Of a stretch of 52,798 nt of DNA, positions 1-52,798 are shown one piece after another; the first letter of the stretch is position 1; each line of letters opens with the position of its first letter. The notes under the pieces are model-generated. The model saw only the letters and a program-made list of their open reading frames with translations, had not been told where the DNA came from and ran no database searches. This stretch comes from Burkholderiales bacterium (GTDB lineage: Bacteria; Pseudomonadota; Gammaproteobacteria; Burkholderiales; Casimicrobiaceae): contig JAGNQL010000006.1 in the NCBI GenBank assembly GCA_017989135.1, positions 1 through 52,798 on the forward strand. The letters are read 5' to 3'. The translations under genes were made by a program, and so were the position numbers.

Positions 1-93
1 CCTAACTCACACACGATCGCGGGCATTGTCGGTGCGCTCATTGTCGTGGCGATTGGCATGTGGATGGCTAAGCGACACAAAGCCGCTCATTGA
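1..93 (+). CDS. C-terminal end of a membrane protein (partial)
   Basis: An open frame enters from the left edge and stops at TGA 91-93, giving 30 residues. They hold one hydrophobic stretch (IAGIVGALIVVAIGMW) followed by a basic tail (AKRHKAAH), which fits a last transmembrane helix with a cytoplasmic C-terminus by the positive-inside rule. A strong hairpin terminator lies 14 bases downstream, which supports this being a true gene end. The family cannot be identified from so short a piece. Confidence 0.5.
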   Translation, partial: PNSHTIAGIVGALIVVAIGMWMAKRHKAAH

Positions 94-106
94 CCTTAAC
101 GGCTAC

Positions 107-136
107 AAAAAAAGGCGAGCAACGCTCGCCTTTTTT
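107..136. terminator. Bidirectional rho-independent terminator
   Basis: A perfect 7-bp GC stem (GGCGAGC 114-120, GCTCGCC 124-130) with a 3-base loop is flanked by seven A on the left and six T on the right. It can therefore end transcription both from the partial gene on the left and from the leftward folB gene on the right. Confidence 0.9.
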
Positions 137-148
137 ATTCGGAGCGCG

Positions 149-508
149 TTAAACGCTGCGAACACCCCGCGTGATCGTCACCCCCACCATCGCGGCGTTC
201 TTCACGGCGGCGGGCTTACCAACGGTAACCTTCACCCACGGAGCGTGAAACTCGGTGAGCACAATCTGCGCGACATGCTCCGCAAGTCGTTCCACCGTTT
301 TGTAACGCAATGTTTTCAGTGTTTCTGTCAATCGCGCAGAAATGCTGTCGTAGTTCATGAGCCCGACAGCGCTGTCATGTTCAAACGATTCGTTCGACGC
401 GGAACCAATGTCAAGATCTAGCACCACGGGGCGCAAGCTCACGCGCTCCCAGTCGTAGACGCCCAACGTGGTTTCGCATTTGAGGCCTTTGATGAAAATG
501 ATGTCCAC
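149..508 (-). CDS. folB: Dihydroneopterin aldolase
   Basis: A 119-residue cytoplasmic enzyme of tetrahydrofolate biosynthesis. It cleaves 7,8-dihydroneopterin to 6-hydroxymethyl-7,8-dihydropterin and glycolaldehyde. The family pattern is clear: the start MDIIFIKGLKCETTLGVYDWER, then the middle segment MNYDSISARLTETL with the conserved Tyr, and the TVERLAEHVAQIVL helix followed by a VKVTVGKPAAV strand. Length fits the family (about 115-125). It is divergent from plsY, with about 90 bp between them. The shared terminator at 107-136 closes it. The bases upstream of its ATG show no strong Shine-Dalgarno sequence. Confidence 0.93.
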   Translation of the reverse strand: MDIIFIKGLKCETTLGVYDWERVSLRPVVLDLDIGSASNESFEHDSAVGLMNYDSISARLTETLKTLRYKTVERLAEHVAQIVLTEFHAPWVKVTVGKPAAVKNAAMVGVTITRGVRSV

Positions 509-599
509 GTTCGATGTTGTTCCAGATGCGGTAGCGTCAAATGGCTACACTCGGTACCATTCTAAGTAGATAAGTAGACTGGACAGGAGGGCTCTCCAC

Positions 600-1211
600 A
601 TGATGTTTAGCACTGCAGATTTCGCCGCTGCCGTCGTGGCTTATCTCATCGGCTCGCTCTCGTTCGCGATGATCGTGAGCCGCGCGCTCAATCTGCCCGA
701 TCCGCACAGCTACGGCAGCGGCAATCCCGGCGCGACCAACGTACTTCGAAGCGGCAGCAAGAAAGCGGCGTTGCTCACGTTACTCGGTGATACTGCCAAA
801 GGAGTCGTTGCGGTGCTGCTGGCCAAAACGCTGGCTGCACAATTTGGCATTACAACTGCGGGGATTGCGTTGATCGCGATTGCGGTTTTTCTGGGGCATT
901 TATTCCCCGTGTTTTTTGGGTTCAAAGGCGGCAAAGGCGTCGCAACGGCCGCTGGCGTATTGTGGGCACTCGACTGGCGCGTTGGGCTTGGCCTGACGCT
1001 GATTTGGGGGGTTATTTTCGCGGCGAGCCGCGTGTCGTCGCTCGCTGCGCTTATCGGGAGTGCGATGGCGCCTGTTTTGGCATGGGTGTTCCTCGGGCCG
1101 GGGCCTGCGTTTTACGCAGCGCTCATCATGGCGGCGCTACTCATCTGGCGGCACAAAGAAAACATCTCGCGCCTAGCCTCGGGCAAAGAGGGCAGTTTCA
1201 AGAAGTCGTGA
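600..1211 (+). CDS. plsY: Glycerol-3-phosphate acyltransferase PlsY
   Basis: Integral inner-membrane enzyme that transfers acyl from acyl-phosphate to glycerol-3-phosphate, the first acylation in phospholipid synthesis. The 203 residues contain the family motifs SYGSGNPGATNVLRSG (phosphate-binding loop) and HLFPVFFGFKGGKGVATAAG, with about five hydrophobic helices. The start is supported by AGGAGG at 585-590, nine bases before ATG 600; a second ATG at 603 is possible. The plsY/folB/tsaD neighbourhood is common in proteobacteria. The C-terminus (KEGSFKKS) is basic and cytoplasmic. Confidence 0.95.
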   Translation: MMFSTADFAAAVVAYLIGSLSFAMIVSRALNLPDPHSYGSGNPGATNVLRSGSKKAALLTLLGDTAKGVVAVLLAKTLAAQFGITTAGIALIAIAVFLGHLFPVFFGFKGGKGVATAAGVLWALDWRVGLGLTLIWGVIFAASRVSSLAALIGSAMAPVLAWVFLGPGPAFYAALIMAALLIWRHKENISRLASGKEGSFKKS

Positions 1212-1242
1212 CCGGCGAGCAAGCGTAGCCTCGATACAGCGA

Positions 1243-1265
1243 AGCCAAATCGGGGGGGCTTTTTC
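1243..1265 (+). terminator. Weak candidate terminator after plsY
   Basis: AAGCC and GGCTT can pair across a G-rich loop and are followed by a T run, just beyond plsY and before the convergent tsaD stop. The stem is only about 5 bp, so this is tentative. Confidence 0.35.
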
Positions 1266-1280
1266 TCTCAGATTGTGTTG

Positions 1281-2387
1281 TTAGGCGTGCGCGGGGCTAG
1301 AGAGCTCCGACAACGCCCACCTTGGTCGCACATTCACTGCGTAATTGCATGTTGCCTCCGCGAGCCGTAGTGCGCCAACGTGCGCAATCATCGCCCCGTT
1401 GTCGGTGCACAGCGCGACAGGCGGGTAAAACACCTGAGCCCCAATTTTCTCGGCGCCCGCCGTAAGTGATTCACGCAAGCGCGTGTTCGCCCCCACGCCG
1501 CCGGCCACAACGATCTGCTTCAGCCCCGTGACCTCTAACGCCGTGAGCGACTTGGCCACCAGCGAATCGACGATCGCCGCCTGCACCGAAGCGGCGAGAT
1601 CCGCGCGATGCGGGTGATCGGGCGGCAAAATCGGCTGCGGCGAGGACACCGCGCCGCGCGCCGGAAGCGCCGTGCCGGTCAAATGGCGCACTTCGTTGGC
1701 TACTGCGGTTTTTAGTCCGGCGAAGCTAAAGTTCAGATCGCCCGAATGCAGCAGCGGGCGCGGAATCGCAAACGCCTTCGCGTCGCCGTGCTCCGCCAGA
1801 TTTGCCAACAACGGCCCACCAGGATAGGCCAAACCGAGCAATTTCGCCGATTTATCGAATGCTTCGCCGGCAGCATCGTCGATGGTATCGCCCAACAATT
1901 CGTAGCGCCCGACGCCGTCCACGCGCATAAGCTGCGTGTGCCCGCCTGAAACCAGAAGTGCCACAAACGGAAACTGCGGCGCCCGGTCGGCCAGCAGCGG
2001 CGACAGCAAATGCCCCTCCATGTGGTGAACAGGAATCAGTGGCTTGCCCCATGCGAAAGCCAAACTGGCGGCTAACTGTGCGCCAACAAGCAGCGCACCG
2101 GCTAGGCCTGGGCCTTGTGTGTAAGCGATCGCTTGCAGGCGATCGCCCGTGATTTGAGCTTTCTGCATTACGATGTCGACCAGTCGCAAACCACACTTCA
2201 CGTGGTCGCGACTTGCTAACTCAGGCACCACGCCGCCGTACGGAGCGTGTAGCGCAATCTGCGAATGCAGCGCTTCGGCCACTACTTTGCCGCTTTGGGC
2301 GTCGAATAACGCCACGCCAGTCTCATCGCAGGAGGATTCAATGCCTAAAACCAGACGCCGCGTGCCACCGCCCAAATTCGCGCCCAT
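1281..2387 (-). CDS. tsaD: tRNA N6-threonylcarbamoyladenosine transferase TsaD
   Basis: Transfers the threonylcarbamoyl group to A37 of ANN-decoding tRNAs, acting with TsaB, TsaE and TsaC. Family motifs: [12 protein letters not shown] near the N-terminus, the metal-binding HHMEGH, the ALLVSGGHT loop, [13 protein letters not shown], and [12 protein letters not shown] with [10 protein letters not shown] near the end. The frame could start at 2414, but the extra nine residues are unlike the family and that start overlaps the rpsU promoter. The ATG at 2385-2387 (MGANLGGG...) is preferred and gives 368 residues, slightly longer than the usual 335-350. It is divergent from rpsU. Confidence 0.95.
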
Positions 2388-2398
2388 TCCGTGATTTC

Positions 2399-2427
2399 TT
2401 GAGTTGATTTCCATTTCGGGTTATATT
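2399..2427 (+). promoter_or_regulatory. Candidate sigma-70 promoter for rpsU
   Basis: TTGAGT (2399-2404), a 17-base spacer and TATATT (2422-2427) form a good -35/-10 pair. Transcription would start near 2434, leaving a leader of about 48 nt before rpsU. The promoter lies over the 5' end of the divergent tsaD frame. The reverse strand also reads TAATAT here, so both genes may share the melted region. Confidence 0.6.
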
Positions 2428-2481
2428 ACTCGGCTACCCAGCAGAAACTTGCTACTAAACCCGCAATTGCGCATCTAGCTC

Positions 2482-2691
2482 ATGATCATCAAACTCCGCG
2501 AAAACGAACCCTTCGAAGTTGCTCTGCGTCGCTTTAAGCGCGCCATCGAAAAAACGGGCCTCCTCACCGAGCTGCGCGCCCGTGAGTCGTACGAAAAGCC
2601 AACGACCGAACGCAAGCGTAAACACGCTGCTGCCTGCAAGCGCCACTACAAGCGCATTCGCAGCATGCAATTGCCGCCAAAGATGTACTAG
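2482..2691 (+). CDS. rpsU: 30S ribosomal protein S21
   Basis: A 69-residue basic protein of the small ribosomal subunit, placed near the platform and the anti-Shine-Dalgarno region of 16S rRNA. It matches S21 throughout: [26 protein letters not shown], then the strongly conserved [16 protein letters not shown] and a basic tail ending in PPKMY. Length is normal. No good Shine-Dalgarno precedes ATG 2482. It is followed by a strong terminator and then yqeY, the usual S21 neighbourhood, but the dnaG and rpoD genes that often follow are absent here. Confidence 0.97.
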
Positions 2692-2714
2692 ATTTTTCTT
2701 CTGGGTAGAAAACG

Positions 2715-2740
2715 CGGCTCCTTATGGAGCCGTTTTTGTT
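2715..2740 (+). terminator. Rho-independent terminator after rpsU
   Basis: A 7-bp stem CGGCTCC (2715-2721) / GGAGCCG (2726-2732) with a TTAT loop is followed by a T-rich tract. It separates rpsU from yqeY and may attenuate read-through into it. Confidence 0.88.
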
Positions 2741-2778
2741 TCTACTCCCGATTTCCGCAGTTCGACAGGAGTCTCACT

Positions 2779-3231
2779 ATGTCCCTCAAAGAAACCCTCA
2801 CTAACGACATGAAGTTGGCTATGAAGGCTGGTGACAGCGGCAAGCTCGGCACCATCCGGATGCTGCTGGCAGCCGTGAAGCAACGTGAAGTGGACGAGCG
2901 CATTGTGTTGACCGACACTGACGTTGTCGCAATCGTTGAAAAAGCGATCAAACAGCGCAAAGAATCAATCACCCAGTTCACAGCAGGCAATCGCCCAGAC
3001 TTGGTCGCAAAAGAAGAAGCGGAATTGGCGGTGATCGCTGCCTACATGCCCGCACAAATGAGCGACTCGGATGTTGACGCCATTCTCACTGCGGCTGTGG
3101 CTGAAGTAGCAGCGGCCGGCGTGACCGGAAATGCTGCGATGGGGAAAGTAATGGCGATCATCAAGCCCAAGCTTGCGGGCAAGGCTGACATGACTGCGGT
3201 ATCGGCAAAAGTTAAGGCGAAGCTAGCATAG
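2779..3231 (+). CDS. yqeY: GatB/YqeY domain protein
   Basis: A 150-residue cytoplasmic protein of the YqeY family, which matches the C-terminal tRNA-binding domain of GatB amidotransferase. Its exact role is not settled. Family features seen are MSLKETLTNDMKLAMKAGD, RMLLAAVKQREVD, the KAIKQRKESITQF helix, EEAELAVIAAYMP and the closing GKVMAIIKPKLAGKADMTAVSAKVKAKL. AGGAG at 2766-2770 supports ATG 2779. It sits behind rpsU, its standard partner. Confidence 0.95.
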   Translation: MSLKETLTNDMKLAMKAGDSGKLGTIRMLLAAVKQREVDERIVLTDTDVVAIVEKAIKQRKESITQFTAGNRPDLVAKEEAELAVIAAYMPAQMSDSDVDAILTAAVAEVAAAGVTGNAAMGKVMAIIKPKLAGKADMTAVSAKVKAKLA

Positions 3232-3235
3232 CTTC

Positions 3236-3287
3236 GCTCGCGCGGCAGTTCTGTTGCAGCAGGGCGCTGCTGCCCGATTCGCGCGAG
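3236..3287. other. Long imperfect hairpin after yqeY
   Basis: GCTCGCGC (3236-3243) can pair with GCGCGAGT near 3281-3288. Nested inside are GGCAG/CTGCC and GCAGCA/TGCTGC segments. There is no T run, so it is not a classical terminator; it may stabilise the yqeY mRNA end or aid Rho-dependent termination. Confidence 0.4.
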
Positions 3288-3356
3288 TCGTGACGGAGCT
3301 TTCAAGCGGTTTGTGAGTACCATTGCCCTCTTCGGATTTGCTAGGAAGAGGCCGTC

Positions 3357-6026
3357 ATGTTTACCTCAAGAACTTCGTCACGCGCAGCCCGGAGCGTCTC
3401 TCCGCTTCGAACGCTGGCTGTCGCCGCGCTGTTGGCCTCTTGTGCGCAAGCGCAAACGCCCCCCGCAACGCCTGCGGTAGCCGCCAGCCCGACGGCAGGC
3501 ACAGGTGCCGCACCGGCCGCTCCCGTCCCGCCTCGTCCGTACCGCGATGTCATCAAAGACAGCAAAGAAATAGCCGGGTTTTTCACGCTGCACCAAAAAG
3601 ACGAAAAAGTCTGGATGGCCATTCGGCCAGACCAATTCGACACGCTATTTTTCTTTAGCTACAACATCCCGCAGAGCGTCGGCGAACGGGGCTTGTACGG
3701 CAGCCAGATGGGGCGCTCCGCGTTGGTTACGTTCAAGCGTATCGGCAACCAGGTGCAAATGATTGCTAAGAACACTGAGCATTTTGCAGCGCCGGGTACG
3801 CCGCAAGCGCACGCTGTGTCGCAATCGTTTTCGGACAGCCTTTTGGCAAGTGCTGCGGTTGTCTCCTCTCCGCACCCCGACACCAAAGCCGTTCTGATCG
3901 ATGCCAGTGCGCTGCTCTTCGCCGACATTCCGGGCTACCTCACGCGACTGGAAACCGCGTTTCGCTTGCCGTTTGCGCTGGACGTTCGCAACACTAGCTT
4001 TGGGAAAATAAACAACAACGTAGCCCTCACGGGGCTTCGCGTCGACGCGCACTTTTCTGTGCCCAAGTTATCCGCACCGCCGCTCGTGCCCAGCCCAACA
4101 CACGCTACACCCGCGCCCTCGGCTACGCCCGACGCCCGGAGCCTCTTTGTTGGGTTTTATTACAACTTTTTGCCGCTACCGACCCAACCCATGCGCGCTC
4201 GCGTGGCTGATGAACGCGTTGGGCATTTTGTGTCGTCGCGCGTGGATTACACCGAAGACACCGCGGCGAAGCGCCGGTCGTACGTTGTGAAGCGCTGGCG
4301 GCTGGAGAAAAGCGATCCAAAAGCGGCGCTTTCCGAGCCTAAACAAGCCATTGTTTATTGGCTCGACAAAGGCATTCCTACCAAATATCGTCAAGCCGTG
4401 GCCGAAGGCGTATTGGAGTGGAACAAAGCGTTTGAGCAAATTGGCTTCAAGAACGCGATTGTTGTGAAACAGCAGACTGACAACGATGACTTCGACACGA
4501 TGGACGCGCGGCATGCGTCCATTCGCTGGTTCACCGGCGCTGACGTTGGATTCGCCATCGGACCGTCACACATGGACCCGCGCACCGGTGAAATCTTGGA
4601 TGCGGACATCGCGACCGGCGACGGCTTCGCTCGCATCGGGCGTCGTTTAGCGCGCGAAGAATTGGGCAAGCTGGACGCCTCCAGCACGCAACATTCAGGC
4701 GACCATTCCGCGCACCAGTATTGCGACCACGCGGAGCACACGGCACATGAATTCCAATACACGACGGCGTTGCTCGAAGCGCGCGGCATGGAACTTGATA
4801 GCCCGGAAGCTGAGGCTTTGGCGCGGGCCAGTTTGCGGCGAAACGTGATGCACGAAGTCGGCCACACATTGGGGCTGCGTCACAACTTTCGCGCATCGTC
4901 AATTTATTCTTTGAAGCAACTAGAAGATCCAGAGTTCACTCGCAAGAATGGCATGGCGGGTTCGGTCATGGAATATCTGGCCTTCAACGTAGCCCCCGTT
5001 GGCACCAAGCAAGGCGACATGATCAACACGACGCTTGGGCCCTACGACTATTGGGCCATCGAGTACGCCTACCGTGAAATCGAGCCCACTGAAGAGACCT
5101 CAACGCTCGAAAAGATTGCGTCGCGCTCAATTGAGCCGGCATTGGCTTACGCAACTGATGAGGACGCCGGTGGGTACCCAACGGCGGTTGGCATCGACCC
5201 GATGGTCAACCGCTTTGACTTGGGCAGCGACCCTTTGGCGTATTACAGGCGGCGCATGGCGCTCAACCGCGAGCTATGGGATCGCGCGCAAACGCGGCAG
5301 CTCAAGCCAGGCGAGAGTTATGAGAAGCTGGCGGCGACACTGCAGTACGGCTTTCGCGAGCTCGCGTCGGTAGCGCCGCTAGCGGCCAAGTATGTAGGTG
5401 GCGTAACGCACTTGCGTGACCGTGCAGGCACCGGTCGACCACTCTACGAACCGATTGCCGCGAACTTGCAGCGCGAGGCGCTTAGCTTGATCACGAAAGA
5501 TTTGTTCGATAGCACCAGCTTTCGTTTCAAGCCTGAGTTCTTGAGCCGCATCGGGATCGATCACTTTGAACGACCTACCAATCCCGATTTTTCGGTGGGC
5601 ACAGGGGTGCTCAACATTCAAAGCACGGTGTTGGATTACCTGCTGTCAGAGCCCGTTGCCGCGCGCTTACTGAGCTCCCCTGAGAAAGTCGTTGATGGTT
5701 CGCGTTTGCTGAAATTGTCCGAACTGTACGACTTGCTGCAAGCCTCGATTTGGACCGAGCTGCGCACCGGCGGCGATATTTCGTTGCTGCGTCGCAATTT
5801 GCAGCGTGAGCATGTCAAACGCATTGCCAATGCGCTGCTTCGTCCGGGTGCTCGCGCCCCCGCCGACATGGCGAGCCTGCAACGCGCCAATGCCGTGCAA
5901 CTTGTGGCGCAACTGCGTACCGCATTGTCCAAACCTATGAGTAAGGAGGCTCACGCACATGTGGCGGACGTTCTCAATGGTCTGACAGAAGCGCTGAAAG
6001 CCCCAATGCAACGAACTGGTGTTTGA
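3357..6026 (+). CDS. Secreted zinc-dependent metalloprotease (DUF5117/DUF4953 type)
   Basis: An 889-residue exported protein. The N-terminus has a basic region, a hydrophobic stretch and a lipobox-like LASC with Cys29, so it may be an outer-membrane lipoprotein. An Ala/Pro-rich linker follows. The region from about 60 to 280 resembles DUF5117, and a gluzincin-like catalytic region follows. The zinc motif HEVGHTLGLRHNF has its three histidines at 499, 503 and 509, with the catalytic Glu at 500. Large proteins of this type are known in proteobacteria and Bacteroidetes, but their substrates are largely unknown. AGGAAGAGG just upstream supports ATG 3357. It stands where dnaG would be expected after rpsU-yqeY. 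Confidence 0.85.
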   Translation: MFTSRTSSRAARSVSPLRTLAVAALLASCAQAQTPPATPAVAASPTAGTGAAPAAPVPPRPYRDVIKDSKEIAGFFTLHQKDEKVWMAIRPDQFDTLFFFSYNIPQSVGERGLYGSQMGRSALVTFKRIGNQVQMIAKNTEHFAAPGTPQAHAVSQSFSDSLLASAAVVSSPHPDTKAVLIDASALLFADIPGYLTRLETAFRLPFALDVRNTSFGKINNNVALTGLRVDAHFSVPKLSAPPLVPSPTHATPAPSATPDARSLFVGFYYNFLPLPTQPMRARVADERVGHFVSSRVDYTEDTAAKRRSYVVKRWRLEKSDPKAALSEPKQAIVYWLDKGIPTKYRQAVAEGVLEWNKAFEQIGFKNAIVVKQQTDNDDFDTMDARHASIRWFTGADVGFAIGPSHMDPRTGEILDADIATGDGFARIGRRLAREELGKLDASSTQHSGDHSAHQYCDHAEHTAHEFQYTTALLEARGMELDSPEAEALARASLRRNVMHEVGHTLGLRHNFRASSIYSLKQLEDPEFTRKNGMAGSVMEYLAFNVAPVGTKQGDMINTTLGPYDYWAIEYAYREIEPTEETSTLEKIASRSIEPALAYATDEDAGGYPTAVGIDPMVNRFDLGSDPLAYYRRRMALNRELWDRAQTRQLKPGESYEKLAATLQYGFRELASVAPLAAKYVGGVTHLRDRAGTGRPLYEPIAANLQREALSLITKDLFDSTSFRFKPEFLSRIGIDHFERPTNPDFSVGTGVLNIQSTVLDYLLSEPVAARLLSSPEKVVDGSRLLKLSELYDLLQASIWTELRTGGDISLLRRNLQREHVKRIANALLRPGARAPADMASLQRANAVQLVAQLRTALSKPMSKEAHAHVADVLNGLTEALKAPMQRTGV

Positions 6027-6109
6027 CCATATTTCTCGTTGTCGCATGCATACCTGAGTTACGCAAATGAGATAGCGCCTACGGGCCAATGCTGTGTATC
6101 GTATCGGCC

Positions 6110-7189
6110 ATGAAGTTCATCACCCGCCTCTCTGTAGTTGCAGCACTCATCGCCATCGCTGGGTGCGCAACTTTATTCACATCAGAGCGCAATGCGCACT
6201 ACAACCCGGCGAAATCGCACCACACGCCGGAGGGTTTCCGCAACAACTACGGTGCCGACGCACCGGACGGGAGCTTTCTGCGTTGGCAATGGGAGCGGCT
6301 GCGTGACGGCACGCCCGCGCCCCCACCAGGCGGCTGGGCGAGCGTGATTCCGAGCGTGAAACCCGACGTCGCGTTTCTTAAACAAAACCGTACCGAGCGT
6401 ACTTTGACGTGGATCGGACACGCGACCATGCTCGTGCAAACCAACGGCGTGAACATCCTCACCGACCCGCATTTTTCCGACCGTGCGTCGCCAGTGCAAT
6501 TCGCAGGGCCGATTCGACATGTGCCGCTAACGGTGACGGTGAACGATCTACCTGAGGTCGACGTCATTTTCGTCTCGCACAGCCACTACGATCATTTGGA
6601 CACCGGCTCGATTGAGGCGTTGCAGCAGCGTTTCCCCAACGCCACGTACATCGTCCCACTCGGGCTCGCCGCATGGTTTCGCGAACTCGGAATTTCAAAA
6701 ATTCACGAGCTTGATTGGTGGGACGCGATCACCTTTCGCGAGCTGAACTTCACGTTTGTGCCCGCCAAACACTGGAGCAAACGAACGCCATTTGACCGTG
6801 ACAATTCGCTGTGGGGCGGCATCGTCATCGAAGAGCGTTCCGGCGCTGCGCCGTGGCGATTCATCTACACCGGCGACACCGCGTATTCACGCGATTTCGC
6901 CGACATCGCGGCGCGCTTTCCTGGCGGGTTCGACTGGCTCGCCGTACCCATCGGCGCGTATGCCCCACGCTGGTTCATGCAGACACAACACGTCAATCCG
7001 GAAGAGGCCGTGCAAATCATGAAAGACCTAGGCGCGCGGCAGGCGCTCGGCGTGCATTGGGGAAGTTTTGCACTCACTGATGAAGCGCTCGACCAGCCGC
7101 CGAAAGATCTAGCGACGGCGCTCGCGAAGCACGCCGTGCCCGCCGGGCGATTTCATGTGTTCAAGGGCGGCGAGATGCGGCGAATGTAG
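6110..7189 (+). CDS. MBL-fold metallohydrolase lipoprotein (NAPE-PLD/UlaG-like)
   Basis: About 359 residues from ATG 6110, chosen because MKFITRLSVVAALIAIAGC is a clean lipoprotein signal with lipobox IAGC and Cys19; the frame is open to 6089. The mature part has TWIGHATMLVQ, then NILTDPHFSDRASPVQFAGP, the metal motif HSHYDHLD (His157, His159, Asp161, His162), YTGDTAYS, and a late GVHWGSF. This is the COG2220 type, related to N-acylphosphatidylethanolamine phospholipase D and the UlaG lactonase. The substrate cannot be inferred. Its stop codon lies two bases before a 119-bp palindromic repeat. Confidence 0.85.
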   Translation: MKFITRLSVVAALIAIAGCATLFTSERNAHYNPAKSHHTPEGFRNNYGADAPDGSFLRWQWERLRDGTPAPPPGGWASVIPSVKPDVAFLKQNRTERTLTWIGHATMLVQTNGVNILTDPHFSDRASPVQFAGPIRHVPLTVTVNDLPEVDVIFVSHSHYDHLDTGSIEALQQRFPNATYIVPLGLAAWFRELGISKIHELDWWDAITFRELNFTFVPAKHWSKRTPFDRDNSLWGGIVIEERSGAAPWRFIYTGDTAYSRDFADIAARFPGGFDWLAVPIGAYAPRWFMQTQHVNPEEAVQIMKDLGARQALGVHWGSFALTDEALDQPPKDLATALAKHAVPAGRFHVFKGGEMRRM

Positions 7190-7191
7190 AT

Positions 7192-7310
7192 ACAGCTTTT
7201 CGTGCTAAGCGACAGCTGTGCGGCGATTTGCGACGTTTTTTTCATATGTTGATATACCGTAAAAAACGCCTGCAGCGACCGTCTGGCTGTCGTTGGCACA
7301 AGAAAGCTGT
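7192..7310. repeat. About 120-bp palindromic repeat, copy 1
   Basis: 119 bp whose ends are inverted repeats: the left arm begins ACAGCTTTTCGTGCTAAGCG and the right arm, read in reverse complement, begins ACAGCTTTCTTGTGCCAACG. An inner CGTTTTTTT...AAAAAACG stem lies near the centre. It fills nearly the whole gap between two convergent genes, starting 2 bp after one stop and ending 3 bp before the other. It shares sequence with copies at 16329 and 41119. No ORF lies inside it. Confidence 0.8.
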
Positions 7311-7313
7311 TAA

Positions 7314-8288
7314 CTACTTTCCAAGCAGCACTTTGCGGAGCCACGCCTGTCGATCCTTGCGCGCGTCTTCATTGAGCATTTCGTCGGAATCAAACATGAG
7401 GCGCGTCTTTGGCTGCGACGCCGCACGATACAAATCCACCTGCTCCAGCGTCTGAACCCACGCGTCGCTGCTGGCGAATTGAAAGTGCAGCTTCGCCGGC
7501 GCGGCGAATCCGACCCACTTTTCCGGGTCGAGTGGTTCGATGGCGAGCAAATAGTTTGTCCACGCCTCTTTGTCAAAGCTCTCACGGAATTTCTTGGCAC
7601 GCGGCTGCTCGGTAACTTGCAGCCAGCCGCTCGGTTTACCCGGCGGGCTCATGAGCACCGCCGCATCCACGCGTGGGTCCACCGCGGTGAGCAAGGCCGC
7701 CGCCCACGCGCCGTAGCGATGTCCGACCACGGCGAGTTTGTCGATATTGAACTCCGGACGCGCTCCAGCCCAGTCCATCGCGCGGCGCGCATCCATGACC
7801 GCGTTGCGGATCACGTCGGCGTCACCTTCGTTGTTGTTGGCGCGGTGCACATAAGGTTGCTTGAACGGCAGTTCGACAAGCAGCGATGCGATGCCGCTCG
7901 CGGCCAACGCCTCCGCTTCTTGCACAAACATGGCGCGCTTAACCTCCGAGCCTTCGCGGTGCAACCACAACACGGTCGGATGCTTCGCCTTCGCCTTTTT
8001 GATCGGCGCGATCACCGTGACTTCAACCTCACCGCCCGTTGTGCGCGTAAGCCTCCATTCGGTGACGTCGCAACATCCCGGCTTACGAAAAACGCCGCCG
8101 GCGATGGCGGGAACGGATGCCGACTTCGCGTAGTCAAACAATTGCGCGCGTTCGGCCGGTGCTTTTTCGGCCCACGCGGCGCCACTCGCCGCAGAAATTA
8201 CTAAACTCGCAGCCAAACCACGAGCAATCGGACCGAGTCTGGCGCGCAAAGCTAAGCCAAGCGGGGCGCACAATGAAAAAAGTCGCAT
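7314..8288 (-). CDS. Secreted alpha/beta hydrolase-fold protein lacking the usual nucleophile
   Basis: 324 residues with a signal peptide (basic N-terminus, then LAASLVISAASGAAWA). The mature part looks like a dienelactone-hydrolase or peptidase S9-like alpha/beta hydrolase: PTVLWLHREGSE (oxyanion strand), GIASLLVELPF, then VVGHRYGAWAAALL at the nucleophile elbow. The expected G-x-S-x-G serine is Arg here (GHRYG), confirmed by codon CGC, so ordinary serine hydrolysis is unlikely unless another residue serves. An Asp region (VDPRVDAAVLMSPP) follows. The start is backed by AGGAGG (complement of 8297-8302), about eight bases before the ATG. It is divergent from msrP. Confidence 0.75.
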   Translation of the reverse strand: MRLFSLCAPLGLALRARLGPIARGLAASLVISAASGAAWAEKAPAERAQLFDYAKSASVPAIAGGVFRKPGCCDVTEWRLTRTTGGEVEVTVIAPIKKAKAKHPTVLWLHREGSEVKRAMFVQEAEALAASGIASLLVELPFKQPYVHRANNNEGDADVIRNAVMDARRAMDWAGARPEFNIDKLAVVGHRYGAWAAALLTAVDPRVDAAVLMSPPGKPSGWLQVTEQPRAKKFRESFDKEAWTNYLLAIEPLDPEKWVGFAAPAKLHFQFASSDAWVQTLEQVDLYRAASQPKTRLMFDSDEMLNEDARKDRQAWLRKVLLGK

Positions 8289-8368
8289 GAAAGGTTCCTC
8301 CTTGATGAGACGACAGACACAAAACCCGATTAGCCCGAATTGTCGGAAACCATTGAAAAGGATTGGTC

Positions 8369-9322
8369 ATGCTGATTAAACGTCCCACCGACATTTTGCC
8401 TTCAGAAATCACTTCGCAGGCCCAATTCAACGCGCGTCGCGATTGGATCAAGCAGGCGGCCTCGATGGGTTTGATCGCTGGCTTGCCGGCGATCACCGCG
8501 TGCACCGCTGAAGCGCAAGGCGCGCGGCTGGCCGGTGTGAAGCCCAATCCAGCGTTTCTGCTGCCTGAGGAAAAGATCAACAAGTTCGACGAATTCAAGA
8601 ATTACTGCAATTTCTATGAGTTCGGCACCGACAAAACCGATCCGCCGGCTTACGCTAAGTCACTGAAAACGAGACCGTGGACAGTGGCGGTCGAGGGTGA
8701 AGTGTTGAAGCCCAAGGTGTTCGACATCGACGAGCTATACAAACTCGCGCCGCTCGAAGAGCGCGTGTATCGCTTTCGTTGCGTAGAGGCGTGGTCGATG
8801 GTCGTGCCGTGGGTGGGCTTTCCGCTATCAGCCCTCATCAACCAAGTGCAGCCCAAGGGCAACGCCAAGTACGTGGAGTTCGTTACGCTTGCCGACAAAG
8901 CGCAAATGCCCGGTCTGCGTGGTGGCATGCTCGACTGGCCATACACCGAAGGGCTTCGCATGGACGAAGCGATGCATCCGCTGACGCTCTTGACGCTCGG
9001 TGCGTTCGGCGAAATGTTGCCGAATCAAAACGGCGCGCCGATTCGCATGACGATTCCGTGGAAATACGGCTTCAAAGGCGGTAAATCTATCGTCAAAATT
9101 CGCTTCGTCGAGAAGGAGCCTCGCACTGCATGGGTTAAAGCCGGGCCGCAGGAGTACGGCTTCTATTCCAACGTGAACCCCACGGTTGATCACATGCGTT
9201 GGAGCCAAGCCACGGAGCGCCGACTTGGCGAATTCAGCAAACGCAAGACGCTCATGTTTAACGGCTATGCGGATCAAGTGGCTTCGATGTACGCGGGCAT
9301 GGACTTAAAGAAACTGTTCTGA
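8369..9322 (+). CDS. msrP: Protein-methionine-sulfoxide reductase catalytic subunit MsrP
   Basis: Periplasmic molybdopterin enzyme (formerly YedY) that repairs oxidised methionines in envelope proteins, using electrons from MsrQ. About 317 residues from ATG 8369, chosen because AAAGGA (8357-8362) sits six bases before it; a TTG at 8363 also opens the frame. A Tat-type N-terminus is visible ([20 protein letters not shown]). The Mo-coordinating Cys138 lies in [37 protein letters not shown] is also typical. It lies upstream of msrQ, separated by a DUF2306 gene. Confidence 0.95.
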
Positions 9323-9510
9323 TGTGATGCATCGGTTTCGATGATCTGTATGGTGAGGTGCGAACAGGTCGCCGTACGAAAGGCGTCAGAACCGCTCGCG
9401 CTGATTTTTGGTCGTTGGCGACGCCCGGTGACCAGCGGTCGCGTGCGAGTTGTGGTCAATGAGAATGATCGCTGAAATGACCCCATCGCCTTCACGTAAC
9501 GTTCTTCCCC

Positions 9511-9918
9511 ATGAGCCCAGACACCTACCAAAACGTCTATCTGCCACTCGCGTACGCGCACTTGGCCACCATCGTGCCCGCGTTTGTGATTGGCTCGTAC
9601 ATGATGTTCGCGCGCAAAGGCTCGCCCTTGCACCGTTTGCTCGGCAAAATCTACATGCTGCTCATGCTTGCCACGGCAGTGATTACGCTTTTCATGCCCG
9701 CACTCGTCGGTCCGTCGGTGCTGGGGCATTTTGGGTTCATTCATCTGTTTAGCGCGCTAGTGCTGATCTCGGTTCCGCGCGCCTACCTCGCTGCCAAGCG
9801 CCACGACGTGAAAACGCACGCAGGAAGCATGATCGGCCTCTACGTAGGGGGCATGCTTATCGCTGGCGCCTTCACCTTTATGCAGGGGCGCCTGCTCAAC
9901 ACGTGGCTATTTCATTGA
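9511..9918 (+). CDS. DUF2306 family membrane protein
   Basis: 135 residues with about four transmembrane helices: 17-34, 47-66, 72-92 and 107-128 approximately. It has the DUF2306-like pattern RKGSPLHRLLGKIYMLLML followed by HFGFIHLFSALVLISVPRAYLAAKRHDVKTHAGSM. The conserved His residues face the membrane interior and could bind haem or metal, but this is inference. It is placed between msrP and msrQ, and its stop (TGA 9916-9918) overlaps the msrQ reading frame, so the two are likely co-translated. No function is established. A role in electron transfer to MsrP/MsrQ is a reasonable guess only. Confidence 0.75.
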   Translation: MSPDTYQNVYLPLAYAHLATIVPAFVIGSYMMFARKGSPLHRLLGKIYMLLMLATAVITLFMPALVGPSVLGHFGFIHLFSALVLISVPRAYLAAKRHDVKTHAGSMIGLYVGGMLIAGAFTFMQGRLLNTWLFH

Positions 9919-10556
9919 CCCAATCTACACCCGCGCGCACGTGGCGCAACCCCAGCAATAGCGCCGTCACGCGCGTCAAGTGGGCGCTGATTCTCATTGG
10001 TATGCTGCCGCTGGCGCGGCTCGTCGCGGGCTTTTTCACTAATTCGTTAGGCGCAAACCCAATCGAGTTCATCACGCGCTCAACGGGTACTTGGACGCTC
10101 GTGGGGCTCGCGCTCACGCTGGCGATTACACCGCTGCGAACCCTGCTTAACTGGCCGTGGCTTGTTCGCCTGCGCCGCACGGCGGGATTGCTTGCGTTTT
10201 TTTACGCGGCACTGCACTTCACGACCTACATCTGGTTTGATCGCTTCTTTGATGTGGGCGATATTCTCAAAGACATCGTTAAACGCCCGTTCATCACCGT
10301 TGGATTTGCTGCGTTCGTGCTGCTTATTCCGCTCGCGGTCACCTCAAACAACGCCATCATCAAAAAGCTAGGCGCGAAACTCTGGCAGCGCATTCATTAC
10401 TTGGTCTACTTGATCGCCGTGTTGGCCGTGATTCACTACTGGTGGTTGGTGAAAAAAGACCTCACGCAACCGATCATCTACGCAGTGGTGTTCGCGCTGC
10501 TTCTGGGCCAACGTGTGTTTTGGAAATGGCATAAGGTGCGGGTCGCCCGCGCGTAG
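9903..10556 (+). CDS. msrQ: Haem-containing membrane subunit MsrQ
   Basis: Inner-membrane b-type haem protein (formerly YedZ) that passes electrons from the quinone pool or flavin reductases to MsrP. 217 residues, six predicted helices. Ferric-reductase-like His residues appear in FFYAALHFTTYIWFD and LWQRIHYLVYLIAVLAVIHYWW, and RPFITVGFAAFVLLIPLAVTSNN is typical. The start is uncertain: GTG 9903 gives the full frame, while TTG 9915 overlaps the upstream stop as TTGA, a common coupling arrangement. Either way it overlaps the DUF2306 gene. Confidence 0.93.
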   Translation: MAISLTQSTPARTWRNPSNSAVTRVKWALILIGMLPLARLVAGFFTNSLGANPIEFITRSTGTWTLVGLALTLAITPLRTLLNWPWLVRLRRTAGLLAFFYAALHFTTYIWFDRFFDVGDILKDIVKRPFITVGFAAFVLLIPLAVTSNNAIIKKLGAKLWQRIHYLVYLIAVLAVIHYWWLVKKDLTQPIIYAVVFALLLGQRVFWKWHKVRVARA

Positions 10557-10677
10557 CGCCCGCAGCGGTAACGCAAATTCATGCAGGTTTCGCATACGCT
10601 CTCGCATTGAAGCGCGCATCTGCCTAACATTGCTCGTATCGGTTGCCACAAGCGCCAAAACATACGATTCGATACCC

Positions 10678-11940
10678 ATGAAACGCGTTCTCGTTCTCGG
10701 CGCCGGCATTCTCGGCGTTCATACGGCTTACTTTTTGCGCCAACGTGGCTACGAGGTGACGGTGATTGACCGGCAGCCCGGCCCAGCGCTCGAAACCAGC
10801 TTTGCCAATGGCAGCCAAATCTCGGTGAGCCAATCTGACCCGTGGGCGAGCCCGCACGCGCCATTCAAGATTTTGAAATGGCTGGGCAAGGAAGACGCGC
10901 CGTTGTTGTTTCGCCTCAAGCTCGATGTGAACCAATGGCGCTGGGGCTTGCGATTCCTCTACGAATGCCTGCCGAGTCGCGCTGAGCACAACACACTGCA
11001 AGCCATGCGTCTGTCCGAATACAGCCGCCGCACGCTGCAAATGCTGCGCAAAGAAACGGGCATTCAATACGATCACGCCGAAGCCGGAATCATGATGATT
11101 CACTCCGACGCTCAGAGCTTCGATGACGCCGCGAAAGCCGCGCAACTTCTGATCCGGAATGGCGAACGCCGCGATGTGCTGTCGGTGGAGGAAGCGGTAC
11201 GCATTGAACCCGCGTTGGCGCACACTGCGCCCACGTTGGCGGGTGCGATTTACGCCCCAAACGACGAATCGGGCGATGCCTACAAGTTCACTATTGCCAT
11301 GGCCGAGCAAGCCGCTGCAATGGGGGTTGAGTTTCGTTACAACACAACGATCAAGCGCATCGATCGTGCGAGTGGCGAAGTCAGTGGCGTGGTCGTGACG
11401 CATGCCGACCGTCCTGACGAAACACTGACCGCCGACGCATACGTCGTCGCGCTCGGTTCGTACTCCTCGGCGCTCCTGCGCGACGTAGGGGTTGACGCGC
11501 TGGTCTACCCCGCCAAGGGCTACAGCGCAACGCTCCCCATCGTCAATCAGGCAAGCGCACCGAAGGGCAGCATCACCGACGATGAAATGAAGATCGTTTT
11601 CACTACGATTGGCCAACGTTTGCGTATTGCCGGCACCGCAGAACTCAACGGGTTTGACACCACGCTAAATCCCGTTCGCTGTGAAGCGCTTACGCGACGC
11701 GCGAAGCACCACTTTCCTGATCTGTGCGATTGGGCTGCGGTTGAGTATTGGACCGGCCTGCGCCCTGCAACGCCATCGAACTTGCCCATCATCGGCCAAT
11801 CGAAACTCAAAAACTTGTACCTCAACACGGGGCACGGCACGCTGGGTTGGACCGAGGGACCGGGCTCCGCGCGAGCGTTGGCGGACATCATCGCGGGCCA
11901 GAAACCCGAGGTCGACTATGCGTTTTTGGGGATGCAATAG
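10678..11940 (+). CDS. dadA: D-amino acid dehydrogenase
   Basis: FAD-dependent inner-membrane-associated enzyme that oxidises D-amino acids (notably D-Ala) to 2-oxo acids and feeds electrons to the respiratory chain. The frame is open from 10513, but the family start is MKRVLVLGAGILGVHTAYFL at ATG 10678, a Rossmann GxGxxG motif, giving 420 residues. Other family features are SFANGSQISVSQSDPWASP, LKWLGKEDAPLLFR, the late YWTGLRPATPSNLPIIG and NTGHGTLGWTEGPGSARALADII. It lies directly upstream of dacC and dat, two other D-amino-acid genes. Confidence 0.93.
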   Translation: MKRVLVLGAGILGVHTAYFLRQRGYEVTVIDRQPGPALETSFANGSQISVSQSDPWASPHAPFKILKWLGKEDAPLLFRLKLDVNQWRWGLRFLYECLPSRAEHNTLQAMRLSEYSRRTLQMLRKETGIQYDHAEAGIMMIHSDAQSFDDAAKAAQLLIRNGERRDVLSVEEAVRIEPALAHTAPTLAGAIYAPNDESGDAYKFTIAMAEQAAAMGVEFRYNTTIKRIDRASGEVSGVVVTHADRPDETLTADAYVVALGSYSSALLRDVGVDALVYPAKGYSATLPIVNQASAPKGSITDDEMKIVFTTIGQRLRIAGTAELNGFDTTLNPVRCEALTRRAKHHFPDLCDWAAVEYWTGLRPATPSNLPIIGQSKLKNLYLNTGHGTLGWTEGPGSARALADIIAGQKPEVDYAFLGMQ

Positions 11941-11988
11941 GGCACGCCTCGTAAAATTGAGTTCCGTTCCGTCAATTAGTTTGCCTAC

Positions 11989-13209
11989 GTGATTGCTCAC
12001 CCTTGCTCCCGCCGCGCGACTGCTGCGCTCGTCTCGCTTTCGCTCGTCGCGTCGGTGTTTGCGCAATCACCCGCAACCGTAGCCGTACCCCCGCGCGATG
12101 CTGTCACGACGCCCGCGGCGTTGGCGGCCGTGGCTCCGGTGGCTGTTCCGTCCGTCAACGCCAGCGCGTATCTCGTCGTCGAAGCTACCAGTGGCCAGGT
12201 ACTCGCCGAACTCAACACGCGGCAGCGTCGCGAGCCCGCCTCTCTCACCAAGCTGATGACGGCGTACTTGGTGTTTGATGCGTTGCATCAGAAAAAATTG
12301 AGTCTCAGCCAAACAGTGCATGTGTCCGAGCGTGCGTGGAAGGCCGAAGGCTCGCGCATGTTCATACAACCGGGCAAATCGATCACGACTGAAGAGCTGT
12401 TGCGCGGTCTCATCATTCAATCGGGAAACGACGCCGCGATTACGCTGGCGATTGCCGTGAGTGGCGCGGAGTCTGCGTTTGTTAACGCGATGAACCGCGA
12501 AGCCAAGCGCCTGGGCATGAACGACACTGCGTTCCTCAACCCAACGGGTTTGCCGGCGCAAGGCCACTATTCAACCGCGCATGACTTAGCGGTCTTGTCC
12601 CTTGCGCTGATGCGCGACTTCCCGCAGTACACGCGCTTCTACGCGGAAAAAACATTCACCTACAACCGCATTACGCAAGACAATCGCAATCGCTTGCTGT
12701 TTCTCGACCCGACTGTAGACGGTCTGAAAACCGGTCATACCGACGCAGCGGGGTGGTGCCTCATTTCGACGGTCAATCGCCCGCCGCGCAGGCTGCTCAC
12801 GGTCGTGCTCGGTGCGCCGAACGACGCGGCGCGTATCGCTGAATCACGCAACCTCATTGAGTGGGCGTTCTCTGCCTTCGAGGGGAAACGCATGTACGAG
12901 GCGAAAAAATCAGTCGCCACGTTGCGCGTGTGGAAGTCTGACGTGAGCGCGATTCCTGTCGGCTTCAACGACGACGTGACCGCCGTCGCGGACGCTGGAA
13001 GACTCTCCGACCTCACCAGCGAGCTCAAGCTCGACGAACGCAAGATCGCGCCAATCCTAGCTGGCGACAAAGTCGGCACGCTAGTCGTCAAGCGTGCGGG
13101 TAGTGTGATTTATGAACGCGACGTCGTGGCGATGGAGCCGGCGCTGTCGGGTTCTATTTGGAAGCGTGCGTGGCACACGGTGGTGTTGTGGTGGAAAGGA
13201 TTGTTCTAA
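11989..13209 (+). CDS. dacC: D-alanyl-D-alanine carboxypeptidase (PBP5/6 type)
   Basis: Periplasmic penicillin-binding protein that removes the terminal D-Ala of peptidoglycan pentapeptides. 406 residues from GTG 11989. A signal peptide ends near VFAQ. Active-site motifs are SLTK (Ser85, Lys88), SGN (145-147) and KTG (247-249). A C-terminal beta domain and a final amphipathic segment (SIWKRAWHTVVLWWKGLF) for membrane attachment follow. Its TAA stop overlaps the ATG of dat by one base (TAATG), so the two are translationally coupled. The freed D-Ala is a substrate for the proteins on either side. Confidence 0.93.
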   Translation: MIAHPCSRRATAALVSLSLVASVFAQSPATVAVPPRDAVTTPAALAAVAPVAVPSVNASAYLVVEATSGQVLAELNTRQRREPASLTKLMTAYLVFDALHQKKLSLSQTVHVSERAWKAEGSRMFIQPGKSITTEELLRGLIIQSGNDAAITLAIAVSGAESAFVNAMNREAKRLGMNDTAFLNPTGLPAQGHYSTAHDLAVLSLALMRDFPQYTRFYAEKTFTYNRITQDNRNRLLFLDPTVDGLKTGHTDAAGWCLISTVNRPPRRLLTVVLGAPNDAARIAESRNLIEWAFSAFEGKRMYEAKKSVATLRVWKSDVSAIPVGFNDDVTAVADAGRLSDLTSELKLDERKIAPILAGDKVGTLVVKRAGSVIYERDVVAMEPALSGSIWKRAWHTVVLWWKGLF

Positions 13210-14054
13210 TGATTTATTTGAATGGGGCTTGGATGCCCATTGAAGAAGCCAAGGTCAGCGTCTTGGACCGTGGTTTCATTTATGGTGATGGCGTGTACGA
13301 GTACGTGCCCGTCATCAAAGGCAAACCATATCGCCTAGAGCAGCATCTCATTCGTTTAGATAATTCGTGCAAAGAAATCGGTTTGAAAAATCCGTACACG
13401 AATGCCGAATGGACGAAGCTCGTGCATGAAATCGTGGCTAAAAACGGCACGCATGATCAAGGCGTGTACTGGCAAATTACGCGTGGTGTGGCCAAGCGCG
13501 ATCACAGTTTTCCAGTGGGCGTGGAGCCTACGGTTTTTATGATGTCCAACCCGTTGCCAAAGCTCACGCACGAGCAAATCGACAATGGCGTGCCTTGCTA
13601 CACCTTCCCGGACACGCGTTGGCATCGTTGCCACATCAAAAGTATTTCGCTCTTGGGCAATGTGCTCGCCAAGCAGCACGCAAGCGAGCAAGGCGGCGCA
13701 GAAGTTGTCATGTTGCGCGATGGATTTCTAACTGAAGCCGCTGCGTCGAATGTGTTCTGCGTGTTCGGCGATACCATCGTTTCCGCACCGAAAGATCACC
13801 ATATTCTCGGTGGCATCACGCTCGACGCGGTGGTGGACCACGCAGCCGCTGCGGGCATGAAACTCGAAGTTCGCCCGGTGTCGGAAGCCGAGATGTGGGC
13901 GGCGGATGAAATGTGGCTGTCGTCCTCCAGCAAGGGCGTCCTCGCCATCACCACGCTTGACGACAAGCCGATTGGCAACGCTGCACACAAGGGCAAGCCG
14001 GGTCCCGTGTTCAAAAAAATGTTCGCATTGGTCCAAGCCGATCTGTACGGTTGA
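13209..14054 (+). CDS. dat: D-amino acid aminotransferase
   Basis: PLP enzyme of fold class IV that moves amino groups between D-amino acids and 2-oxo acids, for example making D-Glu and pyruvate from D-Ala and 2-oxoglutarate. The start is ATG 13209, overlapping the dacC stop and preceded by AAAGGA inside dacC, giving 281 residues. It shows VLDRGFIYGDGVYEYVPV near the start and HIKSISLLGNVLAKQ with the PLP lysine at 144. LTEAAASNVFCVFGD and ILGGITLDAV follow. Specificity for D-amino acids rather than branched-chain ones is inferred from this pattern and from dadA and dacC next door. Confidence 0.92.
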   Translation: MIYLNGAWMPIEEAKVSVLDRGFIYGDGVYEYVPVIKGKPYRLEQHLIRLDNSCKEIGLKNPYTNAEWTKLVHEIVAKNGTHDQGVYWQITRGVAKRDHSFPVGVEPTVFMMSNPLPKLTHEQIDNGVPCYTFPDTRWHRCHIKSISLLGNVLAKQHASEQGGAEVVMLRDGFLTEAAASNVFCVFGDTIVSAPKDHHILGGITLDAVVDHAAAAGMKLEVRPVSEAEMWAADEMWLSSSSKGVLAITTLDDKPIGNAAHKGKPGPVFKKMFALVQADLYG

Positions 14055-14108
14055 TTGAGGCAGCTGTTGCCCCAACCTTAAGTGGATTCGAGATAACTGG
14101 AGCGCACC

Positions 14109-14450
14109 ATGACTGAAGATTCAAAGAAGCGTACGCCGGTGCCGAGCGCTACTGCTGCTCCCGCCAAAGCGGTGGGCGGCGCGCCGTCGTACAAAGACAC
14201 TTTGTTTGAGTTTCCGACGGTATACCCACTCAAGATCGCAGGCAAGAACACAGTCGAGTTGGAAGCGACGGTGATTGACATTGTGCGCCGTCATGTCGAA
14301 GACTTTGATCACACGACGCTCACGGTTCGTGAATCGAAGGGCGGCAAGTACCTTGCCGTTTCAGTTAGTTTTACCGCGCGCTCAAAGCCGCAGCTTGACG
14401 CACTCTATCAAGATTTGACTGATCATCCGCACATCGTGTGGGCACTCTAA
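14109..14450 (+). CDS. ybeD: DUF493 family protein (YbeD-like)
   Basis: A 113-residue cytoplasmic protein of the DUF493/YbeD family, a small alpha-beta fold resembling the regulatory domain of 3-phosphoglycerate dehydrogenase. The core begins at DTLFEFPTVYPLKIAGKN; TLTVRESKGGKYLAVSVSFTARSKPQLDALYQDLTDHPHIVWAL closes it. The first 30 residues are Ala/Pro-rich and unlike E. coli YbeD. GGAG precedes ATG 14109 by about seven bases. It sits directly upstream of lipB-lipA, as in many proteobacteria, so a link to lipoate metabolism is possible but unproven. Confidence 0.9.
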   Translation: MTEDSKKRTPVPSATAAPAKAVGGAPSYKDTLFEFPTVYPLKIAGKNTVELEATVIDIVRRHVEDFDHTTLTVRESKGGKYLAVSVSFTARSKPQLDALYQDLTDHPHIVWAL

Positions 14451-14466
14451 TCCCTCGCGATTGCGC

Positions 14467-15135
14467 ATGAAAATTCGCTCACTCGGCCGCGTTGATTACG
14501 AAACAACCTGGGCCGAGATGCGCGCTTTCACCGACGCGCGAACAAAGGACACCGAAGACGAACTGTGGGTCGTGGAGCATGCAAGTGTGTTCACGCAGGG
14601 CATCGCGGGCAAACAAGAACATCTATTGTTTAACCCGAGCAACATTCCCGTCGTAAAAACGGATCGAGGCGGTCAGATCACGTATCACGGGCCAGGCCAA
14701 GCGCTGGTCTACGTCATGTTTGATCTCAAACGTGCGGGTTACGGCGTGCGCGAACTCGTCATGCGCATCGAAAACGCGGTGATTCAATTGCTCGCAAGCT
14801 TCGGCATCGAAGCCTACGGCAAGCGCGATGCGCCGGGCGTCTATGTGCGTGCACAAAAAGGGCTTGAAGCCAAGATCGCTTCTCTGGGCCTCAAAGTGCG
14901 CAACGGCAGCACCTATTACGGTGTCGCGTTTAACGTGGATATGGATTTGGCGCCGTTTGCTTGTATTAACCCGTGTGGCTATCAAGGTTTGCAGGTGACG
15001 GATTTGAATGCGATGCTGGTCGCCGCACCTGGGCGCATCACGCTCGAAGCGGCCGGCGCAGCACTGGCTGCAATGCTTGAGAAAACATTGATTGCACCGG
15101 CTCCGATCAAAGCTGGTGAGAAAATAGTGGAATGA
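14467..15135 (+). CDS. lipB: Octanoyl-[ACP]:protein N-octanoyltransferase LipB
   Basis: Moves octanoate from acyl carrier protein to the lipoyl domains of 2-oxoacid dehydrogenases and the glycine cleavage H protein. The start [12 protein letters not shown] at ATG 14467 is preferred over the in-frame TTG six bases earlier. Motifs are [29 protein letters not shown], the catalytic Lys136 ([14 protein letters not shown]) and Cys166 in [14 protein letters not shown]. 222 residues. The 3' end overlaps lipA by four bases (ATGA). Confidence 0.96.
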
Positions 15136-16136
15136 ACACAGACACCCCTAATGTGGCCGCGATTCCAGACAACGCAGCCGGCGCACCACTGAATAACGCA
15201 GCTGGCGTTAAGCACAAAGGCGAGGGCAAAACCTCGCGTATCCCGATCAAGGTGATCAGCGCGCCGATGTTGCGTAAGCCTGATTGGATTCGCGTGAAGG
15301 CACCGACCGGCGAACACGCTACGCGCTTCACCGAAATCAAGAAAATTCTTCGTGAGCACAACCTGTATTCGGTGTGCGAAGAGGCGAGCTGCCCGAACAT
15401 CGGCGAGTGCTTCGGCAAGGGAACGGCCACGTTCATGATCATGGGCGACATTTGCACGCGGCGTTGTCCGTTCTGCGATGTGGGTCACGGTCGACCCAAT
15501 CCGCTCGACGAAAACGAGCCGAAAAACCTCGCAAAAACCATCGCCGCTTTGCGCTTAAAGTACGTGGTGATCACCAGCGTGGATCGCGACGATCTGAGGG
15601 ACGGTGGCTCAGGCCATTTCGTTGAATGCATCAAAGAAGTTCGCGCGCAATCGCCGCAAACGCAAATCGAAGTTTTGGTACCGGACTTCCGGGGTCGCGT
15701 GGACAAAGCACTAGCGATTCTCGAAGCAGCCCCGCCGGACATCATGAATCACAACCTCGAAACGGTGCCGCGCCTATATAAGCAAGCACGGCCAGGCTCG
15801 GACTACGCGCATTCGCTCGCGCTGCTGCGCGATTTCAAAGCGAAGATCCCACACGTTCCGACAAAGAGTGGCCTGATGGTTGGCCTCGGCGAAACCGACG
15901 AAGAAATTCTGCAAGTCATGCGCGACATGCGCGCGCACAATATCGACATGCTCACCATCGGGCAGTATTTGCAGCCGTCAAAAGACCACTTGCCAGTGCT
16001 GCGCTACGTGCACCCCGACACCTTTGCCATGTTCGAGCGCGAGGCATACGCAATGGGCTTCAAGCACGCAGCGGTAGGCGCCATGGTGCGCTCGTCGTAC
16101 CACGCTGATAAGCAGGCAGACGGAGTGGTGGGGTAA
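15132..16136 (+). CDS. lipA: Lipoyl synthase LipA
   Basis: Radical-SAM enzyme that inserts two sulfurs into protein-bound octanoate to form lipoate. 334 residues. The auxiliary cluster cysteines are Cys82, Cys87 and Cys93 ([12 protein letters not shown]), and the SAM cluster is CTRRCPFC (108, 112, 115). [36 protein letters not shown] and the C-terminal RSSYHADKQ also match, the last carrying the serine ligand of the auxiliary cluster. The first 45 residues are a variable extension. It overlaps lipB, completing the octanoyl-to-lipoyl pathway. Confidence 0.97.
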
Positions 16137-16328
16137 TAAAGGGGCTGTACGTGGCCCTCCGCCGGGACCTCTCTCGTCGAGGACTTTGCGCGCTGAGCGC
16201 AGCCTTCATGCAATCAGCATTTTTGGTGAGGAACATTCCGGAGTTTCAGCCTTGGACGCGGTCGTTTCCGTCGGGCCTTGTCTGACGGCTTCGGCATCGA
16301 AGCACGATCTCCGCAACGACTTCGACAT

Positions 16329-16448
16329 ACAGCTTTATCGCTCTAACGACAGTAATTTGGACGTTACAGCCGAATTTATTGATTAGTCGACTTTGTGCGA
16401 TATTGCCTTCAACGCAAGGCTGAGCAGCGGTATGGACCGAAAAGCTGT
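16329..16448. repeat. About 120-bp palindromic repeat, copy 2
   Basis: 120 bp from ACAGCTTTATCGCTCTAACG to a right end that reads ACAGCTTTTCGGTCCATACC in reverse complement. In reverse complement its central and right parts align with copy 4 at 41119: both carry a TCGACT core and a CTGTCGTT....ATAAAGCTGT end. It lies 192 bp past the lipA stop in a convergent gap. Confidence 0.8.
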
Positions 16449-16467
16449 ATTCGCTATGGACGAAAAG

Positions 16468-16488
16468 AAGCCCGCACGAGGCGGGCTT
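16468..16488. terminator. Candidate hairpin terminator between lipA and the response regulator
   Basis: AAGCCCGC (16468-16475) pairs perfectly with GCGGGCTT (16481-16488) across a 5-base loop. Only short A/T runs flank it. It lies between convergent genes, so it could serve both directions. Confidence 0.55.
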
Positions 16489-16492
16489 GAGT

Positions 16493-16543
16493 CCTTGGCG
16501 ACCTGATAAGACCGGAGGTGTATCGAGGGGGTGGTCTCCAAGG
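16493..16543. other. Long stem of unknown role
   Basis: CCTTGGCGACC (16493-16503) and GGTCTCCAAGG (16533-16543) pair at 10 of 11 positions around a 29-base loop. It follows the GC hairpin directly. It could be part of a small RNA or of a 3' untranslated region; no further support is visible. Confidence 0.4.
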
Positions 16544-16676
16544 GGCACACTGTGTTTCTAGACTGATCTAGAGCATGCAGGTGTCATATTAAGTGCTGCT
16601 CGCGCGCTTGTCAAGCGGACAGCCTCGTTTGCTGCGAGAGCCAAATGTCGATGTTGGTTCGGTCGCGTTGCGCTCG

Positions 16677-17357
16677 TCACTCTCGCTCAGCCAAAAAGGC
16701 CGATGCCGCCACCACCGCCTCTGTGCGGTTGTTGACGTTAAGCGTGCGGAAAATCGCCAGCACATGCACTTTCACCGTGCCTTCGGACAGGCCAAGTTCT
16801 CGCGCGATTGACTTGTTGGGCATGCCCCGCGCCAAAAGCCTAAGCACCTCTAGCTGGCGTCCGGTGAGGTTGTTAAACGACACGTCCGACGGGCGAGTGG
16901 CCGGTGGCGTTGTGCTGTTCGTACGACTGTCGACGTCGTTCGACAATAAACGAGCCGGCGCATAGGTACCTCCCGCTAACACTAGACGCATTGCCTGCAG
17001 AATCACGGCAGCCGAATCTGTCTTCGGAATAAAGCCCGCCGCACCCGCCGCGAGTAGTTCGCGCACCCTCGCTGAATCTTCCGCGCCCGACATCACGACA
17101 ATTCGCGTCAAAGGATTCTCGGAAATCAAACTAACAAACCAACCGACTCCGCTCACACCCGGCATGCGCCAGTCAACCAACGCGACGTTGACAGGATATC
17201 CTGCTTCCGCGCGCTCTGCGAGGCAGGTGCGCGTGGTGTCGGCATCATCAGCCGTGAACATTTCCACCTCGTGCGTCAGTGTGCTGAGGGAGTGTTGCAG
17301 CGCAAGCCGCACAAGCTCGTGATCATCAGCGATAAGTAGCGATATGCTGTCGGACAT
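16677..17357 (-). CDS. LuxR/NarL-type response regulator
   Basis: 226 residues from the ATG at 17355-17357 (MSDSISLLIADDHELVRLAL); the open frame runs further upstream but would enter the divergent kinase gene. The N-terminal receiver has acidic residues in ADDH, phospho-acceptor Asp62 (VALVDWRMPG) and a Lys in FIPKTDSA. The C-terminal LuxR helix-turn-helix is complete: LTGRQLEVLRLLARGMPNKSIARELGLSEGTVKVHVLAIFRTLNVNNRTEAV. It lies divergent from two histidine kinases with only about 49 bp between start codons, so these are its likely partners. Target genes are unknown. Confidence 0.92.
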   Translation of the reverse strand: MSDSISLLIADDHELVRLALQHSLSTLTHEVEMFTADDADTTRTCLAERAEAGYPVNVALVDWRMPGVSGVGWFVSLISENPLTRIVVMSGAEDSARVRELLAAGAAGFIPKTDSAAVILQAMRLVLAGGTYAPARLLSNDVDSRTNSTTPPATRPSDVSFNNLTGRQLEVLRLLARGMPNKSIARELGLSEGTVKVHVLAIFRTLNVNNRTEAVVAASAFLAERE

Positions 17358-17406
17358 GAATGGGCTATTTAAGTCGGGGCAGGCGGGAGGCGAGCGTCTC
17401 ACGGCA

Positions 17407-19764
17407 ATGGATTCGAGTGTAGCGTTATCGCAGCTCGAAACACTTGACCGTGCAGCATGGCGCACGCGTTTTCGCGACCCGTCGGAGTTGAAGCGCGCAG
17501 CCGACGAGCTTGCGGCGTGTGGTGGCCCGATGAGTCTCGAAGCGGGGTTCGCCGCGCTTCATTACGCGTGGCACAGTTTGGCACTGTTCGATCAGTTAGC
17601 AGCCATGGGGCACCACGCGCGCGCCACAGAAATTTTCGAGCATCATAATTTCGGACGCGGGCTCGATCGTTTGCGTTCGGTTAAAGCGCTTGTTTTGTTA
17701 CGCGCTGGAAAGAGCCAAGCGGCGCTGGAAGCTACGGCGGCGCAACAGTGCGCGCCTGACGACGACCCGCTGGCCGAGGCGCGTTACATAGCGCTAAACG
17801 TACGGGCGCTTTGTTTCGGAGATCTGGGTAACCTCGACGAGGCAATGCGCACTTTTTCTGCCGCGCTTACGGCGGCTAGGCAAACCATGTTTCCGGCTTT
17901 TGAGGCGAACGCACTTGGAAACTTTGGCGGGTTTCATGCAGACATTCACAATTTTGAGGACGCTGAGCGAATGTGCCGCAGTGCGTTCGCGCTGGCAGAT
18001 GGGGCCAGTGCGCCAGCACCTTGGGTCACCTCCGGTACCAACTGGATGCTGTCGCTGTTTTTTCTTGAACGATATTCCGAAGCGCGCGCAGTGGCCGAGC
18101 AGTTGCTCGCCCGGCTTGATTGGTTGTTACCCGCCAAACGCCCCGCCTACTTCACCAAGTTTGCCGCTGTCTTCTTACACGCAGGTGAGCTTGAGCGCGC
18201 AGCAGAATTTCTCGATCTAGCGGAGGCAGCGCCAGCAGCAGCCGAGGCGAGGGTGACGCTGCGAACGGTGGAATGGTTCTGGGTGTGCGCTGAAGTACGT
18301 AACGCGCAATCGCGCTTCGCGGAAGCGACGGAACTGTGCCTACAGGCGATCAACGAAGCGTCAGATTTTCATCAAGTTTCACTGCCGACCGATTTGATGC
18401 GCCTCTACAACGCGGCAGCACACGCCGCCGAGGCGCAGAGTGATTTCGAGTCAGCGTTGCGCTTCAAGAAGGAGGCTTTCGCGAAGTACGAAGCGCTGGT
18501 CGGTCAAAGCGCGCGTGCCAAACGACTCGCGCTTCAAATGGAATACGAGATTCAACACGCAGAATGGCAACGCGACGAGGCACTTGTCGAACAACGGCTA
18601 GCAGAAGAAGAGCAGGGTCGGTTGACCGCGATTAATCACGCATTGGCGGCAGCTAATGCTGATAAGAGTCGGTTTCTGGCGGCCGCTAGCCATGACTTGC
18701 GCCAACCAGTCCATGCGATTGGCCTATTTGCGGACACGCTGGTCGAGCACGTGGAGGAGACTGAATCGCGCGATATGGTGATGCGCATCCAGCAAAGCAT
18801 GCGCGCGATGAACGCAATGTTGTCGGAACTGCTAGATATTTCAAATCTAAACGCAGGCACGACGCGCGCATCAATCACGGCGCTGCCGATAACGAGCGTC
18901 TTATTGCACATTGACAATGAGTTTGGCCCCGCAGCCCTTGATCGTGGGCTTGAACTTCGCTTAGCTGCACGCGAGGCTTGGGTCGCGAGCGATGCGGTGC
19001 TACTCAAGCGAATTTTGCAAAATTTAGTAGCCAACGCGCTGGCGTACACGGAGCGTGGCGGCGTGCTAGTGACCGCCCGGCCACGTGAGACGGAGCTCGT
19101 CGTTGACGTTTGGGATACTGGAATAGGCATTGACGCAGCGCATCAGGTGCGCGTGTTCGACGAGTTCTACCAAATCGCCAATGTTGCCCGTGACCGCCGC
19201 AAAGGGATGGGCTTGGGCCTTGCCATCGTGCGTCGGTTAGTCGATTTGTTGGGCCACACGCTTGAAGTGACGTCGCGAGTCGGTAAAGGAACTCGCTTTC
19301 GACTGCGCTTACCGCTTGCTCAACCACTTGCCCCGATTGTCGACAACACAGCTCCAGCACCTACGTTTGACCTACGAGACAAGGTGGCGCTGATCGTTGA
19401 CGACGAGCCTGATGTCCGCGACAGTATGGCCGCTGCACTTTCGGCCAAAGGTTGCATCGTCGTCGTTGCAAGTCACGCTGCAGACGCGATCAACGGAATA
19501 GCGCAATTGCTGCGTCCCCCAGACTTTGCGGTGATGGACTTTCGTCTAGAAACGCAATCCGGCTTGGCTGCGCTTTCAGAAGTTCGCGAGTACCTCGGAT
19601 GGTGCTTGCCAGCATTGATTGTCACGGGCGACTCGCTTGCATCCGACCTTTCACAATTTGCGGCCACCGGGGAAGCGTGGCTTATTAAGCCAGTGAGCGC
19701 CGATGATTTGCATCGTGCATTGACAAGGCTGCTGTCGCCGATCTCTCGCGAGGAGGATGTTTGA
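17407..19764 (+). CDS. Cytoplasmic TPR hybrid histidine kinase with C-terminal receiver
   Basis: About 785 residues from ATG 17407, chosen because it gives an N-terminus like that of the next gene; earlier ATGs at 17344 and 17356 overlap the divergent regulator. There is no signal or membrane segment. Residues 1-370 form helical TPR-like repeats and 370-420 a coiled coil. A DHp domain follows with phospho-acceptor His429 (FLAAASHDLRQPVHAIGLF), then an HATPase domain (Asn543 in the N box, Asp570 in DTGIGI, GMGLGLAIVRRL). A receiver follows from about 655 (VALIVDDEPDVRDSM) with Asp711. The input is probably a cytoplasmic ligand or partner protein read by the TPR part. Confidence 0.9.
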   Translation: MDSSVALSQLETLDRAAWRTRFRDPSELKRAADELAACGGPMSLEAGFAALHYAWHSLALFDQLAAMGHHARATEIFEHHNFGRGLDRLRSVKALVLLRAGKSQAALEATAAQQCAPDDDPLAEARYIALNVRALCFGDLGNLDEAMRTFSAALTAARQTMFPAFEANALGNFGGFHADIHNFEDAERMCRSAFALADGASAPAPWVTSGTNWMLSLFFLERYSEARAVAEQLLARLDWLLPAKRPAYFTKFAAVFLHAGELERAAEFLDLAEAAPAAAEARVTLRTVEWFWVCAEVRNAQSRFAEATELCLQAINEASDFHQVSLPTDLMRLYNAAAHAAEAQSDFESALRFKKEAFAKYEALVGQSARAKRLALQMEYEIQHAEWQRDEALVEQRLAEEEQGRLTAINHALAAANADKSRFLAAASHDLRQPVHAIGLFADTLVEHVEETESRDMVMRIQQSMRAMNAMLSELLDISNLNAGTTRASITALPITSVLLHIDNEFGPAALDRGLELRLAAREAWVASDAVLLKRILQNLVANALAYTERGGVLVTARPRETELVVDVWDTGIGIDAAHQVRVFDEFYQIANVARDRRKGMGLGLAIVRRLVDLLGHTLEVTSRVGKGTRFRLRLPLAQPLAPIVDNTAPAPTFDLRDKVALIVDDEPDVRDSMAAALSAKGCIVVVASHAADAINGIAQLLRPPDFAVMDFRLETQSGLAALSEVREYLGWCLPALIVTGDSLASDLSQFAATGEAWLIKPVSADDLHRALTRLLSPISREEDV

Positions 19765-21689
19765 AAAACGACGCGATGCACCTCCACGCGCTGCACCAAG
19801 CCGCTTGGCAAGCGCGCTTTGTTGACCGCAACCAGTTGCGAGCAGCGGCAGACGAAATTCTTCGCTCGGCCTCATCAGGCTCTGTGTACGAAGCGCACGG
19901 CCACTTCCATCTCGCGGCATTCGCTTGGCAGAATAGTCAACACGAACGCGCTCGCGTTGAACGCATAGAGGCGGCGAGACTTTACGAGCGCTTGGGCGAT
20001 GCTGCTGGAGAAGCCAATTGCCGTGATCTTGAAGCGCTCGCGGAGCGTGTCGCGGGCAACTATTCGCGTGCAGCCGCGTTGTACAAAATTAACCAGGACC
20101 TTCCTGAGTCGATTCGATCGCTTGCTGAACGATGCGTAACCTGCAACGGCGAAGGTGTCTTGCGCCTAGCTCGAGCGGAGCACGACGAATGCCAACGGGT
20201 GTTGACGATGGCGGTGTCGTTAGCGCAGCGGTCGGAAAACCTGGGGCTTGAGGTCTCCGCGCTTTGCAATCTCGGTGCGTTGCACATTGCGGTTTGCAAT
20301 TTCGAGGATGGTCGTCGAATCAGTCGACAGGCATTTGAGCTCGCGGACCGAGTATTCGATATCGACCGCGCATCCAGCATGAGTACAGGATGGTTCAACA
20401 GCGGTATGAACCTGCTCGTAGCACTCGACTGCAGCGGAAGTCACGCTGAGGCCTGCGCCGTCGCCGAGCGAATCGTCAGGCACGAAGCGCATTTTCCGAG
20501 TGGACAAGCGGCGAACTACTTCGCGACATTCGCCAGCGCGATGCTGCATGCACATGAGCTTGTTCGCGCAGAGCAATTTCTGCAAAGGAGCATGGCAACA
20601 GCATCGAGTCCGACAAAACTTTCGTTTGAACAAACCATTGTGCAGGTGGAAATATGGAACGAGCGTGGTCTATTTCAGATTGCAAGCCAACTGTGCACGA
20701 CGCAAGAGCGCAACGCGGGCCAAACGAAGGGCGACGCATCTGCGTACGACTTAATGCGGTTTCACCGAGCGGCGACTGTTGCCAATGAGGCGCTGGGCGA
20801 TTTCGAGAAGGCGTTGCATCACGAGAAGCGCGCGTTTGAGCAATACGATTTATGGGTCGGTTCGAGCGCCCGCGCCCGACGCCTGACGCTTGAAATACAG
20901 ACTGAATTACAGCGCACCGAACGACAACGCGACCAAGCACTAAAGTTGCGCAGCACCGCAGAGCATGAGCAGGCGCGGTTGGGGGAACTCAATCGAGCCT
21001 TGGAGGCCGCCAGCGCCGCAAAGAGTGCTTTCCTCGCGGCAGCCAGCCATGATTTGCGGCAGCCTGTCATGGCCGTAAATCTCCTCGCAGATACGTTGGT
21101 CGCCCGGCTGACCGACCCAGCCCAGCGTGAGTTGGCGACGCGCATACAGCATAGCTCGGATGCGCTTCAACGCTTGCTGGGTGAATTGCTAGACATATCG
21201 GAGCTGGACGCTGGCGCGGCGGTTGTGTCGATCAAGCGATTTCCCATCGGCGATTGTTTGGTTGCCATCGATGCGGAGTTTCGCGAGCTTGCTGAGCGCC
21301 AGAAGTTGCAACTGCGCTTGGTCGCGGGTGACGAATGGGTGCAAAGTGACTTTGACTGCTTGCTGCGCATTATGCGCAGTCTTGTTGCCAATGCCTTTTC
21401 CCATACGGAGCATGGCGGCGTTCTGGTAGCTGCTCGTAGGCGATCCAATTCATTGTGCTTGGAGGTATGGGATACCGGAGTCGGTATCGGGGCGGAGCAT
21501 CTTCCTCACTTATTCGAAGAGTTTTATCAAGTGGGCAATCGTGCCCGTGATCGGCGCAAAGGACTTGGACTCGGACTGGCCGTTACCAAACGGCTTGCTG
21601 CGCTTCTAAATCACCCCATCGAAGTGAAATCACGCGTGGGCAGAGGAACCCTGGTGCGGCTCACTCTGCCGTTGCACGACGGCGATTAA
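19761..21689 (+). CDS. Cytoplasmic TPR histidine kinase (paralogue without receiver)
   Basis: 642 residues, collinear with the preceding kinase: TPR-like N-terminus, coiled coil, His430 in FLAAASHDLRQPVMAVNLLADTLVARL, then N box (RIMRSLVANAFSHTEHGGVL), DTGVGIG and GLGLGLAVTKRL, but no receiver. The proposed start is TTG 19761, which overlaps the upstream TGA as TTGA and has AGGAGG at 19751-19756, four bases before it; an ATG at 19776 is the alternative. The two kinases differ widely in sequence, so the duplication is old. The 3' end overlaps the convergent IPTL-CTERM gene by four bases. Confidence 0.9.
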   Translation: MKNDAMHLHALHQAAWQARFVDRNQLRAAADEILRSASSGSVYEAHGHFHLAAFAWQNSQHERARVERIEAARLYERLGDAAGEANCRDLEALAERVAGNYSRAAALYKINQDLPESIRSLAERCVTCNGEGVLRLARAEHDECQRVLTMAVSLAQRSENLGLEVSALCNLGALHIAVCNFEDGRRISRQAFELADRVFDIDRASSMSTGWFNSGMNLLVALDCSGSHAEACAVAERIVRHEAHFPSGQAANYFATFASAMLHAHELVRAEQFLQRSMATASSPTKLSFEQTIVQVEIWNERGLFQIASQLCTTQERNAGQTKGDASAYDLMRFHRAATVANEALGDFEKALHHEKRAFEQYDLWVGSSARARRLTLEIQTELQRTERQRDQALKLRSTAEHEQARLGELNRALEAASAAKSAFLAAASHDLRQPVMAVNLLADTLVARLTDPAQRELATRIQHSSDALQRLLGELLDISELDAGAAVVSIKRFPIGDCLVAIDAEFRELAERQKLQLRLVAGDEWVQSDFDCLLRIMRSLVANAFSHTEHGGVLVAARRRSNSLCLEVWDTGVGIGAEHLPHLFEEFYQVGNRARDRRKGLGLGLAVTKRLAALLNHPIEVKSRVGRGTLVRLTLPLHDGD

Positions 21690-22477
21690 CTGGACCGACG
21701 CGCGCTAAACGCAATCCCTGCGCCGAGCATCAGAACGAAAAGCAGAATAAGACTCCATCCATCAAGCGTTGGGATGTTTTGAGCAACGGGAGCCGCAATC
21801 GCCGCAAACTGCGCGGTCACGTTGCAGTTGGCGGTAATCGCAGCGGTCGTAAACGAACTGTTTGTGGTTGGAGCGCCGCAGCCACTCGTGATGAAGCCGA
21901 CAAACGTGTATCCGGGGCTCGCGACGGCGGTGCAGTTGGAGGTGTTGCCGTAAGTGACGGGCGATGCGCAGCTCACAGTGCCACCGGTGTTCGCCGTAGC
22001 GGTTACTGCGAAGGTCGCGGGGCTCAATACGTTGTTGAACGGCGCATCGTATGGCGGTAGAACATCACTGCGCACGACGTTGGACAGAACGACGTCTGGT
22101 GGTGTGCCATTCCACACGTAACCAAGCGGCGGCGATGGCCGCGTGAGCTGCGATACCGTGCAGACGCCGGGCGACGTGGTTGAATTTCCTGATGTCATTG
22201 TTCCGGCAGATGTCAAGGGCGTTGCGGCGTTTACGGACATGGTGACAGACGCCGGTGACCAGATGAATGCTGGGCCGCTAACTACGGTGCAGTTAACGCC
22301 GTAGGTGAAGTTTCCGCTCAGCGTAGGGGCGAGGATTGGCGCTGGGGTTGTAACGACCGACAGGTTGATACGAATGACTGCTGATGAAATACCTGCGTGC
22401 GCGGCCGTACCAAATTGCGTAAGCCCTAGCACCATGAGCCCTGCGAGACCTGCGAGTTGTCGTAGAAGTCGGTTCAT
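21686..22477 (-). CDS. Secreted IPTL-CTERM sorting-signal protein
   Basis: 263 residues. A signal peptide (LRQLAGLAGLMVLGLTQFGTAAHA) is followed by a Thr/Ser/Val-rich beta region with paired cysteines and a segment (SCASPVTYGNTSNCTAVASPGYTFVGF...) of the bacterial-repeat type often found in surface proteins. The C-terminus is a textbook IPTL-CTERM signal: IPTLDGWSLILLFVLML, a transmembrane helix, then ARRSS. Such tails are known mainly in betaproteobacteria and are thought to be handled by a dedicated sorting enzyme; none is seen in this window. Its ATG overlaps the upstream desaturase stop as ATGA, with AAAGG upstream, so it is the last gene of a leftward operon. Confidence 0.85.
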   Translation of the reverse strand: MNRLLRQLAGLAGLMVLGLTQFGTAAHAGISSAVIRINLSVVTTPAPILAPTLSGNFTYGVNCTVVSGPAFIWSPASVTMSVNAATPLTSAGTMTSGNSTTSPGVCTVSQLTRPSPPLGYVWNGTPPDVVLSNVVRSDVLPPYDAPFNNVLSPATFAVTATANTGGTVSCASPVTYGNTSNCTAVASPGYTFVGFITSGCGAPTTNSSFTTAAITANCNVTAQFAAIAAPVAQNIPTLDGWSLILLFVLMLGAGIAFSARRSS

Positions 22478-23376
22478 TTTTTTCCTTTGAGGTGAGTATG
22501 AAATGGGGCGGGCGCGCTGCTGTCGGAAGGCGACGTCGTGGACTGAAATGGCATCCGCAGGCAGTCCACGAACGACACTAGATTCGTAGTTCGCGTCGCA
22601 CTGGATAAATGGCGTAGTCCCAATTGAGATTTAGCGGGCGCAGTCACATAAGTGCCAAGCACTCGGTCCCAAAACGAGAGCAGCGTGCCGTAATTGCGAT
22701 CATGAAACTCGTAGCGCTGGTCGTGATGCGTGCGGTGGGCTGCGGGCGTAATGAGCACAAAACCGAGCCAGCGGTTGACTTGTGCCGATTCACCCGCTTC
22801 CATGTGTTGCCAGAGCTGAGCGCCTGTGCTCAACGCTGCGTAGAGCACCCAACTCACGCCCGAAATTCCGAGCATCCACAGCAGCGGAAGCTGCATAAGC
22901 GGAAGCAGTACGTGCTGCACGGGGTGTTGTCGAAAATGCGTGCTCGCATTCACTGCGAAGTCACTGTGGTGAACTTGATGTAAGCGCCACAGCAGCGGGA
23001 CTTGGTGAAACACGCGATGCAAGACGTAGCCCAGGAGGTCCAAGAGCAGCACACCGAGCAACACATAGCCAACGTACGAAATGCTTGCGACACCCAGCCA
23101 AGCTAGCAATCCTGCGTCACCCCTGAGCACGGCGTTAAATGCCGGTGATAGCCACGGTGCGAGCATCCATGAAAATCCCATCGCACACACAAGCAGCCCG
23201 ACGTTCGTAAGCCATGTTCGGGTCCAATCCGAATTCACGGTGCTAGATCTGCGCGCCCGCACCGAACGGTTTGTAATTTCTACGATCAATGCGGTCAACG
23301 CCATCAGCGTTGTTACAGCGAGCGCATACTCATTGAGCCAGACCGCGCTTGCGTTTAAATGAGCGCTAAAGTCCAC
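22474..23376 (-). CDS. Fatty acid hydroxylase / sterol desaturase family protein
   Basis: 300 residues with four to five membrane helices and the eight-histidine di-iron pattern: HRVFH, then HQVHHSDFAVNASTHFRQH, and HRTHHDQRYEFHDRNYGTLLSFWDRVLGTY near the end. Members are membrane-bound non-haem di-iron oxygenases that hydroxylate or desaturate lipids; the substrate cannot be told here. It overlaps the small membrane protein upstream by 11 bp and the IPTL-CTERM gene downstream by 4 bp, so all three are co-translated. Confidence 0.88.
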   Translation of the reverse strand: MDFSAHLNASAVWLNEYALAVTTLMALTALIVEITNRSVRARRSSTVNSDWTRTWLTNVGLLVCAMGFSWMLAPWLSPAFNAVLRGDAGLLAWLGVASISYVGYVLLGVLLLDLLGYVLHRVFHQVPLLWRLHQVHHSDFAVNASTHFRQHPVQHVLLPLMQLPLLWMLGISGVSWVLYAALSTGAQLWQHMEAGESAQVNRWLGFVLITPAAHRTHHDQRYEFHDRNYGTLLSFWDRVLGTYVTAPAKSQLGLRHLSSATRTTNLVSFVDCLRMPFQSTTSPSDSSAPAPFHTHLKGKK

Positions 23377-23692
23377 GAGCGAGATGCCAATAGGGCCGTG
23401 TGAGTGCCATGAGCATTAGCGTGATGCCCATTAGCCAGCTCGGCATGATTGCAATGAAGCCACCGCAATGCACAGACCACCATTTACCGCTGAGTGCGAA
23501 CGTTCCGACGTTGTGAGGCGGCGCGACAGGCTTCTGCCGATGCCGATACCAAGCATCGGTCATCAACATGACAGCACCAGAAATGCCACCGCCTACGTTG
23601 GCGTTGCCCGCGAAGAATATGTGACTCGCTGACACACCCACAATCCCGGCGAGCACAAACATTCCAAACGCCAGCGCGTTCATGTGAAACAT
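23366..23692 (-). CDS. Small membrane protein of unknown function
   Basis: 108 residues with about three hydrophobic helices (near 5-25, 33-46 and 78-97) and a short His/Arg/Pro-rich loop (WYRHRQKPVAPPHNVG). No family was recognised. It overlaps the fatty acid hydroxylase start by 11 bp and starts 10 bases after the upstream gene, so it belongs to the same operon. It may be a partner of the hydroxylase. A second Met at position 4 is an alternative start. Confidence 0.65.
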   Translation of the reverse strand: MFHMNALAFGMFVLAGIVGVSASHIFFAGNANVGGGISGAVMLMTDAWYRHRQKPVAPPHNVGTFALSGKWWSVHCGGFIAIMPSWLMGITLMLMALTRPYWHLARGL

Positions 23693-23702
23693 GGCGCGAA
23701 AA

Positions 23703-23978
23703 CTACTTGTTGCAAACAGTCACCGATTGTCCCGATGACGACGACACTGTATGGATGACGTTCTTTCCCACGGCAATTTTGTCGCCGACGTCAAGCGAGT
23801 GCGTCGTACTCGCACGTGGCGAAAGGCTCGTGTTTAGACTGCTCCCTTTCTTCTGAATCGTGTACGCCGTCGGGCTGCCGCATTTGTTTTCAACTTTTAC
23901 TTGAACGCTTGATGCTGCGCTCACTTGGGCGCATAGGCCAGTAGCGAATAGAAAAGGAATTACGAGTTTGAGTTTCAT
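23703..23978 (-). CDS. Small secreted protein with two cysteines
   Basis: 91 residues from the ATG at 23976-23978, selected because MKLKLVIPFLFATGLCAQVSA is a clear signal peptide; the open frame extends to 24035. The mature protein (about 70 residues) is beta-rich, with Cys in VENKCGSPTAYTI and in SVTVCNK at the end, which suits one disulfide. No known family was recognised. It is the first gene of the leftward four-gene operon. A 10-bp perfect inverted repeat lies about 130 bp upstream. Confidence 0.6.
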   Translation of the reverse strand: MKLKLVIPFLFATGLCAQVSAASSVQVKVENKCGSPTAYTIQKKGSSLNTSLSPRASTTHSLDVGDKIAVGKNVIHTVSSSSGQSVTVCNK

Positions 23979-24104
23979 AGAAGTCGCCGAGATTGAGTTG
24001 AACAGGCACACAGACGCAACAGCTCTCGCGGTCACGCCCGCCGCGACGAACGCGCGACGATTTATGAAAGTCTAGGTAGCTTCTCGCTGCGGCGCTATTG
24101 CGCA

Positions 24105-24134
24105 AATGGTCTATGGCGAACGGTATAGACCATT
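24105..24134. promoter_or_regulatory. Perfect 10-bp inverted repeat, candidate operator
   Basis: AATGGTCTAT (24105-24114) and ATAGACCATT (24125-24134) are exact inverted repeats separated by 10 bases. The site lies upstream of the leftward small-secreted-protein operon and just beyond the stop of the leftward TPR gene. The low GC of the arms and the lack of a T tract favour a protein-binding site over a terminator. Confidence 0.45.
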
Positions 24135-24160
24135 ATCAGATGGCGTATCCGGATGGAAAT

Positions 24161-25531
24161 TCACGTCGTCTTCGGCTTGAGGTTGAATCCGTGCTCATGC
24201 ATGAGTACGCCCCAACGAGGATCTGCGTGGAATGAGTCAAATGTTGGGTCAACGGCAGCGCAAACAAAGTTGAAATCTGGCTCATCCGATGCACTTCGCA
24301 GCCAAGTAAAAACTGCGTCGGCGTCGTCTAGTCTTGCGTAAATCATCGCGAAAAGATAAGGCGAAACGTAACGCGTTTCGCGCATCTGCATAAGGCTTGA
24401 CAGGACTTCGGTCGCACGATGCGTGTCTCCCTGTAACGCATACGCTTGCGCCATACCGGCCCAGCCGATAGGGTGTTCTGGTACGCGCCTGCGCGCTGCT
24501 TCGTATTGCTTAAGCGCCCGTTGAGGCTCACCGCTACAGAGATACGTTGCGCCGATCAACGTTGCAGCGATCAAGTTGTCTGGGCGAATTTCTAGTACTT
24601 CTTCCCAGCGTGCAATCGCTTCTGAAAAGTCGCGCTCGTAGAAGTGAACTAATGCACTCTGTAAGCGGATGTGCAGATCCATCGGGTCACGCTGGCGCGC
24701 CAGTGCAAACTCCCGCTCGGCATCCTCAAAGCGTGCATGACAGAGCAAGCTGAAAGCGTAGACATGGTGCGCGTAAGCAAGATTCGGTGCGCACTGCACG
24801 GCGCGGCGAAAACTGGCCTCTGCGCTCGCAAAATCATGGTCGAGGAGAAATGCAATTTGCCCTATGAGCGCATGCGCCTCGCCGAAATTAGCGTCCGCAC
24901 CTAATGCGAGCTCGGCATGTTCACGCGCCTTCGGTAGCGCAGTACGCACGGCCACTACGCTCATCCCAGCGTGTGCGAGAAGGACACGAGCGCAGCCGCA
25001 ATGTGCATACGCGGAATTCGGCGCTAGGGATACCAGTCGCGAAAACAATGTCTCCGCGAGACCGTAGCCGTCTGGAGTGCGTTGCTGAAACGCAATTCGA
25101 GCGCGCAAATATAGATCGTGCTGCGCTGCATCGGCAAACGTATCTCGTGCGGTGTCACCGGAGTCGTCGGATGGGCTAGGAAATGCTCGTTCGCGTTGTG
25201 ACACAACAGGGACGTAGCTGCCCGGTTGTAGCGAAATGATTACGGCAGACTCCTTGCCCTCGTCGCTGTAGTGACGAGTAAGGCGGCTGCGCAGGCGGCG
25301 CGCCTCCACACGTACGATCGTGTCGCGCAACGGATCAAACGTCGCAGGCGCGCGATCAAAAACCGCAATCCCAAGTGAAATTTCCTTGAGGCTGGCGGCG
25401 TGACCGTTAATTGACTGTTCGACGAGATAGCGCAGAAACTTACGATGCCGCGTCGAAGCGCGAAACTCCTTGCCCTTCTCAATGGCTTCAAGCTCCGCGC
25501 GAACACGATCAAGGGAAATTGGACTGACCAT
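24161..25531 (-). CDS. TPR protein with regulator-like N-terminal domain
   Basis: 456 residues, no signal peptide. The first 110 residues (FRASTRHRKFLRYLVEQ, SLKEISLGIAVFDRAPATFDPLRDTIVRVEARRLRSRLTRHYSDEG) match a domain that in many bacteria precedes adenylate cyclase or TPR regions and resembles a winged-helix DNA-binding module; binding has not been shown here. From about 150 onward there are tandem TPRs, for example ASAEASFRRAVQCAPNLAYAH, AEREFALARQRDPMDLH, AIARWEEVLEIRPDN and ALKQYEAARRRVPEHP. It is divergent from the giant secreted protein gene with about 210 bp between them, so it may control it. Confidence 0.75.
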   Translation of the reverse strand: MVSPISLDRVRAELEAIEKGKEFRASTRHRKFLRYLVEQSINGHAASLKEISLGIAVFDRAPATFDPLRDTIVRVEARRLRSRLTRHYSDEGKESAVIISLQPGSYVPVVSQRERAFPSPSDDSGDTARDTFADAAQHDLYLRARIAFQQRTPDGYGLAETLFSRLVSLAPNSAYAHCGCARVLLAHAGMSVVAVRTALPKAREHAELALGADANFGEAHALIGQIAFLLDHDFASAEASFRRAVQCAPNLAYAHHVYAFSLLCHARFEDAEREFALARQRDPMDLHIRLQSALVHFYERDFSEAIARWEEVLEIRPDNLIAATLIGATYLCSGEPQRALKQYEAARRRVPEHPIGWAGMAQAYALQGDTHRATEVLSSLMQMRETRYVSPYLFAMIYARLDDADAVFTWLRSASDEPDFNFVCAAVDPTFDSFHADPRWGVLMHEHGFNLKPKTT

Positions 25532-25640
25532 ACCGAATCATGCGCCCCGTTTCGTACACATGCAAACCCATGCGATGGCGTTGCCGGCAAGCTGCGTTTT
25601 CTCTGCTCTCCGCAGGTAAGTGCCGCAACGTCAAGAACAT

Positions 25641-25658
25641 GTCACCTACGTGTCACCT
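25641..25658. promoter_or_regulatory. GTCACCT direct repeats with 11-bp spacing
   Basis: GTCACCT occurs at 25641-25647 and 25652-25658, one helical turn apart, in the gap between the divergent TPR regulator-like gene and the giant gene. A GTGAC in the opposite sense lies nearby at about 25669. This is a candidate operator. Confidence 0.4.
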
Positions 25659-25742
25659 CAGCGTCCTTGTGACCAACAATTTCATTCTACAAAATGGGGT
25701 TCACGCCTAAGCACTATGGCCTGTCAGGTGCGGAGCTACTCC

Positions 25743-28700
25743 ATGAAAATCACTCGGTTGCCAGTCATGGCGCGTGCCCTCGCGACGCTCGTTGTGGTGC
25801 TGTTCACTGCGAGTTCAAATGTCGTGACTGCCAGCGGTGCAGATGACCCGAACGATTCGCGCGTTCAAGCGCTCGCTGCGACTCTGGGTAACAACCCAGC
25901 GACCATTTTTCAGCACGTGCGCGACAACATTGGCATCGAGATTTACAACGGTAGCCTACGTGGTGCGCGCGGCACACTCGCCAGCAAAGCAGGCAATAGT
26001 CTTGATCGCGCCAGCCTAACCATCGCATTACTGCGTGCAGCCAATCCAAGTATTGAAGCCCGTTACGCTCAAGGGACGTTGGGAAACACCGAGGCGACAG
26101 CAATCGCAGCCCGGATGTTCAATGACCCGTCGCGTGTGCTTGGCTGCGACAACCCAGCGCCAGCGTTTACTGGTGGTTTCTTGTCGCTGGTCAGTGAAGC
26201 AACAAATCACTTCTGGGTTGAATATCGAATGGGCAGCAGCGGTCCGTACACCGCGCTCGACACAGCGTTAACCACCACTGCAGCGAACCAAACGCTGGCA
26301 AGCGCCACACAAACGTTTACAAGCATTCCTTCCAATCTTCGCCACACCACACGCATACGGCTGGAGGTGGAGAGTTTCACGCAGGCCGCGGCAGCATTCG
26401 GGTTGGCCCTTGGTACAACCACTGTACTCGATCAAACCTTTGACAGCGTCGATCTCGTTGATCGTGCAGTGAGCGTGAGTCACTTTGCAAATTCGTTTTC
26501 GCCGCCATCGTTGACGGTTGGCGCAACGCAAAACACGTATTCGCCCTACCTTACGGTTGGCGACAGTACAACCAGCATTTCCAATTACAACCTTATTCGC
26601 GGGATCGATTACAACGAGATCGTCACCAACTTTCCGCTTGGCAATATTTTGGTCACAGGTGTCTTTGTAACCGTAGATGTGACTGACGCCGCAGCACAAA
26701 CACAATCACAACGACGACCGATGTTTGATCGCATCGGCTACGTGACACGCACTCAGGGTGGGCCAGTCACCGTAGACCAGAACAGTCTCACGCGGCCTGT
26801 GCTAACCGAGCTTGACGTGATGACACTTGCGATCAGTCCGTCGCGTCAAGCGTTAGACGATTTTTCGGCACGTAAAGCGCGATTGCAGGAGCTACAGGCG
26901 CAGGTTGCATTGCTGCAACCCCTCGTTCAAGCGCTGCCGCCACCGGGGCAACGTGACGCGACGCAGGAAGCGGTAGCGCGCGACAGTTTAGTCGCCGCTC
27001 GCTACTCTCTTATTGCGAACAATGAGCTAGCTCTCGCGTCGTTTTTGGGGGCGGCAGATCAACAGATTGACGAGCAATCGCTGCGCTCGCTGGTTAAGGC
27101 TTACATCGCGTCACCACGCATCACGATTGCGATGTCGCGCTTCAAAAATGATGCGCTTGCGCTGTCGCTTGATCTGCGTAAGAACGATCTACGCGTTTTC
27201 CCGCTGCCGGGAATCGCCATGGCCAACGCGCGCAACTTTGAGCGTAACCGTGGGCTCGGTGAATCAATCCTGGAAGGGGAGGTGTTATCGAGTATCACGG
27301 GTGATCCGAATCGCTCGATTTCGTCTGTGCTCGCAACGGTGACCGACGCGTCCCGCTACCGGCCAGTAACAAACTCCAACTTAAGCGTGATTGATTCGTT
27401 GAACCTGTCGACCGAGTCAAAGTTGCGTATTCGCGCTGCTGTTCAAGCGGGTCGTGTGGTGCTGGCGCCGATGGATGTGGTGACTGTCGGCGGCGTAGCC
27501 GTCAACGCGTGGCTCGAAACTGATCCCAGTACGGGCTACACCATTAGCACACTTGAAGACGGCTCCCATGGCGCATTTGTTGAATACGTCTTCGCGGTCG
27601 CGGCGCAGATTTCGTCATCGCAAGCGGCGGTGATGGGGCAATTGATCGGTCGCGTTAACGCGGTCGGCGTGTTCGGCATCGCACTCACGGCCGCCATCGT
27701 TGACTCCATCGTCGCGCAACGTCCATTTTCTGATTTGGGGCAGCAATTGCGGACCACGCTCGCTCCAATTCTGAAAGGCATTGTGCAGTCGATCAAAGCC
27801 GAACTTGATCTTATGGGACTGCTGGCCATTGAAATCGAAGGTCCGGCAGGTATTGTTAAGGAGCTGCTTACGGGCCTCATCGAGGGCCTGGATGATATGA
27901 CCAAAATGTTCGCCGGGGAAAATGGCGATCCACCCTTACCACGCTTGCTGTTCTCTTCAGCAACTCCACCAGTGCCAGCAGCGCAAACGCCGGGCGCTAC
28001 CGCAGGGCTCGCGCTCTCTGCGACGCTGGATGCGCGCTTCAGCCGTCCATTTGCCGGAGCCGAATTCGCATCGGTTTACCTCATGCGAGCGGTAAACACC
28101 GGGCCTAATGCGGACACGTTTCGATTCACCGCCTCCGGCGGAGGTGGCGGTTTGAACGTTACCGATCCGCAATATGTGTTGCCGATTGTGCGCATCAAGC
28201 CTGGTGCCACCTTTGAGTTTCACCTCTGCATCGACCCTAACAGCGCGATACCGGCGGCCGGGGCCGTGGCTTCTTTTCAAGTCACCGGCACCAGCACGAC
28301 GACACCGTCAGTCACCACGACCACGATGGGAGCTTTCACGACTCCGAGCACGCCCGCGCTACGAATGCGATTTGCGCCGTCGCCGCAGGCCGCTCTGCCA
28401 GGTGACTCGGTTCCAGTGACGCTGACGCTCGACTCGTTAGGCAATCAAGCCACATCGGTTGCCCTGACGACGCAATCGTCACCGGGCCTAGTGCTGACGG
28501 GCGTTCCATCGACCGCGTTGCTCGCGGTAGGCGAAAGCCGCTCGATCGCGCTTACCGCAATCGTGGGCGGTGGCGTGTCGCCGGGAACCGCGTTGGAGGC
28601 GGTGGTGCACGGCAGTTTTGGCGGCGCGTTTCCAGTCCGCGCGACGGCGTCTGTAACGGTCACTTCAGCGATCACACACTGTGCCGCTCCAGCAAGCGTC

Positions 28701-31700
28701 GCTGCAACGCAAATCGGTCGCGCGAATCTGGCGGGATTATTGGGCGTACTCTCAACCGACATTGACCAACTGGCGACCCAGCCGCAATCGATCAGTCTTC
28801 GTGATTCGGTGTTGCGCGAAATTGATGGACTGGTCGCTCAGTTCAACGCGCCATTTCTTTCGGCGCTAGCGCCCGGTTTTGCGTCAGCTCGCGGCGGTAT
28901 CGCTTCGGCCAATGTGGGCACGATGGGCTCTGCCTTGTCCGCGCTGGACGCTCAGTTCTGCGCTCTGCAAAGCGCGCTACGGGCTGCGTACACAGACGCA
29001 TATCGCGTGTATCTATCGCCTGCAATTGCGACCGCGTTGCCCAACCTAACCACTCGCGTCAATCTAAATCTGTTCAACGACACAGCCAATCCCCGCGCGA
29101 TGAATCTTGCAGTCGTCGGACTGCCAGCCGGTGTTACCGCTACGTTCAACACTACGCGCGTGGTAGTGCCAGCGAACTATCGCACCAACTTTTACTTGCC
29201 CGAGTCGTATGTCACTTTTTCAAACGACGGCACTGCTCAGTCATTCGAGTATCAGATCGTCGTGACACCTGAGGACGATAGCTCCAGCGCGAAAACCACG
29301 TTAGGACACTTCAGCGTGCGGCCGGAAATCGTGCGCGTGGTGGACGTGAACGTCAGTCCCGCGTATGGCGATGCGGGCACTATCTTCACTCCAACGGTAA
29401 AACTCCTGAGCGCGGTAAACGATACGCGCGAGGTCAAGTTGCGATATGTTGTGAAGAACCGAAATGGCCAGGCGGTGACCTTTCCGTCGCCCATTGCCGC
29501 CGTTACGGTTACGTCGGGTGACAACGTGCAATCGATAACGATGAGCCCGTTTTCCGCTATCGGATTTCCGGATGGACCCTACACCGTAGAAGTGACCGCC
29601 TATGACGCCGTGTTAGAGCCGATCCCAGGAGCTGTAGGCATGGCAACCGTGTTCGTCGGCCAGCCATTCGCCGCCGGACTCACCGTGACGCCAGCGCTTC
29701 TGGCACCAGGCACCAGTACCGTCAACGTCGCGCTGAATCTTGAACACAGTCTGGTCGCGCAGCAAAGCCTGAAACTACGCAGCACGCTCGCCTTACCAGC
29801 GGGCCCGCTGTCTTTCGCGCAAAATGGCGACTATCTTTACGTCTGCCAAAACACCGCGGTCACCATCGTTAACGTCAGCAATCCCGATACGCCGGTCACG
29901 ACTGGCACGTTTGCCAGCGCTGTGCTCACCAATGGCGCGCCAAGCGGTTTTGAAACGGTCGATTGCACCGTGTACAACGGTCAACTCATCGTCGGTTTCG
30001 ACAAGAAATTACCCGAACGATCTGGCTCGCGAACGTTGGCAATATTCGATATCGCAGGCGCAAACGCGACCAGTCCGCTGCTTTTGACTCCCACGCCTAT
30101 CGACACCGGCAAGAAATTTGGCAGCGGCCTGCGTTTTATCGGAACTGATGGCTACATGTCGACCGGTTTGTTCGTCTACAACCCGTTCTCAAACTTCATA
30201 TTTGAGCAACATGGCAATCTGCTCAAGTTTGATTTCTCGACGCCTTTTTCGCCGACGTTGACAGGTAGTCTCTACCCGTCCGGCGCGGGCAATCCGCCCG
30301 AAAATCAAAGCGATACCGGCGGCCCCCATTTTGTTACTGGTGTCGCGGCGCACACGAACACGCGCGCGCTGGTCGCGACGACGACCGGAACCGGGGACTT
30401 TTTCAACGGTGTGGGCAACCTGTTGACCGTCGACACGTCTCAGCTCCCAACTAACTGTCCGGGCCTGAGCAATCCTTGCATCGTCTCAACGCTCACAGTC
30501 CCACAGGCGCACCTACTGATTGGAGTCGCGTCTCAGGGTGCTGCGGCTATCGCAACGGGAGATACACAAGGCTTTTACGACGTGAACAGCGGCTACACCG
30601 GTAACCTCACGCTGTCGGCCATCAACCTCACCAACCCGTCCGCGCCGACCCTCAGCAGTACGCTGGTCACACCGCTAGTCCACAACGAGACTTACACCTG
30701 CAATCAGGCTGAGCGCAAAGGATTCTCATCGACTCAAGCGTTGACCAATAACTACTACGCCATCGGCGCATACAACCCGGCATCTTGCACGTGGGTGCTG
30801 GTGCTCATCGACGCCAACGATCCGGGGAATTTGCGCTTCATTCCATACGACGTACCCGACAGCATTCGCGGCTTCGTCCTCAACGGAAATCTGCTCTATG
30901 CCATCACCGCCAGCTCGGTATTGGTGTTTGATTACACGGGCATTGTTGGTCCGTCCGTCACGGCGAACGTCGTTGTTCCCAAGGGCACGGGCGTCACTAT
31001 AGTGCCGAATTCGTTCAACGTCACGCCCACTTTCATCGCCAGCACGGCTACCAGTGACACGTACACGTGGCAGCAACCCGTGGTGGCTCCCATTACATGG
31101 CAGGCTATCGTTAGCGCGATGCAACCCGGTACTGGTCGCGAAGTCGCCACTGGCGGCGACGTTCAATTCACGCTGCCGACACTGGGTTCCGGCCGCTTGC
31201 CGCTGTCGCCGGCCATTGTGACGTCCAACCACATTATCGCGGTGTCGACCTCGGTACCCCTGTTGGTCGCAATCGGTTCGCCAGCCACCTACGTTGTCAC
31301 ACTGACCAATCCGAGCTTGACGAGTCCGGTCACCTACAACTTGACTACGGAGGGCGTCCCAGTTAGCTGGGTCAAGACACTGGCTCCGAGCATCACGCTC
31401 GGAGCGGGCGCGGTCGTGACCACACCCCTCATCGTCCAGTCAAACATCGGTCAAAGCGGCGGCAGTATCGACTTTCGTGTCGTATCGAACGCAAACGGCA
31501 TCAGCGACGCAGCAGTTGCGACGCTAGGCAATTATTACGGCCCGAATGTCGGCGAAGATACAACCGCAAATGTAGGCGCGTCAATTTACACGGTGACGCC
31601 CACTTCGGCCACCGGTGCGAAGGGCAGCACTACGTCCATCACGGTGACAGTGACCAACACCGGGACAGTGACCGACGAATACAGTATGACCGATAGTTCA

Positions 31701-32927
31701 CTGCCCAACAACTCTTGGAGCACGACGATTGAGCCCACCTCGGCGTGGGTCGGCCCTGGCGAATCTATCGATTTCAAGATCAGCGTTGCGGTTCCGACAT
31801 CGCCGAACGTCGCCATGGGCAATAACTCAGCAACCTTTGCTCTGTACTCGCGCGCGGTAGCGCCGCGCCTAGTATCTACCAACATCAACGTGTTGGATGC
31901 AGGGGTTGCGCTGACAATGTCGCCGAATTCGGGTACTACGGTGACGCCGTTCACCGCCACCATCACCAATCTGTCTGGCGCGGCGGACACCTTTGACTTG
32001 GCGCTCACCGGGCCACTCGGACCGACAATTACACCTAGCGCCTCTACGGTCGCGCTCGCTGCCGGCGCATCGACCACTGTTAACCTCTCTGTTGGTAGCG
32101 CAGCGGCGTTTGCGCGGCCCGGCACCAGCAGCTTTGGCGTGCTCGCGGTCTCACGAGCGGCTCCCAGCGCGTTTGCTCGCGCGAGCGCTGTTGTAACGAT
32201 CCCCATAGCCAGCGCCGTCAATGTGACCGGGCAGCCTGCTACGTCAGTGTTGACTTCCACGCCGACGACACGCGTTGTCAATGTTGTCATTCAGAATCTG
32301 GGAAACATTGAGGATCAATTTAGCCTAACGATTCTCGGGACGTCCGGGCCTGTCACTGCTCAATTGCTAGACGCATCTGGTGCAGCCGTCAGCAGTATCA
32401 CAGGCATCACGATTCCAGCGTTTTCCTCCGCAGTTGCGCGCCTGTCCGCCATGATCTCCAGCAACTCGGCGGCTACGGTGACGGTGCGTGCAACGTCGAT
32501 GAGCACGGCAACTACGCAAGCTAACGCAACCATTCAGTTCGGATTCGTTGCGCCACCCGTATGCAGCTTAGACGTGGACGCCGACGGCAAAGTTAATGCG
32601 TTGACCGACGGTCTTTTAGTGATTCGCTACATGCTGGGGTTAAGTGGCAGCGCACTAACCAACGGCATTTACGCATCCGGCGGTGGCGCCGAATTTGGCG
32701 GCATCGTGACTCGCCTCGGCGTAATAGGCGCCAACAATTGGCTCGACGTGGATGGCAACGGCGAGGTGAAGGCGGAGAGCGACGGCATTCTGCTGCTCCG
32801 CGCCTTGTTTGGCCTGAACGGAACGGCGGTTACAGAAAACGCGCTTGGAATCAGCCCGCGTTCGCGGGAAACCTGGCCAACGATCCGTGATTACCTGAAT
32901 ACGGTTTGCGGGTTGGGTTTGCCCTGA
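25743..32927 (+). CDS. Giant secreted protein: transglutaminase-like start, beta-propeller, dockerin-like end
   Basis: 2394 residues from ATG 25743, chosen for its signal peptide (MKITRLPVMARALATLVVVLFTASSNVVTA) and a GGAG about seven bases upstream. Residues 45-230 are transglutaminase-like (IFQHVRDNIGIEIYNGSLRGA, AGNSLDRASLTIALLRA, His156 in NHFWVEY); Ser86 replaces the catalytic Cys, as is common in this subgroup. A coiled region (about 370-420) and an alpha-helical part follow. Ig/CARDB-like beta domains come next, then an LVIVD-like propeller (about 1340-1740) and DUF11/CARDB-like repeats to about 2265. The end (2274-2394) has two calcium-loop repeats, DVDADGKVNALTDGLLVIRYMLG and DVDGNGEVKAESDGILLLRALFG, of dockerin type. 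It is probably a surface or secreted scaffold. Confidence 0.82.
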   Translation: MKITRLPVMARALATLVVVLFTASSNVVTASGADDPNDSRVQALAATLGNNPATIFQHVRDNIGIEIYNGSLRGARGTLASKAGNSLDRASLTIALLRAANPSIEARYAQGTLGNTEATAIAARMFNDPSRVLGCDNPAPAFTGGFLSLVSEATNHFWVEYRMGSSGPYTALDTALTTTAANQTLASATQTFTSIPSNLRHTTRIRLEVESFTQAAAAFGLALGTTTVLDQTFDSVDLVDRAVSVSHFANSFSPPSLTVGATQNTYSPYLTVGDSTTSISNYNLIRGIDYNEIVTNFPLGNILVTGVFVTVDVTDAAAQTQSQRRPMFDRIGYVTRTQGGPVTVDQNSLTRPVLTELDVMTLAISPSRQALDDFSARKARLQELQAQVALLQPLVQALPPPGQRDATQEAVARDSLVAARYSLIANNELALASFLGAADQQIDEQSLRSLVKAYIASPRITIAMSRFKNDALALSLDLRKNDLRVFPLPGIAMANARNFERNRGLGESILEGEVLSSITGDPNRSISSVLATVTDASRYRPVTNSNLSVIDSLNLSTESKLRIRAAVQAGRVVLAPMDVVTVGGVAVNAWLETDPSTGYTISTLEDGSHGAFVEYVFAVAAQISSSQAAVMGQLIGRVNAVGVFGIALTAAIVDSIVAQRPFSDLGQQLRTTLAPILKGIVQSIKAELDLMGLLAIEIEGPAGIVKELLTGLIEGLDDMTKMFAGENGDPPLPRLLFSSATPPVPAAQTPGATAGLALSATLDARFSRPFAGAEFASVYLMRAVNTGPNADTFRFTASGGGGGLNVTDPQYVLPIVRIKPGATFEFHLCIDPNSAIPAAGAVASFQVTGTSTTTPSVTTTTMGAFTTPSTPALRMRFAPSPQAALPGDSVPVTLTLDSLGNQATSVALTTQSSPGLVLTGVPSTALLAVGESRSIALTAIVGGGVSPGTALEAVVHGSFGGAFPVRATASVTVTSAITHCAAPASVAATQIGRANLAGLLGVLSTDIDQLATQPQSISLRDSVLREIDGLVAQFNAPFLSALAPGFASARGGIASANVGTMGSALSALDAQFCALQSALRAAYTDAYRVYLSPAIATALPNLTTRVNLNLFNDTANPRAMNLAVVGLPAGVTATFNTTRVVVPANYRTNFYLPESYVTFSNDGTAQSFEYQIVVTPEDDSSSAKTTLGHFSVRPEIVRVVDVNVSPAYGDAGTIFTPTVKLLSAVNDTREVKLRYVVKNRNGQAVTFPSPIAAVTVTSGDNVQSITMSPFSAIGFPDGPYTVEVTAYDAVLEPIPGAVGMATVFVGQPFAAGLTVTPALLAPGTSTVNVALNLEHSLVAQQSLKLRSTLALPAGPLSFAQNGDYLYVCQNTAVTIVNVSNPDTPVTTGTFASAVLTNGAPSGFETVDCTVYNGQLIVGFDKKLPERSGSRTLAIFDIAGANATSPLLLTPTPIDTGKKFGSGLRFIGTDGYMSTGLFVYNPFSNFIFEQHGNLLKFDFSTPFSPTLTGSLYPSGAGNPPENQSDTGGPHFVTGVAAHTNTRALVATTTGTGDFFNGVGNLLTVDTSQLPTNCPGLSNPCIVSTLTVPQAHLLIGVASQGAAAIATGDTQGFYDVNSGYTGNLTLSAINLTNPSAPTLSSTLVTPLVHNETYTCNQAERKGFSSTQALTNNYYAIGAYNPASCTWVLVLIDANDPGNLRFIPYDVPDSIRGFVLNGNLLYAITASSVLVFDYTGIVGPSVTANVVVPKGTGVTIVPNSFNVTPTFIASTATSDTYTWQQPVVAPITWQAIVSAMQPGTGREVATGGDVQFTLPTLGSGRLPLSPAIVTSNHIIAVSTSVPLLVAIGSPATYVVTLTNPSLTSPVTYNLTTEGVPVSWVKTLAPSITLGAGAVVTTPLIVQSNIGQSGGSIDFRVVSNANGISDAAVATLGNYYGPNVGEDTTANVGASIYTVTPTSATGAKGSTTSITVTVTNTGTVTDEYSMTDSSLPNNSWSTTIEPTSAWVGPGESIDFKISVAVPTSPNVAMGNNSATFALYSRAVAPRLVSTNINVLDAGVALTMSPNSGTTVTPFTATITNLSGAADTFDLALTGPLGPTITPSASTVALAAGASTTVNLSVGSAAAFARPGTSSFGVLAVSRAAPSAFARASAVVTIPIASAVNVTGQPATSVLTSTPTTRVVNVVIQNLGNIEDQFSLTILGTSGPVTAQLLDASGAAVSSITGITIPAFSSAVARLSAMISSNSAATVTVRATSMSTATTQANATIQFGFVAPPVCSLDVDADGKVNALTDGLLVIRYMLGLSGSALTNGIYASGGGAEFGGIVTRLGVIGANNWLDVDGNGEVKAESDGILLLRALFGLNGTAVTENALGISPRSRETWPTIRDYLNTVCGLGLP

Positions 32928-32993
32928 CGCCAGCTTATCAGGCCATTTTTGACGAGGCCAATCTTGCTACGTGGCCAATGGACAGGCAGAAAA

Positions 32994-33012
32994 AACCCGG
33001 CGGAGCCGGGTT
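32994..33012 (-). terminator. Rho-independent terminator for the Spy-like gene
   Basis: AACCCGGC / GCCGGGTT form an 8-bp stem with a GGA loop. On the minus strand the stem is followed by a T run (complement of the A run at 32990-32995), so it ends the leftward gene at 33075. It may also stop the rightward giant gene weakly. Confidence 0.85.
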
Positions 33013-33074
33013 GTAAGGTATGAGCATTCGTCTCTACCGCGACAAAATCGCTTGCGCTTTGGCTAAAGGGGGAG

Positions 33075-33557
33075 CTACCCGCCGTGACGCTGACGAAACT
33101 TCTCGCGCATGATTTCTGCGCGAGAGACGCGATCAAGTAGTTGACCCTTGATCAGCGCCTTTTGTTCCGTAGAAAGTAGTTGCGCGAACTTAATCCATTC
33201 GGCGTTGGCAAGCTTGCGCTCGGCACTGGACACGTTCACCGTGTCGTCACGTAGCGCCAACAGCTTGGCGAAATCGGGATCGGCCTTCATGAGTTCCGCC
33301 TTCGCCGCGACGGCCGACGCGGTACGCGCCTTCCGCGCAGCTTCCATCGCCACTTGCGTTGCGCGCGACGCAATTGTGTACTGCGCGTCTTGCTCCGCAG
33401 TCAGATTGAGCTTGGCTTTCATGACCGCGAAATAGTTGCCGAAGGGCAAGCCGATGTCGGGCATGCCGGGCGGCGGTGCAGCTTGGGCCAGCCCAGCAGC
33501 CATTGCAAGCGCGGCCAGTAACAAAAGTTGTTGTGTGCGGTGCAGCAGAATCTTCAT
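33075..33557 (-). CDS. Periplasmic Spy/CpxP-like (LTXXQ-type) protein
   Basis: 160 residues from the ATG at 33555-33557, with GGAG upstream and a signal peptide (LLLLAALAMAAGLAQA). The longer open frame to 33704 would overlap ompR and is unlikely. The mature part is helical and charged: MKAKLNLTAEQDAQYTIA and AEWIKFAQLLSTEQKALIKGQLLD resemble the LTxxQ-like segments of Spy/CpxP proteins. These are periplasmic chaperones or inhibitors induced by envelope stress. It is divergent from the ompR/envZ-type pair, as cpxP is from cpxRA. Confidence 0.7.
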   Translation of the reverse strand: MKILLHRTQQLLLLAALAMAAGLAQAAPPPGMPDIGLPFGNYFAVMKAKLNLTAEQDAQYTIASRATQVAMEAARKARTASAVAAKAELMKADPDFAKLLALRDDTVNVSSAERKLANAEWIKFAQLLSTEQKALIKGQLLDRVSRAEIMREKFRQRHGG

Positions 33558-33634
33558 TTCGGTCTCCGGTAGACTGGTCTTTTTTCGAATCTTCCAATTT
33601 TCGCCGATTCGCAGCGCGCGGGCCGTCGTTGATT

Positions 33635-33650
33635 TGTAAGCGCTTGTAAA
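33635..33650. promoter_or_regulatory. TGTAA-N5-TGTAA direct repeat, candidate response-regulator box
   Basis: TGTAA at 33635-33639 and 33645-33649 lie exactly 10 bp apart (GTAAG-N5-GTAAA). OmpR/CpxR-family regulators bind such one-turn direct repeats, and CpxR's box is GTAAA-N5-GTAAA. The site lies in the gap between the Spy-like gene and ompR, where autoregulation would act. Confidence 0.5.
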
Positions 33651-33688
33651 GCGGGGGCACCGACGGCGCTCGGCTCTGTTATGTTTGC

Positions 33689-34420
33689 ATGATGACTGCT
33701 TCACACCACATTTTGGTGGTCGACGACGACCAACGGCTGCGCGAGTTGCTGCAACGATTTTTGACGGAACAAGGATTTCGCGTGACCGCGTTGCCGGACG
33801 CGCGCGACCTTTCGCGCCGACTTGAGCGCGATCCGCCGCATCTCATCGTGCTCGACTGGATGATGCCGCATGAAGACGGGTTGGCGGTCTGCAAACGCCT
33901 TCGTGCATCGGGCGACCGAACCCCCGTCATCATGCTCACCGCCAAGGGCGAAGAGGACGAGCGCATCGACGGCCTCGACGCGGGCGCAGACGATTACCTC
34001 GCTAAACCATTTAGCCCACGCGAACTGGTCGCTCGCATGCATGCGGTGCTGCGCCGCGCGGCAGAGATTTCTCCGGGGGCGCCGATGCCCGTCGATCAGC
34101 CGGTTGCGTTCGGCGATTGTGAAGTCAATTTCGCGACCCGCGTGCTCACGCGCGCTGGCGTGGCTCAAGACTTAACGACGAGCGAGTTCGCCATGCTCAA
34201 AGTGTTCGTCACGCATCCACACGAGCCGCTCACGCGCGAGCGCTTGTCGATGCTGGCGCGCGGCAAAGAACACGAGGTATTCGACCGCGCCATTGACGTG
34301 CAGGTGTCGCGCTTACGTAAGTTGGTAGAAGCCGACGCTGGAAAGCCCCGTTACATCCAAACCGTATGGGGACGTGGTTACGTTTTCGTGCCGGATCAAG
34401 CTGAGTCCGAGCCTCGATAG
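33689..34420 (+). CDS. ompR: OmpR-type response regulator
   Basis: 243 residues. The receiver domain shows HHILVVDDDQRLRELLQRFLTEQGF, phospho-acceptor Asp56 (LIVLDWMMPHEDGL), TAKGEE and the Lys in DDYLAKPFSPREL. The winged-helix DNA-binding domain has LTTSEFAMLKVFVTHPHEPLTRERL, IDVQVSRLRKLVE and YIQTVWGRGYVFVP. It follows E. coli OmpR closely along its whole length. The gene has two in-frame ATGs (33689, 33692). The kinase gene follows 7 bases later. OmpR is the best name by sequence, but its divergent Spy-like neighbour gives a CpxR-like context. Confidence 0.88.
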   Translation: MMTASHHILVVDDDQRLRELLQRFLTEQGFRVTALPDARDLSRRLERDPPHLIVLDWMMPHEDGLAVCKRLRASGDRTPVIMLTAKGEEDERIDGLDAGADDYLAKPFSPRELVARMHAVLRRAAEISPGAPMPVDQPVAFGDCEVNFATRVLTRAGVAQDLTTSEFAMLKVFVTHPHEPLTRERLSMLARGKEHEVFDRAIDVQVSRLRKLVEADAGKPRYIQTVWGRGYVFVPDQAESEPR

Positions 34421-34427
34421 CTGCCGA

Positions 34428-35783
34428 ATGACTTTTAGCGCGATGCCAAAAACACTGTTTTGGCGACTTACGTCGCTGTTGCTGATCGCACTGGCGGTTG
34501 CGGTGCTGGCAATGGTGCTGCTTTTTCGGCAAGACCGTGCGTCACTCATTGCAAAACACTTCACTGATGCGAAGTTAGAGCAGATTGATTCGCTGCGCAG
34601 TACGTTGGCCAAAATGCCGCTGGAAGAGCGCGCAGACCGCACGGACCGCCCCGGCGGCCGGATGTTTCCGTTGCAAAAGCTCGGTCGAGAATACGGCATC
34701 ATGCTCATTCCAACAGACCGCCGGCCCGAGATCGGCCAAGTGCCGCGTGGCCCCGCGCTGGCACCACTCGTTGAGAAGCTGCAAGAGCACTTAGGTGCCG
34801 ACACGGAGATTCGGCTGGGCATGCGCGTCGATCAACCCGTCGTCTGGATTCGTATGAAAGTGGGCGAGGACGGCGCGCGTAGCGTGTGGGCGGGCATCCC
34901 GATTCGCAACGTGGAGGCCGGTGAAGTGCCCACGCGATTGCTGGTCACGCTTGGCATCATTCTGGTGGCGCTGTTGGCGGCAACCTACTGGTTTGCCCGG
35001 CGGCTATCGCGGCCGCTGGCCGACCTTGCGGATGCGGTCGATAAAGTCGCGGTCGGCAAACGGCCCGACCCGTTGCCCGAAAACGGCCCCACGGAAATTG
35101 CGCGCGTGGCGCAGAACGTGAACCGCATGGCCGCCAACTTGGAGCGCCTCGAACGCGACCGAGGCACGATGCTCGCGGGCATTTCGCACGACATTCGCAC
35201 GCCGCTGACGCGCCTGCGGCTCGCCAGCGAGATGGCCGTGAGCGATGCGCAAAGCCGCGACGAAATGGCCGCGGACATCGATGAGATTGATCGCATCGTC
35301 ACGCAATTTCTCGACTTCGCGCGTGGCAACCCGAAAGAAGCGCCCACACGCATCGATCTGCGTGAAGCGCTCGCCGCCATCGAACAGAAAGCCGCGAGTC
35401 GCTCCGTTCCGGTGCTGTGGACGTCGGGTGAACAAGCAGTCTTTGTGAATACCTACCCAGCGGCGTTCGAGCGCATGCTCATGAATCTCATCGAGAACGC
35501 ACATCGCTATGGAAAACCACCCGTCGAATTGCAGCTGCGGCGCGACGGCGTGATGGCCGAAATTGACGTGCTCGACGCCGGCGCTGGCGTTGCACCGGAA
35601 GACGTTGAGCGCCTGAAGCAGCCGTTCGTGCGCGGCGATCAAGCACGTGGCGGCGCGATGGGTGCGGGCCTCGGGCTGGCACTGGTAGAGCGCCTCGCGC
35701 AGTGGCACGGCGGCAATTTTGACCTGCTGCCCCGAAGCGGCGGCGGCACTATTGCGCGGCTGCGCTTACCGTTGGTTCCTTAG
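34428..35783 (+). CDS. envZ: EnvZ-type sensor histidine kinase
   Basis: 451 residues from ATG 34428; an ATG at 34443 is an alternative. TM1 is about 12-32 and a periplasmic sensor follows (33-168). TM2 is about 170-190 (LLVTLGIILVALLAATYWFA), then a HAMP domain (RRLSRPLADLADAVDKVAVG). The DHp domain carries His254 (MLAGISHDIRTPLTRLRLASEMA), and the catalytic domain has an N box (MLMNLIENAHRYG), DAGAGV and GAGLGLALVERLAQWHGG. It partners the OmpR-type regulator directly upstream. The cue cannot be told, though the nearby Spy-like genes suggest envelope stress. Confidence 0.88.
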   Translation: MTFSAMPKTLFWRLTSLLLIALAVAVLAMVLLFRQDRASLIAKHFTDAKLEQIDSLRSTLAKMPLEERADRTDRPGGRMFPLQKLGREYGIMLIPTDRRPEIGQVPRGPALAPLVEKLQEHLGADTEIRLGMRVDQPVVWIRMKVGEDGARSVWAGIPIRNVEAGEVPTRLLVTLGIILVALLAATYWFARRLSRPLADLADAVDKVAVGKRPDPLPENGPTEIARVAQNVNRMAANLERLERDRGTMLAGISHDIRTPLTRLRLASEMAVSDAQSRDEMAADIDEIDRIVTQFLDFARGNPKEAPTRIDLREALAAIEQKAASRSVPVLWTSGEQAVFVNTYPAAFERMLMNLIENAHRYGKPPVELQLRRDGVMAEIDVLDAGAGVAPEDVERLKQPFVRGDQARGGAMGAGLGLALVERLAQWHGGNFDLLPRSGGGTIARLRLPLVP

Positions 35784-35832
35784 CTTGACGTATGTCGAGT
35801 CTCTTGTGACGAGCGGACGATGTAAAGTAAAT

Positions 35833-35963
35833 ACAGCTTTTAGCCGAATGCGACCGCCAAACCGCGCGTTGGAGTGGCATTCCAGCTGCCTTGTAGTCGA
35901 TGTGCGGCGGTCGTTTCAGCTCGATCGCTACTTCAGACTCAGCTCACTGGAAGCACGAAAAGC
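35833..35963. repeat. Decayed palindromic repeat, possible copy 3
   Basis: It begins with the family end ACAGCTTTTAGCC. It has an inner inverted pair: AGCCGAATGCGACCGCC near 35842-35858 and GGCGGTCGTTTCAGCT near 35907-35922. The right terminal AAAGCTGT is not conserved. It lies between the convergent envZ-type and Spy-like genes, as copies 1 and 2 lie between convergent genes. Membership is less sure than for copies 1, 2 and 4. Confidence 0.4.
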
Positions 35964-35990
35964 AAAACGCCGTCACGTGACGGCGTTTTT
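35964..35990. terminator. Bidirectional terminator between envZ-type and Spy-like genes
   Basis: A perfect palindrome AAAACGCCGTCA-CG-TGACGGCGTTTT with a T run on each strand's 3' side. It ends both convergent transcripts. Confidence 0.92.
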
Positions 35991-36033
35991 CTGGATTGCT
36001 GCGCCGTTTTCGGCGTAGCGGTTCTCCGACGAC

Positions 36034-36453
36034 TTAGCCCGCTTTCGCGCCATGCGCGCCGTGACCGCCACGCATGCCAGCCGCAGGCAGGCTCTCGCGC
36101 AGTTTTTGCAGTTCGTCGGCAGTCAGCACCGCCGTGAGTTTGCCCTTGGTGCTTTCGCGCAGCGCTTGCATCGCGGTGCGCATCAAGGCGCGCGTGCTGT
36201 CGTCGTGCGCAGCGCCTTTGTTGGCTTCCCACATTGCCTTACGCGCGGCGTGCTCCTCAGCGAGGATGGCGTTGACTTTCTCAGTGCGCGCCGCGTCCAG
36301 GTTCAACAGTTTTGCGATGTCGACCGGCTGATGGCGCATGCCGGGACCGTGGCCCTCGCCCATTGGGCTGTGGCCCTGCGCAATGGCAACGCCAGCGGCA
36401 ATCAGGGTGGACGCGATAACAGCGGACTTGGCAAAACGGGAATAGTTTTTCAT
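36034..36453 (-). CDS. Second periplasmic Spy/CpxP-like protein
   Basis: 139 residues from the ATG at 36451-36453, with GGAG about eight bases upstream; the longer frame to 36489 would spoil the signal peptide. The signal peptide is SRFAKSAVIASTLIAAGVAIAQ. The mature part has a His/Gly/Met-rich start (HSPMGEGHGPGMRHQP) and end (MRGGHGAHGAKAG), which could bind metal. A helical core (LLNLDAARTEKVNAILAEEHAARKAMWEA, LTAVLTADELQKLRESLP) is typical of LTXXQ/Spy proteins. It converges on envZ, so two such proteins bracket the two-component pair. Confidence 0.72.
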   Translation of the reverse strand: MKNYSRFAKSAVIASTLIAAGVAIAQGHSPMGEGHGPGMRHQPVDIAKLLNLDAARTEKVNAILAEEHAARKAMWEANKGAAHDDSTRALMRTAMQALRESTKGKLTAVLTADELQKLRESLPAAGMRGGHGAHGAKAG

Positions 36454-36555
36454 AGCAAGGCTCCGTAAGGGATGAGGAAGAGGAAACACTTTTTCTTGTG
36501 CTTGCTATATGGACTGCGCTCGCGGGAAAACAAGCGGTGAATTCGCTACTTCGTT

Positions 36556-36570
36556 TGTAACGAGATGTTG
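36556..36570. promoter_or_regulatory. Partial TGTAA-N5-TGTTG motif upstream of the second Spy-like gene
   Basis: TGTAA (36556-36560) and TGTTG (36566-36570) lie 10 bp apart, about 105 bp upstream of the ATG. The first half matches the box at 33635 and the second is degenerate. A shared regulator is possible but weakly supported. Confidence 0.3.
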
Positions 36571-36642
36571 CGATGCGGCGGCGACATCGTGTGACGGCTT
36601 CGCCGCGTGTGGGCGCGGGCTGGCCCCACAAGATCCCTGCCG

Positions 36643-38853
36643 CTACCCGAAATCGTACGGATCCACGTCGACCGCCCAGCGCACCTTAGGCCGCTCGGTT
36701 TGCATCGCTTCGCGCAGCGTGGCGAGCGCGTCGGCGAGTGGACGCACTTTGGGCGCAATCGCGGTCATCGTCCAGCGCGTGAAATCGGCTTTGCGCGCGA
36801 GTGGCGCGGGTTGCGGAGCGAACACTTCGCCGTGGGTTTCGGTGAGCGCCTCGCGCAGCACGGCGTGCGCACGCGTGAAAAAGTCCGCCACGGCTTGCGC
36901 GTCTTTAGCTTCGGCGCGCACGAGCGCCATGCGCGCAGCGGGCGGGAGACCGAACGCTTCGCGATTCGCCAGCGTGGTGTCGGCAAATCCTGCGTAGTCG
37001 TTCGCAAGCAACGCGTGAAACACCGGATGATCGGGAAATTCGGTTTGGATCATTACCTCGCCGGGCAATGCGTGTCGCCCCGCGCGCCCCGCGACTTGCG
37101 TCAGTAGCGCAAACAAATCTTCTTGCGCGCGAAAATCCGTAGAGAACAGCGCGCGATCCGCGTCGATCACGCCGACCAATGTGAGCGCCGGAAAGTCGTG
37201 CCCTTTGGCGAGCATCTGCGTGCCCACGACGATGTCGACCTCGCGTGCGAGGATGCGCTCGTACAGCTCACGCCACGCGTGTTTGCCGGACAGCGAGTCG
37301 GTGTCGGCGCGTGCGATGCGCGCGTCGGGGAAAGTTTCGATGAGCGCGGCTTCGAGCTTTTGCGTACCCACGCCCGCGCCGACGAGTTCGGGGTGACCGC
37401 ATGCGGGGCAACGCGTCGGCACATTCGTTTGCAATCCACAGTGATGACATCGGAGCGAGCGCGAAGTTTGGTGCAATGTGAGCTTCGCATCACAGCGCGT
37501 GCACGGCGCGCTCCAGCCGCAATGCCCACAGTACAGCGCGGGGGCGAAGCCGCGACGGTTCACGAGCACGAGGCTTTGTTCGCCGCGCTTGAGACGCTCG
37601 GCGATGCCTTCGGCGAGCGCTTGCGACAAGCCGGATTTCACACGGCGGCCGCGTGATGGAACGAGCCGCAACGACGAAGGCGCGGCCGCGGTGGCCCGCT
37701 CGTTCAAAACGATGTGACGATACGCAGCGTTGCGTGCGTGGCGAACGTTGCGCCACGTCTCTAAGCTCGGTGTCGCGCTTGCGAGTACGACGGGAATATT
37801 GGCTTGCTTGGCGCGAACTATCGCGACGTCGCGCGCGTGGTACCGCGGCGATTCGTTTTGTTTGTAAGAGCCGTCGTGTTCTTCGTCGATCACGATGAGG
37901 CCAAGATCGGCAGCGGGCGCAAACACGGCGAGCCGTGTACCGATGATGAGTCTTGCGGCGCCGGAGTGCACGCGATGCCACTCGCGGTTGCGTTCGCCCG
38001 CCGCGAGCTTTGAGTGCAATACCGCCGTCGCCACACCGGGCAGCGCAGCGAGCACACGGTCGATGAGTTGCGGCGTGAGATTGATCTCGGGCACGAGCAG
38101 CAGAACCTGCTTGCCCGCATTGAGCACCGCCGCGACGAGATCAAGATAGACCTCGGTTTTTCCGCTGCCGGTGACACCATGCAGCAGCGACACGGCAAAC
38201 ACATCACGCGTTTCATGCAGCGTTTTTGCGGCAGCTTGTTGCGGCGTCGTGAACGGCGGTAGGTTCGGCGTGATGTGTTCGCTTGTTTTTGCAAGTGCGA
38301 ACACGGGTTCGGCGAACCCCATGGCGACCCAATCGCTCAACGTGCGCCTCTGAGCGGCAGAGAGCGTTTGACGGGTTTGCGTGGCGAGCGTTGGTTGAAA
38401 TGCTTCGGCCAACGCGCGTTGGACTTTGTTGCGCGGCGGGACGGCGTTGGCGCTGCCGAGCGCTGTGAGCCGCCATGCGACAGGCTCGGGTGGCGGCGCT
38501 GCTTCGGCAGGAGTGATGAGCCCACAGGCCATACCGAGCGAGACTTGGTAATACTCGGCGACGAAGCGTGCCAGCTCAAAGAGCGGCTCTGGCAACGGCG
38601 TGCATAGCACACGTCGAACGGATTTGAGCATTGCCGCGGCTTCTGCGGCAATCGTTTCGGAAGCGGTGACTACGCCAGCGTACGGTCTAACGCCAACGCT
38701 GATCTCTACGGCGGAAAACAGAGGCGCATGCACACCGGCAGGAAGTAGGTAATCCAGCGCGCGACCGATCGCCAAAGGTACCTCTACAGTCACTTTTGTG
38801 AGCGCTTGCTCACTGTTGGACTGGCTAGAAACCGAAGGCTCCTCGCCGGTCAA
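36643..38853 (-). CDS. priA: Primosomal replication protein N' (helicase PriA)
   Basis: DNA helicase that recognises stalled forks and starts replisome reloading. 736 residues. It has the 3'-DNA-binding domain at the N-terminus (VTVEVPLAIGRALDYLLPAG), Walker A GVTGSGKTEVYL near 226-237, DEEHDGSYKQNESPRYHARD, and the zinc-binding cysteines of CGHCGWSAPCTRCDAKLTLHQ and CHHCG...CPACG. GTQMLAKGHDFP, VAGRAGR and QTEFPDHPV follow. The frame opens with TTG 38853, with GGGGA about eight bases before; a GTG at 38793, nearer the family start, is an alternative. A consensus DnaA box lies about 20 bp upstream. Confidence 0.95.
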   Translation of the reverse strand: MTGEEPSVSSQSNSEQALTKVTVEVPLAIGRALDYLLPAGVHAPLFSAVEISVGVRPYAGVVTASETIAAEAAAMLKSVRRVLCTPLPEPLFELARFVAEYYQVSLGMACGLITPAEAAPPPEPVAWRLTALGSANAVPPRNKVQRALAEAFQPTLATQTRQTLSAAQRRTLSDWVAMGFAEPVFALAKTSEHITPNLPPFTTPQQAAAKTLHETRDVFAVSLLHGVTGSGKTEVYLDLVAAVLNAGKQVLLLVPEINLTPQLIDRVLAALPGVATAVLHSKLAAGERNREWHRVHSGAARLIIGTRLAVFAPAADLGLIVIDEEHDGSYKQNESPRYHARDVAIVRAKQANIPVVLASATPSLETWRNVRHARNAAYRHIVLNERATAAAPSSLRLVPSRGRRVKSGLSQALAEGIAERLKRGEQSLVLVNRRGFAPALYCGHCGWSAPCTRCDAKLTLHQTSRSLRCHHCGLQTNVPTRCPACGHPELVGAGVGTQKLEAALIETFPDARIARADTDSLSGKHAWRELYERILAREVDIVVGTQMLAKGHDFPALTLVGVIDADRALFSTDFRAQEDLFALLTQVAGRAGRHALPGEVMIQTEFPDHPVFHALLANDYAGFADTTLANREAFGLPPAARMALVRAEAKDAQAVADFFTRAHAVLREALTETHGEVFAPQPAPLARKADFTRWTMTAIAPKVRPLADALATLREAMQTERPKVRWAVDVDPYDFG

Positions 38854-38871
38854 AGTGCTGTCCCCAACGCC

Positions 38872-38880
38872 TGTGGATAA
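38872..38880 (-). promoter_or_regulatory. Perfect DnaA box (TTATCCACA)
   Basis: TGTGGATAA on the plus strand is the exact complement of the consensus box TTATCCACA. It lies just upstream of the priA start. DnaA could regulate priA here, or it may be a chance match. Confidence 0.5.
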
Positions 38881-39051
38881 ATATGTGAACTAAACCGACT
38901 TGACACGCGCAAAGTCCCATCTGAATGCGGTTGTTGGTGTGTTGCTAGATTCTGTGGCGCGCAAATAAATATCAGCAAATTCAATGAGTTACGCTATTTT
39001 CCAAGGGTTTCAGTGGGGGCACGTACTCACCTATCGAAAAAAATTTATTTT

Positions 39052-39060
39052 TGTGCATAA
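39052..39060 (-). promoter_or_regulatory. DnaA box-like site (TTATGCACA)
   Basis: TGTGCATAA is the complement of TTATGCACA, which fits the relaxed consensus TTATNCACA. It is in the same orientation as the perfect box 180 bp away and next to an A/T-rich run (39036-39052) in the 277-bp priA-hemE gap. Confidence 0.35.
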
Positions 39061-39130
39061 CTGCCAATATCGTGTAGCAAATTCAGCGCTCGTCAAGCGT
39101 TGATGGCCTGTATTTGCTTATGTCGTTGCA

Positions 39131-40183
39131 CTATATTTTTTTGAGGCTTTCGACCAAGAATCCAACCAGCGCTGGGTCGGCGTCTGGCGTGATGCCGTGG
39201 CCCAAATTGGCGACAAAGCGATGATGCGCGTCGAACCCCGCGAGCGAACGTTCGAGCTCGCGCGTGATGGTGGCTTCGTCGGTCGTCAGTAGCAACGGAT
39301 CAAAATTGCCTTGCAGCGTGACATTTGGCCCTGCTGCGGCACGCGCTTGCACCAGATCACTCTGCCAATCCACGCCCAAGCCATCGGCACCCGTTGCGGC
39401 CATGACGTCAACGCTGTGCGCCGCGCCGCGACTAAAGAGCATGATGGGCACGGCCGGGAATTGCGCGCGTAGCGCAGCAACTATGCGCTGCATAGGTGAC
39501 AGCGAGAACTCGCGGTACAGGCGCGGAGCCAAGACGCCGCCCCAGGTGTCAAACACCATGAGCGCATCAGCACCCGCCCGCGCTTGGCCCGCGAGGTACT
39601 CGGTAACGGCTGCCACGTTGACGTCAAGTACGCGCCGAAACAGTTCTGGGCGTTGCAGCATCATTCGACGCGTGAGCGGAAACGCGTCGCCAGATCCGCC
39701 GCCTTCGATCATGTAGCAAGCGAGCGTGAATGGGCTTCCCGAGAAGCCAATCAGTGGCACCGATTGCTCCACGCCGTTGGTCAGTGCGCGCTTGCATTCA
39801 GCAACAGCGTCAAACACGTATTGCAGCTTCGTCATGTCCGGCACCGCCAACGCGTTGACCGCCGTTTCGTCGCGCAGCGGGCGTGAAAATCGCGGGCCCT
39901 CGCCGACGCCAAACGAGAGGCCGAGGCCCATCGCATCGGGCACGGTAAGAATGTCCGAAAACAAAATGGCCGCGTCAAGCTGGTAGCGCTCCAAGGGTTG
40001 TAGAAGCACTTCGGCGCAAAACGATGGCGAATGGCAAAGCTCTAAAAAGCTGCCGGCCTTGGCACGCGTGGCGCGATATTCCGGCAGATAACGACCGGCT
40101 TGCCGCATGAGCCAAATCGGCGGGCGCGTCAGGCGAGCGTCGGTGAATGCGCGGAGGAAAAGGTCGTTTTTTAGGATGGCCAT
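39131..40183 (-). CDS. hemE: Uroporphyrinogen decarboxylase
   Basis: Cytoplasmic haem-pathway enzyme that removes four acetate carboxyls from uroporphyrinogen III to make coproporphyrinogen III. 350 residues from the ATG at 40181-40183 (MAILKNDLFLRAFTDA); the open frame continues to 40216, but the family start is here. Seen are PPIWLMRQAGRYLPEYRATRAKAGSFLELC with the substrate-binding Arg, DAAILFSDILTVPDAMG with the catalytic Asp, GFSGSPFTLACYMIEGGGS, and a final NLGHGITPDADPALV. It lies upstream of priA on the same strand. Confidence 0.97.
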   Translation of the reverse strand: MAILKNDLFLRAFTDARLTRPPIWLMRQAGRYLPEYRATRAKAGSFLELCHSPSFCAEVLLQPLERYQLDAAILFSDILTVPDAMGLGLSFGVGEGPRFSRPLRDETAVNALAVPDMTKLQYVFDAVAECKRALTNGVEQSVPLIGFSGSPFTLACYMIEGGGSGDAFPLTRRMMLQRPELFRRVLDVNVAAVTEYLAGQARAGADALMVFDTWGGVLAPRLYREFSLSPMQRIVAALRAQFPAVPIMLFSRGAAHSVDVMAATGADGLGVDWQSDLVQARAAAGPNVTLQGNFDPLLLTTDEATITRELERSLAGFDAHHRFVANLGHGITPDADPALVGFLVESLKKI

Positions 40184-40308
40184 GAGCGTTAACGCGAGGT
40201 GTCGTGGGTGCTCCAAGTCCGCGATCGGAACGGGAGTCTAAGGAAGAATGCGGCCGCGCGACGATGCGCGACGCAGAGAAAATTCGGGGCGATTAAACCA
40301 GCGTTTCC

Positions 40309-41079
40309 TTAACGGCGAACTAACGTGAGTGTGCGGTTCGACCAGTTCGGAGCAAGACGCTTCAAAAATTCGCGTCCGATGACGGTCGTCGTGAGCCCGG
40401 GTTTTTCGCTAACGATTGCGTTGAGGCCGTACACGTCAATCGGGCCGACGCGTACAGAATTGAGCGGAAGCGAGTACGTTTTGTACATCAACGGCTTGCC
40501 GTCCTTGTCTTTCGGATCGATCACCGTTTTGATTTCTTTTCCCTCTTTCATCTCAATCGTTGTTTGTCGAGGGGCGCGGTGTAACTGCGATTTTTTGTCT
40601 TTGTACGGAAGGTTGAGTCGGTCCGCATCGGCAACGGGAATCACGATGATGTCGACGTTGCGATCAATTTCGGCTTGCAGATTGCCGCCGTTAACGAGAG
40701 CCGCGGTCTTGTAAAGGTTCTTTTGATCGGCTTTGATTTGGTGGCTGACGAAGCCCTGAGTCTGCGAGTCAACCACGATGGTTTCGCCCACACGCATTCG
40801 CTGCGGCAACCCGTTGTAGCGAAAGACAGCGGTGTCGTCGACGACTTTTTCGAGTAGCAACCCTTCATCCGTGAAGTGGCCGACCCGCGCGTCGATCCGC
40901 GTGCCGTCGACCATGAACTGCGCGCTGCTACGCGCACCGACTGAGGATAGCTGAAGCGTGGTGGCGCTCATTTCTCCCGCCAACAATGCGCTGAGCAGCA
41001 GCGCCGAAGCGGCAAACGAACGATACGCAACCGTGCGCACGGCCAACCTGAAAAGCGTGGAAGATTTCATAGGCGTCAT
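40309..41079 (-). CDS. Secreted retropepsin-like protein with a degenerate active site
   Basis: 256 residues with a signal peptide (SFAASALLLSALLAGEMSA). It follows the layout of clan AA (retropepsin-like) bacterial proteins: an SH3-like or strand-rich N-terminal part (DTAVFRYNGLPQRMRVGE), a pepsin-like unit (AALVNGGNLQAEIDRNVDIIVIPVADADRLNLPY), and the closing strand VYGLNAIVSEKPGLTTTVIGREFLKRLA. The expected D-T/S-G-A motif is absent; DRNVD stands in its place, so proteolysis is doubtful. This assignment rests on pattern likeness only. Met4 (41070) is an alternative start. Palindromic repeat copy 4 lies 39 bp upstream. Confidence 0.6.
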   Translation of the reverse strand: MTPMKSSTLFRLAVRTVAYRSFAASALLLSALLAGEMSATTLQLSSVGARSSAQFMVDGTRIDARVGHFTDEGLLLEKVVDDTAVFRYNGLPQRMRVGETIVVDSQTQGFVSHQIKADQKNLYKTAALVNGGNLQAEIDRNVDIIVIPVADADRLNLPYKDKKSQLHRAPRQTTIEMKEGKEIKTVIDPKDKDGKPLMYKTYSLPLNSVRVGPIDVYGLNAIVSEKPGLTTTVIGREFLKRLAPNWSNRTLTLVRR

Positions 41080-41118
41080 GCTAATACGACGCTGCAGCGG
41101 CGTAGGGGTTCACTGCTA

Positions 41119-41238
41119 TTAGCTTTATGGCGTTAGCGGCTTATCTGTATGGATTTGCGCCGTGTTTTATTACTTATCGACTTATACAGTTTTTCAGCCG
41201 TAAGCGCCACACAGCTGTCGTTCCAGCCATAAAGCTGT
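41119..41238. repeat. About 120-bp palindromic repeat, copy 4
   Basis: 120 bp with a TTAGCTTTATGGCGTTAGCG start and an AGCTGTCGTTCCAGCCATAAAGCTGT-type end (41213-41238). In reverse complement its first 40 bases match copy 1 well (CGACAGCTGTGYGGCG in common), and it aligns with copy 2 over most of its length. It lies between the retropepsin-like gene and the terminator of the repeat-protein gene. Confidence 0.8.
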
Positions 41239-41269
41239 AAACCGGCCTACACAACGGCGCCGCGCAAAT

Positions 41270-41293
41270 AAAAACGCCGCACAGTGGCGGCGT
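41270..41293 (-). terminator. Rho-independent terminator for the repeat-protein gene
   Basis: On the minus strand ACGCCGC / GCGGCGT form a 7-bp stem with a CACTGT loop, followed by TTTTTATT. It lies 65 bp past the stop of the 1005-residue repeat protein. Confidence 0.88.
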
Positions 41294-41358
41294 CGTCGCG
41301 GAGAGAGGCGCAGCGCGAGCAGGAATTGCCTCGCGGTGCGCGACTCATTCGCCGGGTC

Positions 41359-44300
41359 TTAGTTAGGCGATACGCCCAAAGACTTGACGGTTTCGATGTT
41401 CAGGTAGCCAAAACCGTCCACTGGGAGATTTTTGGATTGCTGATAACGATTAACCGCGCTCATCATGTCGGCACGAATCACGCCGTCCATTTTGCCTGGC
41501 TCGAAACCTGCCTTTTTGAGCGCTTCCTTGATCTGCGTGATCTTGGTTGCAGTGGCGTTGGATTCGCACAGGATCTGGCGGCGAGCGGACGTAGCGTCGG
41601 CCACTTTCACCTGATAGCTGATCATGTCCATCACAGCAGGAACGTCAATCGCGCGGGTGCTTGCGGGCTGGTCCACGACTTGGCGGGCTTCCGTTTTGTA
41701 CACCGCTGGCACGACGATTTCGGTCGTCGACGCAGGCTTGTCTACCACTTGGCGCGTTTCGGTTTTGTAGACGGCTGGCACAACGATTTCGGTCGTCGAT
41801 GCAGGCTTGTCCACCACTTGGCGCGCTTCGGTTTTGTAAACGGCTGGAACCAACTCGTCACGCGTCGAAGCCGGCGTGTCGACGACTTGGCGAGCAACGG
41901 TCTTGTAGACAGCTGGAACCACCTCTTCGCGAACGGATGCCGGCGTGTCGATCACGCGACGTTGCACGTTTTCGGTGACGGCCGGGATGTCGATGCGACG
42001 CGTAGACGCAGGCTTGTCAACCACACGGCGCTCAACCGTTTGGTACTCGGCAGGAATCGCGATTTCGCGAGTCGAGGCCGGAGTGTCAACAACCTGGCGC
42101 GTTACCGTTTTGTACTCGGCTGGGATCGCGATTTCGCGCGTTGCAGCAGGTGTAGCCACGACTTGACGCGTTACGGTCTTGAACTCAGCAGGGATCACGA
42201 CTTCACGCGTGCTCGGCGCTTGGTCGATCACCTCGCGGGTCACCGTGCGGTATTCAGCCGGAATGCGAATTTCACGGGTGTAGCCCGCAACGTTCGAACC
42301 TGCGACGCGTGGATCAGCGGAGAGCGCGGCTGCATTTGCGCCCGCGCCGCCAGCAGAACCAGCGGCGGCATTTGCACCAGCGGCGCCTGCAGCTCCAGCA
42401 GCAACGCGGCCAAACACCGGCGTCCAAACGTCACCATTGGCGGCGATCAGCGTGCGGCTATCGGGCGAAAGCTTGAAGCCTTTAGCCAAAATCGCTTCGA
42501 AGTCGATGACTTGTCGCGTGGTCGTGCTGTACTGTGCTGGGATACCTATTTCACGCGTAGCAGCTTGCGTGTTGACCACTTGGCGCTTCACCATTGCGTA
42601 TTCCGCAGGAATCTCAACTTCGCGTTGTGATGCTGGCGTTTTCAGAACGGTTTTGCTGATCGTGCGGTATTGCGCTGGCACGACGACTTGGCACATCACG
42701 TCGTCGCTATCGGTCATCGCGCGACCGCCAACGCCTACAGAGCCGGGAACGAAATTGCTGGTGTCAACGATCACGTCGCCGCCCACAACCTCGGTTTTGC
42801 CACCGGTCTGACGCACCGCTTTACCGCGAACAGCCTTGCCCGCCGCAACGGCTTTGTTGTAGTCAGCGACGCTGCTAACAGCCGTCGCCTGTGCAAGCCA
42901 GACGCGACCGCGTTTCCACTCGGTGGTTTCGTCAGAAATCTTGACTTGTTCCGTGACGGTTTCGTAGACGGCTGGCACCACTTCGATGCGCTTGCTTGCC
43001 GCGCGAACCATTACGCGCTCTTCAACCTCTTTGAAGGTGCCCGGAGCCACTTCAAGACGCGAACCAGCGGCGCGTGTTTCCACTTGCTCGGTGATGGTCT
43101 TGTAAGGAATTTGCATGGCTTCGAGGCGAATTGATTCTGGCTTTGCCAAAACCTGCTCGCTCACCGTTTTGTACGTCGCAGGAACCACTTCGATGCGCTT
43201 CGAAGCCGGGCGCGATTCCACTTGCTCAGTCACGGCCTTGTACGTTGCTGGAATGACTTCCAAGCGCTTGCTGGCTGCGCGAACTTCGATTTGCTCGGTT
43301 ACGTTTTTGTACGTTGCTGGAATGACTTCAAGACGCTTGCCTTCAGGCTTAACCAGAACGCGCTCGCTGACCGCTTTGTACGTTGCGGGAATCGGCTCTT
43401 CGCGGAAACCAGCGGCCTTGGTGATGACCGTTTCAGTGAGCGTCTTGTAGGTCGCTGGAATGGCGATCTGGCGCTTGTACTCCGGACTTACGAGGACTTG
43501 CTCGGTCACCGTTTTGTACGTCGCAGGGATAGCGATCGGGCGCTTGTATTCAGGGCTCACGAGCACTTGCTCAGTCACCGTTTTGTAGGTTGCCGGAACG
43601 GTCTGGTAACGCTTGTACTCAGGGCTTACGAGCACTTGCTCAGTTACCGTCTTGTACGTCGCCGGAACCGTAGCGTAGCGCTTGTATTCAGGGCTGACCA
43701 GCACTTGTTCGGTCACAGTTTTGAACGTGGCTGGGATGACTTCAAAACGTTTTGTCGCGCCGACCTTAACCACTTGCTCAGTTTTGGTTTCGTAGCGCGC
43801 TGGCGTAGCCACAGTTGCGAAGCACTCACTCGATGCACCAGAGATCATCGGCGTCGACAGACCTACTGGGCGTGGCAGATTCTTGCCGAAGTGGTTGTCG
43901 CACAACTGCATGGTGGCGCGCACCGCGTTGCCGTTGGCGGCGAAGTAAACGTTGATGGGCATGTCCGGGCTGTAGGGCACGTATTTGCCGATGAGCTTGC
44001 GGCTGACACCATCACGCTCGCCAGAACGACCTACGCCCAAGTCACACGCGCCGCTCGCGTAAGCAGAGGCTTGATAGCCAAGCGCGCTCGCTGCGGCTGT
44101 AGCGGAGACGAGATCAGAGATTTTTTGTTGCTTGACGCTGGCTTCGCCGTCGCGTTGAAGCGGCGGATGTTGCGTGAACGGTTGGTAAAACTTTGCGCTG
44201 CCGTTGGCCACTGCCGCATCGCATTCTGCTGCGGTGTCGTAGCCCACATTACCTTGGTCATCGGTGGTCTTCGCTGCAAATGCCGGAAGGCTCAATAGGA

Positions 44301-44376
44301 GGCTGGTCAGAAGACCACTGCCGAACATCACGCCTCGAATCGATTGATTGGCGAGGCCCCTCTTCATTGTTTTCAC
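41359..44376 (-). CDS. Secreted protein of about 26 tandem 23-residue repeats with a peptidoglycan-binding domain
   Basis: 1005 residues. GTG 44376 is preferred because GGAG lies seven bases before it; an ATG follows at 44367. A signal peptide ends near LPAFAA. Residues 35-190 are a Cys-containing head. From about 190 a 23-residue unit repeats (IPATYKTVTEQVLVSPEYKR-type, later IPAEYKTVTRQVVDTPASTR-type): about 13 copies (to 490), an insert (about 490-562), 3 copies, a Gly/Ala-rich linker, then about 10 copies to about 930. The last 70 residues form a PG_binding_1-like domain (ITQIKEALKKAGFEPGKMDGVIRADMMSAVNRYQ...). It is probably a rod that reaches from or along the cell wall. Confidence 0.85.
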   Translation of the reverse strand: MKTMKRGLANQSIRGVMFGSGLLTSLLLSLPAFAAKTTDDQGNVGYDTAAECDAAVANGSAKFYQPFTQHPPLQRDGEASVKQQKISDLVSATAAASALGYQASAYASGACDLGVGRSGERDGVSRKLIGKYVPYSPDMPINVYFAANGNAVRATMQLCDNHFGKNLPRPVGLSTPMISGASSECFATVATPARYETKTEQVVKVGATKRFEVIPATFKTVTEQVLVSPEYKRYATVPATYKTVTEQVLVSPEYKRYQTVPATYKTVTEQVLVSPEYKRPIAIPATYKTVTEQVLVSPEYKRQIAIPATYKTLTETVITKAAGFREEPIPATYKAVSERVLVKPEGKRLEVIPATYKNVTEQIEVRAASKRLEVIPATYKAVTEQVESRPASKRIEVVPATYKTVSEQVLAKPESIRLEAMQIPYKTITEQVETRAAGSRLEVAPGTFKEVEERVMVRAASKRIEVVPAVYETVTEQVKISDETTEWKRGRVWLAQATAVSSVADYNKAVAAGKAVRGKAVRQTGGKTEVVGGDVIVDTSNFVPGSVGVGGRAMTDSDDVMCQVVVPAQYRTISKTVLKTPASQREVEIPAEYAMVKRQVVNTQAATREIGIPAQYSTTTRQVIDFEAILAKGFKLSPDSRTLIAANGDVWTPVFGRVAAGAAGAAGANAAAGSAGGAGANAAALSADPRVAGSNVAGYTREIRIPAEYRTVTREVIDQAPSTREVVIPAEFKTVTRQVVATPAATREIAIPAEYKTVTRQVVDTPASTREIAIPAEYQTVERRVVDKPASTRRIDIPAVTENVQRRVIDTPASVREEVVPAVYKTVARQVVDTPASTRDELVPAVYKTEARQVVDKPASTTEIVVPAVYKTETRQVVDKPASTTEIVVPAVYKTEARQVVDQPASTRAIDVPAVMDMISYQVKVADATSARRQILCESNATATKITQIKEALKKAGFEPGKMDGVIRADMMSAVNRYQQSKNLPVDGFGYLNIETVKSLGVSPN
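41590..43810 (-). repeat. Coding 69-bp tandem repeats
   Basis: The 23-residue units correspond to 69-bp direct repeats in three blocks (about 42900-43810, 42480-42690 and 41590-42272). Units near 43480-43720 are nearly identical (EQVLVSPEYKR), as are those near 41670-41860, which points to recent unit duplication. Copy number may vary between strains. Confidence 0.8.
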
Positions 44377-44619
44377 TATCTATCTCCAGTGTGTGGATTT
44401 TGTTAATCGTGCGCGGCGAACGTTAGCGGAAAAATGCGTCTTTTCATCATGTCTCATACGCTTTGGGATTCGTCTGAACGCTGGCAATAACAGGCGAACT
44501 AAACCAACTTGAAACTTACGATTCAAGTGGTTTGGCGGAGGATATGAATCAGTTTTTTCCGACGTCGAACGACTATGTGATGCGTGAGTTTGCTCAATGC
44601 GGCCGCAACCGCAGAGCGC

Positions 44620-44642
44620 GCCGTCAGCATTGCACTGACGGC
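44620..44642. other. Hairpin in the gltD/repeat-gene gap
   Basis: GCCGTCAG (44620-44627) and CTGACGGC (44635-44642) form a perfect 8-bp stem with a 7-base loop, 19 bp past the gltD stop. On the minus strand no T tract follows, so a Rho-independent terminator is not clear. The rest of the 284-bp gap shows nothing else certain. Confidence 0.5.
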
Positions 44643-44660
44643 ACAGAGTGACATTTTTTT

Positions 44661-46148
44661 CTAACGCGGCAGCGTTGATGCGCCCATTAAAAATGCATCC
44701 ACCGAGCGCGCGACTTGGCGGCCTTCGCGAATCGCCCACACCACCAAGGATTGACCTCGACGCATATCGCCCGCAGCGAACACTTTAGGAACATTCGTGC
44801 TGTAGGCCAGCGCTGATTGTCCAATTGCATCACCGTTGTCATCGGTGCCCGCACGCGCGTTACCGCGACCATCACGTTCAACGCCAAACGCTTGCAACAC
44901 AGGTGCGACCGGATGCACAAAGCCCATCGCGAGTAGCACTAAATCTGCTTTCATTTCCCATTCGCTGCCGGGCACCTCCGTCATCTTGCCGTCTTTCCAT
45001 TCGACGCGTGCCGCCTTGAGGCCGGTCACTTGACCATTCGCACCAACCATTGACTTAGTGGTGACAGACCAATCGCGTGAAGCGCCTTCCTCGTGCGACG
45101 AAGAAGTGCGCATTTTGAGCGGCCAGTTCGGCCACACTAGCGGCTTATTCTCTTTGACTGGCGGCTGTGGCATCAATTCAAATTGAGTCACGCTTGCAGC
45201 ACCGTGACGGTTCGATGTGCCGACGCAGTCGGATCCGGTGTCACCACCACCAATCACGACAACATGCTTGCCTTTTGCGGAAATTACTTCAATGTCGTCG
45301 CCCGCCACACGCTTGTTCTGCAGCGGCAAGAACTCCATCGCGTAATACACACCTTTGAGCTCACGGCCCGGCACTGGCAAGTCACGCGGATGCTCTGAGC
45401 CACCGGCCAAGACCACAGCGTCAAACTGAGCTTTGAGCGTATCTGGCGAGATGATTTCAGTGGCGTCGTTACCAACGCCCGCAGTTAATGTGCCGTCGCC
45501 AATCAAGATACTGGTTTTAAAAGTCACGCCTTCAGCTTCCATCTGCGCTATGCGGCGGTCAATATGACTCTTCTCCATTTTGAAATCAGGAATGCCGTAG
45601 CGCAGCAAACCGCCGATGCGACTCGACTTCTCAAACACGGTGACGCTGTGGCCAGCACGCGCGAGTTGCTGCGCCGCAGCCATGCCGGCGGGGCCTGACC
45701 CGACGACGGCGACTGTCTTGCCTGTTTTTACGTCCGGTGCTTGCGGCGTCACCCAGCCTTCTTCCCAACCTTTGTCGATGATGAAATGTTCAATCGACTT
45801 GATGCCTACGGCGTCGTTGTTGATGTTCAACGTACAGGCGGCCTCGCACGGTGCGGGGCACACACGCCCCGTAAACTCGGGGAAATTGTTGGTGCTGTGG
45901 AGGGTGTCGAGCGCTTGCTTCCAGTTGCCACGGTAGACCAGATCATTCCAGTCCGGAATGATATTGTTGACCGGGCAACCGGTTTGGCAAAACGGAATGC
46001 CGCAATCCATGCAGCGCGCGCCTTGTTGCTTGGCTTCGTCGTCTTTCAATGTGACGACGAACTCGCGGTAATGATTCAGGCGGGATTTCGGTGCTTCGGC
46101 GGCTTCGCTTAAGCGTTGAAATTCCATGAATCCGGTAATTTTTCCCAT
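44661..46148 (-). CDS. gltD: Glutamate synthase (NADPH) small subunit
   Basis: 495 residues. It takes electrons from NADPH through FAD and two 4Fe-4S clusters and feeds them to GltB. N-terminal cluster cysteines lie in [22 protein letters not shown] and [15 protein letters not shown] binding is at [22 protein letters not shown] and NADPH binding at [18 protein letters not shown]. The start is [12 protein letters not shown], as in the family. It follows gltB on the same strand after 112 bp, so the pair is probably one operon with gltB first. Confidence 0.97.
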
Positions 46149-46260
46149 GATCTGTGCTCTGTTCTTTTACGCGCTTTTCCTGCGGGCAAGCGGCGTGAGG
46201 TAAGGGGTATTGAGTAGTGTTTGGCCGTCATCGGCCTGCCATCGGAGCAGGCCGAAAGTG

Positions 46261-49200
46261 TTACTTGGCGACGGCTTCCTTGGCTTCGGACTTCGCCTTG
46301 ATCGACTCGGCATACATATCCGCGAGCGCACGTTTGTACTCATGCGGGAACACCTTCACGAAGTGCTTGCGCTGCGTGTCCCAGTTGTCCATGATGGACA
46401 AGGCGACTGCCGAGCCTGTGTAGCGCAAGTGCTTTTCAATCAATGACTTGAGCAACGCCTCGTCGCTTAGCCCTAGGTGACGTTTGCGGCCCTTGCCCTG
46501 TGCGATCAACTCTTGTTCCGCGCCGGTTTGCTCAAGCTCCGACACGACGCGCTCAATGCCGACCATCGACAAATTGCAGCGTTTGCTAAACATGCCATTA
46601 GGGTCGTAGACGAATGCCAAACCGCCCGACATACCGGCAGCGAAGTTTCGCGCGGTCTCGCCGAGAACCACGACAGTTCCGCCTGTCATGTATTCGCAGC
46701 CGTGATCGCCCGTGCCTTCAACTACAGCGGTTGCGCCCGAGTTACGCACTGCAAAGCGCTCACCCGCCACGCCGCGGAAGTAGGCCTCGCCCTCCGTCGC
46801 TCCGTAAAGCACAGTGTTGCCAATGACAATATTTTCTTCCGCTTTTGCGGGGCACTTTGCATCCGGATAGACGATGACGCGTCCGCCGGACAATCCTTTG
46901 CCGCAGTAGTCGTTGGTTGCACCTTCAATCTCAAAGGTCACACCGCGCGCGAGGAATGCACCGAAGCTTTGTCCAGCAATGCCTTTGAACCGCGCGTGAA
47001 TCGTCCCGTCCGGCAAACCGGCGTGTGCATACTTCGACACGACAGCATGCGACAGCATCGCTCCCACAGAGCGATTGTGGTTACCAATAACAAAATTGCC
47101 TTCGATCTTCTTGCCTGATTCGAGCGCAGGCTTTGCAGCTTCGATCAACGAGTGATCCAACGCGTCCGCCAAGCCATGGTCTTGCTCTTCGGTGTGATGA
47201 CGCGCGACGTCGGCAGGCATCTTCGGCAAATAGAAGACCTTGGAGAAATCCAAGCCTTTTGCCTTCCAATGATTGATGCCTTGCTGCATGTCGAGCCAAT
47301 CGCTGTGGCCCACCAGTTCATCGAAAGTGCGCACACCAAGTTTCGCCATCAACTCGCGTGCTTCCTCAGCGACGAAGAAGAAGTAGTTAACGACGTGCTC
47401 TGGCTGGCCGGTGAATTTTTTGCGCAGTTCAGCGTCTTGTGTGGCCACGCCGACAGGGCAGGTGTTGAGATGACATTTGCGCATCATGATGCAGCCTTCG
47501 ACCACCAGCGGAGCGGTTGCGAAGCCGAATTCATCAGCACCCAACAGCGCGCCGATTACGACGTCACGTCCCGTTTTCATTTGGCCGTCCGCTTGAACGC
47601 GGATACGACTGCGCAGGCGATTGAGCACCAGCGTTTGCTGCGTCTCGGCTAAGCCAAGTTCCCACGGAGTGCCGCAGTGTTTGATCGACGAGATGGGCGA
47701 CGCGCCTGTGCCGCCGTCATGGCCCGCAACCACGACATGATCAGCCTTGCACTTGGTCACGCCCGCTGCGACCGTGCCGATACCGATTTCCGACACTAGC
47801 TTGACGCTGATACTCGCTTTGGGGTTTGCGTTTTTCAGGTCGTGAATAAGCTGCGCTAAGTCTTCAATCGAGTAAATGTCGTGATGAGGCGGTGGCGAAA
47901 TGAGACCAACGCCCGGCACCGAGAAGCGAAGCTGCGCGATGTACTCCGAAACTTTATGGCCTGGCAGCTGACCGCCTTCGCCCGGCTTTGCTCCTTGCGC
48001 CATCTTGATCTGAATCTGATCGGCGCTAGCGAGGTATTCGGCGGTAACACCGAAGCGCCCCGAGGCGACCTGCTTGATCTTTGACCGCAGGCTGTCGCCT
48101 TCTTTCGCTGAAACCGTGTCGCCCACGCGATGCGCGCCAAGGCGCGATTGCAGCGTTTCGCCTTTGGCCAACGGGATGTAGCGCTTGGCGTCTTCTCCGC
48201 CTTCGCCGGTATTTGATTTGCCACCTATGCGGTTCATGGCAATTGCCAGCGTCGCGTGTGCCTCGGTCGAGATCGAGCCGAGCGACATTGCGCCCGTAGC
48301 AAAACGCTTGACGATCTCCTTCGCGGGTTCGACTTCATCAAGCGGCACAGGCGTCCGTTGATCGAACTTGAACTCAAACATGCCGCGCAACGTTTTGAGT
48401 TTGCCAGATTGGTCGTTGATTAGCGCGGCGTATTCTTTGTACGTCGCGGCGTTATTGGAGCGCGTAGCATGCTGCAATTTCGCGATCGTGTCCGGCGTCC
48501 ACATGTGCTCTTCGCCGCGTGTACGCACCGCGTATTCACCGCCGGCATCCAGCGCGTTGGCCAATACAGGATCGTTCCCGAACGCGAGCTGATGCTGACG
48601 CATTTGCTCTTCGGCGACTTCAAAGATGCCGATGCCTTCAACGCTGCTACTGGTACCCGTGAAATATTTATCGAGGAATACCGAGTTGAGGCCTACCGAT
48701 TCAAATATCTGCGCGCCACAGTAACTTTGATACGTCGAGATGCCCATTTTGGACATCACTTTGTTCAAACCTTTGCAGATGGCTTTTACGAAGCGCTTCT
48801 GGCTCTCGTAAGCCGTAATTTGCGGTACGACATCCGTGAGTTGTCCAAGCGTTTCGAGCGCGAGATAGGGGTGAATAGCCTCCGCGCCGTAGCCGCCGAG
48901 GAGCGCGAAATGGTGCACTTCCCGTGCAGAGCCCGTTTCAACCACAAGACCCGCTGATGTGCGCATTCCAGTTTTCACCAAGTGCTGGTGCACAGCGGAG
49001 GTGGCCAACAGCGCAGGAATCGGCACTCGGTCGGCAGCAACACCACGATCCGAAAGAATCAACACGTTAAAGCCGAGATTTATGTTGTCCACCGCCGCAG
49101 CGCAGAGGCTCGCGACAGCCGCTTCGATGCCCTCTTTGCCCCACGAAGCGGGGTAGGTGATGTCGAGCTCCTTGGCCCTAAACGCGCCACTCGAAAAGAG

Positions 49201-50982
49201 TTCGATATGGCGGATGCGCTCCATGTTCTCGCTGGTGAGCACGGGATGTTGCGCTTCAAGGCGAGATTGTGGCTCGGTCGCGTCGTGTCCCAGTAGATTA
49301 GGGCGAGGGCCAATGAATGTCACCAGGGACATGACCAATTCTTCGCGAATCGGATCAATCGGCGGGTTGGTTACCTGCGCGAACAACTGACGGAAATAGT
49401 TGTAGAGCGGTTTCGATTTATTTGACAGAACGGACAACGCGGCATCGTTGCCCATTGAGCCTGTGGCCTCCTCGCTGTTGACCACCATTGGTGTCAGGAT
49501 GACCTTGAGGTCTTCCTGTGTATAGCCAAACGCCTGTTGGCGATCCAGCAGCGAGACCGTCGATTTTTCGGCGGGTGCTGGTTCAGGCAAGTCTTCGAGC
49601 GAAACACGCGACTTTTCGATCCACGCGCGGTACGGCTTGGCCGAGGCGAGCTCCAATTTAAGCTCTTCGTCGTCTACGATGCGCCCTTGCTCAAGGTCAA
49701 GCAGCAACATCTTGCCCGGCTGCAAGCGCCATTTTTTGACAATCTTTTCTTCCGGAATATCTAGCACGCCCACTTCGGAGGCCATCACGATCATGTCGTC
49801 GTCCGTCACCACATAGCGGGCTGGGCGCAGCCCGTTGCGATCGAGCGTCGCGCCAATCTGACGGCCGTCAGTGAACGCCATAGCGGCAGGGCCATCCCAC
49901 GGCTCCATGAGAGCAGCGTTGTATTCGTAGAACGCTCGACGGTCTTCGTCCATCAAAGCGTTCCCCGACCATGCTTCGGGAATCATTAGCATCGCAGCAT
50001 GCGCCAGCGAATACCCGCTCATGACGAGAAGCTCTAGACAATTGTCGAACGAGGCGGTGTCGGACTGGCCGTCATAAATGAGCGGCCACAATTTGGGTAA
50101 ATCGTCGCCTAAGACGCTTGATGCAATCGCTCCTTCACGCGCACGAATCCAGTTGGCGTTGCCGCGCAACGTGTTGATTTCGCCGTTGTGGCACACCATA
50201 CGAAACGGATGCGCGAGATCCCACGTCGGGAACGTATTGGTCGAAAAGCGTTGGTGCACCATCGCCAGAGCGGTGACCAACATCGGGTCTTGCAAATCGA
50301 GATAGAAGGCACCGACCTGATCGGCGAGCAGCATGCCTTTGTACACAATCGTCAACGTCGACATGGACGGGACGTAAAACTCTTTGCCGTGACGCAGTCT
50401 CAACGCCTGAATCGCATGCCCGGAGCTCTTACGGATGATGTAGAGCTTACGTTCGAGTGCGTCCTGATCCATGTCCTTGGATCCGCGACCGATGAACACT
50501 TGCCGAATCACGGGTTCGATAGCGCGCACGCCATCACTAAAACCGGAGTCATTAACGGGTACGTCACGCCACCCGAGCAGCACCTGACCTTCGGCGGCAA
50601 TCGCGCGTTCAATTTCCTGCTCACAGGCCATGCGCGACGCCGGCTCCTGCGGCAAGAACACCATGCCTACGCCGTACTGACCGACAGCTGGCAGCGTAAT
50701 CTTTAGCTTGCCGCATTCTCGGCGAAAGAACGTGTCGGGTATCTGAATCAGAATGCCCGCGCCATCGCCTTGCAACTTGTCCGCGCCTACGGCACCGCGG
50801 TGCGTCAAGTTCTCGAGTACCTTGAGGCCTTTTTCGACGATGTCATGGCTTTTTCGGCCTTTGATGTTGGCAACGAACCCCATGCCGCAGGCGTCATGCT
50901 CATGCTTAGGGTCATAAAGGCCCTGCGCGTCCGGCTTGTAAGTCTCGTGCGCCGCTTTCGACGCTTGCGTTCCAATATTCAC
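46261..50982 (-). CDS. gltB: Glutamate synthase (NADPH) large subunit
   Basis: About 1573 residues. It forms glutamate from glutamine and 2-oxoglutarate, moving ammonia through an internal tunnel. GTG 50982 is chosen: GGAG lies about 10 bases before it, and it leaves a 31-residue propeptide before the nucleophile Cys32 of [12 protein letters not shown]. The frame to 51147 would add residues not seen in the family. The class II glutaminase domain comes first. Then follow a central domain, the FMN-binding synthase barrel ([32 protein letters not shown]), the 3Fe-4S cysteines ([14 protein letters not shown]) and a C-terminal beta-helix ([17 protein letters not shown]). Confidence 0.96.
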
Positions 50983-51256
50983 TGTCAACACACTCCAGGC
51001 AATGCGGGCGATTGCTATGCCGCGGTCAGGGCAATCGATGCAAAAACGGTATAGTTTTATTCGCGGGCCGCATAGTTTATCGAAATATTCAAATTGTTGC
51101 AACGCGAAGAAATGTTGTTTTGCTGCTCGCAACGTCGCGGTTGCCACACCGAGCGCTTGCGCTATGCCATTGTCTTGCGGTTAAATCTAGAAATTGCGTA
51201 TAACGTATTGATTGCGCGCTGGTTTTGTGCGCTTGTCATAGCTAGAAAGGCCGATT
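50983..51256. other. Divergent promoter region of gltB and the lipoprotein gene
   Basis: 274 bp with A/T-rich stretches (51050-51095 and 51180-51240) that could hold promoters for both genes. No operator or RNA was recognised with confidence. No gene lies here if gltB starts at 50982. Confidence 0.5.
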
Positions 51257-52672
51257 GTGGTTTCAGTTAAATATTCTCTTAGTTCGCTACTTTCGGCAGT
51301 GGTTCTCGCCGCGACGACATTTCTGGCCGGTTGCGGCGGCGGCGGAGCCGCGGACCCGTTCGCTGCGGCTCCGACTCCTCCAGCGCTCACCGTTAATCCA
51401 ACGCTACTGAATATCTACTCTGGCACTCCTGCCGTGGTGACGATTACGAGCGGCGTTGGCCCATTTCAGGTATTCACGTCTGACGCAGTCGTGCTTCCTG
51501 TTGCACAAGTGGTGTCTGGCGCTGCGGTCACGCTTGTAGCAAACGCGATTTCTGCAGAGGCACCGGTAACGCTTACGATTCGAGACTCGCTGGGACGTAC
51601 CAGCACGGTGGCCGTCGTAGTGAAGCCCTCTCCGCTACTCGGCCAACTCACCGTAACACAAACCAGCAACTCCACGTGTGCGGGCACCACGTCGAGCGTG
51701 CTCGACAAAGCGGCTATCTGCTCGGGAGAGAGCGGTGTTGCATCGATCACGATCCGATCCTCAGCAACCTCAGTTCTGCCAAACCGCCAAATTCGCTTCG
51801 ATGTCGTGCAGGGTTCTTACAATTTCTTGGTTGACCAAAGCGGCACCATCACCGCAAAAACGATCACTATTGTCACCGACCAGAATGGCAAAGCGGACGC
51901 CGTTGTACGCATGGATGCAGGCGTCCCGTCTCAGAGTGCGCTGATCCGCGCGACCGACGTCATCAGCGGCAATCGCGTCGACAGCGCGTTTTCCATCGTT
52001 CAAGCGATAGACGGGTCGGCCATATTGAGCATTTTCCCCAGTACGTACACTGCGTCCGGCAAATACAAGAACGAGTGCCCGGGTACGGCGGGTGATTACC
52101 TCGTTTACGGCGGCACGCCTCCGTATTCGGTTCGCTCGTCGTTGCCCAACGCCATACCGTTATCAGTCGGCGGCATCACTTCTGATCCAGTGATTGTTAC
52201 GCGCTCTGGTGGTAGTTTCACAGCATCGTCATTCGAGTCGAGCAGTTGTGGTGACTACAGCGCTAGCATTGTGATCACGGACGCTGCGGGCCGCAGCGCA
52301 TCGGTCACGTACCTCGTCAAAGCAGGCACAGAAGATCGTCCAGTTGCAGCTCCGTTGCCAACACTCGAAATTGTTCCGAAAACGGTGGCCTTCACCGCGC
52401 AGCCTCTCGTCGGAGGCAACTGTGATGCGCGCGCTGTGAAGTTCTCCGTGATTGGCGGCAGCGGCAGCGGTGCGTACAGCACGAGTGCTGGCGCGATCAG
52501 TGTCACTGGTCAATGGTGGGGCAACACAGCGGTCGCGCCCACGCCGGTCCCTGCGCCAGCCAATCGCGGGTTGACGCTGCTTGGTGGCGAAACCGCGACG
52601 GTTGCTTACGTTGACGCGACTGCTGGCAAGCTCGTGACCGCCGAAATCAAGTGCGTGATTGCTGCCCAATAA
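51257..52672 (+). CDS. Surface lipoprotein with Ig-like beta domains
   Basis: 471 residues from GTG 51257. The lipoprotein signal ends in the lipobox LAGC with Cys26, then a Gly-rich spacer (GGGG). The rest is Val/Thr/Ser-rich beta strand typical of Ig-like folds, with repeated start phrases such as PPALTVNPTLLNIYSGTPAVV and PTLEIVPKTVAFTAQP. Paired Cys residues occur (SNSTCAGTTSS, SGESG; ECPGTAGDYLVYG, SSSCGDYS). No catalytic motif was seen. It probably sits in the outer membrane. Its function is unknown. Confidence 0.75.
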   Translation: MVSVKYSLSSLLSAVVLAATTFLAGCGGGGAADPFAAAPTPPALTVNPTLLNIYSGTPAVVTITSGVGPFQVFTSDAVVLPVAQVVSGAAVTLVANAISAEAPVTLTIRDSLGRTSTVAVVVKPSPLLGQLTVTQTSNSTCAGTTSSVLDKAAICSGESGVASITIRSSATSVLPNRQIRFDVVQGSYNFLVDQSGTITAKTITIVTDQNGKADAVVRMDAGVPSQSALIRATDVISGNRVDSAFSIVQAIDGSAILSIFPSTYTASGKYKNECPGTAGDYLVYGGTPPYSVRSSLPNAIPLSVGGITSDPVIVTRSGGSFTASSFESSSCGDYSASIVITDAAGRSASVTYLVKAGTEDRPVAAPLPTLEIVPKTVAFTAQPLVGGNCDARAVKFSVIGGSGSGAYSTSAGAISVTGQWWGNTAVAPTPVPAPANRGLTLLGGETATVAYVDATAGKLVTAEIKCVIAAQ

Positions 52673-52769
52673 CAGTCTGTACCTGCCTCTCGGTCTGGCC
52701 AGCGCCTGACCGGGACGCGAGAGCCGACTACACCGGCTACGTGGCTCAGCGCTCAAAGCCCTGTCAGTA

Positions 52770-52798
52770 ACAGCTTTTTGCTCGAAGGACTGCTAGAC
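52770..52798. repeat. Possible left end of another palindromic repeat (truncated by window)
   Basis: ACAGCTTTTTGCTCGAAGGACTGC matches the left arm of the 120-bp family (ACAGCTTT, then GC, then AAxGACxGC in the same spacing). It lies 97 bp after the last stop codon. The window ends before the rest can be seen. Confidence 0.4.

Follow-up and report, generated by a model that had tools for sequence, protein, structure and literature searches.

The window, i.e. the whole stretch of 52,798 nucleotides that was analysed (a Casimicrobiaceae contig of the order Burkholderiales), carries three full copies and two partial copies of a non-coding palindromic element of about 120 bp. Their positions, together with the main landmarks of copy 2, are as follows.

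7192..7310, either strand: element copy 1, 119 bp, occupying the whole convergent gap between the stops at 7189 and 7314; 72.3 bits, model R1
16329..16448, either strand: element copy 2, 120 bp, in a convergent gap; 63.0 bits
41119..41238, either strand: element copy 3, 120 bp; 57.2 bits over 41121-41238, with a degenerate left end TTAGCTTT
35833..35900, plus strand: apparently decayed copy, left half, 3' of the kinase gene 34374-35783; 11.7 bits, E 0.013
52770..52798, plus strand: partial copy at the contig end, initial 29 bp of the element
16329..16336, plus strand: outer end ACAGCTTT of copy 2, mirrored at 16441-16448
16345..16365, plus strand: left half of the inner inverted repeat of copy 2 (half positions 17-37), mirrored at 16412-16432
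16386..16391, either strand: GTCGAC at the dyad centre of copy 2; the family has GTYRAC here

The model behind the bit scores used sequence alone and had 36 copies as its input; since copies 1-3 were among those 36, their scores are not independent. A preliminary description had placed three full copies of nearly equal length (119, 120 and 120 bp) at these coordinates and near gene ends, and both points were borne out. Copy 1 lies 2 bp past one stop codon and 3 bp ahead of the convergent stop, copy 2 has its convergent neighbours 192 and 228 bp away, and copy 3 lies in a tandem gap between two minus-strand genes, 120 bp 3' of the stop of the gene at 41359-44376. The same description held that no copy contains an ORF, which has to be corrected, as a mechanical 100-aa ORF (16246-16548, minus strand) spans copy 2. 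Of the two further copies it suspected, the one at 52770 is genuine and is cut by the contig edge, and the one at 35833 is matched by the model on its left half only, the right half being unrecognisable. In genome G005 the flank of an intact 118-bp element (64 bits) can be aligned with the end of the kinase gene 34374-35783, and the place at 35833 therefore looks decayed. The locus corresponding to copy 2 in G003 retains the element, with 60/120 positions identical.

Both termini carry inverted ends, ACAGCTTT...AAAGCTGT, and the entire element is an imperfect inverted repeat. Its length is strikingly fixed. In 712 kb of the host genome (G000) 74/87 two-arm matches were exactly 120 bp long, as were 24/27 in G012; in G005 the matches were 119 bp (15/37) or 120 bp (15/37), and in G004 7/9 among the matches listed were 118 bp. 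With a gapless matrix 72/79 matches scored between 75 and 131, whereas the best score on reversed sequence was -30, and the information content amounts to 108 bits per element (105 copies). The element is thus rigid, two-fold symmetric and rich in information, but its inner inverted-repeat motif varies from species to species.

The pattern ACAGCTTT-N95..110-AAAGCTGT occurs at 69 places in the host genome and at none in the reversed control, where the preliminary description had regarded fewer than ten copies genome-wide as speaking against a family. By extrapolation the host genome contains about 350 copies, and genomes of this kind about 300-400 each, i.e. roughly one element per 10 kb of chromosome. 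Species-specific versions are present in several members of the host genus, including the single-contig genome G005, and a model search of 23 genomes from other genera gave no element. In G002, G008 and G016 the model had 0, 3 weak and 0 matches, and the pattern had none. A scan of genome contigs gave at least 78 stretches, and viral contigs gave 0; BLAST of copy 2 against plasmids and of copy 1 against phages gave no match. Among the matches listed, six single ones fell in differently labelled taxa (L088, L107, L111, L127, L134 and L148). Five of these agree with the consensus at 42-51/120 positions and were taken as chance; the L134 match agrees at 76/120 positions, and that element looks real. 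An Rfam scan of the window returned 0 matches above the gathering score, and one element in L216 had a sub-threshold match to a miRNA precursor (29.1 bits versus a cut-off of 74). No published description of the 120-bp family was found in literature titles and abstract openings, in a search that covered few subscription journals.

The claim of a genome-wide palindromic family frequently found at gene 3' ends holds. Elements are enriched in convergent gaps compared with tandem gaps in the host genome (28/94 versus 35/415), in G012 (7/41 versus 15/200) and in G005 (11/59 versus 18/231). Divergent gaps are avoided in the host genome (4/97), but avoidance is not clear in G012 (4/41) or G005 (6/58). 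A regulator adjoining its own site was considered and rejected, as the first 70 residues of the genes beside elements in divergent gaps of the three genomes, read by eye, showed no common DNA-binding gene. Integron attC sites were likewise set aside, the copies standing singly among ordinary genes.

The convergent placement would be expected of a bidirectional RNA element at gene 3' ends, whose halves would each provide the facing gene with a terminator or an mRNA-stabilising hairpin, the symmetry being suited to convergent gene pairs. In line with this, folding is better in the real halves than in column-shuffled ones in three species. The hairpin lies at half positions 9-45 with a T-run after it, and the inner hairpin shows weak covariation (z 3.8 with 193 copies, z 2.0 with 72). 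The 15 strongest hairpins all lie in halves facing a gene 3' end (97 halves of this kind versus 42). On the other hand, no difference in median folding energy was seen between halves facing a 3' end and those facing a 5' end (P 0.70), and of 91 gene 3' ends that have an element only 13% showed a terminator-like hairpin in the facing half. Counting terminators anywhere in the gap, the values were 23% of the 91 ends with an element versus 16% of 249 without. A minority of gene-facing halves thus look like terminators, but intrinsic termination was rejected as the identity of the family as a whole. RNA structure of the whole palindrome was rejected as well, its pairing showing no covariation beyond what column composition predicts (72 copies, z -1.0; 193 copies, z -1.5). 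Neither the exact length of 120 bp nor the even spacing described below has an explanation in RNA function. We consider this reading improbable.

The mean spacing of the elements is 9-12 kb in three species, with coefficients of variation (CV) of 0.64, 0.49 and 0.46 (35, 26 and 34 spacings) versus null means of 0.87-0.95. In all three the elements are more evenly placed than expected by chance, also when each gap receives a weight for its class and its size (P 0.016, 0.0004 and <0.0002; pooled <0.0002), and the result was robust across five score cut-offs (P <=0.0195 per genome). No spacing below 1.7 kb was found in the three samples, and the units stand singly. Convergent gaps overall likewise have CVs below 1 (0.73, 0.55 and 0.73). 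Even spacing could also arise from target immunity, which some transposons possess and which would yield it.

Constraint and mobility were compared at orthologous loci of G000 and G003. In the 11 pairs with conserved flank, identity was 0.94 at high-information and 0.58 at low-information positions; at 4-fold codon sites it was 0.56, with 0.315 expected by chance. The free positions have thus drifted like 4-fold codon sites while the key positions were held, i.e. constraint acts position by position at loci with conserved flank. The other 11/22 ortholog pairs, those without conserved flank, have, by subtraction, identities of approximately 0.86 where information is high and 0.34 where it is low, compared with 0.83 and 0.30 for unrelated copies. 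As these pairs are at the level of unrelated copies, re-insertion may have taken place at some of those loci.

A MITE-like family, as the preliminary description had proposed, would be moved by a transposase needing both 60-bp ends, with target immunity spacing the copies and gene-harming insertions being lost. The inverted ends and dispersed intergenic copies agree with such an origin, as do the half of ortholog pairs that resemble each other no more than unrelated copies do and the differences in presence between species (two G003 entries, away from sequence edges, without counterpart, and several G012 elements without a G000 counterpart). However, among 72 copies, roughly a fifth of all, there was no near-identical pair, the best sharing 89/120 positions, and whole-genome BLAST of copy 2 gave a best match of 79% over 62 bp. 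The best pair nevertheless exceeds each of the 20 null maxima (82-86). The identities also spread more widely than the null (5.2 compared with 4.3); some shared ancestry therefore remains. A check for target-site duplications at 61 copies (k = 2-9) gave values near the shuffled one; the excess peaked at about 2 sd, with k = 9, although old copies could have lost such duplications. Scans for lone halves gave one true case in G000 (712 kb covered), and the samples of G012 (318 kb) and G005 (400 kb) contained none. Furthermore, neutral decay would not hold key positions at 0.94 with free positions of the same locus at the neutral level. Hence the MITE-like proposal is not supported as the main reading, and we regard a mobile origin as unlikely. 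The sites look as if natural selection maintains them and not like remnants of a jumping element, and they may therefore be docking points that help organise the chromosome.

The explanation that we favour, with somewhat more confidence than doubt, is a dispersed, selected and putatively protein-bound DNA site with a role in chromosome topology. A symmetric protein assembly would bind, and perhaps wrap, each two-fold symmetric site of 118-120 bp, at some 300-400 sites per genome, one per 9-12 kb, often right after stop codons and enriched in convergent gaps. The sites would probably hold or relieve DNA supercoiling, and could act as boundaries of topological domains or as strong targets of a topoisomerase or of a nucleoid protein; some halves appear additionally to have been turned into intrinsic terminators. 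Dispersed, symmetric and selected DNA sites with known proteins are familiar from matS, Noc and SlmA, whose sites measure approximately 12-16 bp. The family resembles these in being dispersed, symmetric and maintained by selection, but differs in its 120 bp and in being as yet a candidate protein site. More tentatively, and with doubt prevailing, a dedicated, genus-specific protein machine could wrap about 350 sites of nearly equal length (120 bp) every 10 kb or so, which would then form sequence-encoded, even topological boundaries. Site and protein would co-evolve, and the inner half-site would for that reason differ among species.

A special case of the protein-bound site would be strong DNA gyrase sites, where gyrase would wrap the 120 bp and act at the dyad centre. 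The gyrase motif of E. coli is described as having a centre and phased G/C arms within approximately 130 bp; BIME-2 repeats are described as cut by gyrase and serving as strong gyrase sites (PMC6379681, in excerpt). Length, phase and 3'-end placing of the family are similar. For the phase itself, an autocorrelated null leaves a 10-bp period of base composition marginal (P 0.057, 0.008 and 0.032) and suggestive only; the profiles of G000 and G012 correlate at 0.95, and in G005 a period of 8 is the strongest. Against gyrase, its motif is called degenerate in the same excerpt (PMC6379681), in contrast to the 108 bits of fixed letters here, and a conserved enzyme hardly explains a species-specific inner motif. 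A putative gyrase site is therefore in our judgement a poor prospect.

The nature of bacterial barriers to supercoil diffusion is described as an open question, and about 600 BIMEs per genome have been proposed as such barriers (PMC6907758, in the part available). The family offers candidate barrier sites that are legible in the sequence, more evenly placed than chance and of an inner type differing by species. Such sites are also present in the single-contig genome G005, and the barrier question could thus be tested. The family also suggests that long dispersed palindromes can be selected DNA sites rather than mobile remnants.

Among known repeats, ERIC is likewise a long imperfect intergenic palindrome of similar size (127 bp), but has target duplications and TA termini and occurs in other bacteria (PMC2229807, in excerpt), whereas the elements here are 118-120 bp and without duplication; the two were set apart by description, size and duplication. 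The Correia/NEMIS and RUP MITEs share short length, lack of coding, inverted ends and high copy number (same excerpt, PMC2229807); the family differs by having no recent copies or duplication and by its per-locus constraint. The REP/BIME-like nature that had also been proposed stands only in the sense of working alike. REPs are likewise dispersed extragenic palindromes, mainly downstream of genes, but measure 20-40 bp, compared with a rigid, single and evenly spaced 120-bp unit here. They carry GTAG or CGTC tags, the GTAG ones being linked to RAYT (PMC3733652, in excerpt). RAYT-like genes do exist in the host genus, as Y1_Tnp matches were found in 15/17 of its genomes.

The window is the entire contig C102 of the host genome G000, an assembly of 3.35 Mb in 331 contigs that is 79.7% complete. 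The three full copies of the 120-bp element named in the preliminary description were all found (7192-7310, 16329-16448 and 41119-41238), and its possible copy at 52770 proved to be an element truncated by the contig end. At 35833 a left half was recovered, together with copies 1-3, by a sequence-only model built from 36 copies (R1). The genome-wide copy number, which had been left to be counted, was high: a pattern with both fixed outer ends separated by N95..110 matched 69 places in G000 and none in the reversed control, and R1 gave at least 150 matches, both strands counted. A gapless matrix run over 712 kb of G000, a sample partly selected around known copies, returned 79 places, of which 72 scored over 70 bits, against a maximum of -30 in reversed sequence. 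Five long contigs (375 kb) together carried 40 copies scoring 34 bits or more, equivalent by extrapolation to about 350 per genome. The window also carries an ORF of 2435 aa at 25620-32927.

The element is rigid in length. With two-arm matches of 112-129 bp allowed, exactly 120 bp was observed for 74 of 87 matches in G000 (712 kb) and 24 of 27 in the genus member G012 (318 kb), while the genus member G005 (400 kb of a single 4.47-Mb contig) had 15 of 37 at 119 bp and as many at 120 bp; reversed sequence reached 15.9 at most, and no G005 match scored under 26. The genus member G004 had 118 bp in seven of the nine copies among those listed. The two halves share the following anatomy.

Start of each half: outer end, ACAGCTTTT, then a variable stretch
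Half positions 17-37: inner motif, AACGAC-N9-GTCGTT in G000
Half positions 46-50: T-run
Dyad centre of the element: GTYRAC, for example at window positions 16386-16391

The centre has the form of a known restriction site, that of HincII. All 144 of 144 halves have T at half position 59, and the information per element amounts to 108 bits (from 105 copies). G005 and G004 carry an inner motif of the AAAGCCC...GGGCTT type between ends and centre that are similar to the G000 ones. Further versions with 116 bp between AGCT ends appeared as three candidates in 80 kb of G010 and one or two in 100 kb of G007, both genus members; this form was not seen in 120 kb of G002 or 100 kb of G016. One MAG (JAPUER) has both a GCCC inner type (L108, L113) and a GACC type (L124, L128, L153) on records of equal read coverage (12.1-12.8), as if sites changed type individually or two families coexisted. 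A separate tandem-hairpin family in G010 (L303:1-280), with a core like TTCGACAAGCTCACCACGAACGG, is unlike the element.

Constraint was assessed at loci shared with the genus member G003. Its 76 entries, some loci counted twice, were compared with the partly selected G000 sample: 41 had no counterpart in the sampled sequence and four lay at its edges, the element was present at the same place in 29 (27 distinct) and absent in two. Within stretches of the five long G000 contigs alone, the same-place count was 10 of 11. Identity in 22 distinct 120/120-bp pairs was 0.90, 0.64 and 0.46 at high-, middle- and low-information positions, respectively, and 0.94, 0.73 and 0.58 in the 11 pairs anchored on one side by a flank with 14 or more of 20 bases identical. 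Since 4-fold codon sites in 24 genes have an identity of 0.56 (chance 0.315), the free positions of the anchored pairs have drifted like neutral sites and their key positions were kept. By subtraction the remaining 11 pairs are at about 0.86 (high) and 0.34 (low), near the 0.83 and 0.30 of unrelated copies, and may reflect deeper drift, wrong pairing or re-insertion, which look alike there. Between copy 2 and its counterpart in G003, 60 of 120 bases are identical, and both still match the family. At the 3' end of LipA (Pfam-named) the element lies ahead of the convergent next gene in both G012 and G005, and in G005 (L185, L276) the LipA stop codon is inside it, so that element and coding end overlap.

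The preliminary description had considered MITE-like units moved by a transposase; the comparison of copies speaks against a decaying or recently active family of this kind. Among 72 copies there was no near-identical pair, and the flanks of 61 gave no signal of target-site duplication. Mean pairwise identity was 70.2, against 69.8 for independent columns. Some kinship between copies does remain, as the spread was wider than the null (5.2 vs 4.3) and the most similar pair (89/120) lay just over the null maxima of 82-86. Lone halves in the 712 kb of G000 gave six rows, that is five places, four of them at ends of sampled stretches, leaving one real lone half; the G012 and G005 samples had none.

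A role in RNA, as terminator or mRNA stabiliser, had also been proposed. Structure of the whole palindrome was rejected: its partners vary independently within species, covariation was absent (z -1.0 in 72 copies, z -1.5 in 193), and a left half matches its own right half no better (33.6/60) than those of other copies (33.9/60). The inner hairpin alone covaries weakly, with z 2.0 in 72 copies and z 3.8 at register 54 (eight other registers within 1.3). Folding was more stable in real halves than after column shuffling (-12.2 vs -10.6 kcal/mol in G000; same direction in G003 and G012). When halves were divided into those that face a gene 3' end (97) and the rest (42), every one of the 15 strongest hairpins belonged to the first group, with no difference in median folding between the two (P 0.70). 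Among 91 gene ends with an element, a terminator was found in the facing half in 13%, elsewhere in the gap in 10% and in either in 23%, compared with 16% of 249 gene ends without one. The better folding and weak covariation may be due to a minority of halves that have become terminators. Ordinary terminator-like hairpins adjoin elements in the window at 35961-35992 and, by eye, at about 16468-16488 and 41274-41293, so an element-bearing gene end can have a terminator of its own.

Placement relative to genes was derived from calls by a simple codon-usage script.

Gaps with an element, all (for G000, those of the 712 kb) and, in brackets, those of at least 150 bp, an element adding 120 bp to its own gap; the 712-kb count left out 12 elements located at the ends of stretches or not within a called gene pair
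G000: convergent 28/94 (13/21), tandem 35/415 (19/57), divergent 4/97 (2/22)
G012: convergent 7/41 (4/13), tandem 15/200 (15/49), divergent 4/41 (4/23)
G005: convergent 11/59 (8/14), tandem 18/231 (12/63), divergent 6/58 (6/26)

A convergent preference is common to the three genomes, and avoidance of divergent gaps is clear in G000 alone. Elements of at least 60 bits in G000 have a median distance of 39 bp to a stop and 132 bp to a start. The spacing of elements is more even than random: the CV was 0.64, 0.49 and 0.46 in G000, G012 and G005 (35, 26 and 34 spacings; means 9.3, 11.5 and 10.9 kb), and random placement, uniform or in gaps, gave mean CVs of 0.87-0.95 (P <=0.003). Weighting of the gaps by class and size gave P values of 0.016, 0.0004 and <0.0002, respectively (pooled <0.0002), and against the uniform null the evenness was stable over five score cut-offs (P <=0.0195 per genome). 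Part of it may stem from gene layout, as convergent gaps as a whole have CVs of 0.73, 0.55 and 0.73.

The half profile of G000 has local A+T maxima near 7, 17, 27, 37, 47 and 57, and further ones in the intervals. A period of 10.0 fitted best in G000 and G012, and one of 8.0 in G005 with 10.0 a close second. For periods of 9.5-11.5 bp, P in G000, G012 and G005 was 0.007, <0.0005 and 0.004 against position shuffling, and 0.057, 0.008 and 0.032 against an autocorrelated null. This phase hints at most that the DNA lies against a protein surface.

A long, rigid, dyad-symmetric element of about 100 bits, with fixed and freely drifting positions, over-even spacing and enrichment between convergent units, is as expected for, and most likely is, the docking site of a large symmetric DNA-binding assembly; we infer the protein, its binding and an effect on topology. 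That the inner motif changes between species and the ends and centre stay suggests that it would co-evolve with a binding protein, and the two inner types in one MAG make it possible that replacement may proceed site by site.

The nearest functional parallels are BIME-2 gyrase sites (PMC6379681) and proposed supercoil barriers (PMC6907758). The element does not fit REPs, which PMC3733652 gives as 20-40 bp long and tagged with GTAG or CGTC, or ERIC, listed in PMC2229807 as 127 bp with TA termini and target duplications. No published description of the family was found in the literature searched.

At E 0.01, R1 matched 12 of 40 genomes, all among the 17 genus members (G000 included), and none of 23 from other genera; since R1 detects only forms near G000, its negatives are no proof of absence. 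The exact-ends pattern matched 11 of the 17 members (1 to 69 places each), and a palindrome scan of four genomes from other genera of the family (80-120 kb each) gave nothing of the element's form. Y1_Tnp (REP-associated tyrosine transposase) matches occur in 15 of the 17 (1-7 each), with C254, C39, C90, C38 and C85 among the G000 carriers. Named records among the matches listed are mostly Burkholderiales or Betaproteobacteria MAGs, and a good copy (L134:1325-1444) lies in JAKQOD, a MAG that carries the label Deltaproteobacteria and may be mislabelled or a mixed bin.
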